A program made the position numbers and the translations under genes. The notes under the pieces are model-generated. The model was not told where the DNA came from. It searched no databases and was given only the letters and a program-made list of their open reading frames with translations. A stretch of 64,000 nucleotides of DNA from positions 3,348,001 to 3,412,000 of the forward strand of contig NZ_CP015596.1 of assembly GCF_001644575.1 (NCBI RefSeq), written 5' to 3'. This DNA comes from Mycobacterium adipatum. Lineage in GTDB: Bacteria; Actinomycetota; Actinomycetes; Mycobacteriales; Mycobacteriaceae. Shown in pieces: positions 1 through 64,000 of the stretch. The first letter of the stretch is position 1; every line of letters starts with the position of its first letter.

Positions 1-28
1 GGATCCCGCCCCTTCTGAGGTGTCCCTG

Positions 29-448
29 CTAAGGCGTCCCGACGCAGACCGACCCCACACACGCGCCGGCACCGCCGGGGCCCGCTTCCGCGCCGGCTCC
101 CGGAACGCCGACCGACGCTCCGCCGGGGCCCGCTTCCGCGCCGGCACCGGGAACGCCTGCGGAGGCGCCGCCCGGTCCCGCTTCGGCACCGGCACCGGGA
201 ACGCTCGCGGTGGCTCCACCCGGTCCGGCTTCAGCGCCCGGAGCGGGCGCGGGAGCGGGCGAGGAGGGCGTCATCGTGGTGGTGGCCGCACCGGTGGACG
301 GTGTGGTCGTCATGGTCGACTCGGTGGTTGTCGAGGTCTCGGTCGAGGTTCCGCTTTCGGAACTGCAGGCGGTGAGCCCGCCCGCGAGTACTGCGCCCGC
401 CACGGCGGCCGCGACGGGTAGACGACGGACAATGTCAACGACGGTCAT
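29..448 (-). CDS. Small repetitive lipoprotein
   Basis: 139 residues from the ATG at 448. An upstream in-frame ATG at 493 exists, but the signal peptide fits 448 better. The N-terminus is a lipoprotein signal peptide (positive VRRL, Ala/Gly-rich core) ending in the lipobox LTAC with Cys28. A Ser/Thr-rich linker (about residues 29-62) follows, then four 16-residue repeats starting GAEAGPGG at residues 71, 87, 103 and 119. The C-terminus has two Cys. It is probably anchored on the outer face of the plasma membrane with a low-complexity extension. It is divergent from the FAD oxidoreductase at 589. No enzymatic domain is visible and the function is unknown. Confidence 0.7.
   Translation of the reverse strand: MTVVDIVRRLPVAAAVAGAVLAGGLTACSSESGTSTETSTTTESTMTTTPSTGAATTTMTPSSPAPAPAPGAEAGPGGATASVPGAGAEAGPGGASAGVPGAGAEAGPGGASVGVPGAGAEAGPGGAGACVGSVCVGTP
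65..238 (-). repeat. 48-bp in-frame tandem repeat inside the lipoprotein gene
   Basis: Four near-identical 48-bp units encode the 16-residue GAEAGPGG-type repeats. Copy number is likely to vary between strains by slippage. Confidence 0.75.
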
Positions 449-588
449 ATGTGACTCGATTCTGCTAGTGCGGCTGCCGAACAGTGCGAACACCGCTCTG
501 CGGGAACGACCCCGATGTGTTACCCGCTTTCAATGCGGGTTAAGCACCGATACGTGTCGTAGTAGTTTCGGTGCGGGGGAGGAACGCT

Positions 589-1925
589 ATGTCGACGCAG
601 TCAGCGGTGTGTGCGGGGCAAGCATGAGCGGCCTGTTGGCTGCTCTGGTCATGGCCGAAGCGTGCGACGCGGTGACGGTGATCGAGCGCGACGCACTTCC
701 CGACAAGGTCGCACAACGGCCTGGGGTGCCACAGGGTCTGCACCTTCACATGCTGCTCAGCTCTGGTCTCAGAGCGCTCGAGGATCTCTTGCCGGGCGTC
801 AGCGCGGAGCTGCGGTCAAAGGGCGCGCCGGTTCTCGATGCCCGCGACCTGTCGCAGGCTTACCTCGACATCAACGGGCGCGTTTTGTGCAGGCACGGGA
901 CCGTGTCTGATCCCGAAGCCATCAGGGTCATCCTGGCAAGTAGACCGCTGCTGGAATCCGTTGTCCGTGAGCGGGTTCGCTCGCTGTCGAACGTGACGAT
1001 CCTGGACGGTCATGACGTGATCGAACCGACGGTGCGCGGGCGCACGGTGACGGGTGTCAAGGTCGGTAGCCGCTGCACAGTGCATGCGTTCGAGGTGCCG
1101 GCCGATGTCGTCATCGACGCATCGGGCCGATCGGCCCGGACACCGGCATTCCTGGAAGCTCACGGTTACGGTCGGCCGGTCGAACAGACCTACCGCGTGC
1201 AACTCAGCTATGCCAGCCAGCTTTTTCGCGTCCCGGGCGGAATGCTGCACGAGAAGGCCGCCGTCATCAGCCCGACCCTGCAACGTCCCACCGGCGCCGG
1301 ACTGCTCGCGAACGAGAACGGCACCGTGATTCTCACGCTGATCGGTATCGGAGGACAGCGGTTGCCCGCCGATCTGCCTTCCGTCCTCGAGGGTGCAGCT
1401 CGACTCCTGCCACCGCATATCTGCTCGGTGCTCGGCGCGGCGGAACCAATCGGCGAACTTCACCACCGTCGGTACCCGGCCAGCGTGTGGCGGCGCTACG
1501 ACAAGCTGACATCGTTTCCCGTCGGATTTCTGGTCGTGGGTGACGCGGTGTGCAGTTTCAACCCGGTCTACGGGCAGGGTATGACCTCTGCGGCGTTGCA
1601 GGCCCGCGCACTGCGAAAGGCCCTCGCCGACAACGGTGCTCCGGATCTGAGCGGAGCCTACTTTCGCAAGGCCGCCCGCCAGATTGCCCCGATATGGCAC
1701 GCCAACCGGCTCAACGATTTTGCCGTCACACCGACAACGGGATGGACGATGTGGCCGCAGCGGGCGTTCAACGCCTACACGACGGCCTATATGGCCGCGG
1801 CCTCTGACGACGCGGGGCTCACCGAGGCGTTTCTCCGGGTCCTGCAGGGCATGGACTCAGGGCTGACGCTCGCCTCTCCGGTGCGCGCGGCGCGTGTCCT
1901 TGCGCACTCGGTCCGGCGGCGATGA
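589..1925 (+). pseudogene. FAD-dependent oxidoreductase, apparent 1-base frameshift near its start
   Basis: The product resembles flavin monooxygenase/geranylgeranyl-reductase-like FAD enzymes: GASMSGLLAA of the Rossmann fold, VIERD at the end of beta-2, DVVIDASGR in the middle, and the FAD-ribityl motif VVGDAVCSFNPVYGQGM near residue 320. A strong ribosome site (GGGGAGG) precedes the ATG at 589. That frame reads MSTQSAV and then stops at 625, while the body of the enzyme continues in another frame from about 609. Adding one base at 607-612 would give MSTQSAVVCGASMSG, the expected N-terminus. Restarting at ATG 624 would lose the first beta strand and part of the FAD motif. The next gene starts in an ATGA overlap, so the pair was built as an operon. 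It is either a sequencing error or a fresh inactivation. Confidence 0.7.
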
Positions 1926-2797
1926 GATCCGGGTTGCCAGGCGGTCCAACCACTATGGGAAACAAGCCTTCGCGAAGCGGTCACCTACCGATCAACGGTC
2001 TGGATCTGTACTACGAGGTGCACGGCGACCTCGCTGCCCCGGGGATTCCGTTGCTGCTCATTCCTGGCGCGTTCATGGCCACCGACTCGATGCCGGACTG
2101 GGTGGAGGCCTTTGCGAAAACCCGCGCCGTCATCGTGTTCGATCAGCAGGGGCACGGCCGTACCCCGGACACCGCCCGAGCCATGTCCTATGAGCAGTTC
2201 GGGGACGATGCCGCCGAATTGTTGCGTGCGCTGGAGGTGGCGCGGGCGGATGTGATGGGCTACTCCCAGGGCGGCGGCGCTGCCTTGCAACTCGCGATCC
2301 GAAATCCGGGCCTCGTGAGCAAGTTGGTGGCCATGTCGGCGACGTTTCACCGCGACGGCTGGCATCCGTCGGTGGCCGAAGCCATCGCGACTATGAGTGT
2401 CGCCGACTTCGCCGGCACGCCTGTGCACACCGCGTTCACCGCACACACCCCCGAGCCAGTTGCCTTCGATGCCTACCTGGAAAAAATGAAGGCACTGAAC
2501 ATCAACGATCAGCAGATCAGCGAGAGGCAGATGCGCGCCATCGCTGCCAAGACGATGGTCATCGTCGGTGACGCGGACTCGGTGATCCTGGAGCATGCGC
2601 TGGCCTTGTTCAGGCTGCGCGGGGGAGCGGACGACGAGGCGGCCAAAACAGGCTTATTGCAGAGTGTTCCGCAGGCGCGCCTGGCGGTATTGCCCGCCAC
2701 ATCGCACATAGGTGTCGCTGGACAAGCTGACGTGGTGGTGCCGATGGTGACCGCGTTTCTCGACGATGCGCCGCCGGTGGCACCCGATCTTTTCTGA
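1922..2797 (+). CDS. Alpha/beta-fold hydrolase
   Basis: 291 residues. The start overlaps the stop of the FAD oxidoreductase (ATGA), suggesting translational coupling; ATG 1955 is an alternative. It has the alpha/beta-hydrolase strand LLLIPGAFM (oxyanion region), the nucleophile elbow GYSQGG with Ser, a late Asp in VGDADSV and a His in ATSHIG, so the catalytic triad looks complete. It resembles small haloperoxidase/esterase-like hydrolases. The substrate cannot be told from sequence. Pairing with a flavin oxidoreductase suggests a two-step catabolic or detoxifying role. Confidence 0.85.
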   Translation: MRSGLPGGPTTMGNKPSRSGHLPINGLDLYYEVHGDLAAPGIPLLLIPGAFMATDSMPDWVEAFAKTRAVIVFDQQGHGRTPDTARAMSYEQFGDDAAELLRALEVARADVMGYSQGGGAALQLAIRNPGLVSKLVAMSATFHRDGWHPSVAEAIATMSVADFAGTPVHTAFTAHTPEPVAFDAYLEKMKALNINDQQISERQMRAIAAKTMVIVGDADSVILEHALALFRLRGGADDEAAKTGLLQSVPQARLAVLPATSHIGVAGQADVVVPMVTAFLDDAPPVAPDLF

Positions 2798-2803
2798 TCG
2801 GCA

Positions 2804-3790
2804 TCACTGCGGCCGGTTGTCCAGGATCACCTTGCCGACGGTGCGCTTGGATTCCAGCAGCTGGTGCGCGCGAGCGGCCTCGGGTAGCGGGATGACGGTG
2901 TCGACGACGACGCGGACTGCGCCAGATACGAACAGTGGAAGGACGTCGCGGGTCACGCCGCTGATGATGTCGGCTTTCTGGTGCAGCGGGCGCGCGCGCA
3001 GCATGGTCGCGGACACGGTGGCGCGTTTGGACATCAGGTAGCCGACGTCCAGCGGTGTGGACCCGGTCGTGCCGCCGATGATCACCAGATGTCCGTCGGG
3101 TGCCAGGCATTCCAGGTTGCGTGCCAGGTACTCCGCACCGACCACGTCCAGGATGCTGTCGACACCGCGCCCGCCGGTGGCTTCCAGCGTGGCGGCGACG
3201 AAATCGCGTTCGCGATAGTTGATCGCGGTCTGAGCCCCGAGACGCAGGCCCGCCTGCACCTTGGCGTCACTGCCGGCGGTGGTGATGACATGGGCGCCGA
3301 TCGCGGTGGCCCACTGGATCGCGAAGGTGCCGATACCGCCACCCGCGCCGTGGATCAGCACGGTCTGACCTTTGGCGAGTCCGGCAATCATGGCGAGGTT
3401 GGAATAGACGGTGGCGGCCACCTCGGGGATCGCGGCCGCTTCGATCACGTCGACACCGTGGGGGATCGGCATCACCTGGGCGGCGGGCACGGCGACTTCG
3501 TCGGCGTAGCCGCCGCCGTCGAGCAGCGCGCACACCTCATCCCCGGGTGACCACGCCGCGACATCTGCCCCGACGGCGGTGATCGTTCCGGAGCACTCCA
3601 GCCCCAGCGGGCGCGGAGCCCAGGACGGCACCGGGTAGTGCCCTCGCCGCTGCAACAGGTCGGCGTTGTTGATCCCTGCCGCAGCCACTTTGATCACCAC
3701 CTCGTGGGGCCGGGGCGACAACCTCTCGACAGCCCGCCACTGCAGCACGTCCGGTTCACCGGGGTGATCGAACAGTATCGCCCCACTCAT
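2804..3790 (-). CDS. Zinc-independent NADPH:quinone oxidoreductase (MDR family, PIG3-type)
   Basis: 328 residues, the usual length for quinone reductases of the medium-chain dehydrogenase superfamily. The N-terminal GroES-like part holds AAAGINNADLLQRRGHYP and PLGLECSGTI. The NADP-binding motif is HGAGGGIGTFAIQWA near residue 145. No structural zinc Cys cluster is present. The family reduces quinones or enones with NADPH in the cytosol. It abuts the upstream SRPBCC gene (stop 3787, start 3790), so the two form an operon. Confidence 0.88.
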   Translation of the reverse strand: MSGAILFDHPGEPDVLQWRAVERLSPRPHEVVIKVAAAGINNADLLQRRGHYPVPSWAPRPLGLECSGTITAVGADVAAWSPGDEVCALLDGGGYADEVAVPAAQVMPIPHGVDVIEAAAIPEVAATVYSNLAMIAGLAKGQTVLIHGAGGGIGTFAIQWATAIGAHVITTAGSDAKVQAGLRLGAQTAINYRERDFVAATLEATGGRGVDSILDVVGAEYLARNLECLAPDGHLVIIGGTTGSTPLDVGYLMSKRATVSATMLRARPLHQKADIISGVTRDVLPLFVSGAVRVVVDTVIPLPEAARAHQLLESKRTVGKVILDNRPQ

Positions 3791-4329
3791 CGCGCGGCTG
3801 CCCAGCGGGCGATGCTCTGTGCGTACAGCGGGGTCTCGACCCGGCAGTGCCGTCCGGACGCTTCCTGGCGGGCCTCGGCCGCCTCGCTGAAGGTCTGGCC
3901 GTTCTCGGCGATGAACGTCAGGAACGCGTCGGTGGGATGGGAGGTGACGGTGTTGGTGTAGCGGCAGTGGTCACCGTCGAGCTGTTCCATGCGAAGCTCC
4001 CAGATGACCTGTGTCGTCGTCCACCCGGCGGGGGTGAGAATGTCCGACAGCGACACCATCTTGCAGTAGTGGGCTTCGGCGACCTCGAACCGGTACTGCT
4101 GGACGACCAGCCCGGTGCCGATCATCTCGATGTTGATCGACATGGGTGTGCCGTCGTCGTCGACCGTGTATCCCGCAGCCTTGTGATCGCCGGGCGCGCA
4201 ACGCTGATACTCATGTGTGGGAAGGGTTTTCAACCATTGGGCGATATCGACACGATCGAATGGCGCTTCCACGTCGGCGGTGATCGCTGCGTGCGAGAGC
4301 ACCAGGTCTTCGCGGACTGCGTTGCTCAT
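3787..4329 (-). CDS. SRPBCC-like hypothetical protein
   Basis: 180 residues. The start at 4329 is chosen because CAGGAGCAGAAC, a good ribosome site, lies just upstream; a longer start at 4398 has none. The sequence has alternating hydrophobic strands and aromatic residues (VVQQYRFEVAEAHYCKM, TTTQVIWELRMEQL, YTNTVTSHPT) typical of START/SRPBCC helix-grip proteins, which bind hydrophobic ligands. It is translationally joined to the quinone reductase and could bind the same substrate. Fold assignment is by pattern only. Confidence 0.72.
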   Translation of the reverse strand: MSNAVREDLVLSHAAITADVEAPFDRVDIAQWLKTLPTHEYQRCAPGDHKAAGYTVDDDGTPMSINIEMIGTGLVVQQYRFEVAEAHYCKMVSLSDILTPAGWTTTQVIWELRMEQLDGDHCRYTNTVTSHPTDAFLTFIAENGQTFSEAAEARQEASGRHCRVETPLYAQSIARWAAAR

Positions 4330-4622
4330 GTTCTGCTCCTGTCTTCGATGGGGAGGCTCACACCACACAGCATGTCCGGGTGACCAAGGTGCGGACAATG
4401 ACGCTGGCGTGACCTCAGCGGGTAGTGCTAGCTGCCAAACTGTGGTCGTGCTGATCGGCTACCGGCCCGGCGATGATCCACTGCACCTTGCCGAGAGTTA
4501 CAGCAACAGCGTCGATTTCGTCGACGATCATGCGAACTTTGACATTGCACTGATTACCTCGACGCACACGGTCCGGCTGGATCCGATCGCGAGTTCGCCG
4601 CTGCGGTAGGACCGGCACTGGA

Positions 4623-4636
4623 TCTACGGGCGTAGA
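4623..4636. promoter_or_regulatory. Inverted-repeat operator candidate upstream of tetR
   Basis: The perfect palindrome TCTACGGGCGTAGA lies 7 bp before the tetR start codon. A near copy (TCTACGTTCGTATA) precedes the SDR gene at 5262-5275. This suggests TetR autoregulation and control of the SDR operon. Confidence 0.5.
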
Positions 4637-4643
4637 CTTATGT

Positions 4644-5222
4644 ATGCCTTCAGCCCAGCCCCGTCCACGAAACGCGGCCGCGACCCGTGCAGCGATCCTG
4701 CAATCGGCGATCGAACACTTCGCCGGCGCCGGTTACGACGGCGCGGGCGTCCGCCAGATCGCTAAAGACGCGGGTGTCACCGCCATGCTGGTGAACCGGT
4801 ACTTCGGTTCCAAGGAGCAACTGTTCGCCGAGGCTGTCGAGGCCGCGTTCGCCCCGCCGGTGTTCGTCGTCGAAGAGTCGGACGCGGTCGCCCGTGACGC
4901 TGCCGCCGCACTGGTGTCACGCACCGGGCCGGCGGGCGACCCGCCGAAATCCTTCCTCATCATGTTGCTCTCGGTGTCCGATCCGGTCGCCGTGCGCATC
5001 GTGCGAGAAGCGATCGAACGCCATGTCGGACAACGACTGGCGCGCCAGATCGACCGCCCCGATCGCGAGTTGCGCACTGAGCTGATGCTGTCGGTGATCA
5101 GCGGAGTACTGCTGATGCGCTCGGTCATCGGAACCCGCGCGCTGAGCGAAGCCGACCCCGTGAGCATCGCCGGCGCCCTCGAACCGGTCTTTGAGGCGAT
5201 CATCGGCGCACCGGCGCGATAG
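4644..5222 (+). CDS. TetR/AcrR family transcriptional regulator
   Basis: 192 residues. The N-terminal TetR helix-turn-helix is clear: ATRAAILQSAIEHFAGAGYD, then GVRQIAKDAGVTAMLVNRYF, then GSKEQLFAEAV (residues about 12-62). The C-terminal ligand domain is helical and variable. It is co-directional with the SDR and esterase genes that follow after 113 bp. A 14-bp palindrome sits in front of its own start and a near copy sits in front of the SDR, so it probably represses itself and that operon in response to a small molecule. Confidence 0.9.
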   Translation: MPSAQPRPRNAAATRAAILQSAIEHFAGAGYDGAGVRQIAKDAGVTAMLVNRYFGSKEQLFAEAVEAAFAPPVFVVEESDAVARDAAAALVSRTGPAGDPPKSFLIMLLSVSDPVAVRIVREAIERHVGQRLARQIDRPDRELRTELMLSVISGVLLMRSVIGTRALSEADPVSIAGALEPVFEAIIGAPAR

Positions 5223-5261
5223 TCGGCCTCGCCACATGGTGCGGGAATCAATCCCGCTATG

Positions 5262-5301
5262 TCTACGTTCGTATACATATCAGGTATACAGGTGTAGATG
5301 A
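5262..5301. promoter_or_regulatory. Operator/promoter region of the SDR gene
   Basis: Contains TCTACGTTCGTATA (5262-5275), close to the palindrome before tetR, then a second GTATAC about 14 bp on and GTGTAGATGAG. The stretch is AT-rich against GC-rich surroundings, as expected for a promoter with a TetR-type operator. Confidence 0.5.
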
Positions 5302-5335
5302 GTCTGATCGCCGTACTAGCGAAAGGTGAATTCCC

Positions 5336-6202
5336 ATGTCTCATGTCTTTCTCGTCTCCGGCGCCTCGCGGGGACTCGGTCGTGCCATCACCGAAGCCGC
5401 GTTCGAAGCCGGACACCGCGTGGTCGCCGGTGTGCGTTCGGCATCGGCTTTGACCGGCCTGGCCGACCGGAAGCCCGACCACCTCGCCGTTGTGGAACTC
5501 GACGTCACCGACGACGAACAAGTGCATGCCGCCGTCGCCACAGCAGTCGACAGATTCGGCCGCCTCGATGTGTTGGTCAACAATGCCGGTTACGCGAACA
5601 TGGCCGCCGCCGAGGACATCGACTTCGACGACTTCCGCGCCCAGATCGACACCAACTTCCTCGGCGTCGTGCGTCTCACGCGGGCGGCGCTGCCGGTCAT
5701 GCGCGCCCAGCGCTCCGGTCACATCATCCAGATCTCCTCCGTCGGTGGACGGATGGCCCGACCGGGGCTGGCGGCCTATCAATCCGCCAAGTGGGCGGTC
5801 ACCGGTTACTCCGGTGTGCTGGCCCAGGAAGTGGAGCCACTGGGTATCAAGGTGACCGTGCTTGAACCTGGCGGTATGCGCACCGATTGGGCGGGCTCGT
5901 CGATGACCATCGCCCCGGTCCGCGACGAGTATGCCGCCACCGTGGGTGCCGCCGCACGGCTCAGCCAATCCGCCAACCTCGGCGCCAGCGATCCGGTCAA
6001 GGTCGCTGCGCTGCTGTTGGATATCGTGGAGATGGCGACGCCGCCGACCCGGCTGCTGGTCGGGCCCGACGCCTACCGCTATGCCACCGCAGCGGGACGT
6101 GAGCTACTGGCCACCGATGAGAAGTGGGAGGCGCTCAGCATCTCGACAGCGGCGGATGACATCACCAGCGACCAACTCGATCCGCTTGCCTCCGGCGCCT
6201 GA
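5336..6202 (+). CDS. Short-chain dehydrogenase/reductase
   Basis: 288 residues. Classical SDR: cofactor motif SGASRGLGRAI (residues 8-18), DVTD after the third strand, NNAG near residue 82, catalytic Ser in ISSVGGR and the YQSAK catalytic pair. The preserved EPGGMRTDWAGSS region and the sequence after it are typical of classical SDRs acting on steroid- or lipid-like alcohols, but no substrate can be named. It is followed 12 bp later by an esterase and probably lies in one transcript under TetR control. Confidence 0.9.
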   Translation: MSHVFLVSGASRGLGRAITEAAFEAGHRVVAGVRSASALTGLADRKPDHLAVVELDVTDDEQVHAAVATAVDRFGRLDVLVNNAGYANMAAAEDIDFDDFRAQIDTNFLGVVRLTRAALPVMRAQRSGHIIQISSVGGRMARPGLAAYQSAKWAVTGYSGVLAQEVEPLGIKVTVLEPGGMRTDWAGSSMTIAPVRDEYAATVGAAARLSQSANLGASDPVKVAALLLDIVEMATPPTRLLVGPDAYRYATAAGRELLATDEKWEALSISTAADDITSDQLDPLASGA

Positions 6203-6214
6203 AGGGAAGCGGCG

Positions 6215-7117
6215 ATGTCCATCCTGTCCCAGCAGATGATCGCTGACACGCTGGCGAGAGTGTTCGCCGCCGTGGTCAACCCGGCACCCAAGGCCGCCGT
6301 GCGGTTTCCCGAGATCGTCGGCAGCACGTCGCAGATCAGCATCCCGACGCGGTACGGTGCTGCGGCGGCCACCGTGTACCGCCCGCCGACTCCCACGGCC
6401 AACACTCCCGTCTACGTCAACATCCACGGCGGCGGGTTTGTGGTCGGGCATCCCGAACAGGACGATCCCTGGTGCCGCTACCTGGCGGCCAATGCGGATG
6501 TGTTCGTGGTCAACACCAGCTATGTGCTGGCGCCCGGTCACCGCTTTCCCGCTGCGCCACAACAGATTTATGACATCGTGTGCTGGGTCGCCGGTCCGGG
6601 CCGGGACTGGGACGGCACCCGGGTGTGTATCGGCGGCCAGAGCGCGGGAGGGAGCCTCGCCGCCGCAGCGTCGCGGCTCGCACATGAGAACAAGGGCCCG
6701 GATATCGCGCTGCAGGTCCTGCACTACGCGCCGCTCGACCTGGTGACTCCGACCGGTGACAAGCTGTCATCGGTGGGGAGCCGGGCGATCATGAAACCGT
6801 GGATGGGGGCGATCTTCGACACCGCCTATGTCCCCGACAGGAAGCAGCGCAGTGACCGACTCGCCTCTCCCGCCTGGGGCGACAATGCCAGGGGGCTCGC
6901 CGGCATTGCGCCGGCGTTGATCATCACCGCCGAGTACGACCGCCTGCGCGATGAGGCCCGCCGCTACGCTGATGCTCTCGCGGATGTCGCTGCTTTGGCC
7001 GAGTATCACGAGGTGCCTGGCGTAGATCACGGGTACAACATCATGAGCGACGATGTCGAGTCCACTCGCCAGACCTACGCTCGCATCACCGACCACGTCA
7101 TCCGGGCAACGGGATAA
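6215..7117 (+). CDS. Alpha/beta hydrolase, HSL (lip-like esterase) family
   Basis: 300 residues. The oxyanion-hole motif HGGGFVVG lies near residue 70 and the nucleophile elbow GQSAGGS near residue 146. A late Asp in ITAEYDRLRDE and His in VPGVDHGYN complete the triad. This is the hormone-sensitive-lipase family, abundant in mycobacteria, which hydrolyses short to medium esters. It is 12 bp downstream of the SDR. The 3' end overlaps the convergent DinB gene by 20 bp. Confidence 0.9.
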   Translation: MSILSQQMIADTLARVFAAVVNPAPKAAVRFPEIVGSTSQISIPTRYGAAAATVYRPPTPTANTPVYVNIHGGGFVVGHPEQDDPWCRYLAANADVFVVNTSYVLAPGHRFPAAPQQIYDIVCWVAGPGRDWDGTRVCIGGQSAGGSLAAAASRLAHENKGPDIALQVLHYAPLDLVTPTGDKLSSVGSRAIMKPWMGAIFDTAYVPDRKQRSDRLASPAWGDNARGLAGIAPALIITAEYDRLRDEARRYADALADVAALAEYHEVPGVDHGYNIMSDDVESTRQTYARITDHVIRATG

Positions 7118-7601
7118 CCGGGCCCGCCTCGATCTGCTCGCGCAGGATATCGGCGTGACCGGCATGCCTGGCGAACTCCTCGATCATGGCCAGCAGGGTC
7201 CATCGCATGCTGAGTTCCCCCTCGACGGGGTTGACCTTGGTGTCGTCGAGGTCGAAGCCTGCCGCAATGGTGCGTGACAGCTGACTGGCACGCTCGAACT
7301 CGGCGATCACGTCGGACAGCGACTCACCGGCGTCGACGGCGAAGGTACCCTCGTCGCGCTCGGAGTACCCGTCACACTCCGATGCATCGAGGTTCGCCCA
7401 AAAGCGTTGAAACCATATGCGTTCCGCGGCGGCGGCATGCTTGATCAACGAGATGGGCGTGGTCAGCGAGGCGACGAGCCGGCGCCGGGCGTCGGACTCA
7501 GAGAGCCCGCGCACGGCGTCGATCAGCGCCGATCGGTTGCGATCCAGGGTGTTCTCGATGATCGGTCGCTCGGCGCCAATCCTGATGATGGTGACAGACA
7601 T
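7098..7601 (-). CDS. DinB/mycothiol-transferase-like protein
   Basis: 167 residues of the DinB-like four-helix family (DUF664 type). The metal-binding His pattern is visible: His in SLIKHAAAAERIWFQ near residue 54 and FARHAGHADILREQIEAG near residues 144-160. In actinobacteria many members are mycothiol-dependent transferases; that role is known of the family, not shown here. It stands alone, convergent with the esterase. Confidence 0.85.
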   Translation of the reverse strand: MSVTIIRIGAERPIIENTLDRNRSALIDAVRGLSESDARRRLVASLTTPISLIKHAAAAERIWFQRFWANLDASECDGYSERDEGTFAVDAGESLSDVIAEFERASQLSRTIAAGFDLDDTKVNPVEGELSMRWTLLAMIEEFARHAGHADILREQIEAGPVIPLPG

Positions 7602-7833
7602 GAGTTTTCGCTCCGTTCCGGTGAGATGAGTGAAGGCACGACAGGTCCCGTCCCGTCAGGGAAAGTGGCGGGGAGGCAGATAGGGATGGTGGCCTACACC
7701 GATCGGGGGCCGAGCCTGACAACCAGTATGTCTCACCTATCCGGCTCTGCGCCAGGGTCGCGCTGTCGCACGATCGGGAGTGGGCGAAGGCCCGCACCGA
7801 GATCGTCCCCGGGTACGGCGCGGACGGTTCAGG

Positions 7834-8715
7834 TCAGCGGCGGTACTCCCGCAGGGCGGCAGCGTCGAGTCTCTGGTAGGCCGACCACATATCGCGCCCC
7901 AGGGCGCGGATGCCCTCGGCGTTGTAGTGCCGGTCGACCAGGCTGTTGAAAGCATCCCGGTTACCGGGGACAAAGGCGGTCCGCGACAGCCGGTTCGGGG
8001 TGTCCTTGTGCACGGCGTTGATCGGGGTGTAATCCTTGCCGCTGAGTTCCATCTCCTCGGGCACCATCCCGCCGAGGATGATCGGAGTCTCGGCTCCGTA
8101 GCGGACTCGGAGATCGTCGAACAGCGCATCCAGCTTTCGCTGATACACCGGCGCAGGGGTCAGCGGAACATCGGATTCACCTTGATGCCACAGCACGACG
8201 GCGACAGTGCTACCCGGATTCTGCGCCAATGCTGCGTCGATCGAGCGGACCGCCTCACGGTAGAGATTGCGCCGGGTCTTGGTGTCGTCGATGTCCCAGG
8301 TGTAGCCGTTCTTCGGATGAAACGAGGTGTCGCCGCGGGCGCACGGCACCAGCAGAACCGCGCGGCCGGTGGCCTCGGTCAGCGCCTTGGCGAACGTCAC
8401 ACCGAAACCGACCCGCCGCGAGGGTGTCTCGTGCATCAACGGATCGGCGCCGAGGATGACAGTGTTCTTCGAGGGACCGCTGTTGGCCCACTGGTGCACA
8501 TTCGGGTGCGGTTTGTCGGCACCCTCCCGATCCAAGGGTAGGCCCATCCCGAACGCATTGGACTGCCCGAGGATGGGCACGACGAGGTACGGCTCGCGCG
8601 GCGGTGTCACGGGGATGCCTTTCGGGGCGATCCGGCGCTTGATGAAGCACTTCAACTCGAAGGCCGCGCGCTTCCACAGCGGGGCGTCGCCATCGGGATT
8701 GCGGGGCTTGCGCAT
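7834..8715 (-). CDS. Sialate O-acetylesterase-like SGNH hydrolase (SASA domain)
   Basis: 293 residues. SASA-type blocks: VPILGQSNAFGMG (nucleophile Ser, about residues 47-59), CARGDTSFH and VLWHQGESD (block III, about residues 172-180). No clear signal peptide follows the basic N-terminus, although FELKCFIKRR could be a short membrane-proximal segment. The family removes acetyl groups from sugars. No partner is close by; the DUF2236 gene is divergent. Confidence 0.8.
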   Translation of the reverse strand: MRKPRNPDGDAPLWKRAAFELKCFIKRRIAPKGIPVTPPREPYLVVPILGQSNAFGMGLPLDREGADKPHPNVHQWANSGPSKNTVILGADPLMHETPSRRVGFGVTFAKALTEATGRAVLLVPCARGDTSFHPKNGYTWDIDDTKTRRNLYREAVRSIDAALAQNPGSTVAVVLWHQGESDVPLTPAPVYQRKLDALFDDLRVRYGAETPIILGGMVPEEMELSGKDYTPINAVHKDTPNRLSRTAFVPGNRDAFNSLVDRHYNAEGIRALGRDMWSAYQRLDAAALREYRR

Positions 8716-8784
8716 GGCCAGGACAGTACAACCGCCCCCGACCGGCGCACATTCGAACCCGGGAGGTCCGCACGGTATGGCTTG

Positions 8785-8812
8785 TTGACACCTGTCGAGT
8801 GCCGCGTACCCT
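8785..8812 (+). promoter_or_regulatory. Possible promoter of the DUF2236 gene
   Basis: TTGACA at 8785-8790 and TACCCT at 8807-8812 with a 16-bp spacer, about 50 bp before the start codon at 8859. The -10 match is weak. Confidence 0.3.
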
Positions 8813-8858
8813 TTCCTGACTACAAGCGTTGTCTAAATCAGCTCAAAGGGGAGCGTCG

Positions 8859-10079
8859 ATGACCGTGGATGTTCCGACCAGGCACCCCGCCGGACCCCGT
8901 CCGGTGCCGGGAATGATCAAGCTGTTGGCCGTCGGCCTGGGCATCGGCAGGCCGAACCCGGGCCAATGGCGTCGGCTCGGGGAACGGCTCACCGTCGGTG
9001 ACGAGCCCATGGATCGGCTGCTGGACTGGATGATGGCCACCGGCCTGTCACAGACCCGTCCGCTGTTCGACCGGGCCCTGGCCGGCGGCATCGCGAGTCT
9101 GCCGGACGCGCCGCAAGAGCTCAGGGACTTCTTCTCAACGGTGGAGACGATGCCGCCGTGGGTCGACCCCGAGCTGCTCAGACGCGGTCAGCGGGCGATG
9201 CGGCGTGGCGGCGCCGACGGCATGTACATCGCCCGCGACGTGTCGCTGCTGGGCGGCTATCAGTTTTCCGGCTTCAACAAGACCCTGCTGCGCACCGGAG
9301 CCCTTGAGAAGGGGTCCAACAAGCGCTTCGCCGAGACGATGCAGTGGGCGATGGACGTCATCGCCGAAGACGGTCTCGGGCCGCTCGGGGTGGGTTATCG
9401 GTCCACGATCCGGGTACGGCTCATTCACGCCTTCGTGCGCAGGCATGTCGGTGCGATGCCGGACTGGCGCACTGACGAGTGGGGTGTGCCGGTCAATCAG
9501 ACCGATATGGCGGCCACCTTGATCGGTGCGCTCATTGCTCCGCCGGCGGCCAGCCTCGGTATGGGAATCCTCACCGCGCCTGAGGATCTGGATGCCGTCG
9601 CTCACCTGACACGCTATGTCGGCTGGCTCATCGGTGTCGAGGATGAGTGGCTGCCGCACAGTTTCCGGGACGGCATCCGGGTGCTCTATCACACCTTGAC
9701 CGCGCTCTCGGCGCCCGACGAGTCCACGCGGCAACTGGCCGCACCGATGGCCGACGATCCGCTGGCCTGGCATTTCGACAGCCTGCCCGCGCTGCGGCGG
9801 CAGCTGGCGCGGGCGCAGCACCTCTCGGTGACGAGCGCCTTCCTCGGACCCCGCGCCATGCGGATGCTGGGCCTGCCTGCCTTCGTGCCGCCGTGGTATC
9901 CGCTGCTCAAATTACCGGTCAACGTGGTGCGCAGTGCGGTCGACCTGACGCTGCCCGGCGGGATGGACCGCGCCGCCCGTCGCGGGGACCGTCAGCAGCA
10001 TGCTCTGCTGAGCACGATGATGGGCGAAAGCGATGTCGCCATTGGTGATTCGGCGACGAGCGTCAACCAGGTCGCCTAG
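8859..10079 (+). CDS. DUF2236 (MpaB/latex-clearing-like) oxygenase family protein
   Basis: 406 residues from ATG 8859, chosen because AAAGGGGAG lies 5-12 bases before it; an upstream start at 8829 lacks such a site. The sequence matches the DUF2236 pattern: MPPWVDPELLRRGQRAM, GVGYRSTIRVRLIHAFVRRHV with the likely haem-linked His, and WLIGVEDEWLPHSFRDGIRV. The family includes haem b latex-clearing proteins and the MpaB' group and is widespread in mycobacteria, mostly of unknown substrate. No secretion signal is seen. Monocistronic. Confidence 0.85.
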   Translation: MTVDVPTRHPAGPRPVPGMIKLLAVGLGIGRPNPGQWRRLGERLTVGDEPMDRLLDWMMATGLSQTRPLFDRALAGGIASLPDAPQELRDFFSTVETMPPWVDPELLRRGQRAMRRGGADGMYIARDVSLLGGYQFSGFNKTLLRTGALEKGSNKRFAETMQWAMDVIAEDGLGPLGVGYRSTIRVRLIHAFVRRHVGAMPDWRTDEWGVPVNQTDMAATLIGALIAPPAASLGMGILTAPEDLDAVAHLTRYVGWLIGVEDEWLPHSFRDGIRVLYHTLTALSAPDESTRQLAAPMADDPLAWHFDSLPALRRQLARAQHLSVTSAFLGPRAMRMLGLPAFVPPWYPLLKLPVNVVRSAVDLTLPGGMDRAARRGDRQQHALLSTMMGESDVAIGDSATSVNQVA

Positions 10080-10174
10080 GGATCCTTCGTCCTGCGAGAT
10101 CTGCGGCGCGGTGTTCCATCGGGTTCGGGCCGAGGCTTTCGAGCGAATGGTCATAGTCAAGGCCGGAGTGAAGT

Positions 10175-10205
10175 AGTTGGGATCGGTAGCCGGTCGGACG
10201 GAATG
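10175..10205 (+). promoter_or_regulatory. Conserved promoter-like block shared by two secreted-protein genes
   Basis: The block AGTTGGGATCGGTAG plus a GGACGG-AT tail lies about 55-85 bp before the start at 10259. The same 15-mer and tail recur at 26702-26731, about 13-42 bp before the other small secreted-protein gene (26744). It is probably a shared promoter or regulator site. Confidence 0.5.
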
Positions 10206-10258
10206 TACTGATCGGACAGCAATGCCAACGTGGCCGTGCTCGACGAAAGGAAACGGCT

Positions 10259-10702
10259 TTGAAGTTCTTGCGATTCACAGCCACGATCGGGGTTGCCGCC
10301 GGCGTCGCCGTGGCGGGCTCGGCCATGGGCGGTGCCACCTCGGCCGCGCAGGGGCCCAGCTATCAGGGCGGAAACTGCCCATCCGGCATGACATGCACCC
10401 ACTGGTGCCCCGGCGATCCAGCCATCCCTGGCGGCCAGGTGTTGTCCTGGGATTGGAACGTCTGCCACGACTGGTACTGGAATTCCGACGGCATCGTCGA
10501 CGTGACCACAAACATCATCTATCCGTGGTCGGGCGCGCCACGTCCGGCGACGCCTCCGCCTGTTGTTCCGCCCGCATCGCCGCCGCAGCCCCTGCCGCCC
10601 GGGACGCCGTTCTGCAGTCCACGAGGCTCGCTGATCATCATTCCGCCGATCTGCGATGAGATCGGCGTCGACATGCCACCGGGTTCGGTTCGCAACGGCT
10701 GA
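10259..10702 (+). CDS. Small secreted Cys/Trp-rich protein
   Basis: 147 residues from a TTG start preceded by CGAAAGGAAACGGCT, a good ribosome site. A clear Sec signal peptide (MKFLRF plus an Ala/Gly/Val core) probably ends near the Ala-Ala at 29-30. The mature part has several Cys (GNCPSGMTCTHWCPGD), a Trp-rich centre, a Pro-rich linker and a terminal Cys pair, so it is likely disulphide-bonded outside the cell. Its promoter block is shared with the secreted gene at 26744. Function unknown. Confidence 0.75.
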   Translation: MKFLRFTATIGVAAGVAVAGSAMGGATSAAQGPSYQGGNCPSGMTCTHWCPGDPAIPGGQVLSWDWNVCHDWYWNSDGIVDVTTNIIYPWSGAPRPATPPPVVPPASPPQPLPPGTPFCSPRGSLIIIPPICDEIGVDMPPGSVRNG

Positions 10703-10816
10703 ACGCCGCCAACGTGTCTACGCAAGCCGCCTTGTGGGTGGAGATCCAGCCACGCGACGGCTTGCCGCCCGGCGACCCGACGTTTCCCGCGACACGACTT
10801 TGGGCAGATTGAGGGG

Positions 10817-11281
10817 ATGAGCAACGACAGTAAGGTCACGGTCGAACGAACCATCACAGCGCCTGCAGACGCGGTGTTCGACATCCTGTCCAACCCCCAA
10901 CGCCACCCGGTGCTGGACGGCTCTGGGTTTGTCCGCAGCGTGCACCACGCCGACCGGATCCAGAAGGTCGGTCAGGTGTTCACGATGAACATGCAGGGTG
11001 ACCACATGGGCGGGGAATACAAGACCGACAACCACGTCACCGGGTATGCGAAGGACAAGCTGCTGGCCTGGAAGACGGCGCCCGCGGGCACCGAGCCGCC
11101 CGGCTGGGAATGGCTGTGGGAGCTGGAGGCGCAGGGCCCGGGGGAGACGTTGGTCCGCCACACCTACGACTGGACGAAGGTCACTGACAAGAAGCTGCTC
11201 GAGAAGGTGAAGTTCCCGCTTGTCACCGAGGACCAACTGGATGACACGTTGTCCAGGCTCGCCGCCGAGGTGGCGTCCTGA
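10817..11281 (+). CDS. SRPBCC family (polyketide cyclase-like) protein
   Basis: 154 residues. Starts with SKVTVERTITAPADAVFDIL, the standard first strand and helix of the SRPBCC fold, and ends with an ETLVRHTYDWTKVTDKKLLE helix. These proteins bind hydrophobic ligands in the cytosol. It stands alone, 115 bp after the secreted protein and 19 bp before the convergent beta-lactamase. Ligand unknown. Confidence 0.85.
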   Translation: MSNDSKVTVERTITAPADAVFDILSNPQRHPVLDGSGFVRSVHHADRIQKVGQVFTMNMQGDHMGGEYKTDNHVTGYAKDKLLAWKTAPAGTEPPGWEWLWELEAQGPGETLVRHTYDWTKVTDKKLLEKVKFPLVTEDQLDDTLSRLAAEVAS

Positions 11282-11300
11282 GCCAAGGCTGGACGTGGCG

Positions 11301-12200
11301 TCACGTGTCGGCGAACCGATCGACGGTGAGCCGTACCGTGTCGGCGATCGCCTCGTTGAGAGGTGGGGTGTCGTACACATCGTCGCGGGAGCGGGTGAGA
11401 ACCACCATGACAATCCGTTGACCGGCGGGCCCGATGAGGAGTCCGGCGTCGTTGGTGGAGCCGAAATCTCCCGCCCCGGTCTTGTCCGCGCTCGTCCATC
11501 CCGCAGGCAATCCGGCTCGAAACCGCTTCTGCGAGGTGGCGTTGGCTGTCATCCATGACAGTAGGCGCTCGCGTAGCTCGTGCGTGAGCGCGTCGCCGAC
11601 CAGCACTTCGCGATAGCCCGACGCCAGGGCGCGTGGGGTCGTGGTGTCGCGTGGGTCGCCGGGCAGTGCGGTGTTGAGTTCGGTTTCCCAGCGATCCAGC
11701 CTGCTCTGGTCGTCGCCGACGCTGCGGGCGAACGTGGTGATGGCCGGGGGACCGCCTATCCGTTGCAGGAGCAGGTTGCCGGCGGTGTTGTCCGATTTTT
11801 CCAGTGCCGCTGCGCATATCTGCTCCACGGTCATCGAGCCGCCGACGTTCGCGCTCGTGACCGGCGAGTTCTCCACGATGTCGGATGCCTGGACCAGTAC
11901 GGGGGTGTCCAGTCTCAGCTGGCCGTGCGCAGTCAGTTGCAGTACCCGGGCCGCGGCGTAGGTCTTGAACGTCGAGCACATGGCGAACCGGTCATCGGGT
12001 CGATGCTGCAGCCGCGCAGCGGAATTCAGGTCCACTGCGAACATGCCGATTCGGGCCCGGTATCGGTCTTCGACGGCGGCGAGGTCGAGTGTGACGGTGT
12101 CGTCGGGAACCGGAGTCGCCGCGGCGTTTCGACACCCAGCGAGGGCAGCCATGGCGGCCAGGCCGTAGAGGGCCTGACGTCGGGTCAGATATGCAGTCAT
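11301..12200 (-). CDS. bla: Class A beta-lactamase, Tat-exported lipoprotein
   Basis: 299 residues, normal for class A enzymes. All catalytic motifs are present: SxxK as STFK (Ser76-Lys79), SDN at 136-138, ELN with the general-base Glu174, and KTG at 240-242. The N-terminus has a twin-arginine (TRRQAL) followed by a hydrophobic core and lipobox LAGC (Cys23), so it is probably exported folded and lipid-anchored, like mycobacterial BlaC-type enzymes. It hydrolyses beta-lactams in the cell envelope. A LysR gene is divergent 161 bp away, the arrangement of ampR/ampC and penR/penA. Confidence 0.93.
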   Translation of the reverse strand: MTAYLTRRQALYGLAAMAALAGCRNAAATPVPDDTVTLDLAAVEDRYRARIGMFAVDLNSAARLQHRPDDRFAMCSTFKTYAAARVLQLTAHGQLRLDTPVLVQASDIVENSPVTSANVGGSMTVEQICAAALEKSDNTAGNLLLQRIGGPPAITTFARSVGDDQSRLDRWETELNTALPGDPRDTTTPRALASGYREVLVGDALTHELRERLLSWMTANATSQKRFRAGLPAGWTSADKTGAGDFGSTNDAGLLIGPAGQRIVMVVLTRSRDDVYDTPPLNEAIADTVRLTVDRFADT

Positions 12201-12361
12201 GGTCGGTACCGAAGCACGGTGATTCGGGCCGCCGCCAAGTCCGCAGCTCGCCGGCGGCGATAGCCGTCTGGAATCAGCGCAGGTCAGGCCGGGATTTTTC
12301 GGCGGTCATCTCGGGTCTCGAGCCACCGTGTCCCGCGCTGGGCGTCGTGTTGAATTGAGCG

Positions 12362-13243
12362 GTGGATCTGATTCGACATCTGCGGTATTTCGTGGCGGTC
12401 GCCGAACACCGACACTTCGGCAACGCCGCTGCCAGCCTCGGCCTCACCCAGCCTCCGATCTCGCAGGGGCTGCGGCGCCTGGAACGGCATCTGGGGCTGC
12501 AGTTGATCGACCGGAGCCCGGCGGGCGCGACGTTGACCGAGGCCGGGGCGGCGCTTCTACCGCGCGCGCGATTGATCGTCGATGACTCCACTCGCCTCCT
12601 GGCCGATGCCGCGCAGTTGTTCGGTGGCCTGCAGGGCGTGCGCTGGGGTGCGATACCCCAACTCGACGACGAAGTTCTCGCGCGCTGCACCCATGCACTG
12701 CACGGCGCGTCGGCGTCCGCCGAGGCGCCGTTGACGACGGTGACGCGAAGCACCGCGGCTCTGTTGACCGATCTGCGGCATGGCCTCCTCGACATCGCGG
12801 TGGTCGCCCATCCCGCGGTGATCGCGGAACTGGATGCCGGCCCCGTCATCACGCTGCACCGAAATGTGGTGGTGCCCGCCGGTCATCGTGCCGCGGCAGC
12901 CGAGCACCCCCGCGCCCAGATGTTGCGCGGCCTGGCGTTGGCGACCGCGCCGCGGGAGGACAACCCGCCCGCTCACGATTTGCTGATGGACGTGTTTCGT
13001 CGGCACGGGCTCGACATGGCCCCGCAGTCGGCGTCGACCCACCGAGAGGTGAGCGCGGCAGTTGCCTCGGGCCAGTGCTACGGCTTGGCCACGGCGACCG
13101 CCACCGTCCACGCCGGCACCAGCCACCGGCGAATGCTCGTGGACGACGTGGCCCTTCGCGTGCGGATCGTGACCGCCCCAGGCCGCGATCTCGGGGATCT
13201 GACGTACGCTCTCGACCGGGAACTGCTCCGGGTCGGATCATGA
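12362..13243 (+). CDS. LysR family transcriptional regulator
   Basis: 293 residues from a GTG start. The N-terminal winged helix is typical: LIRHLRYFVAVAEHRHFGNA, LGLTQPPISQGLRRLE, and LIDRSPAGATLTEAGAALL. The C-terminal two-lobed effector domain follows. It is divergent from the class A beta-lactamase and overlaps the next beta-lactamase-fold gene by ATGA, so it may control both, in the manner of AmpR. Regulation by cell-wall fragments or beta-lactams is inference. Confidence 0.92.
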   Translation: MDLIRHLRYFVAVAEHRHFGNAAASLGLTQPPISQGLRRLERHLGLQLIDRSPAGATLTEAGAALLPRARLIVDDSTRLLADAAQLFGGLQGVRWGAIPQLDDEVLARCTHALHGASASAEAPLTTVTRSTAALLTDLRHGLLDIAVVAHPAVIAELDAGPVITLHRNVVVPAGHRAAAAEHPRAQMLRGLALATAPREDNPPAHDLLMDVFRRHGLDMAPQSASTHREVSAAVASGQCYGLATATATVHAGTSHRRMLVDDVALRVRIVTAPGRDLGDLTYALDRELLRVGS

Positions 13244-14133
13244 ACGACATTGTGCGACAGATCAACGACGTCTTCGTCGACGCCGGGTGTCAGGGGTGGC
13301 TGGAAGCACGGCCGATCGGACGCGAAGGCCCGCTCATCGATATCGGCGGCGCGGATCCGGTCGTCGCCGCGTCGGTGTACAAGCTGATCGTCCTGGTCGC
13401 GCTGGGGCGAGCCTTTGACTCCGGGTTGGTGCTGCCCCACGATGCGGTCCGGGTGGTGCCGGGGGAGTGCACGCCCGGGCCCACCGGATTGAGTCTGTTC
13501 AGTGATCCGGTCACCATGTCGTGGCTGGATCTCGCCAGGATGATGATCACGCTGTCGGACAACGCCGCGGCCGACGTCATCCTCGGCGCACTCGGCATCG
13601 AGGCGATCGGGGCGGTGATCACCGATCTCGAACTCACCTGTACGCGCGTCGTCGGCGGCACCGCGGCATTGCAACGTCAGATCATCCACGACTCCGGCGC
13701 ACTGACGCTGTCCGAGGCGGTCGGGATCTTGTCGAGCAACGACATCATCCACGACAGCGCAGCCTTCGACCCGGCCTATACGACCGCGACGAGCGCCGCG
13801 GACATGAACGTGGTGCTCAGTGGCATATGGACCGACACAGTCGCGTCACCAGAGGTCTGCCTGCAGATGAGAACCATCCTCGCACAGCAAATTTGGCCAC
13901 ACAGAGTTCGTTCGGGTTTTCCGTTCGCCGATGTCGCCGTTGCCGGCAAGACCGGGACCATCGGGCCGATCCGCAACGAGGCCGCCGTCGTGGAAGTGCC
14001 CGGTGAGGTGCCGGTCGCCGTGTCGGTCTTCACTCGCGCCGCACGGTCGGATGTCTACCTGCCCATGGTCGACGCCGCGATCGGCCGCGCCGCTTATCTT
14101 GCGGTCAACGAGGTACGTGCGTGGCTGAGTTGA
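13240..14133 (+). CDS. Serine beta-lactamase-fold hydrolase without signal peptide
   Basis: 297 residues, starting in an ATGA overlap with the LysR gene. Class A-like motifs are present: SVYK (Ser45-Lys48), SDN (106-108) and KTG in AVAGKTGTIGP near residue 236. A class A general-base Glu motif (ExxLN) is not evident after the SDN, so it may acylate slowly or act as an esterase or peptidase. No signal peptide is seen, which is odd for a beta-lactamase and suggests a cytosolic enzyme. Belongs to the beta-lactamase enzyme family (PF13354-like). Confidence 0.82.
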   Translation: MNDIVRQINDVFVDAGCQGWLEARPIGREGPLIDIGGADPVVAASVYKLIVLVALGRAFDSGLVLPHDAVRVVPGECTPGPTGLSLFSDPVTMSWLDLARMMITLSDNAAADVILGALGIEAIGAVITDLELTCTRVVGGTAALQRQIIHDSGALTLSEAVGILSSNDIIHDSAAFDPAYTTATSAADMNVVLSGIWTDTVASPEVCLQMRTILAQQIWPHRVRSGFPFADVAVAGKTGTIGPIRNEAAVVEVPGEVPVAVSVFTRAARSDVYLPMVDAAIGRAAYLAVNEVRAWLS

Positions 14134-14151
14134 CCCGATGAACCGGCCGGG

Positions 14152-14361
14152 TCAGCCGCGCCCGGTCTTTTGTTGCAGCTCCTCGATGAGGTCGGAGGCT
14201 TGCGCTTTCGTCACGTCCTCGGGCACCTCCACCCCCGCCTCCTGGGCGAGGGTATGCAGATAGCTGCGTTGCGGGCCGGTCATCGGCTCATCACCGGTGA
14301 CCCACTGCGATGTGTCCTTCTCGGCGTTTTCGTTGGGGGCTTGGGTGCTGTCATCACTCAT
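14152..14361 (-). CDS. DUF3072 family small protein
   Basis: 69 residues. The core TGPQRSYLHTLAQEAGVEVP followed by TKAQASDLIEELQQKTGRG matches DUF3072, a small helical family frequent in actinobacteria whose members often accompany stress genes. The N-terminus is acidic and disordered. Convergent with the hydrolase at 13240. Function unknown. Confidence 0.85.
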   Translation of the reverse strand: MSDDSTQAPNENAEKDTSQWVTGDEPMTGPQRSYLHTLAQEAGVEVPEDVTKAQASDLIEELQQKTGRG

Positions 14362-14499
14362 GACTGGGGAGATGCCCGTCGCACGCGTGTGGCGCTCCTA
14401 GTGTTCTAGTGGGCGCTTTTCTGCTGTTCAGGGCCGGTTCATACTGCAGCACAAGCGCTCTCGGCGTGTCAGCGTAGAGATGAAGGACGCGCACGCGGT

Positions 14500-15815
14500 G
14501 TGCCTCTAGGTTTCGGGGTTACCACACCAACCTCAACCAGAGGATCCATCCGCGTGCGCGTCAGTACTGCATTTAACCGTCTTCTTCAGATCCCCGGCGC
14601 ATCGGTGGTCGACGTGTCGATCGGGGACCACGATGTAGAGATCACCGTACGGCCCAAAACGCGGCTGCTGACCTGCCCCTGCAGCAAACGCGTGAGGGCC
14701 GTCTATGACCGTCGCCGGCGGCGATGGCGCCACCTCGACCTGGGCACCAAACGACTATGGCTGATTTACCGCATCCGCCGGTTGCACTGCCCGGATTGCG
14801 GGGTCATCACCGAAGACGTGCCCTGGGCCCGACCGGGAGCCAGGTTCAGCCGAGACTTCGAAGACATGGTGTTGTGGCTTGCTCAGCGCACCGACCGCAC
14901 GACGGTCTCGACCCTGATGCGGTGCAGCTGGGAATCGGTCACCTCGATCATCACCCGCGGAGTCGATGAGCTGCTTGATCAACGCCGACTCGACACCCTC
15001 TACCGCATCGGTGTCGACGAGATCTGCTACCGCCACCCGCACCACTATCTGACCATCATCGGCGATCACGACACAGGAACCGTCATCAATGTCCAGCCCG
15101 GACGCAGCGAAGACTCATTCGCAGCATTCTTTGAATCCCAACCAGATTCGGACCTAGAAACCATCGAAGCGGTCAGCATGGATGTCAGCAAGGCCTACCA
15201 AGCTGCCGCCCGAGAACACGCACCGACGGCGACCATCTGCTTTGACCCGTTCCACATCATGCTGTGGGTCAACCGAGCCCTGGACCGCGTCTTCGCCGAC
15301 GCCGCCAGCGGCCCGAACAAAGTCGTCATGACCTCAGCACAATGGCGTCAAACCCGATGGGCCCTGCGTACCGGTGAGAACAAACTCAACGACACCAAAC
15401 GGGCACTGGTCAACCAGATCGCGCGCGCCAGCCGACGCGTCGGACGAGCATGGACCCTCAAAGAACAACTACGCGACCTCTACCGACTCGATCACGAACC
15501 CGGCGCCGCTCGCGCACTCCTCAAGGCCTGGATCACCGCGGCCAAACGCAGCCGCATCCCCTCATTCGTCGAACTCGGCAAACGCCTCCAAGAACACTTC
15601 GACGCCATCATCGCCGCCGTCGAACTCGGAATATCCAACGCCCTCATTGAGGGCATCAACGCCAAGATTCGCCTCATCAACGCCCGCGGCTACGGCCACC
15701 ACTCCGCCCGAGCACTGACCGCAATGATCTACCTCTGCCTCGGCGGATTACGCCCAAAACTACCCACGAAAACATGAGGAGTCGCACGCGTGTTCGAAAC
15801 CTCGGGTCACCCGCG
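14500..15815 (+). mobile_element. ISL3-family insertion sequence (ends approximate)
   Basis: One transposase gene is flanked by partly matching ends: AGGTTTCG at about 14509-14516 and its complement CGAAACCT at about 15796-15803. A clean longer terminal repeat or an 8-bp target duplication could not be confirmed by eye, so the borders are uncertain by tens of bases. Confidence 0.6.
14554..15777 (+). CDS. ISL3-family transposase
   Basis: 407 residues from GTG 14554; an upstream ATG-like extension to 14500 looks like terminal IS sequence. The N-terminal zinc-ribbon has CPCSK and CPDCGV (residues about 38-95), followed by an HTH-like segment. The DDE nuclease core shows IGVDEICYRHPHHYLTIIGD (first Asp), EAVSMDVSKAYQAA with FDPFHIML (second Asp) and NALIEGINAKIRLINARGYG (Glu), the ISL3 signature. 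It appears intact. The codon use resembles the host. Confidence 0.92.
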   Translation: MRVSTAFNRLLQIPGASVVDVSIGDHDVEITVRPKTRLLTCPCSKRVRAVYDRRRRRWRHLDLGTKRLWLIYRIRRLHCPDCGVITEDVPWARPGARFSRDFEDMVLWLAQRTDRTTVSTLMRCSWESVTSIITRGVDELLDQRRLDTLYRIGVDEICYRHPHHYLTIIGDHDTGTVINVQPGRSEDSFAAFFESQPDSDLETIEAVSMDVSKAYQAAAREHAPTATICFDPFHIMLWVNRALDRVFADAASGPNKVVMTSAQWRQTRWALRTGENKLNDTKRALVNQIARASRRVGRAWTLKEQLRDLYRLDHEPGAARALLKAWITAAKRSRIPSFVELGKRLQEHFDAIIAAVELGISNALIEGINAKIRLINARGYGHHSARALTAMIYLCLGGLRPKLPTKT

Positions 15816-15830
15816 GATTCTTGAACGGAT

Positions 15831-16979
15831 TCAATCGCCGGTGAAGATCTCGCGGATGGTGCCGGCGAATCGCTCGCCGACACGGTCGTGCACCTGTGGG
15901 CCGGGATGCACGTTGTCGGCGAGGGGGAGCTCAGCGAAGTCGTCGGGCCCATACAGCCGCAATCCATCGAGGTAGCGAAGGTGCGGGTCGACCGCGGACC
16001 GTCGTTCGACGATGGCCGCGAGTTCGCGACGGATGACGCTCAGTGTGAGCTTGCCCGCCCGGGTCTCTGCGGGATCTCCGGTGGCGACAAATATCATTGT
16101 GCCACTGCTGAAATCGGGTGCCAACGGCCCGGGAGTGTCTTCGTGGATGGGGCAGTAGAGTGCGGAGACGACGACGATCGGAGTTGTCGGGTGGCCGTCA
16201 CGGAGGGTGTCGAGGAAGCCGTGGACGGCGGGTCCGAAGGCGCGCAGGCGCATCAGATCGGCGTTCACGACGTTGATGCCGATCTTGATGCTGATCAGAT
16301 CGGCCGGAATGTCGCGCATCGTGCGTGCGGTGAAAGGATCCAGCAGGGCCGCGCCACCCATGCCGAGGTTGATCAATTCCACGTCGGCGGCCGCTGCGGC
16401 CAGCGCGGGCCAGGTACCGGTGGGGTGAACTGCGTTGGAGCCGTGACTGATTGAGCTGCCGTGGTGAAGCCAGGTACGCCGGGTACTCGGGGCGGCGTCC
16501 AGCGGGTGATCGCTTCGAAGGGCGATCAGTTCGATGGTTTCGTTGTGCGGCAGCCAGATCTCGACGGACTTCTGGTGATCGGGAAGATCGGCGAAACGAA
16601 TCGTGCCGGCTTCACCGGGCAGCAGTTCCTCGGCGCCGCTTGCGGCGTCCTTCAACAGCACGTTGCCGCCCGTGGAGGTGGCCTGCGCCGCGAGCCGGCC
16701 GTCGATCAGCAGGTCGTAGACCCCGTCGGGTCTCGTCGGTACACCCCGATAGGCGGGTCTGGTGCGCAGCGTGTCCAATTCGATCACCGTGGATCGGGTC
16801 CGAAACACCAGCCGACATCCGGCGGGCTGGGATTCGACCATCGCCAGCTGCGGGTCCGCGCATTGCGCCCGAGCCCAGCCGGGCAATCGGTGGGGGAGCA
16901 GGCCGTGCGCCGTCGGCTCGAGTTCGAGAGCACCGCGCAACAGGTCCATCGAGATCGCGGTGGTGATGGAAGGCGGCAT
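15831..16979 (-). CDS. GDSL/SGNH family esterase
   Basis: 382 residues. A beta-rich N-terminal domain (residues about 20-160) precedes the SGNH domain: block I WLHHGSSISHGSNA with the nucleophile Ser, block II INLGMGGAALLDP (Gly), block III IKIGINVVNAD (Asn) and a C-terminal DNVHPG with Asp-His. This two-domain layout resembles carbohydrate esterases that deacetylate polysaccharides. No signal peptide is obvious. It ends only about 50 bp after the IS transposase stop and is divergent from an MFS transporter 63 bp away. Confidence 0.87.
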   Translation of the reverse strand: MPPSITTAISMDLLRGALELEPTAHGLLPHRLPGWARAQCADPQLAMVESQPAGCRLVFRTRSTVIELDTLRTRPAYRGVPTRPDGVYDLLIDGRLAAQATSTGGNVLLKDAASGAEELLPGEAGTIRFADLPDHQKSVEIWLPHNETIELIALRSDHPLDAAPSTRRTWLHHGSSISHGSNAVHPTGTWPALAAAAADVELINLGMGGAALLDPFTARTMRDIPADLISIKIGINVVNADLMRLRAFGPAVHGFLDTLRDGHPTTPIVVVSALYCPIHEDTPGPLAPDFSSGTMIFVATGDPAETRAGKLTLSVIRRELAAIVERRSAVDPHLRYLDGLRLYGPDDFAELPLADNVHPGPQVHDRVGERFAGTIREIFTGD

Positions 16980-17042
16980 GGCAGTAGCACTCCGTTCAAT
17001 TGTTGTGGCACCGGCATCAGTTGCTGATCGAACGCAGACTGT

Positions 17043-18314
17043 ATGACGCAGCTACTGTCATGCCGGATTCCCGCCAGCATCCGGTTGCTCGTCCGAGAAA
17101 ACTCCTTGGTCATGCAGACTCATTCGGTTCCGATCGACCACGCTACGTTCCTGAGGACTCCCGCTGCCTCGTTCATGGCACTGGCGGCTGCGATCGGCAC
17201 GGCAACCATGTACCCGCTCCAACCAGGTGTAGCCGTGGTGGCCGATTCGATGGACACCTCAGTCGTCGAGATCGGTATCGCACTCGGGTGTGGTCCCGTC
17301 GGGTACTTGGTCGGACTGGTGGTGCTGGTGCCGTTGGTCGACCGGTTCGCGCCCCGGAAAGTGCTGTCTGCCCAGTTCGGCGCGCTGGCCATCGTCCTGG
17401 CCATCAATGCCGTCGTCGGAGTGCCATGGCTTCTTGGACTCGTTGTCGGTGTCGTTGGGGCCGGTTCATCTGTCGGCGCCCAATTGAGCTCGGTTGCGGG
17501 TCGGTTCGCTGATCCGCAGCGGCGCGCCACGGTCTTGGGCATCGTCACTGCGGGGATCTCGGCGGGAATCCTCGCAGGGCGGATCGTCGGCGGCTGGTTG
17601 ACAGATGCCATCGGCTGGCCTGGCATGCTCCTCGCGTTCGCGACAGCGTGTGTATTGATTGCTGTTGCAGCCCTATTCGTCCTGCCTGCCACACCCGGGC
17701 CGGTCACGGCAGGATACCTCGCGACGGTCCGAGCGCTTCCTGGCTTGTTTGTCCGTCACCCGTTAATGCGACTGGCTGCCAGCCGAGGAGCCTTGTGGTT
17801 CTTCGCTTTCTGCGCCGTCTGGGCAGGTGTTGCAGTCGCGCTTTCACAACCGCCCTTCTCCTACTCGGCCGAGCGAATTGGTCTGTACGCGGCCGCCGGA
17901 TTGCTGGGCATCGTGGCCACCCCTCTCGCCGGCGCCTGGACCGATCGTGTCGGAGCGCGCACGGTGATCCTGGTCGGGCTGGCCCTTGCAGTCATCGCTA
18001 CTGGAGCACTGTGTCTCGTTCTGTCGAGCACCGTGGTGACCCTCATCTGTCTGGGCCTGTTCGACGCCGGACTGTTCGCCGCCCAGGTGGCCAACCAAAG
18101 CACCGTTCTCGCTATCGACACCACCGCGCCCGCCCAGTTCAACAGCGCCTATATGGTCGTCTACTTCATCGGCGGCAGCGTCGGTACGGCGTTTGGTGCG
18201 GCGGCGGTTGCTCGATGGGGATGGTCGGTTACCGCGGCCATAGCCGCTGGAGCAATTCTGATCGCAGCAGCGGCCACCGCGCTCGCGCGACAGGGAGGGA
18301 TCACACCGGCTTGA
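17043..18314 (+). CDS. MFS transporter
   Basis: 423 residues if started at 17043; ATG 17112 would give 400 residues and fits the first membrane helix better, but neither has a clear ribosome site. About 12 hydrophobic segments are seen, with the MFS loop signature PLVDRFAPRKVL between helices 2 and 3 and its pseudo-repeat GAWTDRVGARTVIL between helices 8 and 9. The family exports drugs or metabolites or imports nutrients. It is divergent from the GDSL esterase by 63 bp, so the two may share control. Substrate unknown. Confidence 0.88.
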   Translation: MTQLLSCRIPASIRLLVRENSLVMQTHSVPIDHATFLRTPAASFMALAAAIGTATMYPLQPGVAVVADSMDTSVVEIGIALGCGPVGYLVGLVVLVPLVDRFAPRKVLSAQFGALAIVLAINAVVGVPWLLGLVVGVVGAGSSVGAQLSSVAGRFADPQRRATVLGIVTAGISAGILAGRIVGGWLTDAIGWPGMLLAFATACVLIAVAALFVLPATPGPVTAGYLATVRALPGLFVRHPLMRLAASRGALWFFAFCAVWAGVAVALSQPPFSYSAERIGLYAAAGLLGIVATPLAGAWTDRVGARTVILVGLALAVIATGALCLVLSSTVVTLICLGLFDAGLFAAQVANQSTVLAIDTTAPAQFNSAYMVVYFIGGSVGTAFGAAAVARWGWSVTAAIAAGAILIAAAATALARQGGITPA

Positions 18315-18320
18315 CGATGG

Positions 18321-19130
18321 TCACCCATTGTCCCGCCAGGTGAGCACCTCCTTGAGCGACGTGAGGTCGTAACCGTTGTCGGCGGTGAGTTCGGTCTGGA
18401 ACAAGCTCACTCCCGCGGCGCGGAACGCGTCGGCGCCCTCGGCGTTCACCCACAGTGTCGAGCGCTCGATATCGGCGCCGTTGCGGCCGAACGTTTCTGC
18501 CAGCTCATCGACGCGGTCGCTCGACCTACGGAAGGCGTCAAGGTCGGCGAACGCGTGCCAGATGTCGGCGTGCCGGGCGACGGCGGGAAGTGAACGCTTG
18601 GGCCCCGTGCCGCCGATGAGGATCGGCAGCTTGCGTACCGGCGGCGGAATCAGCGCAGCGAGCCGCTTCTCGATCCGAATCAGACTCTCGTCGAACAGAT
18701 CGAAGCGAGTGCCGAAGGTGCCGAAATCGTAACCGTAGGTGGTGTAATCCTTTTCGTACCACCCCGCGCCGAGCCCGAGGATGAGCCGACCGCCGCTGAT
18801 GTGGTCGACGGTGCGCGCCATATCGGCGAGCAGGTCGGCGTTGCGGTAGCCGACGCCGGTGACGAGCAACCCGATCTCGGCGTGTGAGGTGATCTCGCCC
18901 CACGACGCGAGCGCGGTCCACCCCTCGAAGTTGGGGACGTCGGGCTGATCGTCGAACAGGACTGGCTTACCGTCGACGAGGGCCTTCATCGCCGGGCGGT
19001 GGAAGTGGTCGTAGCCGAAGATCACGTCGACACCGAGGTCGTCGGCGGCCAGGACCGCGTCGCGCCAGGTGCGGTAATCCGGCGTGCCGCCGGGCTGGAT
19101 CTGTACGGCGACACGGACGGGACGGGTCAT
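18321..19130 (-). CDS. Luciferase-like (LLM) F420-dependent oxidoreductase
   Basis: 269 residues from ATG 19130, preceded by AGGAG; a longer start at 19169 is less likely. TIM-barrel LLM features: VAVQIQPGGTPDYRTWRDAV, GVDVIFGYDHF, LVTGVGYRNADLLADMARTV and GRLILGLGAGWYEKDY. LLM proteins in mycobacteria mostly use coenzyme F420; this subgroup is often annotated as a TIGR03854-like F420 enzyme. Substrate unknown. It is convergent with the MFS gene and divergent from an LGFP lipoprotein. Confidence 0.87.
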   Translation of the reverse strand: MTRPVRVAVQIQPGGTPDYRTWRDAVLAADDLGVDVIFGYDHFHRPAMKALVDGKPVLFDDQPDVPNFEGWTALASWGEITSHAEIGLLVTGVGYRNADLLADMARTVDHISGGRLILGLGAGWYEKDYTTYGYDFGTFGTRFDLFDESLIRIEKRLAALIPPPVRKLPILIGGTGPKRSLPAVARHADIWHAFADLDAFRRSSDRVDELAETFGRNGADIERSTLWVNAEGADAFRAAGVSLFQTELTADNGYDLTSLKEVLTWRDNG

Positions 19131-19265
19131 GGATGCTCCTGATTCGGGAAGTGGCGACTCTTGAGCCAAGTTGACCGGGCACGGAGTTTATTCCGGTTAT
19201 CGACGGGCGCTTGGACCTCAAGCCAAGATTTGACCGAAGCCGACGGCAGACGCGAGAGTGAGCCC

Positions 19266-19868
19266 ATGAGGACGACCGCATACCGCCACCAGGCCGTCGT
19301 CGGCGTGGCTGTCGCCGCACTGATCACCGTGGGCTGCAGCAATGGCAGGAGCGTCGATGCGTCGGTGCCGCCGCAGGTCGGGTTGATCGCCACCTCCGAG
19401 ACGGCGGCCCCGCCGGCCGAAGTGAAGCTCATCGGGGAGAGAGACGTCGAGGTGACGCTGACCGGTCCGATCGCGGCCAAGTATGCGTCGGCAACCGAGC
19501 GTCAGCGGCAGGCCCTTGGCAAGCCCCTGACAGGGGACCGCAATGCAGGAACACGGGAGAGCGGTGTGGTGTTCCAGCAGTTCCAGGGCGGCGTGATCAC
19601 TGCCAAGAACGATGAGGCGGGAACACCTGGATATATCACCTGGGGCAGGATCCGGGAGGCCTGGAACGTCCCGCGCGACCCGGAGGGCGTGCCGGCAGTC
19701 ACCGGCGAGAACGGCTCGGTGGGTCCACTGGGTGCGCCCACGAGCGACGAGGACACCGTAGGGGAGCTTCTCGTGACGACCTTTGAACACGGCCAGATTT
19801 CCTACGACCCGACGACGGCTCGGGTTGAGGTGACGGTCAACGGCAAGGCGGTACCCGCCGGGCTCTGA
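19266..19868 (+). CDS. LGFP-repeat lipoprotein
   Basis: 200 residues from ATG 19266. The signal peptide ends in a lipobox-like ITVGC with Cys23. The mature protein has LGFP-type repeats: GVVFQQFQGGVITAKNDE and VGPLGAPTSDE followed by TTFEHGQISYDPTTARVEV. LGFP domains are thought to tether proteins to the mycolyl-arabinogalactan cell wall. It probably sits at the envelope. The stop lies 2 bp from the convergent GMC oxidoreductase. Confidence 0.8.
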   Translation: MRTTAYRHQAVVGVAVAALITVGCSNGRSVDASVPPQVGLIATSETAAPPAEVKLIGERDVEVTLTGPIAAKYASATERQRQALGKPLTGDRNAGTRESGVVFQQFQGGVITAKNDEAGTPGYITWGRIREAWNVPRDPEGVPAVTGENGSVGPLGAPTSDEDTVGELLVTTFEHGQISYDPTTARVEVTVNGKAVPAGL

Positions 19869-19869
19869 C

Positions 19870-21555
19870 CTACCCCAGGATTGCCCGTGCTGCGCGTTCG
19901 GCGATGAGCATGACCGGGGCGTTGGTGTTCCCGGACGTGATGGTGGGCATCGCCGATGCGTCGGCGACTCGAAGGCCGGCGACGCCGTAGACACGGCAGT
20001 CGGTGTCGAGAACGGTGGTGGCCGACCGCGGTAGACCGCGCGTGTCGAAAGCGCCCATCGCGCAGGTACCCACCGGATGAAAGATCGTGGTGCCCAACTC
20101 GCGGGCCGCCTGCTGCAGGTCGTCGTCGCTCACCAGTTGCGGGCCGGGGAGCAGTTCTTCGGGGCGGTAGCGGGCCAGCGGCGGCGCCGCCATGATCTGC
20201 CGGGTCATCCGCAGGCCCCGCACGGCGGCCTGAAGGTCGGCGTCGGTGGACAGATAGTTGCACGCGATCTTCGGGGCGGAGAGCGGATCTGCGTCGGCCA
20301 TCCGCACGTGACCGCGTGAACTGGGGCGCAGATTGCAGACCGAGGGGGTGATCGCGCCGTACGGGTGCAGCGACTCCCCGAACTTCGGCAACGACAACGG
20401 CTGAACGTGCCACTCCAGATCCGGACTGGCCAGCGCGGGATCACTTTTCGCGAAGGCCCCCAGCGTGGACGGCGGCATGGTCATAGGTCCGGAGCGCAGC
20501 AGCAGATACTGCAGTCCCATACCCGCGCGGGTGATCCAGTTGCGGTACAGCGTGTTGACGGTCCGGGCGCCCTGTACCCGGTAAACCGTTCGCAGCTGCA
20601 GATGATCCTGGAGGTTCTCGCCCACACCCGGCAGATCGACGGCCACCGGAACCTGATGCTGGGCGAGCAGCCCCGCCGGACCCAGGCCGGAGACCTGCAT
20701 GAGATGCGGCGAGCCGATCGCACCGGCGCTCAGGATCACCTCCCGACGCGCCTGTACGTCGATGATGTGGCCGTCCTTGAGTACGCGGACCCCGGTGGCG
20801 CGGTGGGCAGCGGTGGTCCAGGCACCGTGACGCTGATCGTCGCGGACGTCGTCGGCCAGCAGCAATTGCAGGGCCTGGGTGTGGGTGTAGACGGTCAGGT
20901 TGGGCCGGTGGGCGACGGGGTGCAGGAACGCGTCGGCCATCGACCAGCGCCGGCCGCGACGCTGGTTGACATGAAAGTACGCGCTTCCCGCGTTGTCTCC
21001 GCGGTTGAACTCGGCGATCGGGGCGATGCCCACCTGGGCGGCAGCGGCCTGCCAAGCGTCGAGGATCTTCCAGCGCACCCGTGGCCGCTCGACGGCGATC
21101 TCACCCCCGGCGCCGTGCCACTGGTCGGCTCCGCCGAAATAGTCTTCCAACCCCTTGTAGAGCGTCAGTGTCTCGCCGGCCGAATCCGGGCCGCCCCAAC
21201 GCCATCGTTCGTCGCCGGTGGCCTCGGCCCACAGCTCGTAATCGCTTGCCTGCCCGCGCATGTGGATCATCGCGTTGATCGACGAGCAGCCACCGAGCAC
21301 CCGGCCTCGCGCGTAGACGATGCTGCGGCCGGCCAGACCCGGGTCGGCCTCGGTGGTGAAGCACCAGTCGGTGCGGGGATTGGCGATCGTATACAGGTAA
21401 CCGACCGGCACCTTGATCCAGAACCAGTCGTCTTTGCCTCCGGCCTCGATCAAGAGGACCCGGTGATCGGGGTTGGCACTGAGCCGGTTGGCGAGCAGAC
21501 AGCCGGCACTGCCCGCTCCGACGATGACGAAATCGAACTCGGCGACGGGGCTCAT
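19870..21555 (-). CDS. GMC-family FAD oxidoreductase (choline/alcohol dehydrogenase-like)
   Basis: 561 residues from ATG 21555, right before FDFVIVGAGSAGCLLANRLS, the FAD Rossmann motif; an open frame continues upstream but has no family homology. GMC signature 1 is GRVLGGCSSINAMIH near residue 84 and signature 2 is GAIGSPHLMQVSGLGP near residue 276. The C-terminal catalytic region has FHPVGTCAMG (His) and ITSGNTNAPVMLIAERAA. It oxidises alcohols using FAD. No partner dehydrogenase for choline use is nearby, so the substrate is open. Confidence 0.92.
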   Translation of the reverse strand: MSPVAEFDFVIVGAGSAGCLLANRLSANPDHRVLLIEAGGKDDWFWIKVPVGYLYTIANPRTDWCFTTEADPGLAGRSIVYARGRVLGGCSSINAMIHMRGQASDYELWAEATGDERWRWGGPDSAGETLTLYKGLEDYFGGADQWHGAGGEIAVERPRVRWKILDAWQAAAAQVGIAPIAEFNRGDNAGSAYFHVNQRRGRRWSMADAFLHPVAHRPNLTVYTHTQALQLLLADDVRDDQRHGAWTTAAHRATGVRVLKDGHIIDVQARREVILSAGAIGSPHLMQVSGLGPAGLLAQHQVPVAVDLPGVGENLQDHLQLRTVYRVQGARTVNTLYRNWITRAGMGLQYLLLRSGPMTMPPSTLGAFAKSDPALASPDLEWHVQPLSLPKFGESLHPYGAITPSVCNLRPSSRGHVRMADADPLSAPKIACNYLSTDADLQAAVRGLRMTRQIMAAPPLARYRPEELLPGPQLVSDDDLQQAARELGTTIFHPVGTCAMGAFDTRGLPRSATTVLDTDCRVYGVAGLRVADASAMPTITSGNTNAPVMLIAERAARAILG

Positions 21556-21611
21556 GTCGGCATTGTTCCTCGACGCCCTCGGGTGCGTGTCGTAGGGGCG
21601 AGCGATAATCG

Positions 21612-21845
21612 CTACAGCTGGCCCAGTGGGCGGCAGACGTTGGACAACGCGTTCCAGTACTGGCCAGGCGCGCAGTTTTCGGCCGGACGCGGTGTCTGGC
21701 AGGTATTGGTGATCGGATCCCAGAACTGTCCGTTGATGCAGTTCAGGGGCTCCGCGGCAGCGGTCCCGACCCCGAACAGCGACATCGCGGCGACGGGAGC
21801 GGCGCAAAGAACGGCGACGAACGAGCGCGCATGGAGGTTTCTCAT
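21612..21845 (-). CDS. Small secreted Cys-rich protein
   Basis: 77 residues from ATG 21845, followed by a clear Sec signal peptide ending at GTAAAE. The mature part has two copies of a short Cys motif, NGQFWDPITNTCQ and PGQYWNALSNVCR, like chitin-binding or Cys-knot modules found in mycobacterial secreted proteins. It lies just upstream of the GMC gene on the same strand (gap 56 bp) and could be co-transcribed. Function unknown. Confidence 0.72.
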   Translation of the reverse strand: MRNLHARSFVAVLCAAPVAAMSLFGVGTAAAEPLNCINGQFWDPITNTCQTPRPAENCAPGQYWNALSNVCRPLGQL

Positions 21846-21895
21846 ACGTTGATCTTGCCCGACGATGCCGGGTCCCAAACCAGGGGGAGTGCGGG

Positions 21896-23119
21896 TTATA
21901 GCGCGTTATACACAGCGGCGATGAGTCGATGGGCGCGGCGATCTCCGGCCAGCCAGTCGCGGCGCAGATTGGGCACGAAGGCGAAGGCGACGTTGTGTTC
22001 GAGATCCGCCAGTCCCACCGAGCCGCCGGCCCCAGGATGACCGAAGACGGTCCGTTGCGCGGGCTCGGGCACCACGAAATTCTGCGACGGCAGCATGTAG
22101 CCGAGGCCGAAGGCGCTTTCCAAGCGCAGCACCCGGTCGCGGCCGCGCACGCGTTCTGCGATCGCTTCGCGGAGGTGCCCTGGGGCGAGCAGGGTTCCGC
22201 CGATGAGATCGCTGTAGAACCTCGCCAAGTCACGTGCGGTGGTGACCAATCCGGCCGCTGGCCAGCCGGCCGCCAGGACCTCTGGATCGTTGAAGGAGGC
22301 CACGGGATTCGACGACGCCCGGATGAACAGTGACTCCGGATCGGCCAGCGCCGCCATCATGTCGGAGACGGTGTCGTCCGGTATCGGCGGCGCGTGCTCG
22401 GCGCTCCAGGCACGCTGCTCGGGCGGTGGGGAACTGATGCGGGCGGCCTCGGGCAGTGTGTCGGCCCCGCCGAGGAACAGCCGGTCACCGAGGTGGCGTC
22501 GAGTGAACTCGCCGACGGTCATACCGCTGTGTCGGCGCACGTATTCGCCGACCAGCCACCCGAAAGTCAAAGCGTGATAGCCATGTTCGGTCCCGGGCGC
22601 CCAGATCGGGCGCTGGCGCGCCAAGAGGTCGGCCATCGCCGCGGCATCCGCGGATGCCGCCACCGAAACCGGACGTTCCAGCACCGGCAGCCCGGCCCGG
22701 TGGGTCATCAGGTCGCTCAGCGAGGTCCCGTCCTTGCCGTGCTGTGCGAACTCCGGCCACCAGGCGCTCACGGGCTCGTCGGCGCCCAGACCCTGCTGCT
22801 GGGCCACCAGTAGGGCCGCGGTCGCCGTCACAGCCTTGGTGCAGGAGAAGGTCGGGCAGGCGGTGTCGCGTGTCCATGGTCGTCCGGTCCGTCGGTCGGC
22901 GATCCCTCCCCACAGGTCCACCACCGCATGACCGTCGACGAACACCGCCACCGCGGCACCGAGATCGTCGCCGTCGGCCAGACCGGCTTCGAATACGGCC
23001 TTCACCTCCGCGAACGCGGGGTCAGCGTGGCCCGCCGCTGCACTGGACACAGACCGAAGTAGAACACGTTGCAGTCTCGATCGGGCACGGTTGCTCCGGA
23101 TAGCCCCCTGCGGGCTCAT
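21896..23119 (-). CDS. Serine hydrolase, class C beta-lactamase-like (family VIII esterase)
   Basis: 407 residues from ATG 23119; an in-frame ATG at 23242 would overlap the neighbour. The nucleophile motif is SCTK (SxxK) in CPTFSCTKAVTA near residue 109, with YHALTFGW as the Tyr motif. A VFGHPGAGGSVG box near the C-terminus replaces the KTG loop, as in EstB-like esterases. Such enzymes in mycobacteria (Lpq or EstB types) hydrolyse esters rather than penicillins. No signal peptide is convincing. Confidence 0.87.
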   Translation of the reverse strand: MSPQGAIRSNRARSRLQRVLLRSVSSAAAGHADPAFAEVKAVFEAGLADGDDLGAAVAVFVDGHAVVDLWGGIADRRTGRPWTRDTACPTFSCTKAVTATAALLVAQQQGLGADEPVSAWWPEFAQHGKDGTSLSDLMTHRAGLPVLERPVSVAASADAAAMADLLARQRPIWAPGTEHGYHALTFGWLVGEYVRRHSGMTVGEFTRRHLGDRLFLGGADTLPEAARISSPPPEQRAWSAEHAPPIPDDTVSDMMAALADPESLFIRASSNPVASFNDPEVLAAGWPAAGLVTTARDLARFYSDLIGGTLLAPGHLREAIAERVRGRDRVLRLESAFGLGYMLPSQNFVVPEPAQRTVFGHPGAGGSVGLADLEHNVAFAFVPNLRRDWLAGDRRAHRLIAAVYNAL

Positions 23120-23144
23120 CGGGTTCGGGGCGGCCGGCTGTTGC

Positions 23145-24092
23145 TCAGCGGTAGCGCGCCACCAGCGCACTGCCGATCGAGGCGAGATGGTCGCGCACAC
23201 CCTGCGGGCCGGTGACCTCGAGCCATTCGGTGAGCCAGGCAAGTTCGCCCGCGAGGGTGTATTCGGTGTGGCCGCGGATCACGACCTCGACCCGGCCGTC
23301 GGGAGTGGACGGACCAACCTCGAGGCGGCCACCGAGCATCCTGCGGAGCAGGCCGACCCCGTCGGGTGTGCAGACGGCCTGGGCCTCGACGGGCGTGCGC
23401 CTTCGGTCGACCTCGTCGGCGATCTCGCGCCAGCTTTCGGCAAGGTCGAATCCCTCGGGTCGCTGGACCGGATCGGCGGTCACCTCGACCGAGGAGACAC
23501 GATCGACCCGGAAGGTCCGTTGACCGTCCTGCGTGTGGGAGAGCAGGTACCAGACCGGGCCCTTGGCAACGATGCCCAGCGGGTGCACGGTCCGCTCCGT
23601 CTCGCGGCCCTTGCGGTCGACGTAGCCGAGCCGTACCTGGACGCCGAGGATCACGGCCTCCTGAAGCTCGTCGAGATACCGGGGTGCCCGCGGCTCGGGC
23701 CGGCCGGATCCCCAGTGCTGTGGGTCCACGACGACCGATGTCGCGGCCGCCTCGGCCTGCTCGCGGAAGGGCTCGGGTAGCGCGCGGACGAGCTTGCGCA
23801 GCGCCGCCTTCACCGCCGGCGTCGCCGTCGACGCGGGTCCGGCCACCAAGAACAAGGCGCGCGCCTCACCCGCGGTCAGCCCGGAGAGGTCGGTGCGCGC
23901 GCCGCCCAACAGTCGCCACCCGCCACCGCGACCCGGCAGGGAGTACACGGGTATCCCGGCGACGCTCAACGCTTCGAGATCGCGACGAGCGGTGCGCTCG
24001 GACACTTCCAATTCGTGGGCGACCTCCGTCGCGGTGACCTGCTCGCGCCGCTGCAGCATGAGCAGGATCGCTACCAGTCGGTCGGCCCGCAT
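23145..24092 (-). CDS. WYL-domain HTH transcriptional regulator
   Basis: 315 residues from ATG 24092. The N-terminal DeoR-like HTH is EVAHELEVSERTARRDLEAL with the wing SLPGRGGGWRL. The middle WYL domain contains PLGIVAKGPVWYLLSHTQDG and TFRVDRVSSVEV (residues about 170-215), followed by a WCX-like C-terminal part. WYL domains sense ligands or nucleic acids. It is divergent, with a 63-bp gap, from the mycothiol-type enzyme at 24156, which it probably controls. Confidence 0.92.
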   Translation of the reverse strand: MRADRLVAILLMLQRREQVTATEVAHELEVSERTARRDLEALSVAGIPVYSLPGRGGGWRLLGGARTDLSGLTAGEARALFLVAGPASTATPAVKAALRKLVRALPEPFREQAEAAATSVVVDPQHWGSGRPEPRAPRYLDELQEAVILGVQVRLGYVDRKGRETERTVHPLGIVAKGPVWYLLSHTQDGQRTFRVDRVSSVEVTADPVQRPEGFDLAESWREIADEVDRRRTPVEAQAVCTPDGVGLLRRMLGGRLEVGPSTPDGRVEVVIRGHTEYTLAGELAWLTEWLEVTGPQGVRDHLASIGSALVARYR

Positions 24093-24155
24093 GCGTTCAC
24101 ACTTCCACACAAAACTGGTCATAGGGTGACCGGTTTAGGTCGGCACACTGTCGCC

Positions 24156-24806
24156 ATGACTGCACCGAAAAGTTCCAGCACCGACCATCTCGAGGACCCC
24201 CGGCGAATCCTCGACCAGGCCATCGCCACCGGGGAGGTCGTCATTTCCGGCGTTCGTCCGGCACAGCTCGCGGACCCGACGCCGTGCACCGACATGGACG
24301 TCCGGGCCTTGCTCGGCCACCTCATCGGCGTGCTCGACCGGGTGGCCGCGCTCGGCCGCGGCGAGAACCCGCTGGCCGTCACCGACACCGTTGCCGCCGA
24401 GGATCGCTGGCTCGATGCGTGGCAGCAGGCGGGCACACGAGCCGCGCAGGCCTGGAGCGATGACGCGGTGCTCGCACAACCCAGAGCGCTGCCGTGGATC
24501 CAAGGCAACGGCGCCCAGGTGTTGGCGTCCTACTTCTCCGAGCTGACCGTGCACACCTGGGACCTTGCGACGGCCACCGGCCAGCAGCCCGACTGGGACG
24601 ACACGGTCGTCACCGCGGCGCTGGCGGCCGCACGCCGGATGTTGCCGCCCGAGAACCGCCGCGCTCTCTACGAGGCGATCTCGGCCGCGCGGGGCCTTGA
24701 CGAGGTCGGCGTCCCGTTCGCCGAGGCGGTCCCGATCTCCGACGACGCCCCAGCCATCGACCGCCTGGTCGCCTGGAATGGGAGGGATCCGCACCGGTGG
24801 GCCTGA
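24156..24806 (+). CDS. TIGR03086-family mycothiol-type metal-binding protein
   Basis: 216 residues from ATG 24156. Matches the maleylpyruvate-isomerase/mycothiol-binding fold: PTPCTDMDVRALLGHLIGVLDRV with the first His near residue 52 and SELTVHTWDLATATG with the second near residue 136. Members bind a divalent metal and use mycothiol in conjugation reactions; the specific reaction is unknown. Control by the divergent WYL regulator is likely. Confidence 0.9.
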   Translation: MTAPKSSSTDHLEDPRRILDQAIATGEVVISGVRPAQLADPTPCTDMDVRALLGHLIGVLDRVAALGRGENPLAVTDTVAAEDRWLDAWQQAGTRAAQAWSDDAVLAQPRALPWIQGNGAQVLASYFSELTVHTWDLATATGQQPDWDDTVVTAALAAARRMLPPENRRALYEAISAARGLDEVGVPFAEAVPISDDAPAIDRLVAWNGRDPHRWA

Positions 24807-24902
24807 GAAACCGTCGACCGCGCGTGCGACCCCCTGCCGCCGGGTCGCGTAGATTCCTGGAGAACACACCAGGATCCAGCGCAGCATTCGACGAAGGCCA
24901 TC

Positions 24903-25151
24903 ATGTCCGAGGACCAGAACACCGACGTTCCACCGAACCACCTCTCCATCGATCCGCGCAGCCCGTTCTACAGCGAAGAGGTGCTACGCCGCGATGTGGG
25001 TATTCGCTTCAACGGCGTCGAGAAGACAAATGTTCACGAATACAACGTGGACGAGGGCTGGGTGCGTGTCGAAGTCCCCACCGCGAAGGATCGCCGCGGA
25101 AATCCGATGGTGGTCAAGCTCAGCGGCACCGTGGAACCGTATTTCCGCTGA
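24903..25151 (+). CDS. DUF3297 family protein
   Basis: 82 residues, essentially all one conserved domain: PPNHLSIDPRSPFYSEEVL, VGIRFNGVEKTNVHEYNVDE, and GNPMVVKLSGTVEPYF. DUF3297 proteins are small, cytosolic and broadly conserved in proteobacteria and actinobacteria, with no assigned role. It stands alone and is convergent with a small membrane protein. Confidence 0.9.
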   Translation: MSEDQNTDVPPNHLSIDPRSPFYSEEVLRRDVGIRFNGVEKTNVHEYNVDEGWVRVEVPTAKDRRGNPMVVKLSGTVEPYFR

Positions 25152-25159
25152 GCAGGTGA

Positions 25160-25369
25160 TCACGCGACACTGCTGATGATCGCCATCACCAGCCCGCCCA
25201 GGGTCAGCACCCCGACCAACACCGTGGCGGCGATCGCCCGGCGTCGGCGGTGGCGGCGTGCGTCGAAGATCGCCACCGCGATACCGGCGAGGATCAACGC
25301 GGCATAGGTCATCAGCCCGATCGTCAGCGCCGCCGTCGACGCGGGGCTGGCCAGGGTCACGGTGTGCAC
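25160..25369 (-). CDS. Small two-helix membrane protein
   Basis: 69 residues. Two hydrophobic segments (residues about 14-36 and 46-68) flank a basic loop DARRHRRRR, so the loop is predicted cytoplasmic. No family recognised. Convergent with the DUF3297 gene 8 bp away. Confidence 0.6.
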   Translation of the reverse strand: MHTVTLASPASTAALTIGLMTYAALILAGIAVAIFDARRHRRRRAIAATVLVGVLTLGGLVMAIISSVA

Positions 25370-25447
25370 GCGGTGAGCCTACGGCGCGCGCGGATCGCGC
25401 CGTCCGAGCGACTGCCGTTCGCATGTCCGCGGCTCCGCACGAATGCG

Positions 25448-26554
25448 TCACACGCTGATGCCGAACAGCTTTTCTGCATTTCGGAACGCGATTTTTTCCT
25501 TGGTCTCGCGTGGCAGGTCCACGGCCCGAAACCAGTCGGTTCCTTCTTTCATGTCCGCAAATGGGTAGTCGGTTCCGAACATCAGTCGATCCGCGCTGAT
25601 GTGCTTCAGCAGGAGATGAAGCAGTTCGTCCTGGAAGAACGCGCTGGTGGTGAACCAGAAATTGTCAGTAAAGTATTGTCCGACAGGCTTATTGAGAGAA
25701 CCCTCGGTCGATTCTCCCAGATCTTCCACGATGCGATCGTAATAGAACGGAAGACCTTCTCCCATGTGGCCGATGATCATCTGCAGTCTGGGGAACCTGT
25801 CGAAAACCCCGGTCATGATCAGTCGCAGGGATTGAGTAAGCACCTCTTGGTGCCAGCCGTATCCTGAACCACTGAAAATGTAGTCCTGGTACTCATCGTT
25901 AAATCCCGGCCGCTCGATTCTGTAGTAGATATTGAAGACTTCTTTGGGCGGAAAGCCCGGATGCAGGTAGATCGGGACCGCAAGTGCCTCGGCACGCGCC
26001 AGAACGGTCTCGAAGTCCTGGTGGTCGAGGAACTTGCTGCCAATGAAACCATTGGTCATGGCTCCCACGAATCCGTCTTCGCGGACAGCGCGTTCCAATT
26101 CGTCCGCGGAGGCCTCTGGGTCCTGCAGTGGCAGGGTCGCATAGGCCTGGTAGCGCCCCGGATAGGTGGTCATCGGACCATCGGCGATCATCTTGTTGAG
26201 ACGATACGCAAAATCGTTGCCCTCCTGACCGGGGAGATCCTGCACGCCCGGCGTATGCGCAGAGAGAATTTGAACATTGATACCCGCCGCATCCATTGCG
26301 CCGAGGCGGCCGGGCCCGAGGTCAGCAAGACCGGTTTCCTCGAGATACCTTGCGTGATCGTCGTTGAGCGCGTTCAGGGCAATGAGCTCATCGGTGGTGT
26401 AGGTCTCTTCCGTGGCGATGAACCGTAAGTCTCGGTCTCGCAACGCGATGTCCGAAATCTCTGCCGCCGGCTCATTGGATCCAGTGGCGCACGCCGACAA
26501 TCCGGCGCCGAGGCCAAGCGCAGCGGCGCCGTGCAGAAAGTTACGGCGTCTCAT
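25448..26554 (-). CDS. Tat-exported amidohydrolase-family lipoprotein (Amidohydro_2)
   Basis: 368 residues from ATG 26554; ATG 26572 is an alternative. The N-terminus has RRRNFLHGAAALGLGAG (twin arginine) and the lipobox LSAC, so it is probably exported folded. The catalytic domain belongs to the ACMSD/amidohydrolase-2 TIM barrel: IYLHPGFPPKEVFN (His), IGHMGEGLPFYYDRIVED (His) and FGTDYPFADMKEGTDW (Asp). These metal enzymes decarboxylate or hydrolyse aromatic acids. Export is uncommon in the family. Base composition is more AT-rich than its neighbours, a hint of transfer. Two 11-bp direct repeats lie upstream. Confidence 0.85.
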   Translation of the reverse strand: MRRRNFLHGAAALGLGAGLSACATGSNEPAAEISDIALRDRDLRFIATEETYTTDELIALNALNDDHARYLEETGLADLGPGRLGAMDAAGINVQILSAHTPGVQDLPGQEGNDFAYRLNKMIADGPMTTYPGRYQAYATLPLQDPEASADELERAVREDGFVGAMTNGFIGSKFLDHQDFETVLARAEALAVPIYLHPGFPPKEVFNIYYRIERPGFNDEYQDYIFSGSGYGWHQEVLTQSLRLIMTGVFDRFPRLQMIIGHMGEGLPFYYDRIVEDLGESTEGSLNKPVGQYFTDNFWFTTSAFFQDELLHLLLKHISADRLMFGTDYPFADMKEGTDWFRAVDLPRETKEKIAFRNAEKLFGISV

Positions 26555-26610
26555 CACGTGTTCTCGGCTCATGACCAGAGCATGCCGTTCGAAAATTCGA
26601 GTGTCACGGG

Positions 26611-26644
26611 GGATAACCTCCCGAGTCAGTGTTGGATAACCTCC
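26611..26644. promoter_or_regulatory. Direct repeat GGATAACCTCC x2 upstream of the amidohydrolase
   Basis: Identical 11-mers at 26611-26621 and 26634-26644, 23 bp apart (about two helical turns), 57-90 bp before the start at 26554. The spacing suits a regulator binding as a dimer on one face of the DNA. Confidence 0.45.
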
Positions 26645-26701
26645 GATGTTCACATCCCGTGCGGGTGCGCCATGTCGTGTAGCTGCGGGTCGGTTCTGCG
26701 A

Positions 26702-26731
26702 AGTTGGGATCGGTAGGCGCTTGGACGGTAT
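26702..26731 (+). promoter_or_regulatory. Second copy of the shared promoter-like block
   Basis: AGTTGGGATCGGTAG followed by GGACGG-AT, matching the block at 10175-10205. It lies 13-42 bp before the start of a small secreted protein here, closer than at the other site. Confidence 0.5.
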
Positions 26732-26743
26732 TCACTCGACGAC

Positions 26744-27163
26744 ATGAAGAACATCATCATCGGCGCGATCACGGCCGTCTGCGCCGCCGTCAGCCTCGGT
26801 CTGGCGGCACCCGCCAATGCGGATCTCGCTCCCGGCAATTACCAGCACCGCAGCATCATGGCCAACGGGAACGTCACCGACAACCTGATGCGGGTGACGA
26901 GCTGCGGTCCCGGCTGCATCTCGATCTTCAACCTCACGTCGAACACCGACCAGGGTCAGGCCCACATCCAGGGCGGCCAATACGTGCTCGACCAGTTCGT
27001 TCCCGGTGGCGCGTTCTGCCCGGACGGACGTCCGGTCGACGTATTCACCCGCTCTACCTTCAACCTCGACGGTACAAACGGGCTCTACACGCTCAGTGGC
27101 CCCAATCCCTGCGGTACCAGCGGCCCGGTGGGCGAGACGCGGTTCTCGTTCACGCCCGCGTGA
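26744..27163 (+). CDS. Small secreted protein
   Basis: 139 residues. A Sec signal peptide (MKNIIIGAITAVCAAVSLGL) ends near APANA. The mature part has four Cys (TSCGPGC, AFCPDG, PNPCG) and beta-rich stretches, consistent with a disulphide-linked extracellular domain. It shares its promoter block with the secreted protein at 10259, although the proteins are not similar beyond size and Cys content. Function unknown. Confidence 0.75.
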   Translation: MKNIIIGAITAVCAAVSLGLAAPANADLAPGNYQHRSIMANGNVTDNLMRVTSCGPGCISIFNLTSNTDQGQAHIQGGQYVLDQFVPGGAFCPDGRPVDVFTRSTFNLDGTNGLYTLSGPNPCGTSGPVGETRFSFTPA

Positions 27164-28029
27164 ACCACCAGCCAAGGCGAATCCGTAACGCTGGCAGGGA
27201 CGACGAGCTCAGGGCCGCAGTTCTGAAACACACTGACGCACTAGCCTGCTGGTAACCGTCGTATTCGACTCGGTCCTATTGCCGTCCGACGTCAAAGAGC
27301 CTGTGACAGAGAGGATTGCAGACGTTCGTCGGCGGTGATGTAATCGATGTCGCCAAGGGTGTGCGACGGGCGGCTGATCAATCTCTGAGTCAGATGGCGG
27401 AAAGTTCGCCGCCATCGACGACCAGGCTCGCTCCGGTGATCCACTGAGCCCGGTCCGAGGCGAGATAGGCGACGACTTCGGCAATGTCGCGCGGATCGCC
27501 CGGGCGACCCAGGGGGATTCCGGCCATGGTGTCGGCGGGTGAGACGCCCAACGCATCGGCCATATTCTGGCGTACTTCCGCTCCACGACGATGATTTCGA
27601 GATCGCTGCCGAGGTATTGCCCTTTTCAGTATCGGTGGGCGTTGGAACGGGGCAGTATCAGTTAGGTCAGGTCACGGTGTGGAATTGAAACCCTTTGGTG
27701 GACAGTACATTATGAAGTGGGCTACTGGCGATCCGCCATATTCGATTGCGTCGTGTTTCGCATTGTGCGCACCGATACGTCGGTTGCAGTGCGACAGGGG
27801 AGAAGCTTGATTGCCGGCCTGGCTGACGTCCGGTCGTCTGGCATATTCCAGCCGATATCTGAGTCCGGTTGATTTTGCTGGGACATGCGAACGAGAGGTA
27901 GATCCAGCACGTCAACTCGGGTCCGCCAAAGCGGGAAACATGATCGTCCTGGTGCGCCACGTGAGTGGCCGGTGCGTGTGGTCGGCGACTTCCATGTGGA
28001 GCGGCGGCAGCAACTGCAAGACTGGACGC
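27164..28029. other. Gene-poor stretch with decayed coding remnants
   Basis: 866 bp without an intact gene. It holds a short-chain dehydrogenase 3' remnant (minus strand), a second protein-like 3' end just beyond it (27299-27392, minus) and two copies of a dispersed motif (about 27251 and 27727). Confidence 0.6.
27390..27620 (-). pseudogene. 3' remnant of a short-chain dehydrogenase
   Basis: The minus strand reads a typical SDR C-terminus: [20 protein letters not shown] then [20 protein letters not shown] and a stop at 27390-27392. The frame can be followed back only to about 27620, without a Rossmann motif, catalytic Tyr-Lys or start. About two-thirds of the gene is gone. Confidence 0.8.
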
Positions 28030-28803
28030 ATGAGCACCACAACACAGTGCTGGCTGACCGACATGGATGGCGTCTTGGTCCGGGAGGAGCACGCCTTGCC
28101 AGGGGCCGCGGAGTTCCTCCAGGCGCTCAGCGACCGGCAGCGACCATTCCTGGTACTCACCAACAACTCGATCTTCACGCCACGTGACCTGGCGGCCCGA
28201 TTGGCGCGGTCGGGCCTGATTGTGCCCGAGGAGTCGATCTGGACCTCGGCCCTTGCGACGGCGGCCTTCCTGCACGACCAGCTGCCGGGCGGCTCGGCCT
28301 ATGTGATCGGCGAGGCCGGCCTGACCACGGCGCTGCACCACGTGGGCTACACGTTGACCGACGTCGGTCCGGACTTCGTCGTGCTGGGAGAGACGCGGAC
28401 TTACTCGTTCGAGGCCATCACCAAGGCAATCCGCCTGATTCTCGGCGGAGCGCGTTTCATCGCCACCAACCCCGACGTGAGCGGTCCGTCGGCGGAGGGG
28501 CCTCTGCCTGCCACGGGCTCGGTCGCCGCCCTCATAACCAAGGCGACCGGCCGAGAGCCCTACTTCGTCGGCAAGCCGAATCCGATGATGTTCCGCAGCG
28601 CGATGAACCGCATCGACGCCCATTCGGAAGGCACCGTGATGATTGGCGACCGGATGGACACCGACGTGGTTGCGGGCATTGAGGCCGGGCTGGAGACGAT
28701 CCTCGTGCTCACCGGCTCGACGAGACGCGAGGAGATCGAGCGCTATCCGTTCCGGCCCAGCCGGGTGTTCGAATCCATCGCCGACGTGATCGAACTCGTC
28801 TGA
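28030..28803 (+). CDS. HAD-superfamily hydrolase, NagD/class IIA type
   Basis: 257 residues from ATG 28030; the open frame upstream is not family-like. HAD motif I is [20 protein letters not shown] (nucleophile Asp), motif II lies in LVLTNNS, the Lys of motif III is near [14 protein letters not shown], and motif IV is [17 protein letters not shown]. The type IIA cap lies between motifs II and III. NagD-like enzymes dephosphorylate sugar phosphates or nucleotides in the cytosol. Flanked on both sides by gene-poor DNA. Confidence 0.92.
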
Positions 28804-29175
28804 CGCGACGTCCGCGGTCGCGGTGAGTTAGCCGAGCAAGTAGTCGAGGTCGAGCGGGCGATGATGGCATTCCTCGGCCTTGCGCGATAGGTGAGAGCAA
28901 TTGGGCCGCAGGGCAATACGATGTAGTTTACTGGTAACCCTCCGTATTCAATCCCGCCGTATTCCTCCTGATGTGCAGCCCTTCATCGGTCGAGATACCG
29001 CCGCGGCGGCGTCGACTGCCCGGACGACTATGGCGTGTGATCAACTGTCGCGTCGGCGCACGGTTCTGATGCAGGTTTGTTTGCTGAAGAGCGCGAGCGG
29101 CGTGTTATGGCAATGCTCCGGTTGGTGGGCGAGCGGAACCGTTGTTGGTGGGCCGTTTTGGCTAGGCTTATCCAC
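28804..29175. other. Gene-poor stretch between HAD hydrolase and AraC genes
   Basis: 372 bp. It contains a minus-strand C-terminal coding remnant (28828-28920) and one copy of a dispersed motif at 28933-28951. Nothing else was recognised. Confidence 0.5.
28828..28920 (-). pseudogene. C-terminal coding remnant, family not recognised
   Basis: The minus strand reads CSHLSRKAEECHHRPLDLDY followed by LLG and a stop at 28828-28830. The biased, protein-like composition suggests the end of a lost gene. No upstream body remains. Confidence 0.35.
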
Positions 29176-30222
29176 CTAGCCTCCGGAGGTGTCGAGTTTG
29201 TGGTCGGCGTCGCGGTAGCTCGGGCGTGAGCGCGACTGTTTGCGGTAGGTAGCTGGGCTGCAGCCGAACCACCGGTGACAGGATCGGGTCAGCGCACTCT
29301 GTTCGGCATAACCGAGTTCGCGGGTCAGATGGCTCAGACTGATCCCGGTGGTGTGCAGGTAGCGTTCAGCGGCATCTTTGCGAACTTGGTCGACGAGCAT
29401 CGTGAAGGTCGCCCCTTCGTCAGCAAGCCTGCGCTGCAACGTTTTCGGATGCAGGTTGAACTGGGCGGCGATCACCTCCATCGTGGTCGCACCGGTCGGA
29501 AGAAGTTGTCGGATGACTGTGCGAACGGACTGCGCAAGGCTGCTTTCGTGTGCGGTAAGGGTGTTGAGGTACTCGACTATCGCTCGGTGTGCGATGTCGT
29601 CACGATGCAGCGGGCGACCGAGATCCGAGGTCCGGATCGTGAAACCTGCTTTCCGCTCGGCGAAATGGGCCGTGCAGCCGAAGTAGGCGCGGTAGTCCGC
29701 CGCCGGCCCGAGGGGGTCGTGTGGAAAGTGCACCGACACCGCCGACCAGTCCGATCCCATCAGGAACCGCAGCACGCGCAACGACACCCCGAGCGATAGT
29801 TCTGTGCTCTGCGGTGCTGGCGGCGTGTGCTCGAGAAGGAACTCAAACACAACGAAGGATCGTTGAGGATCGTCGAGGGGTTCGACGTGAATACCGATCG
29901 CCGGGCTGTACGCGGCCATGTAGGTGCCGAAGATTTCTAACGCGTCGGCGACGGTGGCGGCGGTTCGGGCGGCCACCCCCACGGGGCCGAGGACCTCGAT
30001 ACCCTGCAGAGCAGCCAGTCGTCGACCGAAATCCGTTGTGGCAGTGGCGGTAGCTGCGGACTCGATCGCGTGCAGGACACCGCGAAACGGGAGGAACGCA
30101 TCGTAGTCGCCCACATCGGCGGCTCGGATGCCCGCCGCGCGCAGCAGACGGGCCGGATCACCACCCAGCTGTGTCACCAAGCGTCGATAGTTCACCAGGG
30201 CGGTGCCACGGACCACAGACAT
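29176..30222 (-). CDS. AraC family transcriptional regulator
   Basis: 348 residues. The N-terminal part is the arabinose-operon-regulator-like domain used by OruR/ArgR-type AraC proteins (NYRRLVTQLGGDPARLLRAAG, then FGRRLAALQGIEVLGPVG). The C-terminal double HTH holds MEVIAAQFNLHPKTLQRRLA and LSHLTRELGYAEQSALTRSC with RWFGCSPATYRK. It is divergent from the cupin-SDR-hydrolase operon with 165 bp between starts, and most likely activates it. Confidence 0.92.
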   Translation of the reverse strand: MSVVRGTALVNYRRLVTQLGGDPARLLRAAGIRAADVGDYDAFLPFRGVLHAIESAATATATTDFGRRLAALQGIEVLGPVGVAARTAATVADALEIFGTYMAAYSPAIGIHVEPLDDPQRSFVVFEFLLEHTPPAPQSTELSLGVSLRVLRFLMGSDWSAVSVHFPHDPLGPAADYRAYFGCTAHFAERKAGFTIRTSDLGRPLHRDDIAHRAIVEYLNTLTAHESSLAQSVRTVIRQLLPTGATTMEVIAAQFNLHPKTLQRRLADEGATFTMLVDQVRKDAAERYLHTTGISLSHLTRELGYAEQSALTRSCHRWFGCSPATYRKQSRSRPSYRDADHKLDTSGG

Positions 30223-30387
30223 GACCGGGACTGTCGCACAGTCATCATCCGAATGTCCCGAGATGATAAAAAATCGTCCTCTAAAGGCAAGACCGGGGCG
30301 TGGCTGGCACCCGATAGTTGACGTCGACAGTTACACCGACATTACCGCCCCGGGCACGCCGGGGGCCCACTCCCGAAGGACCCTGCG

Positions 30388-30948
30388 ATGACGCTTACCG
30401 TCGAACCCACAACCGCCACAACTGGTTCGGGGGCAGTGCTGCCATTGGTCGCCTTGCCCCAGACCGAGCTGCTGACCATCAACGAGAAAACGATCCCGCT
30501 GATCACTGACTCGCTCAGCGAGGGTGTCCACGTCAAGCCGCTGCGGCTGGACCTGGAGGCCGGCTGCTGGGTGGTTCTGGCCACCTTCAGTCCCGGGGCC
30601 ACGGTTCCGCTGCACTACCACACCGGTGTGGCCGAGGTGTACACCATGTCGGGCAGCTGGCACTACCTGGAATACCCGGACCAGCCGCAGACCGCCGGCT
30701 CCTACATGTACGAACCGGCCGGCTCGGTGCACACCTTCGTCTGCCCGGAAACCAACACCGAGGACACCACGCTGTTCATCCGCGTGGAGGGCGCCAACAT
30801 CAACTTCACCGAGGACGGGCAGTTCCACTCGATCCTCGACACCACGATGATCCGCCACCTGGTCACCCAGCTCGCCCAAGCCCGCGGCCTGGGGGCGATC
30901 AACTACCTCACCGGCGGTGCCGCCGGCTTCACCGCATCGAAACCGTAA
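30388..30948 (+). CDS. Cupin-domain protein, 2,4'-dihydroxyacetophenone dioxygenase-like
   Basis: 186 residues. Cupin motif 1 is PGATVPLHYHTGVAEVYTMSG (metal ligands His-x-His and Glu) and motif 2 is AGSYMYEPAGSVHTF (His). The fold and length match the DAD/ChrR-like cupins that include the non-haem iron enzyme cleaving 2,4'-dihydroxyacetophenone. First gene of an operon divergent from AraC; an SDR follows after 13 bp. A C-C cleaving dioxygenase role is inference from the family and its neighbours. Confidence 0.85.
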   Translation: MTLTVEPTTATTGSGAVLPLVALPQTELLTINEKTIPLITDSLSEGVHVKPLRLDLEAGCWVVLATFSPGATVPLHYHTGVAEVYTMSGSWHYLEYPDQPQTAGSYMYEPAGSVHTFVCPETNTEDTTLFIRVEGANINFTEDGQFHSILDTTMIRHLVTQLAQARGLGAINYLTGGAAGFTASKP

Positions 30949-30961
30949 GGGGCACCATCTC

Positions 30962-31792
30962 ATGTCTGCATATCGAGTAGCAATCACCGGCGGCGCCCGC
31001 GGCATCGGCCGCGCGACCGCAGAAGCGTGTCTCCGGGCCGGAATGTCGGTCGTGATCGGCGATGTCGACGGAGCGGCATGTTCGGCCGTCGCCACCGAAC
31101 TCGGTGGGGGAACGGTCGGGCTCGCACTGGACGTGCGCGACCCGGCCGGCTTCGAGGCATTCCTCACCGAAGCCGAACAGCAGGCTGGCCCACTGGATGT
31201 TCTGGTCAACAACGCCGGCGTCGCGCCGATCGGCAGGTATGTCGACGAGAACCCGCGGGATACGCAGCGGCTGATCGATATCAACATCGGCGGCGTGCTC
31301 ACCGGCACCCGGCTAGCCTTAGAGCGGTTCGGCCCCCGCGGCCACGGGCACATCGTGAACCTGGCATCCTCGGCCGGACAGATCGCCACCGCCGGTGGCG
31401 CTACCTACGCGGCGACCAAGCACGCCGTCGTCGGGTTCACCCGGGCGATCCGCGCCGAGACCCGCGGCACCGGCATCCGTACCACGATCGTGATGCCCGG
31501 CCTGATCCGCACCGACATGATCGCCGGATTCGACAAGCCGCGTGGCACCAGGATTGTCGGACCGCAGGCCGTGGCCGACGCCATCGTCGCGGCGCTGCAC
31601 ACCGGCCGCGAGGAGGTATTCGTGCCCCGCGAACTCGGGCCGATCGCCCGGCTGATCGCCGGCACACCCCCTGGCATCGCCGATCGGCTGAAAAAAGCCC
31701 TCCAGGCCGATTCGGTGATGATCCACGCCGATATGGGCGCTCGCGCTGCCTACACCCAACGGGTGGAAGAAGTGAAAGACATTGTGCAATGA
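30962..31792 (+). CDS. Short-chain dehydrogenase/reductase
   Basis: 276 residues from ATG 30962. SDR motifs: ITGGARGIGRA (cofactor), GDVDG at the end of beta-2 (Asp favouring NAD), VNNAGVAPIG, Ser in LASSAGQ and YAATKHA with the catalytic Tyr and Lys. It lies 13 bp after the cupin gene and overlaps the next hydrolase by ATGA. It probably oxidises the alcohol made or released earlier in the pathway. Confidence 0.92.
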   Translation: MSAYRVAITGGARGIGRATAEACLRAGMSVVIGDVDGAACSAVATELGGGTVGLALDVRDPAGFEAFLTEAEQQAGPLDVLVNNAGVAPIGRYVDENPRDTQRLIDINIGGVLTGTRLALERFGPRGHGHIVNLASSAGQIATAGGATYAATKHAVVGFTRAIRAETRGTGIRTTIVMPGLIRTDMIAGFDKPRGTRIVGPQAVADAIVAALHTGREEVFVPRELGPIARLIAGTPPGIADRLKKALQADSVMIHADMGARAAYTQRVEEVKDIVQ

Positions 31793-32661
31793 CCACTTTC
31801 GAGACACGGCGACTCTCGGTCAACGGGGTCACCTCGCCGGTGCTGATCGGAGGCACCGGCAACCCAGGCGAGGCGGTGGTGTTCGTTCACGGTAATCCCG
31901 ACACCGGCAGCGACTGGGAACCGCTGATGACCCACGTCGCCGAGTTCGCCACCGTCGCCGCCCCCGACCTGCCCGGTTTCGGCGGCGCCGACCTGCGCGC
32001 CGACCAGGACTACACACTGGCGGGATACGCCGCGCACTTGGGTGGTCTGATCGACCAGCTCGGCATCAGACGGGTCCACCTGGTGGCTCATGACTTCGGC
32101 GGCCCGATCGCGATGACCTGGGCCGCCGGCCACACCGACCGGGTCGCCAGCGTAACCCTAATCAACACCGGCGTGCTCCTGGGCTACCGCTGGCACCGGC
32201 TCGCGAGAATCTGGCGCACACCGGTCCTGGGCGAACTGTTCATGCGTCTCACCAATGATGCGGCGATACGGTTCGTGCTGCGCCACGACAACCCCGGCCT
32301 ACCCGAGCACTGGGTCGATCAGATCGCTCGCCACGCCCTACCGAGCGGTACCAAACGGGCGGTGCTGCGGCTATACCGATCGACCCGCCAACGCCACATG
32401 GATGTGCTGGTGGAACCTCTGCGTGCAGCCGACCTGGACGCGCTCGTGGTCTTCGGCGACGCTGATGTGTACATCCCTGCCGTTCAGGCCGCGCGGCAAC
32501 GCGGTCCGTTCCCGCGCGTGCACATCGAAATGCTGCCCGGCATCGGGCACTGGTCCTGGCTCGAGCAACCCGACCAGGTCGCCAAACTGGTTGTTCCGTT
32601 CCTGCGTGAACGGGTCGGCACCGACATTCAACACCCAACCACGACAAGGAGATTCACATGA
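31789..32661 (+). CDS. Alpha/beta hydrolase (epoxide hydrolase/dehalogenase-like)
   Basis: 290 residues, starting in the ATGA stop overlap of the SDR. It has the strand-loop FVHGNPDTGSDWEPL, DLPGFGGAD and the nucleophile elbow VAHDFGGPIAM. An Asp nucleophile, in place of Ser, points to the epoxide hydrolase or haloalkane dehalogenase branch. A late Asp (VVFGDADVYI) and His (GIGHWSWLEQP) complete the triad. It is translationally coupled to its neighbours on both sides. Confidence 0.9.
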   Translation: MTTFETRRLSVNGVTSPVLIGGTGNPGEAVVFVHGNPDTGSDWEPLMTHVAEFATVAAPDLPGFGGADLRADQDYTLAGYAAHLGGLIDQLGIRRVHLVAHDFGGPIAMTWAAGHTDRVASVTLINTGVLLGYRWHRLARIWRTPVLGELFMRLTNDAAIRFVLRHDNPGLPEHWVDQIARHALPSGTKRAVLRLYRSTRQRHMDVLVEPLRAADLDALVVFGDADVYIPAVQAARQRGPFPRVHIEMLPGIGHWSWLEQPDQVAKLVVPFLRERVGTDIQHPTTTRRFT

Positions 32662-33041
32662 GCACCACACTGGACACCACCCCCGAGCAGTTCGCCGCCC
32701 TGGGCGCCCGACCGGCCGACGCACCGGTACTGATGGTCAACCTGCTGCAATTCAAATCCGAAGGCGGCCGCGAGCGCTACGAGCAGTACGGGCAAGAGGT
32801 CGCCCCGCACCTGGAGCGCGTCGGCGCCACCATCCGCTACGCCGGCACCGCACCGGCGGTCATCATCGGCGACGGGCAGCGGCCCTGGTGGGACGCCATC
32901 CTGATCGTCGAATACCCCACACCGGGCGCCTTCATTGACATGGTCACCACCGCCGAGTACGCCCAGGTGCACGAGCACCGCGCCGCCGCCCTCAACCGGG
33001 GCGACCTCATCGCGACATCGGCCTGGACGCTCGCTGACTGA
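32658..33041 (+). CDS. DUF1330-family protein
   Basis: 127 residues, overlapping the hydrolase stop by ATGA. It has the ferredoxin-like DUF1330 pattern: PVLMVNLLQFKSEGGRERYE, YGQEVAPHLERVGATIRYAG and ILIVEYPTPGAFIDMV. Small dimeric proteins of this family often accompany catabolic operons; the reaction is unknown. Last gene of the AraC-linked operon. Confidence 0.88.
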   Translation: MSTTLDTTPEQFAALGARPADAPVLMVNLLQFKSEGGRERYEQYGQEVAPHLERVGATIRYAGTAPAVIIGDGQRPWWDAILIVEYPTPGAFIDMVTTAEYAQVHEHRAAALNRGDLIATSAWTLAD

Positions 33042-33206
33042 ACCTGCCATCCGGCGGAGATGCTAATGCCGCCGGGCCGCCGTCACGAATACCGAAGATT
33101 TCACTCGACGGTCAATAAACTCTACCGCCGCGGAGTGCATTCTGATCTTGCGCTGCTGAGGCCTTCCGAATACGCCCCGGAGGCAGCTCAGTAGCGTGTA
33201 GGGAAA

Positions 33207-33221
33207 TGTACATCGCGTACA
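33207..33221. promoter_or_regulatory. Inverted repeat TGTAC-N5-GTACA upstream of the sulfatase
   Basis: Perfect 5-bp arms in TGTACATCGCGTACA, 29 bp before the arylsulfatase start. It is a candidate operator in the 208-bp gap that separates the sulfatase from the upstream operon. Confidence 0.4.
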
Positions 33222-33249
33222 GCTGCGTCACGAATGAGAGGTATCTGCC

Positions 33250-35625
33250 ATGGCCGACGAAATGCCTTATGCCAGAACTCATCTGCCGATTCCGAGCCCC
33301 TCGAGGACGGGTCTGATCACCTACGATGCGAAGGATCCGGATACCTCGTCCCCGCCGATCACGCCGCTGCGTCCGCCCAAGGGGGCCCCGAATGTGCTCC
33401 TGATTCTGCTCGATGATGTGGGCTTTGGTGCCTCGAGCGCGTTCGGTGGGCCGTGCCAGACCCCGGTCGCGGAACGGCTGGCGGCCGGCGGGCTGAAATA
33501 CAACCGGTTTCACACCACCGCCCTGTGCTCGCCGACCCGCCAGGCCCTGTTGACCGGACGTAACCACCACTCCGCCGGCATGGGCGGCATCACCGAAATC
33601 GCCACCGGCGCCCCGGGATACAGCTCGATCCTGCCCAACACCATGTCGCCGCTGGCGCGCACGCTCAAGCTCAACGGCTACAGCACCGCACAGTTCGGCA
33701 AATGCCATGAAGTGCCGGTGTGGGAAACCAGCGCAGTCGGCCCATTCGACGCCTGGCCCACCGGCGGGGGCGGTTTCGAATACTTCTACGGCTTCATCGG
33801 CGGCGAGGCCAACCAGTGGTACCCGACCCTATATGAGGGCACCACCCCGGTCGAGGTGGATCGGACACCCGACCAGGGCTACCACTTCATGGCCGATATG
33901 ACCGACAAGGCCATCGCCTGGATCGGGCAGCAGAAGGCGCTCGCCGCCGACAAGCCGTTCTTCACCTACTTCGCTCCCGGCGCCACCCACGCGCCGCACC
34001 ATGTGCCCACCGAATGGGCCGACAAGTACGCAGGCAAGTTCGACGACGGCTGGGATCGGTTACGGGAGGAGACATTTGCCCGGCAGATCCAGCTGGGAGT
34101 GATCCCGCCGGACGCCCAGCTCACCGCGCGGCACACCGAGATCCCGGCGTGGGACGACATGCCCGAGGAACTCAAACCCGTGCTGCGCCGCCAGATGGAG
34201 GTCTACGCCGGCTTCCTCGAATACACCGACCACCACGTCGGCCGGCTCATCGAAGCCATCGACCGGCTCGGTGTCCTCGACGACACCCTGGTCTACTACA
34301 TCATCGGCGACAACGGCGCCTCGGCCGAAGGCACCCTCAACGGCACGTTCAACGAGATGCTGAACTTTAACGGGATGGCGGCCATCGAAACACCGGAGTT
34401 CCTAATGGCCCGGCTCGACCAGCTCGGCGGCCCGCAGTCCTACAACCACTACGCCGTCGGCTGGGCGCACGCCATGGACACCCCCTATCAGTGGACCAAA
34501 CAGGTCGCCTCGCACTGGGGCGGCACCCGCAACGGCACCATCGTGCACTGGCCCGCGAACATCCGCAGCCGAGGCGAGATGCGGTGGCAGTTCCATCACG
34601 TCATCGATGTCGCGCCCACGATTCTGGAAGCCGCCGGGCTACCCGAACCGCTGTTCGTCAACGGTGTGCAACAGCACCCCATCGAGGGCGTCAGCATGCT
34701 CTACTCGTTCAACGAGGCGCAGGCCCGGGACCGGCATGAGACGCAGTACTTCGAGATGTTCGGCAACCGCGGCATCTACCACAAAGGCTGGACCGCGGTG
34801 ACCCGCCACAAGACGCCGTGGCTGCTCATCGGCGAACAAACCCCCGCCTTCGACGACGACGTGTGGGAGCTCTACGACACCACCCAAGACTGGACCCAGG
34901 CCAAAGACCTGTCCAAACAGATGCCAGACAAGCTGCACGAACTGCAGCGGCTGTGGCTGATCGAGGCGACGCGCTACAACGTGCTGCCGATGGACGACGA
35001 CCTCGCCAAGCGAATGAACCCCGATGCCGCAGGGCGGCCGGTGCTCGTCAGGGGCAACACCCAGCTTCTCTTCGGCGGCATGGGGCGACTGTCGGAGAAC
35101 TGTGTCGTGAACATCAAGAACAAGTCCCATGCCGTGACCGCCGAGATCGAGGTACCCGAGACCGGCGCCGAAGGCGTGATCATCGCCCAAGGCGCCAACA
35201 TCGGCGGCTGGAGCCTGTACGCCAAGGACGGCAAGCTCAAATACTGCTACAACCTCGGCGGCGTACAGCACTTCTACGTCGAGGCCACCGACCCGTTGCC
35301 CGCGGGCGCTCACCAGGTGCGCATGGAGTTCGCCTACGCCGGCGGCGGACTCGGTAAAGGCGGCACGGTGACCCTCTACACCGACGGCACCAAGGTCGGC
35401 GAAGGCGAAGTCGGTGCCACCCTGGCGATGATCTTCTCCGCCGACGACGGCTGCGATGTCGGCGAGGACACCGGCGCACCGGTTTCGCAGGACTATGGCC
35501 CGCGCGGCAACGCCTTCACCGGCCGCGTCAAGGGGATCCAGATCGCGATCGCCGACGCCGCCCAATCCGAAGACCACAAGGTGTCGCCGGAGGAAGCGAT
35601 TCGGATCGCCATGGCGCGCCAGTAA
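33250..35625 (+). CDS. Type I arylsulfatase
   Basis: 791 residues, the length of mycobacterial AtsA/AtsD-like enzymes. The formylglycine motif is CSPTR (Cys93-Arg97), followed by LLTGRN. Metal ligands include the Asp pair in LLILLDDVGFG (55-56) and Asp-Asn in GDNGASAEG. The last 230 residues form a beta-rich domain of the type seen in these long bacterial sulfatases. No signal peptide is present, so it is cytosolic, as usual for mycobacterial sulfatases. It hydrolyses sulfate esters after its Cys is oxidised by a formylglycine-generating enzyme, which is not in this window. It follows the AraC-linked operon on the same strand. Confidence 0.95.
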   Translation: MADEMPYARTHLPIPSPSRTGLITYDAKDPDTSSPPITPLRPPKGAPNVLLILLDDVGFGASSAFGGPCQTPVAERLAAGGLKYNRFHTTALCSPTRQALLTGRNHHSAGMGGITEIATGAPGYSSILPNTMSPLARTLKLNGYSTAQFGKCHEVPVWETSAVGPFDAWPTGGGGFEYFYGFIGGEANQWYPTLYEGTTPVEVDRTPDQGYHFMADMTDKAIAWIGQQKALAADKPFFTYFAPGATHAPHHVPTEWADKYAGKFDDGWDRLREETFARQIQLGVIPPDAQLTARHTEIPAWDDMPEELKPVLRRQMEVYAGFLEYTDHHVGRLIEAIDRLGVLDDTLVYYIIGDNGASAEGTLNGTFNEMLNFNGMAAIETPEFLMARLDQLGGPQSYNHYAVGWAHAMDTPYQWTKQVASHWGGTRNGTIVHWPANIRSRGEMRWQFHHVIDVAPTILEAAGLPEPLFVNGVQQHPIEGVSMLYSFNEAQARDRHETQYFEMFGNRGIYHKGWTAVTRHKTPWLLIGEQTPAFDDDVWELYDTTQDWTQAKDLSKQMPDKLHELQRLWLIEATRYNVLPMDDDLAKRMNPDAAGRPVLVRGNTQLLFGGMGRLSENCVVNIKNKSHAVTAEIEVPETGAEGVIIAQGANIGGWSLYAKDGKLKYCYNLGGVQHFYVEATDPLPAGAHQVRMEFAYAGGGLGKGGTVTLYTDGTKVGEGEVGATLAMIFSADDGCDVGEDTGAPVSQDYGPRGNAFTGRVKGIQIAIADAAQSEDHKVSPEEAIRIAMARQ

Positions 35626-35687
35626 GCACACACAGGCTGCACGCGGCACTTACGTCAAGTGAAGTGACACTCACCTCGGAACGGTCA

Positions 35688-35737
35688 TCTCATCTGAGCT
35701 GACACACCGCACGTCGGCTGCGTCAGCTCAGATGAGA
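35688..35737. repeat. Perfect 16-bp inverted repeat downstream of the sulfatase
   Basis: TCTCATCTGAGCTGAC at 35688-35703 and its exact complement at 35722-35737, separated by 18 bp. There is no T-run, so it is not a standard terminator. It may be a pair of abutting IS ends or a recombinase site, as mobile debris begins immediately after it. Confidence 0.7.
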
Positions 35738-35780
35738 ACGGACACGTCGGTCACCGGCACGAATACCCGCTCGCGTCAAA

Positions 35781-35840
35781 GTTCAGTTGCGAAGCTAAGG
35801 GCTCGGGGACCGGAATGGGTTCTTTGCCGAGTGCGGTGCG
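35781..35840 (-). pseudogene. Remnant of a second zinc-finger recombinase-like gene
   Basis: The minus strand reads TALGKEPIPVPEPLASQLN, nearly identical to IALGKEPIPVPEPFASQLN inside the gene at 36179-37864. Only about 20 codons survive. It shows that another copy of the same element was once here. Confidence 0.75.
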
Positions 35841-36009
35841 CGTCCGCTGAGTTCCCGGTGCTCCCGCCGCTCGCTTCAATTGGTCCGTAGTTCTTGTGGC
35901 TGCCGTCTCTGTGATCTTGTCAGGCCCGGGGCACCATGATGTCCACGGTCGGGCTTTCACCCCTTGGTGCAGCGGATGCTGAATCGCCCCGGGTTTGATG
36001 CACACCGGT

Positions 36010-36145
36010 TTATTGGTGCGCAGCCTCGGATTGGGCTGTGTTCCTAGCGTAGTAGAGCGTCTCGTATTCGACCGGTGGGATGCGGCCCAGGCGGTGCATG
36101 AGCCGGTCGGTGTTGTACCAGTTCACCCAGTCGGCGGGGCGCCCC
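36010..36145 (-). pseudogene. 3' fragment of an IS3-family transposase (orfB)
   Basis: The minus strand ends DWVNWYNTDRLMHRLGRIPP then VEYETLYYARNTAQSEAAHQ and a stop at 36010-36012, the conserved C-terminus of IS3-family integrase-type transposases. The frame is lost above about 36145. An IS3-like terminal sequence, TGAATCGCCCCGGGTTTGA, lies just beyond at about 35979-35997. Confidence 0.85.
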
Positions 36146-36178
36146 TACACGGCCGCAATCGACGTCGTGCAGGCCAGG

Positions 36179-37864
36179 TCATGACGAATCTTCGGAGTTG
36201 TCGTCAGCTTGCTCCGGGGCTTGATCGAAGTGAGCTTGAATTGGGCCGGCTGGAGAGTCAAGTTCGTCGCTGTTCTCCTCCACGATGAGATCCAAGGCCA
36301 ATTGGTCTCCGGCGTCGGTGCCTGGGGCGTCTACGGCGCTCTGTTGCCCCGGGCGACTGCTCCGATGAAGAGCTGGGGAAGCGTAGGCAGCCCATGTATT
36401 GCCGGCTTCCGCAGCGTGTTTCTGGGTGACTTGGTCGCTGTAGCCGAGCACGTCGGCGACCAGAGGGGCGGGTATCTCAGAGGCGAGTTCCTGTAGTGCG
36501 GTGTTGCGTGAGCCCAGCAGATTGATGCCCAGCCATCGGAGCCGGTGCATGATCGATTGCGGGTCGAGGTGCTGGCCGGGTCGGCTGCTGGGGAACAGCC
36601 AGGCAGTGCCGATGGCTCCGCCTGCGGTGCGCAGGTTGGGCCGGTGGTGAAGGTGGTAGTTCAGTTGTGAGGCAAATGGTTCGGGCACCGGGATGGGTTC
36701 TTTGCCCAGGGCGATGCGGGTCTCGCCGTCGACTCGGGCGATCGCGGTAGCCTGCAGGGCTGCGATCTTGGAGAGCGGTTGCGCGTAGAGCAGCAGCAGG
36801 ACGCCGGCGACGCGATAGGGAAGGCTTTCGGCGTCGCCGGTGAGCAGTTCCTTGAGCCAGCCCAGGCGCTGTTCTTGGGTGATCGTGGGTGTTGTTCTGG
36901 CCTGCCGGAACCCGATCTGGACACCGGTGTTGCCCCTGCTGCTCTTGGCCCAGATGAAGAAGGTCCGGATCAGGTGGCGAGTGGTCGGCCCGGAGGTGAG
37001 GTAGGCGTCGACATCGTGCTGTGTGCATTCGGCGGCGGTGCGGCCGTGGGTGTCCTCGAGCCAGGTCAAGAATTTGATCGTCTCGGTGATCTCCTGTTTC
37101 GCCGATCGTTTCGGGCCGTCGGTGCCTTGACCGGGCTTGGACTGGCTGCGGAGTCGGCGTAGGTGGTGCCAGGTGGCGAACTGTTCGACCGGCCCGCGGA
37201 TCGCCGGTGAGCCGATGGCGTCCAGTTTGGCGCTCAACCATCCTTCGAAACGTGCGAGGTGTTCGTCGCGCGGGGGGAGCAGTCCATGGTGCTCCAGGAT
37301 CGACCGCAGGTGGCTGATGTGCTTGCCGCGGCCTGCTGCGGTGAGCCCGTCATGGGTGAGAGGTATTGCGCCGGAGGTGATTCCGCCGAGTAGCTGCAGG
37401 ACCTGCAGGCTGCGTTTCCAGGCCAGGATGCTCTCGGGCCGGTCCACGCCACACAGCACCTCGATGAGGGTCTCCATGGCGGCCGGGTCGGCGGGGTGGT
37501 GCAGCAGGATCCGGCAGAGGTCGTCACGCAAGGCACATCGAGCGCAGTCCCCGGCGCGGTAGATCTCGCCTTCATGTCCGCATGTCCGGCAGGTGAACTT
37601 GCCGGGGATACCGGCGCAGGTCAGGCAGACCGGACGCGGGTCGGTGTGATTCGCGCGCCCCGGCAGGACGCCATCGTGACCGCAGATCGGGCAGATGCCA
37701 TGGGTGCGCATCGCACTGTAGAAGCAGCTGTGGCACAGCCGATCACCCGGCCAGTACACCCGCAGCTTGTTGGCCATGCGCCGGCACCTGCTGCATTCTT
37801 GGTCACCATCGGTAACCGGGGGCCGTCCACGTCGTGTCGAGCGGGGATTTGGCTCAATCGTCAT
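36179..37864 (-). CDS. Zinc-finger, degenerate tyrosine-recombinase-like protein
   Basis: 561 residues from ATG 37864, overlapping the HTH gene by 11 bp. The N-terminus has at least four Cys-x2-Cys knuckles (CSRCRR, CHSC, CPICGH, CLTC, CRTCGH, CARC; residues about 24-115). The C-terminal 250 residues resemble a tyrosine-recombinase fold (LPYRVAGVLLLLYAQPLSKI, GSRNTALQEL, VADVLGYSDQVTQKHAAEAG), but the box I Arg and the HxxR motif look incomplete, so it may bind DNA without cutting. It is the third gene of the recombinase module. A 20-codon remnant of a paralogue sits at 35781-35840. Confidence 0.75.
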   Translation of the reverse strand: MTIEPNPRSTRRGRPPVTDGDQECSRCRRMANKLRVYWPGDRLCHSCFYSAMRTHGICPICGHDGVLPGRANHTDPRPVCLTCAGIPGKFTCRTCGHEGEIYRAGDCARCALRDDLCRILLHHPADPAAMETLIEVLCGVDRPESILAWKRSLQVLQLLGGITSGAIPLTHDGLTAAGRGKHISHLRSILEHHGLLPPRDEHLARFEGWLSAKLDAIGSPAIRGPVEQFATWHHLRRLRSQSKPGQGTDGPKRSAKQEITETIKFLTWLEDTHGRTAAECTQHDVDAYLTSGPTTRHLIRTFFIWAKSSRGNTGVQIGFRQARTTPTITQEQRLGWLKELLTGDAESLPYRVAGVLLLLYAQPLSKIAALQATAIARVDGETRIALGKEPIPVPEPFASQLNYHLHHRPNLRTAGGAIGTAWLFPSSRPGQHLDPQSIMHRLRWLGINLLGSRNTALQELASEIPAPLVADVLGYSDQVTQKHAAEAGNTWAAYASPALHRSSRPGQQSAVDAPGTDAGDQLALDLIVEENSDELDSPAGPIQAHFDQAPEQADDNSEDSS

Positions 37865-38201
37865 CGCTGATGACCCGGGCACGCCGGGGCCGCACGGACT
37901 TGTTGAGTTCGACGACATTGGGCGGCGCGATGGTGGTTCCTGAGGCGGTCTTTCTGCGACGCGCGTCGGTGGCGGTCACCGTCACCAGATCCTCCACACC
38001 GCAGCCCAGAATGTCACACAACGCCGCCATCAGCTGCAGCGAGACACGTTCGGGCCGTTGATGAACGACCCGGTAGACCTGCGGGCGGGAAAGCTGTATT
38101 CCGCGCTCGGCGAGACGGGGGATCAGGTCAGTGCTGTTGTGCATCCCGTGGGCGGCCATGAGCTCGGCCAGCCGCCAGCTGTAGTCGACTTCGCGTTTCA
38201 T
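37854..38201 (-). CDS. XRE-like HTH protein of the recombinase module
   Basis: 115 residues, overlapping the stop of the upstream recombinase by ATGA. The HTH spans LIPRLAERGIQLSRPQVYRV with LMAALCDILGCGVEDLVTVT, like Cro/CI-family proteins with a downstream YdaS-like motif. The basic C-terminal tail (RPRRARVISDDD) is short. It may regulate the operon or act as an accessory factor in excision. Operator-like repeats lie upstream of the operon. Confidence 0.85.
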   Translation of the reverse strand: MKREVDYSWRLAELMAAHGMHNSTDLIPRLAERGIQLSRPQVYRVVHQRPERVSLQLMAALCDILGCGVEDLVTVTATDARRRKTASGTTIAPPNVVELNKSVRPRRARVISDDD

Positions 38202-39313
38202 GAGGTTTCCTCTCCCAGCGAGAGCGCGTCCTTGATGGTCTGGTCGAGCACGCGGCGCACGGTCCGAGTCCGAAAGTCGCTGGCGACACCGGTGTAGAGC
38301 GATGTGGTGCTGGCGAATTCGTGGCCGGCCTGGTCCTGGACGAACTTGGCGTCCCAGCCGTCCTCGATGAGGTGGGTGATGTAGGAGCGGCGAAACGAAT
38401 GCAGATCCAGGCCGTCGGTCAGCCCGAGATCGTTGCAGTAGCGCCGGAACCGGCGCAGCAGCGTGTTCTCGGCGACCAGCGAGCCCCGCTCGCTGGGGAA
38501 CAGATCGATGCTGTCGTCGATATAGGGCTGGCCGTGGGCCAGCCAGTCAGCAAGGATCTCCGGTGTCCAATCGAAGACCGTCAGCACGGTCCGGCGTTTC
38601 GGCGGTGAGCCTTTCTTCGCCTTGCCGTAGCGGACCTTGACCGCCCCGTAGCGGCCGAACTCCGCGGCGTGCGGGTTGCGGGAGAAGTCGACAGTCTGCA
38701 GATGCCTCAGCTCATTGAACCGCAACCCGTAGGAGTAGGCGACCTTGAACATCACCGAATCGCGGTAGGCCGGCAGCCAGCCCTTCTTGTTTGAGTTGGC
38801 GATCAGCGTGACCTGATCATCGGCGTGGTCGAGAAAGTCCTGCAGCTCCTGCTTCGTGAACGGACGCTTCTCGGGGGACTGCTCGTTGTCCTGGACATGT
38901 GTGGCGGTGTTCCACGCGAAAAACACCTGCGCCGGATGCGTACCAAACCGCTGTTCGCACACGCGGTCCCACCCGTAGTCCGGGTCAGCGATGTAGGAGC
39001 AGAACAACCGCAGCGCATTCTGGTAGCCGCGGACCGTGGACTGCCGACGGCCCTTAATGCCGCGCAAATCGGCGAAAAACTCCTCGACGATACCCGGTGT
39101 CCACGACCACGGGAACTCGTTACTGTGCGCGATGAAGCGGCGGACCGTGGCGATCCGGGCATCGATCGTGTCATGTGCCAGGTTGCGGCACAGTTGCTGG
39201 TTGCGCCAACCATCGAGCATCTCGTCGACCGTCTGGACCTCAGGATGCAGCAGAGGAACCGAGCCCACGAGGAACACGCGACCGCTCTTATCGACAGGCA
39301 AACCGGCCTCCAA
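38198..39313 (-). CDS. Tyrosine site-specific recombinase of the module
   Basis: 371 residues. An N-terminal SAM-like core-binding domain (about residues 30-120) precedes the catalytic domain: box I Arg in SYGLRFNELRHLQTVD, HSFRRSYITHL (HxxR), and GHEFASTTSLYTGV with the nucleophile Tyr. All catalytic residues appear present. First gene of the three-gene operon. Its upstream DNA carries repeated ATGATTCAT-type motifs. Confidence 0.9.
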   Translation of the reverse strand: MEAGLPVDKSGRVFLVGSVPLLHPEVQTVDEMLDGWRNQQLCRNLAHDTIDARIATVRRFIAHSNEFPWSWTPGIVEEFFADLRGIKGRRQSTVRGYQNALRLFCSYIADPDYGWDRVCEQRFGTHPAQVFFAWNTATHVQDNEQSPEKRPFTKQELQDFLDHADDQVTLIANSNKKGWLPAYRDSVMFKVAYSYGLRFNELRHLQTVDFSRNPHAAEFGRYGAVKVRYGKAKKGSPPKRRTVLTVFDWTPEILADWLAHGQPYIDDSIDLFPSERGSLVAENTLLRRFRRYCNDLGLTDGLDLHSFRRSYITHLIEDGWDAKFVQDQAGHEFASTTSLYTGVASDFRTRTVRRVLDQTIKDALSLGEETS

Positions 39314-39324
39314 GCTGTCTCGTC

Positions 39325-39356
39325 TGATGCATCATTGAATCATCTAATGAATCATT
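39325..39356. promoter_or_regulatory. Operator-like repeat at the recombinase-module promoter
   Basis: The minus strand contains ATGATTCATTAGATGATTC next to ATGATGCATCA, just upstream of the module's first gene (start 39313). A related copy, ATGATTCATCTGATGA, lies at 39541-39556. The HTH protein of the module is the likely binder. Confidence 0.5.
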
Positions 39357-39540
39357 ACCACATCGCCGCCGGTAGATCCATCGCTTCAAGGAGGCCCGCA
39401 GCAACGTGTCGAGGCACCGGGCCGAGGCCGGCGTCGTGGCCGCCCGCTGCAATGCGCCCAAACCTGCGGCCAGCCAGGACTTTTCACCCGATCGGGGCCG
39501 ACGGGCGACAGCGCGGCCGATAGAGTCGACCGGTGCGGGG

Positions 39541-39556
39541 ATGATTCATCTGATGA
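39541..39556. promoter_or_regulatory. Second copy of the ATGATTCAT-type operator
   Basis: ATGATTCATCTGATGA is close to the copy at 39336-39354 on the opposite strand, about 200 bp away. Two separated copies could support looping or mark the element's edge. Confidence 0.45.
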
Positions 39557-39712
39557 AAACGGCGTACTTGAGTTGACATAATGTAGATTATCGGCGAAAC
39601 GGTAACGCTGGTGACCGGCTGGAACCGGTTATGCCATGCGGCTGTCCGATCCGGAACTAGTTGGGAGTAATCCGGGAAAACCTGGTAGCTGTCCGATTTC
39701 TCGCCCTCCGTT

Positions 39713-39866
39713 CCAGAACTATCTGACAGTGACACCGCCCAGGTCCCTGCCCATGCACCTGCGGATCTTCGGCCGGCGTGGCCATGCCGCTGAGTCTGAA
39801 TCCATGACTATCTGACAGCGCCGGACGGGACAGTCGACAGTCCAGAACTATCTGACAGCGGCGGAC
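39713..39866. repeat. Three copies of an ~18-bp motif with core CTATCTGACAG
   Basis: Copies start at 39719, 39808 and 39848. The outer two share CCAGAACTATCTGACAG, and the last two share ACTATCTGACAGCG plus CGGAC. Spacing is 89 and 40 bp, so this is not a CRISPR array. It may be binding sites for a recombinase or transposase at an element end. Confidence 0.6.
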
Positions 39867-39978
39867 ACTCCGCGCTGTCGAGGTCCAGCGCCAACCATGC
39901 AATTCGTCACAGTGACGTTATGCAGGTGATGCAGCGCCCCCTGTTTGCGCAGGCTGGAGACGCGTGACACCCAATAAT

Positions 39979-40000
39979 ATGGATAACGTTGATTATCCAT
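39979..40000. promoter_or_regulatory. Inverted repeat ATGGATAA-N6-TTATCCAT
   Basis: Perfect 8-bp arms, 24 bp before the preferred integrase start at 40024. It is a likely operator or recombination-site arm. Its presence argues against the longer integrase start at 39964. Confidence 0.5.
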
Positions 40001-40023
40001 CTTTTATCTGCGAGGCTGACCGT

Positions 40024-41109
40024 GTGCCGCACGAGACCGATCCCGGCTACTCCGTCACCGAAGGCGTTGTCGAAGCTGCTGCCGTCGCGCAGGCCGTCGA
40101 GGAGATCCCCCAGTGGTTCCAGCAGTTCTTGGATCACCGGCAGGCAAGTAAACCCTCGGCGCACACGATGAAGGCCTATCGCCGCGACTTCGTCGCCATT
40201 GCCAATCTGCTTACCGGTGGTGAGCCGGCCCGTCTCAGTCCAGCTGACATAACTCGCGATTCGATGCGTACAGCGTTCGCGGCGTTTGCAGCCGACCACG
40301 AGGCGGCTTCCATCCGACGCTGCTGGTCAACGTGGAATATGTTGTGCACCTTCCTCTATACGAACGAACTGTTGGCGGCCAACCCCATGCAGCTCGTTGC
40401 ACGACCGAAGTTGAAGAGGCCGATGCCGAAAGCCCTCCCCCGAACAGCGGTTGAAGCCCTGCTGTCTGCCGTCACGCAGGAGTCCGATACTCGCCGAACA
40501 GACTGGAAAGAAAGAGATCTCGCAGTCATTCTCACTGCACTCCTCGCCGGACTGCGGGCCGAAGAACTCCGCCTGGTCGACGTCGGTGACATACGGACGC
40601 TCGACGATGGCTCCGCGGTGATTAATGTGAAAGGCAAAGGCGGCAAGGAACGCAACGTCCCCATCGAATCAGCCCTGCTGGAGGTGATCGGTACGTATAT
40701 GGATAGTCGTGCCGGACGGTTTCCTCAGGGCAAGAAGCGCACATCGTCGCCGAAGAGTACGCCATTGTCGGGCTGGCCGGCTTCCGTACCGCTATTCGTC
40801 GGTCGAGACGGTGAACGAATGACGCGTGGCACCCTACAGTCACGTATCAAGCGCGCGTTTAAACGGGCAGGGCCGGACGCGCGCCCCGTACCCGGCGCCC
40901 TGGTGCACGGCCTTCGTCACACCTATGCAACTGAGCTCGCGACCTCGAATGTCAGCGTCTACACACTGATGAAACTCCTTGGGCACGAGTCGATGACGAC
41001 ATCGCAGCGCTACGTCACGGCGGCGGGGATTGAAACACGAAGTGCGGCAGCGCAGAATCAGCTCTACTCCCTACTGACCGAACAACGGGAGGACGATGGG
41101 ACGAGCTGA
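40024..41109 (+). CDS. Tyrosine recombinase/phage-type integrase
   Basis: 361 residues from GTG 40024, preceded by GCGAGG; an upstream GTG at 39964 would run through an inverted repeat. The N-terminal core-binding domain is QWFQQFLDHRQASKPSAHTM with KAYRRDFVAIANLL. Catalytic residues: Arg in LLAGLRAEELRLVDVGD, Lys in VKGKGGKERNVPI, HGLRHTYAT (HxxR), LGHES and TTSQRYV (Tyr). It is intact and belongs to a different subgroup from the recombinase at 38198. It probably served to integrate an island here. Confidence 0.9.
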   Translation: MPHETDPGYSVTEGVVEAAAVAQAVEEIPQWFQQFLDHRQASKPSAHTMKAYRRDFVAIANLLTGGEPARLSPADITRDSMRTAFAAFAADHEAASIRRCWSTWNMLCTFLYTNELLAANPMQLVARPKLKRPMPKALPRTAVEALLSAVTQESDTRRTDWKERDLAVILTALLAGLRAEELRLVDVGDIRTLDDGSAVINVKGKGGKERNVPIESALLEVIGTYMDSRAGRFPQGKKRTSSPKSTPLSGWPASVPLFVGRDGERMTRGTLQSRIKRAFKRAGPDARPVPGALVHGLRHTYATELATSNVSVYTLMKLLGHESMTTSQRYVTAAGIETRSAAAQNQLYSLLTEQREDDGTS

Positions 41110-41154
41110 GAACGAAGCGATCCATGTGCCCCAACGACTTAGAAAGACTCCGCA

Positions 41155-41466
41155 ATGAGTAAGCGAGTGAGCCTGATTCTCCGCGATGCGGACGAGGCGA
41201 TGCTAGCTCCCTTCCTCCATCGGGGCTCGCCAGCTTTCGAGGTCCTGCGACAGTGGGCACACCACAATGACTATGCCTCGGGCGACATCAGCTCGGATGC
41301 CGCTGTACTGCGGACTCTGCTTCGGGTGGGCGCAGAGGCTATGCACGAACAAATCCTGGATGCTGGCTACGCCCAGCTTGCGTCCGAGTTCAATGGCGCA
41401 TCAAAAAGATTCGAGCGACTGGCCGCACGGGGTCGTTCTGCGTCCCAGATCGACGAGCTCAGATGA
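41155..41466 (+). CDS. Hypothetical protein, possible ribbon-helix-helix-type partner
   Basis: 103 residues, 45 bp downstream of the integrase on the same strand. The N-terminus MSKRVSLILRDADEAMLAPF resembles a beta strand plus helix as in ribbon-helix-helix regulators. The rest is helical (TLLRVGAEAMHEQILDAGYA). The likely role is as an accessory factor of the integrase, but no family was recognised. Confidence 0.55.
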   Translation: MSKRVSLILRDADEAMLAPFLHRGSPAFEVLRQWAHHNDYASGDISSDAAVLRTLLRVGAEAMHEQILDAGYAQLASEFNGASKRFERLAARGRSASQIDELR

Positions 41467-41497
41467 GCCCGCTTGCGCCCCGCAGCGGTCACACGTA

Positions 41498-42555
41498 TCA
41501 GGGCCGGCAAGTTCCGCACGACGGGATGGGCTTACGCACGGTGTTTGCGGCCCACTCTTCGGCGTCCGCCGAATGAATGGCGCACACCTTGACGTAGGCA
41601 CCAGTCCACGGTCCGTTGTGCGGATTCTGACCGCTGATGGTGCGGCACGTGGCGTGATGCACCCGCGCGGTAGACACGCTGTAGTTACGGGCGATGTTCA
41701 CGACGAAGCCTTCCGGGTTGGCGGCCAGCCAGGCCAGATAGCCAGCGTCGTCGTCCCGGAACTCGTGTGCGCGGGTGTGGTGATCCACTCCGGCGAGTGC
41801 ATCGGCTGGCACGACGTCGATGAACTCGTCAACCGGACTTTGTGGGACGTCGAGCAAACTGTCCTCGGTAACACTCGCGGATTCGGCCGATGCGTAGATG
41901 CCCACCGCGACCTTGTTGCCGGCGTACTGGTCCACGGTGCAGTGCAGGCCGAGCTCGGTGATTCGGCCGTCGCGGGGATGCCATGCCCGATCTGGCCGGG
42001 TACGACCCAGCAGGGGGTCGAGCGCGTCGATCGTCTGCTTCCAGAGGTTGAGCCAATTGCGGCGTGGACCGACCACGAAGGATAGTTCGAGTCGAACTGG
42101 TCCATCCGGTAGCACCGCAGCGCCAGAGACGGCGGCGTGGATAGCCTCCTTGTAGGCGACGCTCGAGGAAGAAGCTGCAGTGGTCGCGACGATCACACCA
42201 GCGGCTGTGGGTGCAGGAACTTCTCGGGCGGCACAGATCCGCACAGACGACTGTTCATCATTGCGCTTCGTGCACCACACCGACACCAAGTCGACATCGC
42301 GCAGGCGCGACGCGAGCGGATACGCGTAGTTATCCAGGTCGCTGGCATCGAGCAGGTTTGTGAACTCGGTAAACCGACGTCGAGGCGCAGCGCCCACGGG
42401 CCCCTGATCCGTGCGCCAGCGATCAAAGCCTCCGTATCGTCGAGGTACTCCTGCAATCGGATCTGATCTGGATCGTCAGCCTTGTTCCACGATGCGAGCC
42501 GCGGGGCGACCCTCAGCTCCAGCGAGCGATTATCAGGGCGGGCAAACCAGCGCAT
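41498..42555 (-). pseudogene. RusA-like/actinophage-type hypothetical, one frameshift
   Basis: The protein begins MRWFARPDNRSLELRVAPRL at 42555 and continues from about 42371 in another frame. One extra T in the TTT run (AAA at 42371-42373 on the plus strand) would restore one open frame of about 350 residues. The middle region LELSFVVGPRRNWLNLWKQT with DRAWHPRDGRITELGLHC resembles RusA-type Holliday-junction resolvases (family pattern, weak). The C-terminus GYLAWLAANPEGFVVNIARN plus HHATCRTISG and CAIHSADAEEWA is a Cys-rich module frequent in actinobacterial mobile DNA. It is either a sequencing error or a recent mutation. Confidence 0.65.
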
Positions 42556-42720
42556 CGGATCAAGATAGCGCGGCGCACCGACAGGCCTCGGGCGAGAACC
42601 AGAGGCACAGATTCGGAGACCCTGACGCTGCGAGTGTGGTGCCACGGTCGGTATGGCGGCGTCTTCGATGCAGTCGGCCGCGGATCTATCAGCAAACTCC
42701 GGAGTGCCAAGTCGATTTTA

Positions 42721-42751
42721 TGTTAACCCCTTGCAAGGCAATCAGTTAACA
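42721..42751. repeat. Inverted repeat TGTTAAC...GTTAACA
   Basis: Perfect 7-bp arms at 42721-42727 and 42745-42751, with an inner CCTTGCAAGG palindrome. The TGT/ACA borders resemble those of Tn7-like ends, but the repeat closes on itself and could equally be an operator. Confidence 0.45.
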
Positions 42752-42779
42752 GCAATTTGCTGGAAGGTCCAGCTCACAG

Positions 42780-42799
42780 GTGTTGCCTATAGGCAACAC
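42780..42799. promoter_or_regulatory. Perfect 20-bp palindrome
   Basis: GTGTTGCCTATAGGCAACAC is fully self-complementary. The length and AT centre are typical of an HTH-dimer operator. It lies in the non-coding region between the RusA-like gene and tnsA. Confidence 0.6.
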
Positions 42800-42802
42800 A
42801 CG

Positions 42803-42845
42803 GACCCGCGTCGGCCAACTACACGCTGACGCTGGGACGCGGGTC
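42803..42845. terminator. Hairpin GACCCGCGTC/GACGCGGGTC
   Basis: Perfect 10-bp arms at 42803-42812 and 42836-42845 with a 23-nt loop, followed on the plus strand by AAAAGGCTTC. A stable hairpin is possible, but there is no T-run, so a terminator role is uncertain. Confidence 0.35.
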
Positions 42846-43227
42846 AAAAGGCTTCTACCTTGCTAAACGCGTTAATTTAGTGTCTAGCAGTGGAATACAG
42901 ACAGGCCTATTCTCCAGGTTCCTGGGTTCCAGCAGCCATCGGCGTTTGCAATCAACCCACGAAAGATTGCGGGATAGTTCGGCTCATCTCGGCAAAGCTG
43001 GTCAAAGTGGTAGTTGCTGCAACCCTTGTGCGATTCTGTCACTTTGTGCTCAACTGACGTTGCCAATTCCGGTGAGGAGGCAGGCCCTTCAGCCTGCGCA
43101 TAAACGCACGGGGCTCGATGAGTGCGCCTATCGGAGGCAGTCGAACGTCCAGGTCAACGAGGAGGTGGCACCGCACAAGCGACTCAAATGTTTTCCGCTG
43201 ACGGGGCATCAAGATTCCCCAGACGCT

Positions 43228-43258
43228 GAAAAAGCCGGGCTGGAATCCCGGCTTCTTC
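43228..43258 (-). terminator. Intrinsic terminator, best read on the minus strand
   Basis: Stem GCCGGG/CCCGGC extended by GAAAAA on the left and TTCTTC on the right, loop 7. On the minus strand it ends CCCGGCTTTTTC, a classic terminator. It would stop antisense transcription leaving the tns operon. Confidence 0.6.
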
Positions 43259-43411
43259 GGTGCGGCACTTGGCCGCTAATTGCCTACTTCACCCTTGAGA
43301 GGGAGACATGCTTATTTCAGCGCGCTTCCGGCACGATGTCAACCCCTGCTTTGCATCCTGGCCTCCGACCCCATCGCGGGCTGCAGGCCCCGATGGTTGG
43401 TGGAGACGGCA

Positions 43412-44194
43412 GTGACCCCGCCGCCGGTCCCGTCGGAAGGGCCACTGCCCGTCAATGACGCGCCCTACACGATGGTGCTTTATCAAGATCCGAAGACCGG
43501 GCAGCGGGTGCGGACCCGTCTCACACCTGAGGTTTCGCGTGTGTCATTTGAGCTATGCAGGCCTATCCGGAGTTTCCCGGCTTACCGGGGTCGCCGTTCC
43601 CATCAAGGCAAGTACTGGTTCTCGCGTTCACAAGGCCATGTCAGCTTTGAGTCGCGGTTCGAGATGACTGCCCTGATGACGGTCGACTTTCGGGGCGAGG
43701 CAATCGCGGTCAGCTCCAATCCGTTTTGGCTGCTGTGGCCGAAGGGCCAGACGCACCACCGGCACGCCCCGGACTTTTTCATCCGAAGACGCGACGGATC
43801 GGCTCTCGTTGTCGACGTCAAGCCGGCAGATCGTCTCCGCGAGAAGGATCGGCTCCAGCATCAACGCACGCGCGATGTATGTCGCGAGTTGGACTGGGAG
43901 TACGAGGAATTCACTACGATAGACAAGACTGCAGAACGCAACCTACGTCTGCTATGCGCCTACCACCATCCGCGGTTCGCGCCGTCAGCAGAAGCACGAT
44001 CCGCTATCGCGATCTGCGTGAAGCGATCGGGGCGCAACGGCGTGCAGTTCGGCCAGCTGATCGACAACGCCTCGGACGGTGCTGAACTCGACGAGAACCA
44101 TCTCATCTGCAGCACGTACCACATGATCTGGAACCGAGAGATTCACGTCGACCTGGCCCGCCCGCTGACCTGGACCACGGTGATCACCTCATGA
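43412..44194 (+). CDS. tnsA: TnsA-like transposon endonuclease
   Basis: 260 residues from GTG 43412, preceded by GGAGACGGCA; starts at 43280 or 43472 are possible. Restriction-like nuclease residues are visible: SFESRFEMTAL (Glu80/84), HAPDFFIRRRDG (Asp121) and LVVDVKPAD (Asp135, Lys137), the E-D-xxK pattern of TnsA. It cuts the 5' ends of the transposon, partnering TnsB. The C-terminal part is helical. It overlaps tnsB by ATGA. TnsA presence points to a Tn7-like, cut-and-paste element, not Tn5053/Tn402. Confidence 0.85.
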   Translation: MTPPPVPSEGPLPVNDAPYTMVLYQDPKTGQRVRTRLTPEVSRVSFELCRPIRSFPAYRGRRSHQGKYWFSRSQGHVSFESRFEMTALMTVDFRGEAIAVSSNPFWLLWPKGQTHHRHAPDFFIRRRDGSALVVDVKPADRLREKDRLQHQRTRDVCRELDWEYEEFTTIDKTAERNLRLLCAYHHPRFAPSAEARSAIAICVKRSGRNGVQFGQLIDNASDGAELDENHLICSTYHMIWNREIHVDLARPLTWTTVITS

Positions 44195-46254
44195 TCGAAC
44201 TGCATATCGGCGACATCATCGAACTCCGTGGCCAGAGCTGGCATATCCGCGACAGCGACGGACTGGCCCTTCGACTCAAATGTCTCGATGACGGCAGCGA
44301 CCTGACCTTGCCGGTAGCGATGTTGCTCTGCGACGACTCCTTCGTCGGTCCCGACGCCTCTGGACCAAGTATCGCCGATCAGAGGCTGCTCGACCTCGCC
44401 ACCGACGAACAGCGACGAGATGCCCAGTTCTGGTATGAGCACCTCTCCGGCATCAAACACGCCATCGAACAGCCGGCTCAAGGACAAGCCATTTCGGGTG
44501 CCCCGATAGTGACTGTACAAGAACGACTTTCGGATAAAATATCCGAGCTACGAACCCTAGGGCGGCCGGTCTCCATGACCACCATGTGGCGCAAGTGGCA
44601 ACGCTTCAACAATGCGGGCCTGCTCGGATGTATCGATCAGCGGGGTATGCCGGGTCATGTCCGTCTGTCCGGGGTGCACGAGCGTGTGATCGTCGTCCTG
44701 GAGATGGTGAAAGCGCACTACGTAGACAAGTCGACGCCTACCAAGAAGCAGATCCTCGAAATCGCAGAGCGCCGCCTTCGTGACGACAACGTGCCGGTGC
44801 CGTGCAGGTCATCGTTGTACGCCCTACTCGCCGCACTTGACCGCGGTGAGCACACCACCGGTGACGCGACGTCGCGCCGCAGTCACGCGAACAGCCCCAA
44901 CCGAGCGTTCTCGAAGATTGTCGCGTTGTATCCAGGCGAAGAAGTGCAGCTCGACTCAACACCACTGGACGCAATGGCCTTACTGCCCGATGGTCAACCA
45001 TGCCGCATCGATTTGGCTGCCGGCATCGACGTCGCAACACTGAGCATCACCGCGGCAATTCTCCGCCCGAACGCCTGCAAAACTGTGGACGCTATCGAAC
45101 TCTGGGCCAACTCCTGTATCCCGCAACAGATGTTGCCAGGCTGGATTGAGAATATGACCGTCGCACGAAGTTACCTGTCGGACAAGCTATCCCCCCAGAT
45201 CGATCTCGATAGGGCACTCGAAAACAAACCCATCATCGATGTGCGGGGTGTCGTAGTTGACCGTGGCAAGATCTTCGTCTCACCGGTCTTCGAACGAGCA
45301 ACGGAACTTCGGGGAGTGCACCCTCGGGTCGCACCTCCGCACCAGCCCACCGCCAAGCCTCATATCGAACGCTTGCTCAAGACCATCGGCGACGACTTTG
45401 TCCGATGGATTCCGGGATACAAGGGACGCTCGGTCAGCCACCGGGGCCGAAACCCGGAGAAGGATACTGTGTGGCCGCTGTTTGTACTCCAGGCGCTGCT
45501 CGACGAATGGGTCATCACGGTGTATCAGAACCGTCCCCACTCGGGGCTTCACCTGACAGCGGCCCCTCGGATGCAGCTCTCTCCCAATGCCATGTATCGA
45601 GCGATGTCGGAGATGACACCAACTCCAGTACGGACGATGACACGCGACGATTGGATCTCGCTGAAACCACACGAGTTTCGTCGTATCAATCGCTATGGCG
45701 TCAACTTGGAGAACCTCGTGTACAACTCCGACTCGCCACGCTTTCACCAGATGCGACGAACGAAATCGTTGAATTCCAAACAGAATGGCAAGTGGGAGGT
45801 GCGCTACGACCCCACCAACCTGATGCAAATCTGGGTGCGAGACGAATCCCTAGTCTTCGACTCAGAGGGTCAGCGCAAAGTCGAAGACAATGGCTGGATC
45901 GAGTGCCGCTGGGTTCTCGCCGACTATGCGACCATTCCATTCGGAATCGACATGGTCAAAGCGATCCGTCGGGACATGAGTAAGAAACCAACCGACAAAG
46001 AAGTGCTCAGGCGCGCGGAGCAGATTCATCGTCAATTGCTCGGCGGCCCATCGGAACCGAAACCTCGACCGCTTTCCCGTGCCGAAGCGTCGGCCGGGCG
46101 CGCCAACCTCGCGCGACAAGAGCTCAGCGGCGGCCCTCCCGCTGAGGTCGTTGCGCCCGGACGAAGCGACGACACTCCGACACCGCCGGTTGTTCAGCCT
46201 ACGCTCGGACCCGTTGAGCCCATGCGTCCGATGCGTCTGTCGGAAGGGTGGTGA
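44191..46254 (+). CDS. tnsB: TnsB-like DDE transposase (Mu/rve integrase fold)
   Basis: 687 residues. N-terminal DNA-binding HTH regions (about 110-230) precede the rve core: first Asp in EEVQLDSTPLDAM (about 253), second Asp in GVVVDRGKIFVSP (about 356) and Glu in QPTAKPHIERLLKTIG (about 391), the D-D-35-E spacing. A Mu-type C-terminal beta barrel follows (YGVNLENLVYNSDSPRF, VRYDPTNLMQIWVRD). It cuts and joins the 3' transposon ends and binds repeated end sites. Second gene of the tns operon. Confidence 0.92.
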   Translation: MIELHIGDIIELRGQSWHIRDSDGLALRLKCLDDGSDLTLPVAMLLCDDSFVGPDASGPSIADQRLLDLATDEQRRDAQFWYEHLSGIKHAIEQPAQGQAISGAPIVTVQERLSDKISELRTLGRPVSMTTMWRKWQRFNNAGLLGCIDQRGMPGHVRLSGVHERVIVVLEMVKAHYVDKSTPTKKQILEIAERRLRDDNVPVPCRSSLYALLAALDRGEHTTGDATSRRSHANSPNRAFSKIVALYPGEEVQLDSTPLDAMALLPDGQPCRIDLAAGIDVATLSITAAILRPNACKTVDAIELWANSCIPQQMLPGWIENMTVARSYLSDKLSPQIDLDRALENKPIIDVRGVVVDRGKIFVSPVFERATELRGVHPRVAPPHQPTAKPHIERLLKTIGDDFVRWIPGYKGRSVSHRGRNPEKDTVWPLFVLQALLDEWVITVYQNRPHSGLHLTAAPRMQLSPNAMYRAMSEMTPTPVRTMTRDDWISLKPHEFRRINRYGVNLENLVYNSDSPRFHQMRRTKSLNSKQNGKWEVRYDPTNLMQIWVRDESLVFDSEGQRKVEDNGWIECRWVLADYATIPFGIDMVKAIRRDMSKKPTDKEVLRRAEQIHRQLLGGPSEPKPRPLSRAEASAGRANLARQELSGGPPAEVVAPGRSDDTPTPPVVQPTLGPVEPMRPMRLSEGW

Positions 46255-46257
46255 ACC

Positions 46258-47256
46258 TTGGCATCACCGACAACCCGCGAAGAGTGGCGCGAGTACTGCA
46301 CCTACGAGCCCACCCCGGACTCGCAGCGCCCCTCGTTGAGTGCGGACGAGATCAAGGCTCTCGGCACCGTCGAGCGGTCGGCGTATAACGAACGCCGCAT
46401 CGACTACCTGAACGAGGAACGCGTGTTTCCCACCCGGGATCTCACCCGCATCCTCAACCACGCACGGCGACTGCTTCGCCGATCACGAGCCAAGAAGTTC
46501 GTGGCCAGGCCCGGTATCCGAGTATCCGGGGAACCCAGGACCGGCAAAACCACCGATGTGATGGCCGCCGGCAAGCGACTGGACGCAGAAATACGACGGA
46601 CTTGCGGCAGGGAGAACGATCTGTCCTTCCTTCCCGTCGTCTACACCACCATCGCCACGGCGACAACGACGAACAAACTCTGGGTGCGCCTCGCCGACTT
46701 CGTCGGTGCACGCGAGCTGCGAGGTAGCAATGCCGACGAGCGACTCGTGGACCTGGCGCGACTGCTGAAGAGCCTCGGCACCAAGTTCGTCATCCTCGAT
46801 GACGTCCAACGCCTCAACACCGATCGCGCAGCAGGAGCCGAAGTCGCCGACAACATCAAGACCTTCGCCGAAAACCTCGATGCAACAATGCTCTTTGCAG
46901 GAATTTCATTGGAGACCGCTCCCCTGTTCAGCGGCGAGAACGGAGAGCAGTGGCGCAAACGTACCCGGCCCATCAACCTGAGCAACTACTCACTGTCGAA
47001 TGACGCCGACCATAAGGAGTGGTTGCAGCTCGTCGCATCCTTCGAACGCATTCTTCCCCTCCCCCTGCATGAACACGGAATGCTCGAACGGCATGCGGAC
47101 TACCTCTACCACCGCACCGGCGGCTCCATCGCATCCTTAAGCGATCTGATTATCGATGCCGCTACCGACGCCATCGACTTCGGTACCGAAGCGATCACGT
47201 TAGACCTCCTCGACTCGATTGCGATCGACGACGTGGACCCGGGGGTGGCCCGCTAA
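46258..47256 (+). CDS. tnsC: TnsC/TniB-like AAA+ ATPase
   Basis: 332 residues from a TTG start 3 bp after the tnsB stop. Walker A is SGEPRTGKTTDVM (about residues 86-98) and Walker B is KFVILDDVQRL (about 174-184); a sensor region LDATMLFAGISLE follows. The ATPase links target choice by TniQ to the TnsA-TnsB transposase and gives target immunity. It overlaps tniQ in TAATG. Confidence 0.9.
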   Translation: MASPTTREEWREYCTYEPTPDSQRPSLSADEIKALGTVERSAYNERRIDYLNEERVFPTRDLTRILNHARRLLRRSRAKKFVARPGIRVSGEPRTGKTTDVMAAGKRLDAEIRRTCGRENDLSFLPVVYTTIATATTTNKLWVRLADFVGARELRGSNADERLVDLARLLKSLGTKFVILDDVQRLNTDRAAGAEVADNIKTFAENLDATMLFAGISLETAPLFSGENGEQWRKRTRPINLSNYSLSNDADHKEWLQLVASFERILPLPLHEHGMLERHADYLYHRTGGSIASLSDLIIDAATDAIDFGTEAITLDLLDSIAIDDVDPGVAR

Positions 47257-48179
47257 TGCCATCCCGTTCCGAATTACCACTGACGCCCCCAGTGGGAATC
47301 CGTCACAGCCAACGGCGACTACCGGTACCGCTGTCGCCGATGAAATCTGAGACGCTGAAAAGCTACCTCCGACGGCTCACGGATCAGAATCTTTTGCGAC
47401 CCGGCTGGTTGCCTCGACTCGCCCGGCATCGCCACTTCGTTGCAGACCTCGTCGAGTTAACCGGTTTCACAGAGCGCGGGCTGGTCGCGGCACTCCCAGA
47501 ACTGCGAACCCCGCAGGCAGTTGAGCGATGGCCGCACCTGGTCGGCCACGTCTCCAAACGGGCGAGCACCCGATCGGCATGCACACACTGCGCCGCCGCC
47601 AAGACTCACGGCCGAACGGAAGTTGTGACTGTCTTCGCTAGCCATGAACAAGTGATCTGCACCGCGCACCAGCAGTGGACAGGCAGTTCTGCACTCAGAT
47701 TTCCTGTTCAGGAACAGTTTTCAGTACGCAACTGTGTCGACGTCTCAGACGCACACCGCGAACACCTTCAACTCATCCGACGATGGGGCCGCGGCCCCGT
47801 GTATAGCTGCTTCTTTGCCGCCATCCGCTGTTTTACTCAGTGGTCACACTGGCCGGCCGTATCCCGAGCACCTAGTATCCAGCGTCGCAGGGAACGGCTC
47901 GATATCCCCGATGACGCACCACCAACGATTGCCCGACAGGTCGCCGCCTGGTACCCGAGCGCGGTAGCGCTAACAGACCTCATCATCTCGCTACGGCACG
48001 ACTTCGCGAAAGAGGGTAGGTCATCGGCCGCGAAAATCGTTGCAAGCTCGCACATTCGACTCAGAAGCATCTTTCCCGACTTATCCCCGAGCGGCGCATC
48101 GGACCACTTCCGGCAGGCAATACTAGGCGAACTAGACACTCCCCCAGATGAAGTCGAAGTCGCACCGAGCAACCGATGA
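47256..48179 (+). CDS. tniQ: TniQ/TnsD-like target-selection protein
   Basis: 307 residues, coupled to tnsC by TAATG. It has the TniQ opening PLSPMKSETLKSYLRRLTDQ then NLLRPGWLPRLARHRHF, a zinc knuckle (CTHC near residue 109 paired with CTAH near 138), and a C-terminal HTH-like stretch (PPTIARQVAAWYPSAVALTD). TniQ recruits the transposition machinery to a target, either a fixed attachment site or mobile DNA. Only one TniQ is seen and no Cas genes are near, so this is not a CRISPR-guided element as far as the window shows. Confidence 0.85.
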   Translation: MPSRSELPLTPPVGIRHSQRRLPVPLSPMKSETLKSYLRRLTDQNLLRPGWLPRLARHRHFVADLVELTGFTERGLVAALPELRTPQAVERWPHLVGHVSKRASTRSACTHCAAAKTHGRTEVVTVFASHEQVICTAHQQWTGSSALRFPVQEQFSVRNCVDVSDAHREHLQLIRRWGRGPVYSCFFAAIRCFTQWSHWPAVSRAPSIQRRRERLDIPDDAPPTIARQVAAWYPSAVALTDLIISLRHDFAKEGRSSAAKIVASSHIRLRSIFPDLSPSGASDHFRQAILGELDTPPDEVEVAPSNR

Positions 48180-48206
48180 CTGAGTCCCAGCGGTACAGAG
48201 AGGACG

Positions 48207-48554
48207 ATGGTGGCAATGTCAAGCCGAAGCTGTGAGGAGCCCCCTACCCCAATCGGATCGCTCTGCAGTGAATGGGAGTTGGACCAAGGCATCGCATCCC
48301 GCGTCGTCTACACACCCGACCGGTTCCCCGCCGGATGCACGGCTGGAGTCCGTATCAGCGCGATTCAGGTCGAAGACGGCAGCTTTGAGACTGCTGCCGA
48401 CGTTCCCCACATCTACCTCGAGTTCCACCCTGATTCTGGACTCACCATTGAGAACGCGCGGGCTCTCGCGCTCGTCCTCACCGAGTCCGCCGCTCAGCTC
48501 GAAAGTTGGATCGAGATGTTCGGTGCCGTCGCCGATCCTGGTGCCGAACGTTGA
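48207..48554 (+). CDS. Hypothetical protein (DUF6907-like)
   Basis: 115 residues with the ribosome site GAGAGG. A beta-rich core (GVRISAIQVEDGSF, VPHIYLEFHPDSGLTIENAR) precedes the helix ALALVLTESAAQLESWIEMF. The pattern resembles DUF6907-type small proteins of actinobacteria (weak). The stop overlaps the antitoxin TTG start (TTGA). First gene of the accessory block after tniQ. Function unknown. Confidence 0.65.
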   Translation: MVAMSSRSCEEPPTPIGSLCSEWELDQGIASRVVYTPDRFPAGCTAGVRISAIQVEDGSFETAADVPHIYLEFHPDSGLTIENARALALVLTESAAQLESWIEMFGAVADPGAER

Positions 48555-48721
48555 TCGATCCCTTGCTTCCGCGCATCAGCATCACCGAACTACGCCGACA
48601 TTTCAGCCGGTTCATCACTGAAGCCGAACAAGGGCGGACTTTCGTGATCACCCGGCAGGGACGCGAGGTTGCCTTGCTCGTACCTGCCGGGCGCTTCGCC
48701 GACGAAGATCTGCATCAGTGA
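48551..48721 (+). CDS. Phd/YefM-type antitoxin without visible toxin
   Basis: 56 residues from TTG 48551, in a TTGA overlap with the preceding gene. The sequence ISITELRRHFSRFITEAEQG then RTFVITRQGREVALLVPAGR is the complete N-terminal DNA-binding fold of Phd/YefM antitoxins. The tail is very short. No intact VapC, Doc or RelE toxin follows; only a VTYTSSSRPK-like stretch at 48718 hints at a lost PIN toxin. A second, broken copy lies at 52900-53015. Confidence 0.85.
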   Translation: MIDPLLPRISITELRRHFSRFITEAEQGRTFVITRQGREVALLVPAGRFADEDLHQ

Positions 48722-48791
48722 CGTATACGTCGTCCTCACGTCCCAAGGAGCGCTCGCCTACCAAAAGAGGACCACCAGCAGTATTGGAGTC

Positions 48792-49463
48792 ATGCAACAC
48801 CCAACATCCCGACCGAACTTCGACCACAGTCCCTGCTACCGCGACGGTCTGCACCCGCCTACGAAGCCCGGGCGCCAGTGGTGCCGCGCTCATGGTCCGG
48901 CCAGTCGCTCGCGAGGGTATGGCCAACCCGTCGCCGTGGCGTCACCGCCGCAGACCCAGCAAGACGACACCGGTCCTGCCGAGGTGCGCCGACGTCGTGC
49001 AGAGGCCGCCAAGCAGTACCAGCCCAGCAGGGTTCGGCTTCTGCTGGTGGCCCAAGCTCCACCTGACGCCGACGACCGCTACTTCTACTTTCTCGACGTA
49101 GCGCAGCACGACTGGCTGTTTCGGGCGGTCGCGCGGGCAATCCTGCCCCACGTAGAGCTGACCCGGACCAACAAGGCATCCGTGCTGGCGCAGCTGCGCG
49201 ACCGCGGCATCTTCCTGATCGACCTCAAGCCCGATCCCGTGGACGGGTCCGACCTGTCGCCCTACGTGCCCGCGCTCCTTGACCGGGTTGCCGAGCTGGA
49301 ACCCGAACGCATCATCCTGATCAAGGCCGATGTGTTCCGCGTGGCATATCCCGCGTTGGCCGCCGCAGGCCTTCCGGTCAGCCAGGTGCGGATCCCCTTC
49401 CCTTCGTCTGGGCGACAGAGAGAGTTCGCGGTCGCGTTCGGTCGAGCTCTCGCAGGCGAGTAA
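48792..49463 (+). CDS. Uracil-DNA-glycosylase-superfamily-like protein
   Basis: 223 residues if begun at ATG 48792; the true start may be later, since conservation-like sequence begins at about SRVRLLLVAQAPPDADDRYF. The order VAQAPP, FYFLDVAQHDWLFRAVAR, GIFLIDLKPDPVDG and RIPFPSSGRQREFAVAFGRA resembles uracil-DNA-glycosylase-fold proteins that handle damaged or foreign DNA. A catalytic role is not proven. A Cys-containing N-terminal extension (CYRDG, WCRAHG) may be spurious. Confidence 0.65.
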   Translation: MQHPTSRPNFDHSPCYRDGLHPPTKPGRQWCRAHGPASRSRGYGQPVAVASPPQTQQDDTGPAEVRRRRAEAAKQYQPSRVRLLLVAQAPPDADDRYFYFLDVAQHDWLFRAVARAILPHVELTRTNKASVLAQLRDRGIFLIDLKPDPVDGSDLSPYVPALLDRVAELEPERIILIKADVFRVAYPALAAAGLPVSQVRIPFPSSGRQREFAVAFGRALAGE

Positions 49464-49503
49464 CAGTTCGCGATGTCACCGTGCCTCGGTAGCGTCGCTT
49501 CCC

Positions 49504-50358
49504 ATGGGACCGGATGACTTCTTCGAGGAAATCGAAACGGTCAGTCCATGGTCGAGTGAACCGTCCATCACGACGAAGCTCCGGAAGGACCTGCTGAACG
49601 AGCTGCGCGCCGGCCCCGTAGCCGGCGCGGACGACCTCGACGCGGCGATCGCGCTGACCCACTTGGTGTGGGATAACCTGACTGCGTTCGGCACCGACGG
49701 CAGCAACGCGCTCGACGACAAGGAAATCGCCCTTGCCCAGCGCGCCCTCACCGCGACCCTCTCGCGAATCGGCATTACGCTGAGCTTCCCCTGGCGGGAC
49801 TTCGCCACCTTCAAGACGCATTGGTTGCGTAACGGCTGCTACAACTCGTGGCAAGCCCGCCGAGACCTCCTCAACGAGCTGTTTTCCCCAGTGCAGGCGG
49901 AGCTGGATCAGCAGGAGGAGGATCAGTTCCGCGCCGTGAACGCTGAGGCGGTGTCGCCGCACACCAAGACGGGCTGGCCGAAGGTTGACGAGGAGCTCAC
50001 CGAGCTTCGCCGGCGTTTCCGCACCGCCACCACCACGCAGGACTATCGCGACGTCGGCAACCGCGCCGTTGGCGTGCTTGAGGCGTTGAGCCGCACCATT
50101 TACGACCCCTCCGTGCATCTCCGAGACGGCGAGACCGAGCCGCCGGCCGATAAGACAAAGCAGCGCATCGGCCGCTACGTCGAGGACTCCTTGGCGGGCA
50201 AGAACAACGAGGCGATCCGCGGCGTCGCGAACAAGGTGATCGAGCTGGCACACAGCGTGAAGCACTCCACCGCGCCTACACGGCGGGAGGCCGGAATCGC
50301 GGCGGATTCGGTGATCATGCTCGCGAACATCTTGCGCCGGGTCGATCAAGACTTCTGA
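49504..50358 (+). CDS. Hypothetical protein, HEPN/Abi-like helical protein
   Basis: 284 residues from ATG 49504. It is largely alpha-helical. The second half, VGNRAVGVLEALSRTIYDPS plus EDSLAGKNNEAIRGVANKVI and AGIAADSVIMLANILRRVDQ, has the look of abortive-infection proteins that bear HEPN-type helical bundles; a clear RNase RxxxxH motif is not seen. It stands alone between defence-type genes. Family assignment is tentative. Confidence 0.5.
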   Translation: MGPDDFFEEIETVSPWSSEPSITTKLRKDLLNELRAGPVAGADDLDAAIALTHLVWDNLTAFGTDGSNALDDKEIALAQRALTATLSRIGITLSFPWRDFATFKTHWLRNGCYNSWQARRDLLNELFSPVQAELDQQEEDQFRAVNAEAVSPHTKTGWPKVDEELTELRRRFRTATTTQDYRDVGNRAVGVLEALSRTIYDPSVHLRDGETEPPADKTKQRIGRYVEDSLAGKNNEAIRGVANKVIELAHSVKHSTAPTRREAGIAADSVIMLANILRRVDQDF

Positions 50359-50438
50359 ATGGGTAAACGCAGCACGGGACCTGACACACGCAGCGCGGCG
50401 CTCCGGTGCTGTCGGTCAGCGCTTGTAGGCTGCCGCCC

Positions 50439-50807
50439 ATGCCAGAGGAAGACGCCAAGTTCGGCGACGTCTACTGGGTGACCAAGGAGGCCACCCAGAA
50501 TCCGGCGCGCGTCGGCAAGCCCGCACGTCCGATGGCATGTATGGCCGAGCGCCGCGAGGACACGACATGGGCCGGGCTGCCCCGGATCACCAGCGACGAA
50601 AAGCCTGAAGACCTGCCCAGCAAGGCGATGCCGGAGATTCATACGACCCGCTTGAACACCGCAGGGTGGTGGACGGCCCGGTACATCCACCCGGTCTACA
50701 AGGCGGTCACGGGGCATGCCGGAAAGTGCGAGTATCTCGGCCAGCTGCCCAAAGATGAGGTGACGGTGGCCAGGGAGGTCTACCGGGGTCGGCTGTACGA
50801 CTCGTGA
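50439..50807 (+). CDS. Hypothetical protein
   Basis: 122 residues from ATG 50439. The opening FGDVYWVTKEATQNPARVGK then PARPMACMAERREDTTWAGL could be an SH3-like barrel as in MazF/PemK relatives, but catalytic residues cannot be matched. It may pair with the HTH/metalloprotease genes that follow on the same strand after 49 bp. Confidence 0.5.
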   Translation: MPEEDAKFGDVYWVTKEATQNPARVGKPARPMACMAERREDTTWAGLPRITSDEKPEDLPSKAMPEIHTTRLNTAGWWTARYIHPVYKAVTGHAGKCEYLGQLPKDEVTVAREVYRGRLYDS

Positions 50808-50856
50808 CCTGTACTCTGGCGATTCTTTTTGCAGCGACGACCGAAGAAGGTGAGCA

Positions 50857-51735
50857 GTGAGCGGACGTGATCGGCCGGCCGGAATACCGGCATCTGCGCA
50901 CCAGCTCTGGGACAACGGCGCGCAGAGCGAGCAGGTCCGCGCCGGAGACCTGTGGGTCCTCTCCTGGGACGGCGAGGTCGTAGGGCTCGCAGCGATCGCC
51001 GCGGCGAAGCACGGGTTCGTCTTGGCCTGGCCGGTGACGCTGCCCGGTGAGGTGTCGTTCGCTCCTGGTCTGGTTGTGGAGAATTCACCACTCGGGGTTC
51101 CGGTCACCCTTTGGCCGACCAGGGAGACTGGCATCGGTGACCACCTTCTCGATCGCAGCCTCGGGCAGCTGCTACTGCCCGACCGGATCCGCCCGATCTC
51201 CTTCGCGCTCGATGACAGCGACGACCCCGGCTTGGCCTTCGCACCAGGTTCCGCTCGCGACTCTGACAACACTGAGGCCGACCGATTGATGGTGGATCAC
51301 TGGACCGAGCTGTGCTTCAACGCCGGCGGCGCCGAGGAGGGTTCATTTCTCGACTCGGCGAAGGTCCGGCAGGCTGGCGGAAGCTCGCGGATCGTCAGCG
51401 AGGTACTAGGACTCGCGCTGCCGGAACTGAGGGCCCTCATGGACGGTATCGTGCCGATCTCCGACGAGCAGCTCACCGCCGTCGCCGAGCGTCTCGGGGT
51501 CAACCGAGATGCGCTCGTCGGAGCCGACCCCCTCGCGGACGTCGTGATTGACCTCGCCTCTCCGAGCTACAAGCATCTCATCGCGGCGCGTACCGAGGCG
51601 ACCGGCCTCGGAGAGGCGAACATTCGCCGCTTCGCCCGTCGCGAGTTTGCCCTCGCTGCGCGCAACGACAGCGACGCCCTGCGGGAGGCGAAGCTGCGAG
51701 ACGCGATCAATCGCGCCGGCCGGGACATCAGGTAG
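50857..51735 (+). CDS. Two-domain protein with C-terminal HTH, partner of the metalloprotease
   Basis: 292 residues from GTG 50857. The N-terminal half is beta-rich (AGDLWVLSWDGEVVGLAAIA, FVLAWPVTLPGEVSFAPGLV). The second half has an XRE-like segment (RIVSEVLGLALPELRALMDG, ISDEQLTAVAERLGVNRDAL). It is followed 4 bp on by an ImmA/IrrE-type protease. In ImmR-ImmA pairs the protease cleaves an HTH repressor to induce genes; the same logic is likely here. The first domain's family is unknown. Confidence 0.65.
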   Translation: MSGRDRPAGIPASAHQLWDNGAQSEQVRAGDLWVLSWDGEVVGLAAIAAAKHGFVLAWPVTLPGEVSFAPGLVVENSPLGVPVTLWPTRETGIGDHLLDRSLGQLLLPDRIRPISFALDDSDDPGLAFAPGSARDSDNTEADRLMVDHWTELCFNAGGAEEGSFLDSAKVRQAGGSSRIVSEVLGLALPELRALMDGIVPISDEQLTAVAERLGVNRDALVGADPLADVVIDLASPSYKHLIAARTEATGLGEANIRRFARREFALAARNDSDALREAKLRDAINRAGRDIR

Positions 51736-51739
51736 TCCG

Positions 51740-52753
51740 GTGGACGGTTGGGAGGATCTCGCCGTCGGTCGTGACGCCCACGCGATCGCGTCCCGCATCA
51801 TCGCAGAGTGCACCACCTTCAACTTCGCCGCGTTGCGCGACAACCCACTCGGAGCGGTGATGGGATCTGTCGGGATCGAGGTGGAGATCGAGGACGGACT
51901 CATCGAGACCGGTTGCGGCGGAGGCGGCTACTACCGCCCGAAACCGCCAACGATCCACCTCCACCCGGCGACCTACCGCCGTGACAACTTCACCGTGCTG
52001 CACGAACTCGGCCACCATCTGCAGCAGACGCACGACCAGTGGGGGTTCACGCTGATCGACATGGCCGAACGCGAGCGCCGCGACATCGAGGAGAAGGTGT
52101 GCGACCAGTTCGCCGCCCAGGTGCTCATGCCGGTCAGCGATACCGACCGCCACGCCACCTCACTTCACCCCGCCGATGTCATGGCCGGTCTCTTCGCCCG
52201 GTGGGAAGCGTCGCGTTCTGCCGTTCTGCAGCGCGTGCGCGAAATGATGCCCCAGGGCGCCCGCTGGCTCCTCGCCGTCTCGGACCTGGACGGGGTCGTG
52301 ATCACTTCGGCGACCACTTACGAGGACCCGCAACCCCCAAAGGGATTAATGCAGGAAGGGTTCCGGCGCGTTGCGGTCGAGGCGGTGGATGCTGCAGTGC
52401 GTCGGGAGTTCCACGAGGGAATCGAATACAAAACCGGGTCCGTGCTCGACGGGATGCGGGTGGAGGCTGCGCTCGACCACGAGGAGCGTTACGTGTTCCT
52501 CGCCCTGCGGCCGACGACCGCGAACGGGGCGGGCACGTGGACGTACCCCTCCCGGGAATGCTCCAACCCAGCGTGTGAAAAGGCATTTCAGGCTACGTCG
52601 TCAAGCGGCCGCTGCGAGACCTGTCAGGACTTCAAGTGTCCGCACTGCCACCGATGCGGATGCACCGCGCCCGCACCTCCCGAGAAGTGCGGTACGTGCT
52701 TTCTGCCGTATACACCAGCCGAGATGGCATCAGGCAATCACGAGTGCTGGTGA
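51740..52753 (+). CDS. ImmA/IrrE-type metalloprotease with zinc-ribbon tail
   Basis: 337 residues from GTG 51740, 4 bp after the HTH gene. The zinc protease motif is HELGHH (residues 88-93), with a downstream Glu in RDIEEKVCDQFAAQVLMPV, typical of ImmA/IrrE (COG2856). The C-terminus carries Cys pairs (CSNPAC, CETCQDFKCPHCHRCGC, CGTC) that form a zinc ribbon, unusual for ImmA. It probably cleaves its partner HTH protein in response to DNA damage, phage or transfer. Confidence 0.85.
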   Translation: MDGWEDLAVGRDAHAIASRIIAECTTFNFAALRDNPLGAVMGSVGIEVEIEDGLIETGCGGGGYYRPKPPTIHLHPATYRRDNFTVLHELGHHLQQTHDQWGFTLIDMAERERRDIEEKVCDQFAAQVLMPVSDTDRHATSLHPADVMAGLFARWEASRSAVLQRVREMMPQGARWLLAVSDLDGVVITSATTYEDPQPPKGLMQEGFRRVAVEAVDAAVRREFHEGIEYKTGSVLDGMRVEAALDHEERYVFLALRPTTANGAGTWTYPSRECSNPACEKAFQATSSSGRCETCQDFKCPHCHRCGCTAPAPPEKCGTCFLPYTPAEMASGNHECW

Positions 52754-53053
52754 CCACGGAGGGAAGGCAGACGTTTGCCGGTCGTGATGAGAAGCACCTT
52801 GTCGCCGTGGCCCATCATCGGTACGCGTAAGTCGCGCACCGCGCCGGCAGAAATTGTTCCTATCAAGGACGAGTTCCATAGTGTCATCAATGGATCCGGG
52901 TGCGTCGAAATCTCAGCTGCATGTTTAGCGAAGCGATCCAGGGCCGGACTCCTGTCGTCGCCCGGCAGGGCGGGAAGTCGCCGTGTTCGTTGCCGCCAAA
53001 ACACTCCTTGAGCCGCATCGTACCTCCGATCAAGCAGAAGCCCGCAACCTTGG
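52754..53053. other. Gap between the metalloprotease and drmC
   Basis: 300 bp holding a decayed Phd antitoxin (52900-53015). Nothing else was recognised. It separates two converging units, the plus-strand accessory block and the minus-strand DISARM operon. Confidence 0.6.
52900..53015 (+). pseudogene. Decayed Phd-type antitoxin
   Basis: One frame reads RRNLSCMFSEAIQGRTPVVA then RQG; after a frameshift near 52970 another reads REVAVFVAAKTLLEP. Joined, they match the Phd pattern of the intact copy at 48551 (ITEAEQGRTFVITRQGREVA). No toxin remains. Its position just beyond drmC suggests insertion debris. Confidence 0.7.
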
Positions 53054-53758
53054 CTACACCAGCTCGTACAAGCTCCCCCGCTTGCTCGCCATAGTTGACT
53101 CGATCGACGCTGCCAGGCCGCTGTCACGAATCAGCAGACCGAACTCAATGTTTCGATTCTCAGCGTTGTACGAGAAGTTTGCACTTGTCAGCAGAACGAC
53201 CTCATGGTCGACGACAATGAACTTGGTGTGACTGACGATCGGCTGTCCGGTGGGCAAGTTCGCTGAGCGGTACACGACGGCTCGCGGGAGCCGTGCCTTG
53301 ACGCCGCCAGGGTCGCCCTTGCCTGCATCGACGTAGACGCACACAACGACGTCGGGCTCCTCCGACGCTGCCTTAAGGGCGTCCCACATGTTCGATGTCG
53401 GCGAAAAGTTGTAGGTCGCGCAGGTGACCGAGGTACGCGCGGCGGCCACCACATCATGAAATTGGTTAGTGAGGTGCCCACTCGTCGCTTCGTTTCCGGG
53501 CATCGTCCAGACCGGCGTGAGGTCGCGATGCGCGGACTTCGCGCCCGCGATGCCGCGGAGCACCGCTACCGACAGAGCTGGTTCAGTGTGACCAATCCCA
53601 GCCGCCTTCAGAAGGTTTGCGACTCTGTCGCGACGGGCGTGGCTCACCGATGCGAGGGCATGTGTGGTGTGCTCGCCGGCGTCGATGAGCACCGCCAAGC
53701 TTTCAGCCTCGGTTGCGGTGAGGTACTCCCCTAGTTGTTTCAGCGGATCATCGGACAT
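53054..53758 (-). CDS. drmC: DrmC, phospholipase D-family protein of DISARM
   Basis: 234 residues, overlapping drmB by 11 bp. The PLD active motif is HTKFIVVD (His177, Lys179, Asp184) followed by TSANFSYNAENRNIE, a complete HKD signature in a single copy, so it probably works as a dimer. The N-terminal 80 residues are helical. DrmC is common to both DISARM classes; earlier studies found it not always essential for protection. It is the last gene of the operon. Confidence 0.9.
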   Translation of the reverse strand: MSDDPLKQLGEYLTATEAESLAVLIDAGEHTTHALASVSHARRDRVANLLKAAGIGHTEPALSVAVLRGIAGAKSAHRDLTPVWTMPGNEATSGHLTNQFHDVVAAARTSVTCATYNFSPTSNMWDALKAASEEPDVVVCVYVDAGKGDPGGVKARLPRAVVYRSANLPTGQPIVSHTKFIVVDHEVVLLTSANFSYNAENRNIEFGLLIRDSGLAASIESTMASKRGSLYELV

Positions 53759-55799
53759 CAGGGCTCCCGAAAAACCCTGGCACCGGCTTGCCGTGCGCGC
53801 TGGGCAGTGTGAGCAGGAAGCGGCGGTCGAGGAACCGGTTGGCCCTCTCGCACGATGTCTCCGAGGCGAACGTGCAGCAGTGGCATGCCGCTCCGTGCAG
53901 GAAGTCCTCGGGGTCGTGCGGAGTTCGCATGGCGCACACAGGGTCCGATGAGCACCGGGCAGCCCGGCGAAGCGCCGAGCTCACCAGCCCCTGCAGCCGA
54001 GGCGGCTCTGACAGCGCCACGAGGCCACCGAGGGTGCCTTCGCTGTCTGAGGCGGTGGTGCAGATCAACAGTCCGGCAGCACCCTCACGGTGCGCGGAAG
54101 GCGGCCAGCCATAGATGCGCTCGGTGAGGCTCGCTGCACCGTAGCCACACGACATGGCCATCTCACGGATCAGCACGTGAGACAGGGTGTGCAGCAACCA
54201 GTATCGAGGTGCGGGTAGCCGGGTGTCGGGGTCCACAGCCTTGGCGGTCTCGGAGAAACGTCGATAGAAGTTACGCCGGTTAGCCGCCTGATGTGCCGCC
54301 CACAGCGGCGTCGTGTATACGATGTTCTCCCAGGCTTCGACGGCATCGAGGCTGAGTTGCAGGAAGATTCCTTCACCGCGGTCCTCCGTCGCGGGCACCC
54401 ACGTCGGCTTGCCGTTGCGGGTGAGCTTGACCAGTCGGCCGGGCAGGTCGTTGATCCGGTCCATCTCGTCGAGACGGGTGAACCCGATGAAGGCGTTGAC
54501 CTTCTTCATCTGGTTGACCGCGACCACACGGCTGATCTGTGGGGGAAGCTCAGGGCCGCGGGCCATGTCGGTCACCATCAGCCCCGTCGTGTTCTTCTGG
54601 GAGGGGAACAGTGCCGGCTTCTGGAGATACTGCCATTCGGGAACCAGGAGTTCCACGGGATCCCAGTCGTCGCGCTTCTTCTTGCGCTCCTCGTCGGACT
54701 CCGGCGGCGTAAGCGCGTCAGCAACCGCGGTCGAGAGACTCTCATTCGAGACGCTCGTCAGGTCAATATCTTTCATACCCGCCATCGCACGGATAACGTC
54801 GAGTTGTCCAGCGAATTGCTTGACGGTGTCAACGCCGAGCTCCAGCCGCAGCAGGTCACCAAGGGCTTCGGCTTTCTCGGCGTCGGTACGCGGCATGACG
54901 ATGATCGATTGCGTCGAGGCGAACCACAAGTTCGAAGCACCCATCATGATCAACGTCGGCCGCGCGTCGCACTCTTTGTCGAAGGCGTTCAAATGTGGGT
55001 GACGTCCCCGGCACGTCTGCGGCAGCTTGTCGCGGCCCACCGAGCCCTGCGCCTCTGCCATGCCACGGGTGGCTCCACACTGCGTGCATGCGATCATCGA
55101 TCCGACGCTCTTGCCGACGTTGGCGTCACGCATCTTCAGGTCGGGCCGCTCCGCCTTGGGGCATCGCCGGCCGCGGTGCACCCACAGTTCGTAGGGAAAC
55201 TCGTCGACGTGACCGTTGGTGCATGTCAGCAGATGCTGCGCGGGTACGGCCGGGCTCTCCCGCTTCCCAGTCTTCGCGCCACCGCGCTGCGCACCGCGGC
55301 CCGGACAGCCCTTATGAGTGAACTGCGCGAGATCGGGGCGGAAGGGATGGGTGTTGGTGTAGCTGAACCGTGGCAGCGGGCCGAGGTAGTCACAGCCCGT
55401 GCAACGCAGCCACTGCGGGAATACCCGTGCGGGGATGCCCAAGTCGGCACCCTCTTTGGCGAACGAGTTCTGCTTCGGCTGCCAAGGATAGGGCCGCAGC
55501 GCGTCCACCTGCGGACCGAGGTGCATGCGAATCACATTGAGCAGCCGGGGCTCGATGATCGCGGGAATCTTCTCGCGCCGTTTCCAGATGGGCTCCCAGT
55601 CGTCCAACCCTGCGGGCATCACCGAGAAGCCGGGCAGATCCATGATCGCGCCCGGCCCGTAGGTGTACAGCAGCGACGACGGCCGTGACGAGCCCACTTT
55701 GGCGCGGTTCTTGACCACCGCGTCTTCGGCGTCGGCCAACGGGTCCAGCGCCTCCCCCGGATCGTGCAACATCACCTCTTCAGGCGCGGTGTCGGTCAT
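53748..55799 (-). CDS. drmB: DrmB, DUF1998 protein of DISARM
   Basis: 683 residues. It has the DUF1998 zinc-binding layout: CTGCDYLGPL, GCPGRG, LTCTNGHVDEFPYELWVHRG, CTQCGATRGM, and a C-terminal CHCCTFASETSC cluster. DrmB forms a DNA-binding complex with DrmA in known DISARM systems. The start meets the drmA stop at 55799 (ATG and TGA overlap). The early Tyr/Gly motif LLYTYGPGAIMDLPGFSVMP is typical of DrmB. Confidence 0.93.
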   Translation of the reverse strand: MTDTAPEEVMLHDPGEALDPLADAEDAVVKNRAKVGSSRPSSLLYTYGPGAIMDLPGFSVMPAGLDDWEPIWKRREKIPAIIEPRLLNVIRMHLGPQVDALRPYPWQPKQNSFAKEGADLGIPARVFPQWLRCTGCDYLGPLPRFSYTNTHPFRPDLAQFTHKGCPGRGAQRGGAKTGKRESPAVPAQHLLTCTNGHVDEFPYELWVHRGRRCPKAERPDLKMRDANVGKSVGSMIACTQCGATRGMAEAQGSVGRDKLPQTCRGRHPHLNAFDKECDARPTLIMMGASNLWFASTQSIIVMPRTDAEKAEALGDLLRLELGVDTVKQFAGQLDVIRAMAGMKDIDLTSVSNESLSTAVADALTPPESDEERKKKRDDWDPVELLVPEWQYLQKPALFPSQKNTTGLMVTDMARGPELPPQISRVVAVNQMKKVNAFIGFTRLDEMDRINDLPGRLVKLTRNGKPTWVPATEDRGEGIFLQLSLDAVEAWENIVYTTPLWAAHQAANRRNFYRRFSETAKAVDPDTRLPAPRYWLLHTLSHVLIREMAMSCGYGAASLTERIYGWPPSAHREGAAGLLICTTASDSEGTLGGLVALSEPPRLQGLVSSALRRAARCSSDPVCAMRTPHDPEDFLHGAACHCCTFASETSCERANRFLDRRFLLTLPSAHGKPVPGFFGSPDVR

Positions 55800-58700
55800 C
55801 AGTCCTCATCCCCCACTGGCAGGGTCCACCGTGGTGCTCCGTCGGGAACGTGTGCGAACAGCCGCTCCGGGATCGGGCTGACGAGGATGTTGATCTCCGG
55901 CTGCACTTCCCGCATCGAGTTCGCGACGACGAACGGAGCCTGATTCGACGACCCGACACCGGCTTTGGCGTTCTCGGGGCTCATCAGCAACGGCAGGTAC
56001 TTGTCCCCTTCCCCGGTGCGCTCGTACACCAGTGTCCTGTGCATGTCGCTGGCGCGGTTGGCGCGGTCGACCCACCGATCGATGCGGTTGACCAACCGGT
56101 CGCTGGCATACTTCACCCTTGCATCATCCTGCGCCGCAGCCGAGATCCGAGCTTTGAGTCGTTCGGCCACCCGTTCGACCACGTCCCGGTGCTCCTTGAT
56201 CCGCCAGGCACCGCGTTCCTGGGAGAGCCCGTCGTCGAGGGGTGCCTGTATGACGCGGGCCACGCTGACCAACAGCCCGTCCAATCCTCGATCCAGCGAT
56301 GTCGGCGAGTACGGCGTCACCGACAACGCTTCCACCTGAGAGTAGAACGTCTCGTGGTAGTGCCGGAACTGTTCGTAATGTGCCAGGTCTCGGGGCCGTG
56401 CCCAATTGCCCAGCGTCACAACCAACCCGGGCCGGGAGGAGTCGCGGCCGACGCGGGAGGACGCTTGAATGTACTCGGCGGTGTTCTTGGGCTGACCAAC
56501 GACCAGCATCAGCCCGAGTCGTTGCACGTCGACACCGACCTGCAGCATCGAGGTGGCCAGTACCACGTCGAACGGGGCCTCCTTGCGAGTGGGCACCTTC
56601 TTGCCGTCGCGCTGTGCTGCCATCCGAGCCTGGAAGGCTTCGGTGGTGTCATAGTCGGGGTCGAAGTCCAACCCCAACCGGTCGAGGGTGCGGCCGATCT
56701 CCGACGACGCGATCCGTGCGGTGAGTTCACCGGTGTTCAGCAGACCGAACGCGGCGCCGTGGCGGGGCGGGAATCCGGAGTCTTTGCGGGGGCGCTTGAT
56801 TCGGTTCTGTACGTCATCACCCATGTAGCGGGTCATGCCCGCCAGCTCGCGGGTGGCGTTGAAGTACCCGACCAGCGTCAGATAGGGATCGGCGGCGATG
56901 CCGCTGCGGTCCAACAGCAGCTGCCCGGCCGAGAGCAACACCTCCGAGACGCGAATCTCGGCGCTGGCGAGGCGCACGCCTTGCGCGCTCACTCCGATGT
57001 AGCGGCGGCCGGGTGTTGTCTTGGTGATCGGGATTTCGCGGGAGAAGTAGGTGTCAGCGACGTCGAGCACCTGCGGCGGAAAGATCTCCAGGCGCCGCCC
57101 GTACAGACCCCGCACCTGTTCCTGCGCATTACGAACGGTGGCGGTGGACGCGACAATCAGCGGCCGCACTGGCTTTCCGTCGGGTTGTTCCCAGGACGCC
57201 AGGGTCTCCACCGCCACCTCGAACAGGCCAACGGCGGTGCCCAACGCCCCTGTGATCAGGTGCAGCTCGTCCTGGATGATCAGATCCGGTGGCCGCAGCC
57301 GGTTCACGGGATGAACTGTTGCCGCGGGATATCCGGCCACGGCCGGATGCGCATTGGAGATGTTGCACGCCGCATAGTCGGCATGGACGTAGCCGTGGCG
57401 GGCGCAGCGCCGCCCGACGTAGCCGAACAATGCTGCGGCTTCGCCTTCGCGGGCCAGGCGGGCGAACTTGTCGACGGTGGCGATAACGAATGCCGGTGTC
57501 AGCCGGTAAATCTCCTCGTCCACGGTCAGAATCGGCAGACCCTCACTGACCTGCCCGCCTTTGGCGAACGGACAACGCGCAAGGTCATCGCCGCAGTAGA
57601 CGAACACCCGCCGGGCCGTAGCGTCGGCCTTGACCTGTGCCGCGGTGATCGGGGTGCCACACCAGGGGCAGCGCTGGACCTGGAGCACGGTCAGCCGATG
57701 CGACCCGTATTCGTTGGCCTTCGTCAGCTGTTCGTCGGCTTCCTCGAAGCGTTTCGGGCTCACGTCGGTCCCCACCCACAGCCCGATGCGGAACGGACCA
57801 CTGCCCCAGGTGGTTTCGTCAGCTTGACGCGCGAGCTCGGCCGCGCACACCAGTGCGGTGGCCCGCTGGAACTGCTGGGCGGTGAGCAGCCGCAGGGTGT
57901 AGCGCATCAGCACCGCTACGCCGTCGCGGCCATCCAGCGGGCCGTCGGTGGAATCGACGAGACCCTGGCGACGCCGGATCGCGAAGGTGAACGCGGCCAG
58001 TCCGAGGTAGGCCTCGGTCTTGCCGCCACCGGTCGGGAAGAACAGCAACTCGACTTGCGCCAAGTGCGCGGCGCTGCGCAGCGACGCTGCGGGGTCGGTG
58101 AGGGCTCCAAGTTGCATCAGAATGAACGCCAACTGGAAGGGCCGCCACGATGCCGCCTTCGCACCCGCCTCGGACACCTTCTTTTGCGCATCGGAGATCG
58201 ACAAGGCCGGATCCGATGCCCGCAAGGCAGCCACCTGGGAGGCGATGCGCTGATCGCGCATGACGGCGTTCATGAACTGAAAGCAGCGCAGCGCTTCAGC
58301 ATCGGCCGCAAGATGCTCGAGCCCCGCTTGCAGCCGCTTGTGCGCGCGGCGGGCTTCTACCAGTGCCAGCTCGGCAGTATCGCGCAGATGCGGCGGTAAC
58401 TGCGTCGTCGCTTCTTCTTGGGTCCCGAGCCAGTCCCCGTAGCCGGCGATCAGAGGCTGCAGGCCGGCGCGGACCTGTTCTGCGGTCGAGGTCGCCAGAG
58501 AATCCATGGACAGCAGTGCGTTCTCGACGTCACGCGCCTGCGTCTGCGGAGTTTCAGCGACCGGCAACCACGTGGTCCACACTGCGGTTGCGCGTCGCGA
58601 GCCCTTCTTGACTGTCCAGCCCACCGAGCAGGTCCGACCGATCACGTACTCAAGCCGGTTGCGGTACTGCAGGTTAAGGCGTTGCACCTCGGGGTCGTGT

Positions 58701-59512
58701 TCCGGCAGGTCTTGCTCGAGCACATCGCACACCGGGAGAAATACCTCCGCTCCCCCGGAATCGATGTAGAGCTTGGTTTGGAACATCCACATGCCGATCG
58801 GGATCGGCATCGGTGTCTCGCGGTCGTTACACAACGCGATCTCGATGAGCACCCTTCCAAACGTCTCGTCATCGTAGCGGTCAACCCGGAGGCAGATGGT
58901 GTCGCGCAACGGGAACGTCGTCGTCTGCCCGGCGGCGAGATCGGCAAGGCGGACGGCGCGGGATTCTTCGACCGGTATACGTTGAAAATGGCGGATCGGA
59001 CGGCCCGCCTTGGTGACCTTGTCGGTCTGCACCGACTCATACGTTCCCCACGAGGCCGTGACCGTGAACGCCTCCAAATCCGGCGGTACTTGAAACCTCA
59101 GACCCATCGACGAGGGAATCATCAACCCCTGCTTGGGTGCTCGGTCCTCAGCATCGTCGTCGGCAGCATCGGCCTCACTGTCGTCAGCGGCAAACGCGGG
59201 TATGCCCCGTCCCTCAGCCGCGGCATTCTCGTCAGCACGAGCTTCGGCCAGCTCGCCACGCTCGGTGCCTTCGGCAGCGTCACCGTTACCGGCTGTGGCG
59301 CCGGTGAGCCGCACCGGCGCGATGTATCCGACCAAGTACTGGGAGCGTGGACTGAAGGGCAACACCTCGTCGGGGCCATGGATGGGTCCGAGTAGCTCAC
59401 GTTCCAGAATATCGACCAAGTTCTCTCGTACCGTGAACGACGAACCGTCCGGCTCGAAAGTCAAGTCGTAGGACGAGGCCGGTTCCTTCGCTTTTTCAGT
59501 GGCGCTGGTCAT
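55799..59512 (-). CDS. drmA: DrmA, SF2 helicase of DISARM
   Basis: 1237 residues, normal for DrmA. Helicase motifs run in order: Walker A LLFFPTGGGKTEAYLG (about residue 488), DEAD-box-like IQDELHLITGALG (about 746), IVASTATVRNAQEQVRGLYG, VLATSMLQVGVDVQRLGLML (about 990) and QASSRVGRDSSRPG. A zinc knuckle CPWCG sits near residue 615. The N-terminal part is DrmA-specific. DrmA with DrmB senses or remodels incoming phage DNA. Its ATG overlaps the drmMI stop (TAATG). Confidence 0.95.
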   Translation of the reverse strand: MTSATEKAKEPASSYDLTFEPDGSSFTVRENLVDILERELLGPIHGPDEVLPFSPRSQYLVGYIAPVRLTGATAGNGDAAEGTERGELAEARADENAAAEGRGIPAFAADDSEADAADDDAEDRAPKQGLMIPSSMGLRFQVPPDLEAFTVTASWGTYESVQTDKVTKAGRPIRHFQRIPVEESRAVRLADLAAGQTTTFPLRDTICLRVDRYDDETFGRVLIEIALCNDRETPMPIPIGMWMFQTKLYIDSGGAEVFLPVCDVLEQDLPEHDPEVQRLNLQYRNRLEYVIGRTCSVGWTVKKGSRRATAVWTTWLPVAETPQTQARDVENALLSMDSLATSTAEQVRAGLQPLIAGYGDWLGTQEEATTQLPPHLRDTAELALVEARRAHKRLQAGLEHLAADAEALRCFQFMNAVMRDQRIASQVAALRASDPALSISDAQKKVSEAGAKAASWRPFQLAFILMQLGALTDPAASLRSAAHLAQVELLFFPTGGGKTEAYLGLAAFTFAIRRRQGLVDSTDGPLDGRDGVAVLMRYTLRLLTAQQFQRATALVCAAELARQADETTWGSGPFRIGLWVGTDVSPKRFEEADEQLTKANEYGSHRLTVLQVQRCPWCGTPITAAQVKADATARRVFVYCGDDLARCPFAKGGQVSEGLPILTVDEEIYRLTPAFVIATVDKFARLAREGEAAALFGYVGRRCARHGYVHADYAACNISNAHPAVAGYPAATVHPVNRLRPPDLIIQDELHLITGALGTAVGLFEVAVETLASWEQPDGKPVRPLIVASTATVRNAQEQVRGLYGRRLEIFPPQVLDVADTYFSREIPITKTTPGRRYIGVSAQGVRLASAEIRVSEVLLSAGQLLLDRSGIAADPYLTLVGYFNATRELAGMTRYMGDDVQNRIKRPRKDSGFPPRHGAAFGLLNTGELTARIASSEIGRTLDRLGLDFDPDYDTTEAFQARMAAQRDGKKVPTRKEAPFDVVLATSMLQVGVDVQRLGLMLVVGQPKNTAEYIQASSRVGRDSSRPGLVVTLGNWARPRDLAHYEQFRHYHETFYSQVEALSVTPYSPTSLDRGLDGLLVSVARVIQAPLDDGLSQERGAWRIKEHRDVVERVAERLKARISAAAQDDARVKYASDRLVNRIDRWVDRANRASDMHRTLVYERTGEGDKYLPLLMSPENAKAGVGSSNQAPFVVANSMREVQPEINILVSPIPERLFAHVPDGAPRWTLPVGDED

Positions 59513-62500
59513 TACAGCAGTGTCCCTTGATCGTCTGATGCGCTCTTACCGCGACGGCCTTTGCTTCTCGTTGGCCGAGTCTGCTTTGCTTCCTCGGCGG
59601 CCCGCCGGTGGTTCTCCTCCAACAGCCGATCCAGGATCTCCACGCGCGCTGCGGGACTCACCGTCCAACGCTGCATTTTTCGATAGGTGTGAAAACCATG
59701 TCCCAGCGAGATGTCCGACCAGCCGTAGGAATCTGCTACGGCGTCGTCAAGCTCGACGTGGATGTCCCGCAAACGTCCAATTTCCGAATCTGTGACGCCG
59801 TTGACACGCGGGTCATTGATCAGATTGTAGGTGTCCGTCAAACTAACGCTGCGGCGCAGCATAAATTCCCGGCGCTCAGCATCAAGAGTCCGGCCGACCC
59901 GGTGGATCCAGTCCGTAGGTTCCGGGCTCGGGAATGTTTCGAACACGTCGGTCGGCGTGTACCTTACCCCTGCCCCTGCCCCGATCGTAGACGCGTACTT
60001 CACAGCCCAAAGATAATGAAACGACGATGAGAGTACCGCCTCGACCGCATACGAGCCCGTCGCGAACACGATCGTTTGTTCACTGAAGGTCTGCTTAGGT
60101 GAAACACGAACCGGCATAACGGTATTGCTGACTCGAGCGATTGCAAGTACCTCATCAAGTTCGGAGATGGCCTTCCGCAGTCCAGGGCGGCTATTCCAGA
60201 ACTTCCACCACTCGTAGACCATTCGCGGGTATTTCGTGCCATCCTTCTGTTCCCGCTCGGGCCTCACCCGTTCCTGCACGCGCTTCCATGGGACCGAGTA
60301 TGACGATGCGGTGTCCTCACCGCGTTCTCCAAAATCGATGATCCAGCGGGAAGCAGAACAGTCTGGACTTGAGTTAAGGTCTTCCCCGTTCAAATACGGA
60401 AAGACGACCTCTTGGTAGCGGGGATCCTTCGTGATCCAAGTCTCGGCTTCTTCAGGATCGAGGATAAACCCCTTGCCGAGAACCACGCAGCCCTGGAAGG
60501 CAATTCTGCCATTCTGTTTCAGCGCAATGGGATTACCCTCGACACGTCCTGCCGATTCGAGTAGCGACGTAATGTGACGTACGTAGGTGTTGTCGCTCAT
60601 TCGCGGAACATCCTGAGCTACTGATCCAGTAGTGCCCCACACTGCAGCGTACTCGAGGGCTGCAGTAGAAACTGGCCACTTTCGGCTTTGAACGGACCTG
60701 GTGATAGTGAAGCCGGATGCGACCATTTGGTCCAACCCCACCTCTCGCGTATCACCCTGCGCGATGCTGTTGGTGGCGATAAGCCCAATGGTGCCGTTCT
60801 CCGAGAGCAACGAATGCGCTCGGAGAAAGAAGTAGGCCACCTGATCGGCATTTCCGGTCACCCCACTTGCGGTCACATTTACTAGCCATTCACGGACGTC
60901 AGACCCCATCGCGGGCGTGATCTTCTTCCCGCCGAGAAACGGTGGGTTTCCGATGATCGAATCGAAACCACCATGCTCTACGACGACATCAGGTGCTTCG
61001 ATCACCCAGTGATTGGGTTGCCACCTCCGGTAGTCCGTGGGAACAGTTGGCTTAAGTCCTGAATCGATAATTGCGTCCAGTATTGCCGGTTCGGGACGAC
61101 CCGACTCGGGATGTGCAGCCTTGACTGCAATCCGCAAATTCTCATAAGCGTCATCGAGAGCCTTGCCTGGCTTCGCGCCGAGCGGCAGGCCAGCCGCCAC
61201 GATGCCATCGGCTACCGAGCGCAGTTCTGCTGTGACTTCCCGCAATTGAGCAAATTGCCTGCGTTTCGCTGTACTGTTGCGGGCGGGGTCGTTCTCGTCT
61301 ATCTCGGTTGCGAGTTTGCGTCGTAGATCAGCAGCCTTCTTAACGATCGAGTTGATGTCGACATCGAAGATGTCAAACATGTCTTTCGTCGACACCCGAG
61401 ACGGATCAATGTGCAGCTTGCGCAGTTGGTCAAGGCTGGTGACACCAAGCAGCGAGTTGCCGTGGAAGATCTTGTCGTCGACAAAGGAGAAGGGCAGATC
61501 GCGGTCCAAGGACACCAGCCAGAGCGACAGTTTGCACATCTCGACGGCCATGTCGTTGATGTCGGCGCCGTAGAGGCAGTTCGCGACGACCTCGCGGATG
61601 GCACGGCGGTGTAGATCACTGCGGTTGGCGTTGGCGGTATCTTCAGCGGTCCACGCTTCGACTACCCGCTCAGCGAGGTAGCTCGCCGCCGAGACCAGGA
61701 ATGCACCTGAGCCACAGGCGATATCGGCGACCTTCAAGCTCAGCAAGTCATCTGAGGACTTGAGTTTCCACTCCGATTCGTCAGCGGTCTGATATGGACC
61801 AGGCGCATAGCACAGCGGTTGCAGCGCGTGCAGGACGACTTCTCTGGCCAGCGACTTGGGGGTGTAGTGCGCTCCGGCGTTCTTACGGGACGGGGTTTCC
61901 TTCACCATCAGCCCGCCGTCGAGCACCACGAACGGGCGACTCCGCAGATCCTGACGCATGATTCCCAGCCAGGGCAGCACGCGTTCACGCAGCGCTGTGT
62001 CGTCGCCGACCGCTTGCGCGAGGCCGCTGATCACACTCGGCTCGATCTGGGCGCCAATGCCTTTGGCGATTGCGGCAGCCGACTGGGGTTTGGCTGAGGG
62101 TTGATCGCGTTCGATGTATGCCCGGAGTGCGTCAGCCAGCTTCTTCGGCGCAGCGTTAGCCGCTGCAAGCCGTTCCAGTTCCGACAACGAGATCTCTGGC
62201 TCTTCGCCGCGGGCACCCTGCAATCCGAGGTAGGTCTCAGCGACGGTGGCAGCGGTGTAACCCAGCAGACCCTCGTAGATGTAGCCGATCTGTTCGACAT
62301 CGATGTCGCGGAACGAGATTCGGCGTACTTCGTTACCTTTGAGGACTGCCTGCTGGACCGAGCGCAGTGCGTGCAGCATCACTCGGTCGGACACAGTGAT
62401 GGCCAAGGTGCCGTGTGCGGTAAGCGCGGTCAGGAACGGGAATCGGTCGGGGTCGAAGAGGGAACCGCCGTAGGCAGGAACCCGCATGTTCTCGAACGAC

Positions 62501-63600
62501 GCTCCTCCGTAGAGCGCCTGACTCGTGGCGAGCAGCCGGTGCCACGTGAGCGAGGTGGCATCGAGAGCCTCTTCACTTTCCTCGGCTTCGCGTGCTTGCA
62601 GCCGGTCCAGTTCGCGGGAGATGCCGTACCCCTGCTCGAACAACTCCCCCGACGGCAGCAAGCCGCGTTCCTCGGCGAACAGCAGGAACACGATCCGCAT
62701 CATGATCGTCACCGCGGCTTCATAGCTTTGGTGGGTGTCTGCAGGTAGCGGATCGGGTTCGCCGCGTTGTTGAGCGTCGCGGGCCGATTCGGAGAACGAC
62801 TGGATGAGCAGTTCCACCGCGCGACGCACCTGCGCGCCAAGGGCTTCGGTGATCTCCTCGGCAGCGGCCACGGATTCCTCGAACAGCACCGGCAGCCGCT
62901 CGTCTTCCTTGCCGCCGATGATGTGCTGGCGCGAGATCAGCATCAGGAACGCGTCGCGGGTGCGAGGTTCCTCCACCCAGGTCAGTGCGTCGACGACTCC
63001 AGAGGCGGTCATGGCGCCGGCACGTGCGCACACCAGCGCCCACCAGCGTCCGTCGGTGACAATGCCGATCGGAATGTCGTTCTCGCGCAGCAGCGCTTCC
63101 ATTCGGTCCACCGGAGTGGCCGCCCACAAGTCGCTGGGAACCTGACGCAATGAGTCGACAGGGTCGATCACCGACACCAGCGCACCGATGGCTCCATCGG
63201 GGGTCAGCAGGGCTGCCTCGGCGCCGACGGTGACCGCACGGTTGGGTGACTGAGCCGTGATGCCGGCGACGGGTCCCCAGGATAAGGATTCGGCCCAGCC
63301 GACGACATCGCGTAATACGGTCTCGACCCATTTGTCGCGGGCGACGCGGTACGCGTCGTCGGTCGTGCCGTCGTCGCCGGTGGCTCGGTCTGCCGTCTCC
63401 CATGCGGCTTCGAAGTCCTTGCGGGCGTAGAGCAGTGCCTCTTTGCGGGTGTCATCCAAGGCTGGCATGCCCTGCGGCCATACCCGCTTGAGCGGTGCGA
63501 TCGCCAGGAACGGGCCGTCAGTGTCGACGAGTTCGAGCCACGCATGGTGCAGCTCAGAGGCAGTCGGTGTTGAACGTTGCCGGGGTGTGCGGGGCGCCAT
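59512..63600 (-). CDS. drmMI: DrmMI, N6-adenine methyltransferase of class 1 DISARM
   Basis: 1362 residues. Motif I is VADIACGSGAFLVSAASYL (about residue 625) and motif IV is IIGNPPFLGGKKI (about 880), the NPPF signature of N6-adenine methylases. The last 350 residues look like a target-recognition domain of Eco57I/TaqI type. It methylates host DNA as the self mark. Presence of drmMI with an upstream drmD identifies class 1 DISARM. The 5' end overlaps drmD by ATGA (63600). Confidence 0.93.
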   Translation of the reverse strand: MAPRTPRQRSTPTASELHHAWLELVDTDGPFLAIAPLKRVWPQGMPALDDTRKEALLYARKDFEAAWETADRATGDDGTTDDAYRVARDKWVETVLRDVVGWAESLSWGPVAGITAQSPNRAVTVGAEAALLTPDGAIGALVSVIDPVDSLRQVPSDLWAATPVDRMEALLRENDIPIGIVTDGRWWALVCARAGAMTASGVVDALTWVEEPRTRDAFLMLISRQHIIGGKEDERLPVLFEESVAAAEEITEALGAQVRRAVELLIQSFSESARDAQQRGEPDPLPADTHQSYEAAVTIMMRIVFLLFAEERGLLPSGELFEQGYGISRELDRLQAREAEESEEALDATSLTWHRLLATSQALYGGASFENMRVPAYGGSLFDPDRFPFLTALTAHGTLAITVSDRVMLHALRSVQQAVLKGNEVRRISFRDIDVEQIGYIYEGLLGYTAATVAETYLGLQGARGEEPEISLSELERLAAANAAPKKLADALRAYIERDQPSAKPQSAAAIAKGIGAQIEPSVISGLAQAVGDDTALRERVLPWLGIMRQDLRSRPFVVLDGGLMVKETPSRKNAGAHYTPKSLAREVVLHALQPLCYAPGPYQTADESEWKLKSSDDLLSLKVADIACGSGAFLVSAASYLAERVVEAWTAEDTANANRSDLHRRAIREVVANCLYGADINDMAVEMCKLSLWLVSLDRDLPFSFVDDKIFHGNSLLGVTSLDQLRKLHIDPSRVSTKDMFDIFDVDINSIVKKAADLRRKLATEIDENDPARNSTAKRRQFAQLREVTAELRSVADGIVAAGLPLGAKPGKALDDAYENLRIAVKAAHPESGRPEPAILDAIIDSGLKPTVPTDYRRWQPNHWVIEAPDVVVEHGGFDSIIGNPPFLGGKKITPAMGSDVREWLVNVTASGVTGNADQVAYFFLRAHSLLSENGTIGLIATNSIAQGDTREVGLDQMVASGFTITRSVQSRKWPVSTAALEYAAVWGTTGSVAQDVPRMSDNTYVRHITSLLESAGRVEGNPIALKQNGRIAFQGCVVLGKGFILDPEEAETWITKDPRYQEVVFPYLNGEDLNSSPDCSASRWIIDFGERGEDTASSYSVPWKRVQERVRPEREQKDGTKYPRMVYEWWKFWNSRPGLRKAISELDEVLAIARVSNTVMPVRVSPKQTFSEQTIVFATGSYAVEAVLSSSFHYLWAVKYASTIGAGAGVRYTPTDVFETFPSPEPTDWIHRVGRTLDAERREFMLRRSVSLTDTYNLINDPRVNGVTDSEIGRLRDIHVELDDAVADSYGWSDISLGHGFHTYRKMQRWTVSPAARVEILDRLLEENHRRAAEEAKQTRPTRSKGRRGKSASDDQGTLL

Positions 63601-64000
63601 CAGCGCAGCCCTCCTTTCGCGTCCTCAGGAGTGAGGGCGAACACCACGGCGGCGGCGGTGGTGTGGGGTTTGACGTCGGCGTAGCGGTCGGCGATGGCCG
63701 CGGTCTCGCGGGCCTCTTCGTCGTCAAGTTCGTCGAGACGGCGCTCCATCGAGTCGATGTCGCGGCGCCACTGCTTCTGCTGCTCGTCGGCCCAGAGCAT
63801 GGCTTGGGCTTCGGCTTCCTTGCTGCGCAAGAGATCCAGTGATTCCCGCAGGTTGGTTCGGAATGCGGCGAAGATGTCACGCGCCCGCTGGATGTCAGCG
63901 GCCCGGCGTTTGTCCAGCTGCTCCAGCACCCGAGCGTGTCGGCGGTCGGCTCGAGCGTGCATAGACTCCTCCAACCGAGCGCGCAGCGGCGCGTCCGCCG
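63600..64000 (-). CDS. drmD: C-terminal end of DrmD-like protein (runs off the window)
   Basis: The frame is open through the window end, so only the last 133 codons are seen. They are highly charged and helical (RADRRHARVLEQLDKRRAAD, KQWRRDIDSMERRLDELDDE), a coiled-coil-like tail. The gene directly upstream of drmMI in class 1 DISARM is drmD, an SNF2-like helicase; assignment rests on position and overlap (ATGA with drmMI), as no helicase motif lies inside the window. TTG 63974 is not a real start. Confidence 0.7.
   Translation of the reverse strand, partial: ADAPLRARLEESMHARADRRHARVLEQLDKRRAADIQRARDIFAAFRTNLRESLDLLRSKEAEAQAMLWADEQQKQWRRDIDSMERRLDELDDEEARETAAIADRYADVKPHTTAAAVVFALTPEDAKGGLR

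What the first reader, a model, noticed from the sequence alone, without database searches (positions are those of the whole stretch)
43412..64000. A Tn7-like transposon probably carrying a class 1 DISARM system in a mycobacterium
A complete tnsA-tnsB-tnsC-tniQ operon is followed by small accessory genes and then by drmC-drmB-drmA-drmMI-drmD on the opposite strand, with nothing chromosomal in between. In Tn7 the cargo lies beyond the tns genes on the side away from tnsA, which is where DISARM sits. DISARM and Tn7-like elements are each known; their union in an actinobacterial host would explain how DISARM spreads here. Seen: gene content and order. Inferred: that both belong to one mobile unit.
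Basis: partly seen in the sequence, partly recalled or inferred. Interest (0 to 1): 0.85.

Follow-up and report, generated by a model that had tools for sequence, protein, structure and literature searches.

The report
Defence-carrying Tn7-like transposon beside dif
A 53-kilobase jumping element in a mycobacterium carries anti-virus defence genes and sits a short fixed distance from dif, the site where the cell separates its replicated chromosomes, a landing place that related elements share in several actinobacteria.

Summary
The finding holds and goes further. tns genes and DISARM lie in one Tn7-like element, but with other borders: 39,643 to 92,468 (window numbering; 28 kb past the window), 52,826 bp, TGT/ACA inverted repeats, four TnsB-type boxes at each end, none between, and the 5-bp duplication GCGGC. 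Two relatives close DISARM and tns inside one element with other duplications (TCGGA, TCCGA). Further cargo: mcrBC, an OLD-type nuclease and, just inside the left end, a XerC-like recombinase. DISARM is broken here: a 12.4-kb island splits drmD, whole in relatives.

New: the left end lies 48 bp from the chromosomal dif site. Its type sits 48-62 bp away on the XerC side; a distant TnsB branch sits 49-54 bp away on the XerD side where both ends were found; dif lies close upstream of tnsB in nine further genera. One closed element lies 40 bp from a dif-like site of a conjugative plasmid. The held literature showed no report of full Tn7-like elements at dif. That TniQ-TnsC reads Xer-bound dif is inference.

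The parts
39573..39594 (+). chromosomal dif core TTGACATAATGTAGATTATCGG (XerD half first, XerC half towards the element; halves assigned by recalled E. coli dif); target site, whole, outside the element
   Evidence: one copy in this genome; pattern in 235 of 248 genus genomes at <=1 mismatch, reversed control 0 in every row; contained in the suggested Frankia dif read on the other strand; 0.48 of the chromosome away from dnaA
39638..39642 (.). 5-bp target duplication GCGGC, left copy (right copy at 92,469-92,473, outside the window)
39643..39861 (+). left (tnsA-side) transposon end TGTCCGATCCGGAACTAG... with four TnsB-type boxes at 39650, 39712, 39801, 39841
   Evidence: right end with four boxes at 92,333-92,461
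39964..41109 (+). XerC-like tyrosine recombinase carried just inside the left end
   Evidence: PF00589 90.4 bits; TIGR02224 XerC 157.8 bits, below the equivalog cut-off 335; 30-31% identical to the two other matches in this genome; found in 7 of 9 relatives of this type, not in G131 and G176
43412..44194 (+). tnsA
   Evidence: NF033179, 184.3 bits over cut-off 110
44191..46254 (+). tnsB transposase
   Evidence: PF09299 over cut-off
46258..47256 (+). tnsC (TniB-type ATPase)
   Evidence: PF05621 over cut-off
47256..48179 (+). tniQ, putative target selector
   Evidence: below the Pfam cut-off by itself
51548..52753 (+). cargo: ImmA/IrrE-type (Peptidase_M78) protein
   Evidence: PF06114 over cut-off
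53054..53758 (-). drmC
   Evidence: PADLOC DrmC E 5.4e-91
53748..55799 (-). drmB
   Evidence: PADLOC DrmB E 4.4e-63
55799..59512 (-). drmA
   Evidence: PADLOC DrmA E 3.7e-304
59512..63600 (-). drmMI
   Evidence: PADLOC DrmMI E 0
63600..64000 (-). 3' part of the interrupted drmD (runs to 65,873 outside the window; N-terminal part at 78,040-79,506)
39643..64000 (.). the part of the 52,826-bp element that lies in the window (whole element 39,643-92,468)

Best explanation
It is a cut-and-paste Tn7-like transposon (TnsA+TnsB+TnsC/TniB+TniQ) whose attachment site is the chromosome-dimer-resolution site dif. Shown: ends, boxes, 5-bp duplication, one unit with DISARM, and the near-constant distance, side and orientation to dif. 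Inferred: TnsB binds the box arrays at both ends and, with TnsA, cuts the element out; TniQ, through the TnsC ATPase, recognises dif, most likely with XerC/XerD bound to it, and places the tnsA-side end about 50 bp beyond the dif core on the XerC side. dif stays whole, so the host should keep chromosome resolution. The island serves as a swappable defence cassette (DISARM, mcrBC, OLD-type nuclease and others), and further elements stack beside it. My 0.9 covers the transposon and its dif address; I put the Xer-bound version at about 0.5.
For: Ends, duplication and boxes. Left-end distance from the 22-bp dif pattern: own 48, G019 50, G152 52, G203 50, G131 52, G171 54, G036 53 bp, G020 49 or 56, L164 62. 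Duplications match at both ends in own GCGGC, G019 GTCAG, G131 CCTTC, G171 CTTTT, G036 TCGGA, G020 TCCGA, all different, hence separate insertions. XerD-side elements with matching duplications: G059 50 bp, G113 49, G087 50, G086 54, Nocardioides L206 52. Conjugative Arthrobacter plasmid: closed 4,826-bp element, duplication ACTGC, 40 bp from a dif-like site. TnsB rows against dif: >=1000 bits, 7 of 10 within 12 kb and 9 of 10 within 100 kb; 200-1000 bits, 24 of 43 within 12 kb and 27 of 43 within 100 kb (31 of 43 share a contig with dif); <145 bits, 0 of 30 within 100 kb (5 share a contig). dif lies 0.457-0.556 of the chromosome from dnaA in 21 of 21 genomes. Named loci: 30 of 78 have a dif match (<=3 mismatches) upstream of tnsB within the locus; the reversed pattern had 0 matches in all 78. 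About 50 bp is also the spacing reported for CASTs (Benler 2021, passage read).
Against: No transposition experiment. G203: flanks CCCGG and CCCTG differ by one base. G152: the right end found is flanked by GCAAT, the left by CCTGC. G176 tnsB is 42 kb from dif, and M. septicum L161 (10 kb upstream held) and L163 (4.6 kb held) show no dif. A third TnsB branch inserts about 300-735 bp from dif, in either orientation, and also elsewhere. Streptomyces, Nocardiopsis and Nocardia loci show no dif match. Of ten plasmid-type loci (nine distinct) one had perfect dif arms and one a 3-mismatch match, and L245 had none. The end search (up to 8 of 20 mismatches) also returned pairs with 7-8 mismatches that I take for chance; G087, with 7, rests on its start being like that of G113.
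Confidence: 0.9

Rival explanations
1. TniQ (or TnsB) reads dif as plain DNA sequence and Xer proteins play no part (same transposon, same address, another way of reading it).
For: TniQ/TnsD of Tn7 binds its att DNA directly (recalled). The dif arms are nearly constant across the genus.
Against: The side of insertion follows the TnsB lineage, and the plasmid site has whole arms but another spacer; both fit reading of the arms or of proteins bound to them, so nothing here decides against it.
Confidence: 0.4
2. The elements prefer the replication terminus (stalled forks, FtsK-loaded DNA) as Tn7 TnsE prefers replicating DNA (recalled), and dif is only nearby.
For: One related branch inserts loosely, about 300-735 bp from dif in either orientation, and also on plasmids and elsewhere.
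Against: Spacing of 48-56 bp and one orientation in the eight own-type left ends read; 49-54 bp in five closed XerD-side elements; a closed copy 40 bp from a dif-like site on a plasmid.
Confidence: 0.06
3. An integrative element that uses host XerC/XerD to recombine into dif (IMEX-like), helped by its own XerC-like recombinase.
For: XerC-like gene about 320 bp inside the dif-side end.
Against: dif is single and whole in this genome, the junction is 48 bp away and carries a 5-bp duplication and TnsB boxes; G131 lacks the recombinase gene and still has both ends and a duplication.
Confidence: 0.02
4. A small tns-only transposon next to an unrelated DISARM island.
For: DISARM occurs without tns in G199.
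Against: No boxes between 39.9 and 92.3 kb; the only good far end with GCGGC is at 92,468; three DISARM-bearing elements closed by different duplications.
Confidence: 0.01

Closest known systems
Tn7 (glmS att site, TnsABC+TnsD)
   Same: TnsA, TnsB, TnsC and a TniQ-family protein, TGT/ACA ends, arrays of TnsB sites, 5-bp duplication, fixed distance from an untouched chromosomal site with the tnsA-side end nearest to it (Tn7 facts partly recalled)
   Different: the site is dif and not glmS; I recognised no second selector (TnsD- or TnsE-like) in the element, but did not scan every small gene
Tn5053/Tn402 'res site hunters'
   Same: one TniQ, TniB-type ATPase, target is a site-specific recombination site (Annual Review 2024, passages read)
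   Different: here TnsA is present and the target is the chromosomal Xer site dif; Tn5053 lacks TnsA and has its own resolvase (recalled)
ISAjo2 / IS1202 family
   Same: TnsB-like transposase, TGT/ACA ends, 5-bp duplication, insertion beside dif and pdif on the XerC side (PMC10132070, first of six parts of the text read)
   Different: 1.5-kb IS with a transposase only, 5 bp from the XerC site; here a four-protein machine, about 50 bp away, on either side by lineage, large cargo
Actinobacterial Tn7-like clade of Benler 2021
   Same: may contain these elements (not tested); its authors say that none of its transposons was experimentally characterised (passage read)
   Different: the words dif, XerC, XerD and DISARM do not occur in that main text
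Class 1 DISARM
   Same: drmC, drmB, drmA, drmMI, drmD in order
   Different: drmD interrupted here; carried by a transposon

Membership tests
Tn7-like transposon | tnsA-tnsB-tnsC operon with a TniQ-family gene | tested here: met
   (TniQ by profile comparison, sub-threshold in Pfam)
Tn7-like transposon | TGT...ACA inverted ends with several TnsB sites at each end | tested here: met
   four and four boxes, none between in the own element; the box motif was drawn from these ends by eye; G019 and G131 have one and two weak (4-mismatch) matches inside
Tn7-like transposon | 5-bp target duplication | tested here: met
   GCGGC; six elements of this type with matching duplications; G203 and G152 do not match
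Tn7-like transposon | fixed distance from an attachment site | tested here: met
Tn7-like transposon | transposition by these proteins | not testable with these tools
   no experiment
Tn5053 family | no TnsA, own resolvase and res (recalled) | tested here: not met
   TnsA present
IS1202 family | 1.5-kb IS with a transposase gene only | tested here: not met
   52.8 kb with tnsABC-tniQ
IMEX / Xer-integrated element | junctions inside dif | tested here: not met
   48 bp away, single whole dif
dif | one copy per chromosome, opposite the origin, matches suggested actinobacterial dif | tested here: met
   8 of the 235 genomes have two or three matches
dif | XerC/XerD recombine it | not testable with these tools
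   dif-flanked cassettes are resolved by host XerC/XerD in M. smegmatis (PMC4789726, passages read); this very site was not tested
class 1 DISARM | drmA, drmB, drmC, drmMI and drmD | tested here: inconclusive
   all five recognised, drmD in two pieces

The most novel reading that the evidence does not exclude
A broad, so far unnamed set of actinobacterial Tn7-like transposons uses Xer sites as its one address: TniQ-TnsC senses XerC or XerD on dif, lineage deciding the side, and since some conjugative plasmids also carry dif-like sites, a single selector serves both the safe chromosomal home and the vehicle, where Tn7 needs two selectors. The dif surroundings of actinobacteria would thus be a standing docking port for defence islands.
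Probability: 0.35. Interest if true: 0.9.

Novelty: new variant of a known kind. Interest (0 to 1): 0.78.

Why it matters
dif is a site that circular chromosomes with the Xer system must keep, so it is an ideal address for a mobile island. A Tn7-like machine that reads it would be a new kind of target for this transposase superfamily, would help to explain why the surroundings of dif differ so much between mycobacteria, and could give a tool for inserting DNA at a defined place in actinobacteria. It also gives DISARM a concrete carrier and shows islands stacking beside dif. How TniQ proteins find recombination sites, asked since the res hunters, becomes testable with a few laboratory strains.

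Tried and rejected
Ends near 43.4 kb or between 48 and 53 kb: an exact 13-mer search of 41,000-43,500 against downstream DNA gave nothing useful; the left end proved to lie at 39,643 once relatives were aligned. Empty site: long matches of the left flank in 41 genomes searched are only 70-77% identical, so no clean empty site of a near strain exists here; instead G095 keeps synteny on both sides of a dif without this element (left up to own 28.8 kb, right from own 98.9 kb). TniQ by solved structures: no match; the AlphaFold model was too poor to search, so no fold search was run. Vehicle of the own element: no plasmid match to 39,643-48,179, only TnsB relatives below 60% identity on 78 plasmid records, and no viral contig matching the TnsB patterns (close relatives only). 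Plasmid-borne relatives: of ten loci scanned with the arm pattern one had perfect arms (L238) and one a 3-mismatch match (L240, M. avium pP4-4a); eight had none; L118 and L239 are the same place. L245 had none. I first took the XerC-like gene for the target reader; it is missing from G131 and G176 and was not found in the other lineages, so it is not generally needed.
Full report
WHERE IT LIES. The window is bases 3,348,001-3,412,000 of contig 1 (5.80 Mb) of a two-contig, 6.05-Mb genome. I read 20 kb before it and 100 kb after it. Coordinates above 64,000 continue window numbering outside the window.

THE UNIT. Relatives with 94-96% identical TnsB (G019, G152, G203, G131) begin to match at 39.53-39.64 kb, and G019, G039, G131 and G171 share a block of 128-136 bp at 92.33-92.47 kb. 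These are the ends: TGTCCGATCCGGAACTAG at 39,643 and its inverse ending at 92,468, with GCGGC on both outer sides; no other far end with GCGGC has fewer than 10 of 20 mismatches. A 21-bp box occurs four times within 219 bp at the left and four times within 136 bp at the right, and nowhere between; one further match at 121 kb is at chance level, since five shuffled sequences gave 3-5 per 184 kb. The motif was drawn from these ends, so its presence there is expected; its absence from the 52 kb between is the test. G019 and G131 have one and two weak matches inside.

CONTENT. From the left: a XerC-like tyrosine recombinase (39,964-41,109), tnsA-tnsB-tnsC-tniQ (43,412-48,179), small genes and an ImmA/IrrE-type gene, DISARM on the other strand (53,054 to 79,506 with an insert), an OLD-type nuclease gene (79,833-81,836), a gene with sub-threshold Exo_endo_phos matches (81,885-83,096), two GTPase-like genes (83,171-86,971, read by eye and not scanned; 86,968-88,590, PF01926 over cut-off), and mcrB- and mcrC-like genes (88,694-92,016). 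The recombinase gene is present in 7 of 9 relatives of this type (G019, G152, G039, G036, G203, G171, G020; 68-97% identical) and not found in G131 and G176. The tnsA frame (43,280) is the longest one; 43,412 is the start scored.

DISARM IS BROKEN HERE. A 12.36-kb island lies between 65,936 and 78,292 inside drmD; it holds two tyrosine recombinases (74,664-77,009 and 76,988-78,160), a type IIG restriction-modification gene and a PLD/SNF2 helicase gene. In G152, G036, G203, G020 and G199 one open frame of 1,182-1,262 aa spans the place (G039 was not checked for the frame). Whether this DISARM still works cannot be told.

ONE MOBILE UNIT. DrmA (E<=1e-100) is found in 15 of 248 genus genomes; in 6 of the 15 (own, G203, G039, G152, G036, G020) it lies on the same contig beyond the tns operon of this element type. 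TnsB of this type (>=1000 bits) is in 10 of 248; 6 of those 10 carry DISARM (hypergeometric P 3e-6, not corrected for kinship). DISARM-bearing elements closed by matching duplications: own GCGGC 52,826 bp, G036 TCGGA, G020 TCCGA 40,698 bp. In G020 the element seems to sit inside the left end of an older one, so its duplication is part of a repeated motif. Not closing: G203 (CCCGG against CCCTG) and G152 (CCTGC against GCAAT). G019 (24.3 kb), G131 (24.6 kb) and G171 (18.1 kb) are closed elements without DISARM. DISARM also sits elsewhere: in G199 at 86-90% DNA identity and 1.16 Mb from dif, and in G207 and G006. G020 has TnsB of 64% but DrmA of 87% identity to the own proteins, so cargo and core have separate histories.

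THE TARGET IS DIF. Before all seven left ends read stands TTGACATAATGTNNNTTATCGG (G020 with one mismatch). With one mismatch allowed it occurs in 235 of 248 genus genomes (226 of 233 good-quality ones); 8 of the 235 have two or three matches, the rest one; the reversed pattern has none in any row. The dif suggested for Frankia, CACGCCGATAATGCACATTATGTCAAGT (Kono 2011, passage read, which also says that no actinobacterial dif was experimentally confirmed then), contains it when read on the other strand. The site lies 0.457-0.556 of the chromosome from dnaA in 21 of 21 genomes tested. The XerC and XerD halves are assigned by comparison with E. coli dif, recalled.

HOW EXACT. Distances from the pattern edge to the left end of the own type are 48, 50, 52, 50, 52, 54 and 53 bp (own, G019, G152, G203, G131, G171, G036), 49 or 56 in G020 and 62 in L164, in these nine always on the XerC side with the tnsA end facing dif. 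Elements of another TnsB branch (30-37% identical) sit on the XerD side: G059, G113, G087 and G086 at 49-54 bp and Nocardioides L206 at 52 bp, each with matching duplications; the tree does not place G086 and L206 firmly in that branch. In loci of other genera candidate TGT starts lie at 36-57 bp, but no far end with a matching duplication was found within the held stretch. The search allowed 8 of 20 mismatches and also returned pairs with 7-8 mismatches elsewhere (own XerD side, G152, G020, G091, G220, second rows of own and G059) that I take for chance; G087 has 7 and rests on its likeness to G113.

HOW GENERAL. One search gave 86 TnsB rows in 60 of 248 genomes. Against dif: 10 rows >=1000 bits, 9 on the dif contig, 7 within 12 kb; 43 rows of 200-1000 bits, 31 on the dif contig, 24 within 12 kb (this class holds one cut-off copy of the own type, G139, 208 kb away); 30 rows below 145 bits, 5 on the dif contig, none within 100 kb. 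Three rows of 155-171 bits (a broken copy in G082) fall outside these classes; two lie 2.5 and 6.9 kb from dif. Of the own type, G036 is 12.6 kb away because of a nested element, G176 42 kb, and G039 on another contig; the dif contig of G039 ends 118 bp after dif. Of 78 named loci, 30 have dif (<=3 mismatches) upstream of tnsB, including Corynebacterium, Enemella, Tersicoccus, Nesterenkonia, Kocuria, Propioniciclava, Nocardioides, Arthrobacter and Pseudarthrobacter, and two more have it downstream. Several of these loci are the same genomes as G handles; two of the 30 (L189, L190) are poor matches. In a FastTree tree of 94 TnsB rows (15 with under 3 kb of upstream DNA counted as undecided; L157 and L158 labelled from their G copies), 17 XerD-side, 2 XerC-side (Arthrobacter group) and 4 undecided rows form one branch (99%); the own type forms another, with three rows lacking dif in the locus; no Streptomyces, Nocardiopsis or Nocardia row has dif. 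Some rows sit on long branches (G086's XerD-side row above all), so I claim clustering and not the number of origins.

A LOOSER COUSIN. A third branch with ends like TGTCCGTTCTCA has matching duplications at 305, 316, 317, 607, 734 and 735 bp from dif. One version, sharing a block of 10.26 kb (main pieces 99.8-100% identical, two of the copies cut short) in 14 loci of 12 genomes, lies about 300-600 bp from dif in either orientation in six of them and far away or on other contigs, some plasmids, in the rest; copies other than that of G220 run on past the block, so their true ends may lie nearer to dif.

PLASMID VERSION. On the conjugative Arthrobacter plasmid pJ349-116 a relative of the XerD-side branch lies, on the XerC side, 40 bp from TTGACATAATCATAATTATCGG, with whole arms and a different spacer. 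It is closed: 4,826 bp, duplication ACTGC, 5 of 20 mismatches between the ends. This is one case; of ten plasmid-type loci scanned (nine distinct) eight had no site, and L245 had none.

MECHANISM. Shown: structure, duplications, spacing, side, stacking. Inferred: cut-and-paste by TnsA+TnsB, targeting by TniQ-TnsC, and reading of Xer-bound dif. For the last I lean on Tn5053, said to sense res sites occupied by resolvase (a cited title and passages seen), and on the IS1202 authors' suggestion that a TnsB-like transposase may meet XerC at dif. Side choice bound to lineage and tolerance of another spacer fit, but do not prove, reading of the arms or of the proteins on them. Within the six nearest relatives TniQ is 68-70% identical in five and 92% in G039, while TnsC is 97-99%, as a part that contacts the host might be.

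KNOWN OR NEW. Searches of the held open-licence library, of which I saw the top rows listed (9-20 per search), showed no report of a full Tn7-like element at dif. The target table of the 2024 review, as far as displayed, lists glmS, yhiN, comM, plasmid resolution sites, parE and tRNA genes; the words dif, XerC, XerD and DISARM do not occur in the main texts of Faure 2023 and Benler 2021. Subscription papers were not searchable. The nearest precedent is IS1202 at dif. Hence: new variant of a known kind.

Noticed in passing
window 65,937-78,291 (L003, outside the window): A 12.36-kb island with two tyrosine recombinases, a type IIG restriction gene and a PLD/SNF2 helicase splits drmD; ATC stands at both borders.
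   Followed up: partly
L107:4365-14628 and relatives: A tns element sharing a 10.26-kb block, main pieces 99.8-100% identical in 14 loci of 12 genomes, near dif in either orientation, on plasmids and elsewhere: a recent spread with loose dif preference.
   Followed up: partly
L046 (G131): Closed element of the own type in which tnsA and the XerC-like gene were not found, yet with both ends and a duplication.
   Followed up: no
L241, L244: Related tns operons of Pseudonocardia and Nocardia plasmids start back to back with mobF relaxase genes, perhaps another target.
   Followed up: no
L240:1447-1470: dif-like site (3 mismatches) on M. avium plasmid pP4-4a, before a Phd/RelE pair and a tns operon with metal-transport genes behind it.
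   Followed up: no
L238:7109-11934: The closed plasmid element holds tnsA, tnsB and tniB but only a short further annotated gene; a full tniQ is not annotated there.
   Followed up: no
L098: The XerD-side element of G113 carries what look like type I restriction genes right behind tniQ (read by eye from the translation).
   Followed up: no
window 92,469-92,520 (L004): Directly beyond the right end lies another end-like sequence, perhaps the remnant of an older stacked element; G171 and G019 also show one.
   Followed up: partly
window 27,758-28,827: About 1 kb is 95-96% identical to DNA beside dif in G095 and 8 kb from dif in G177, although other shared stretches there are about 74-84% identical; probably a small mobile piece.
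   Followed up: no
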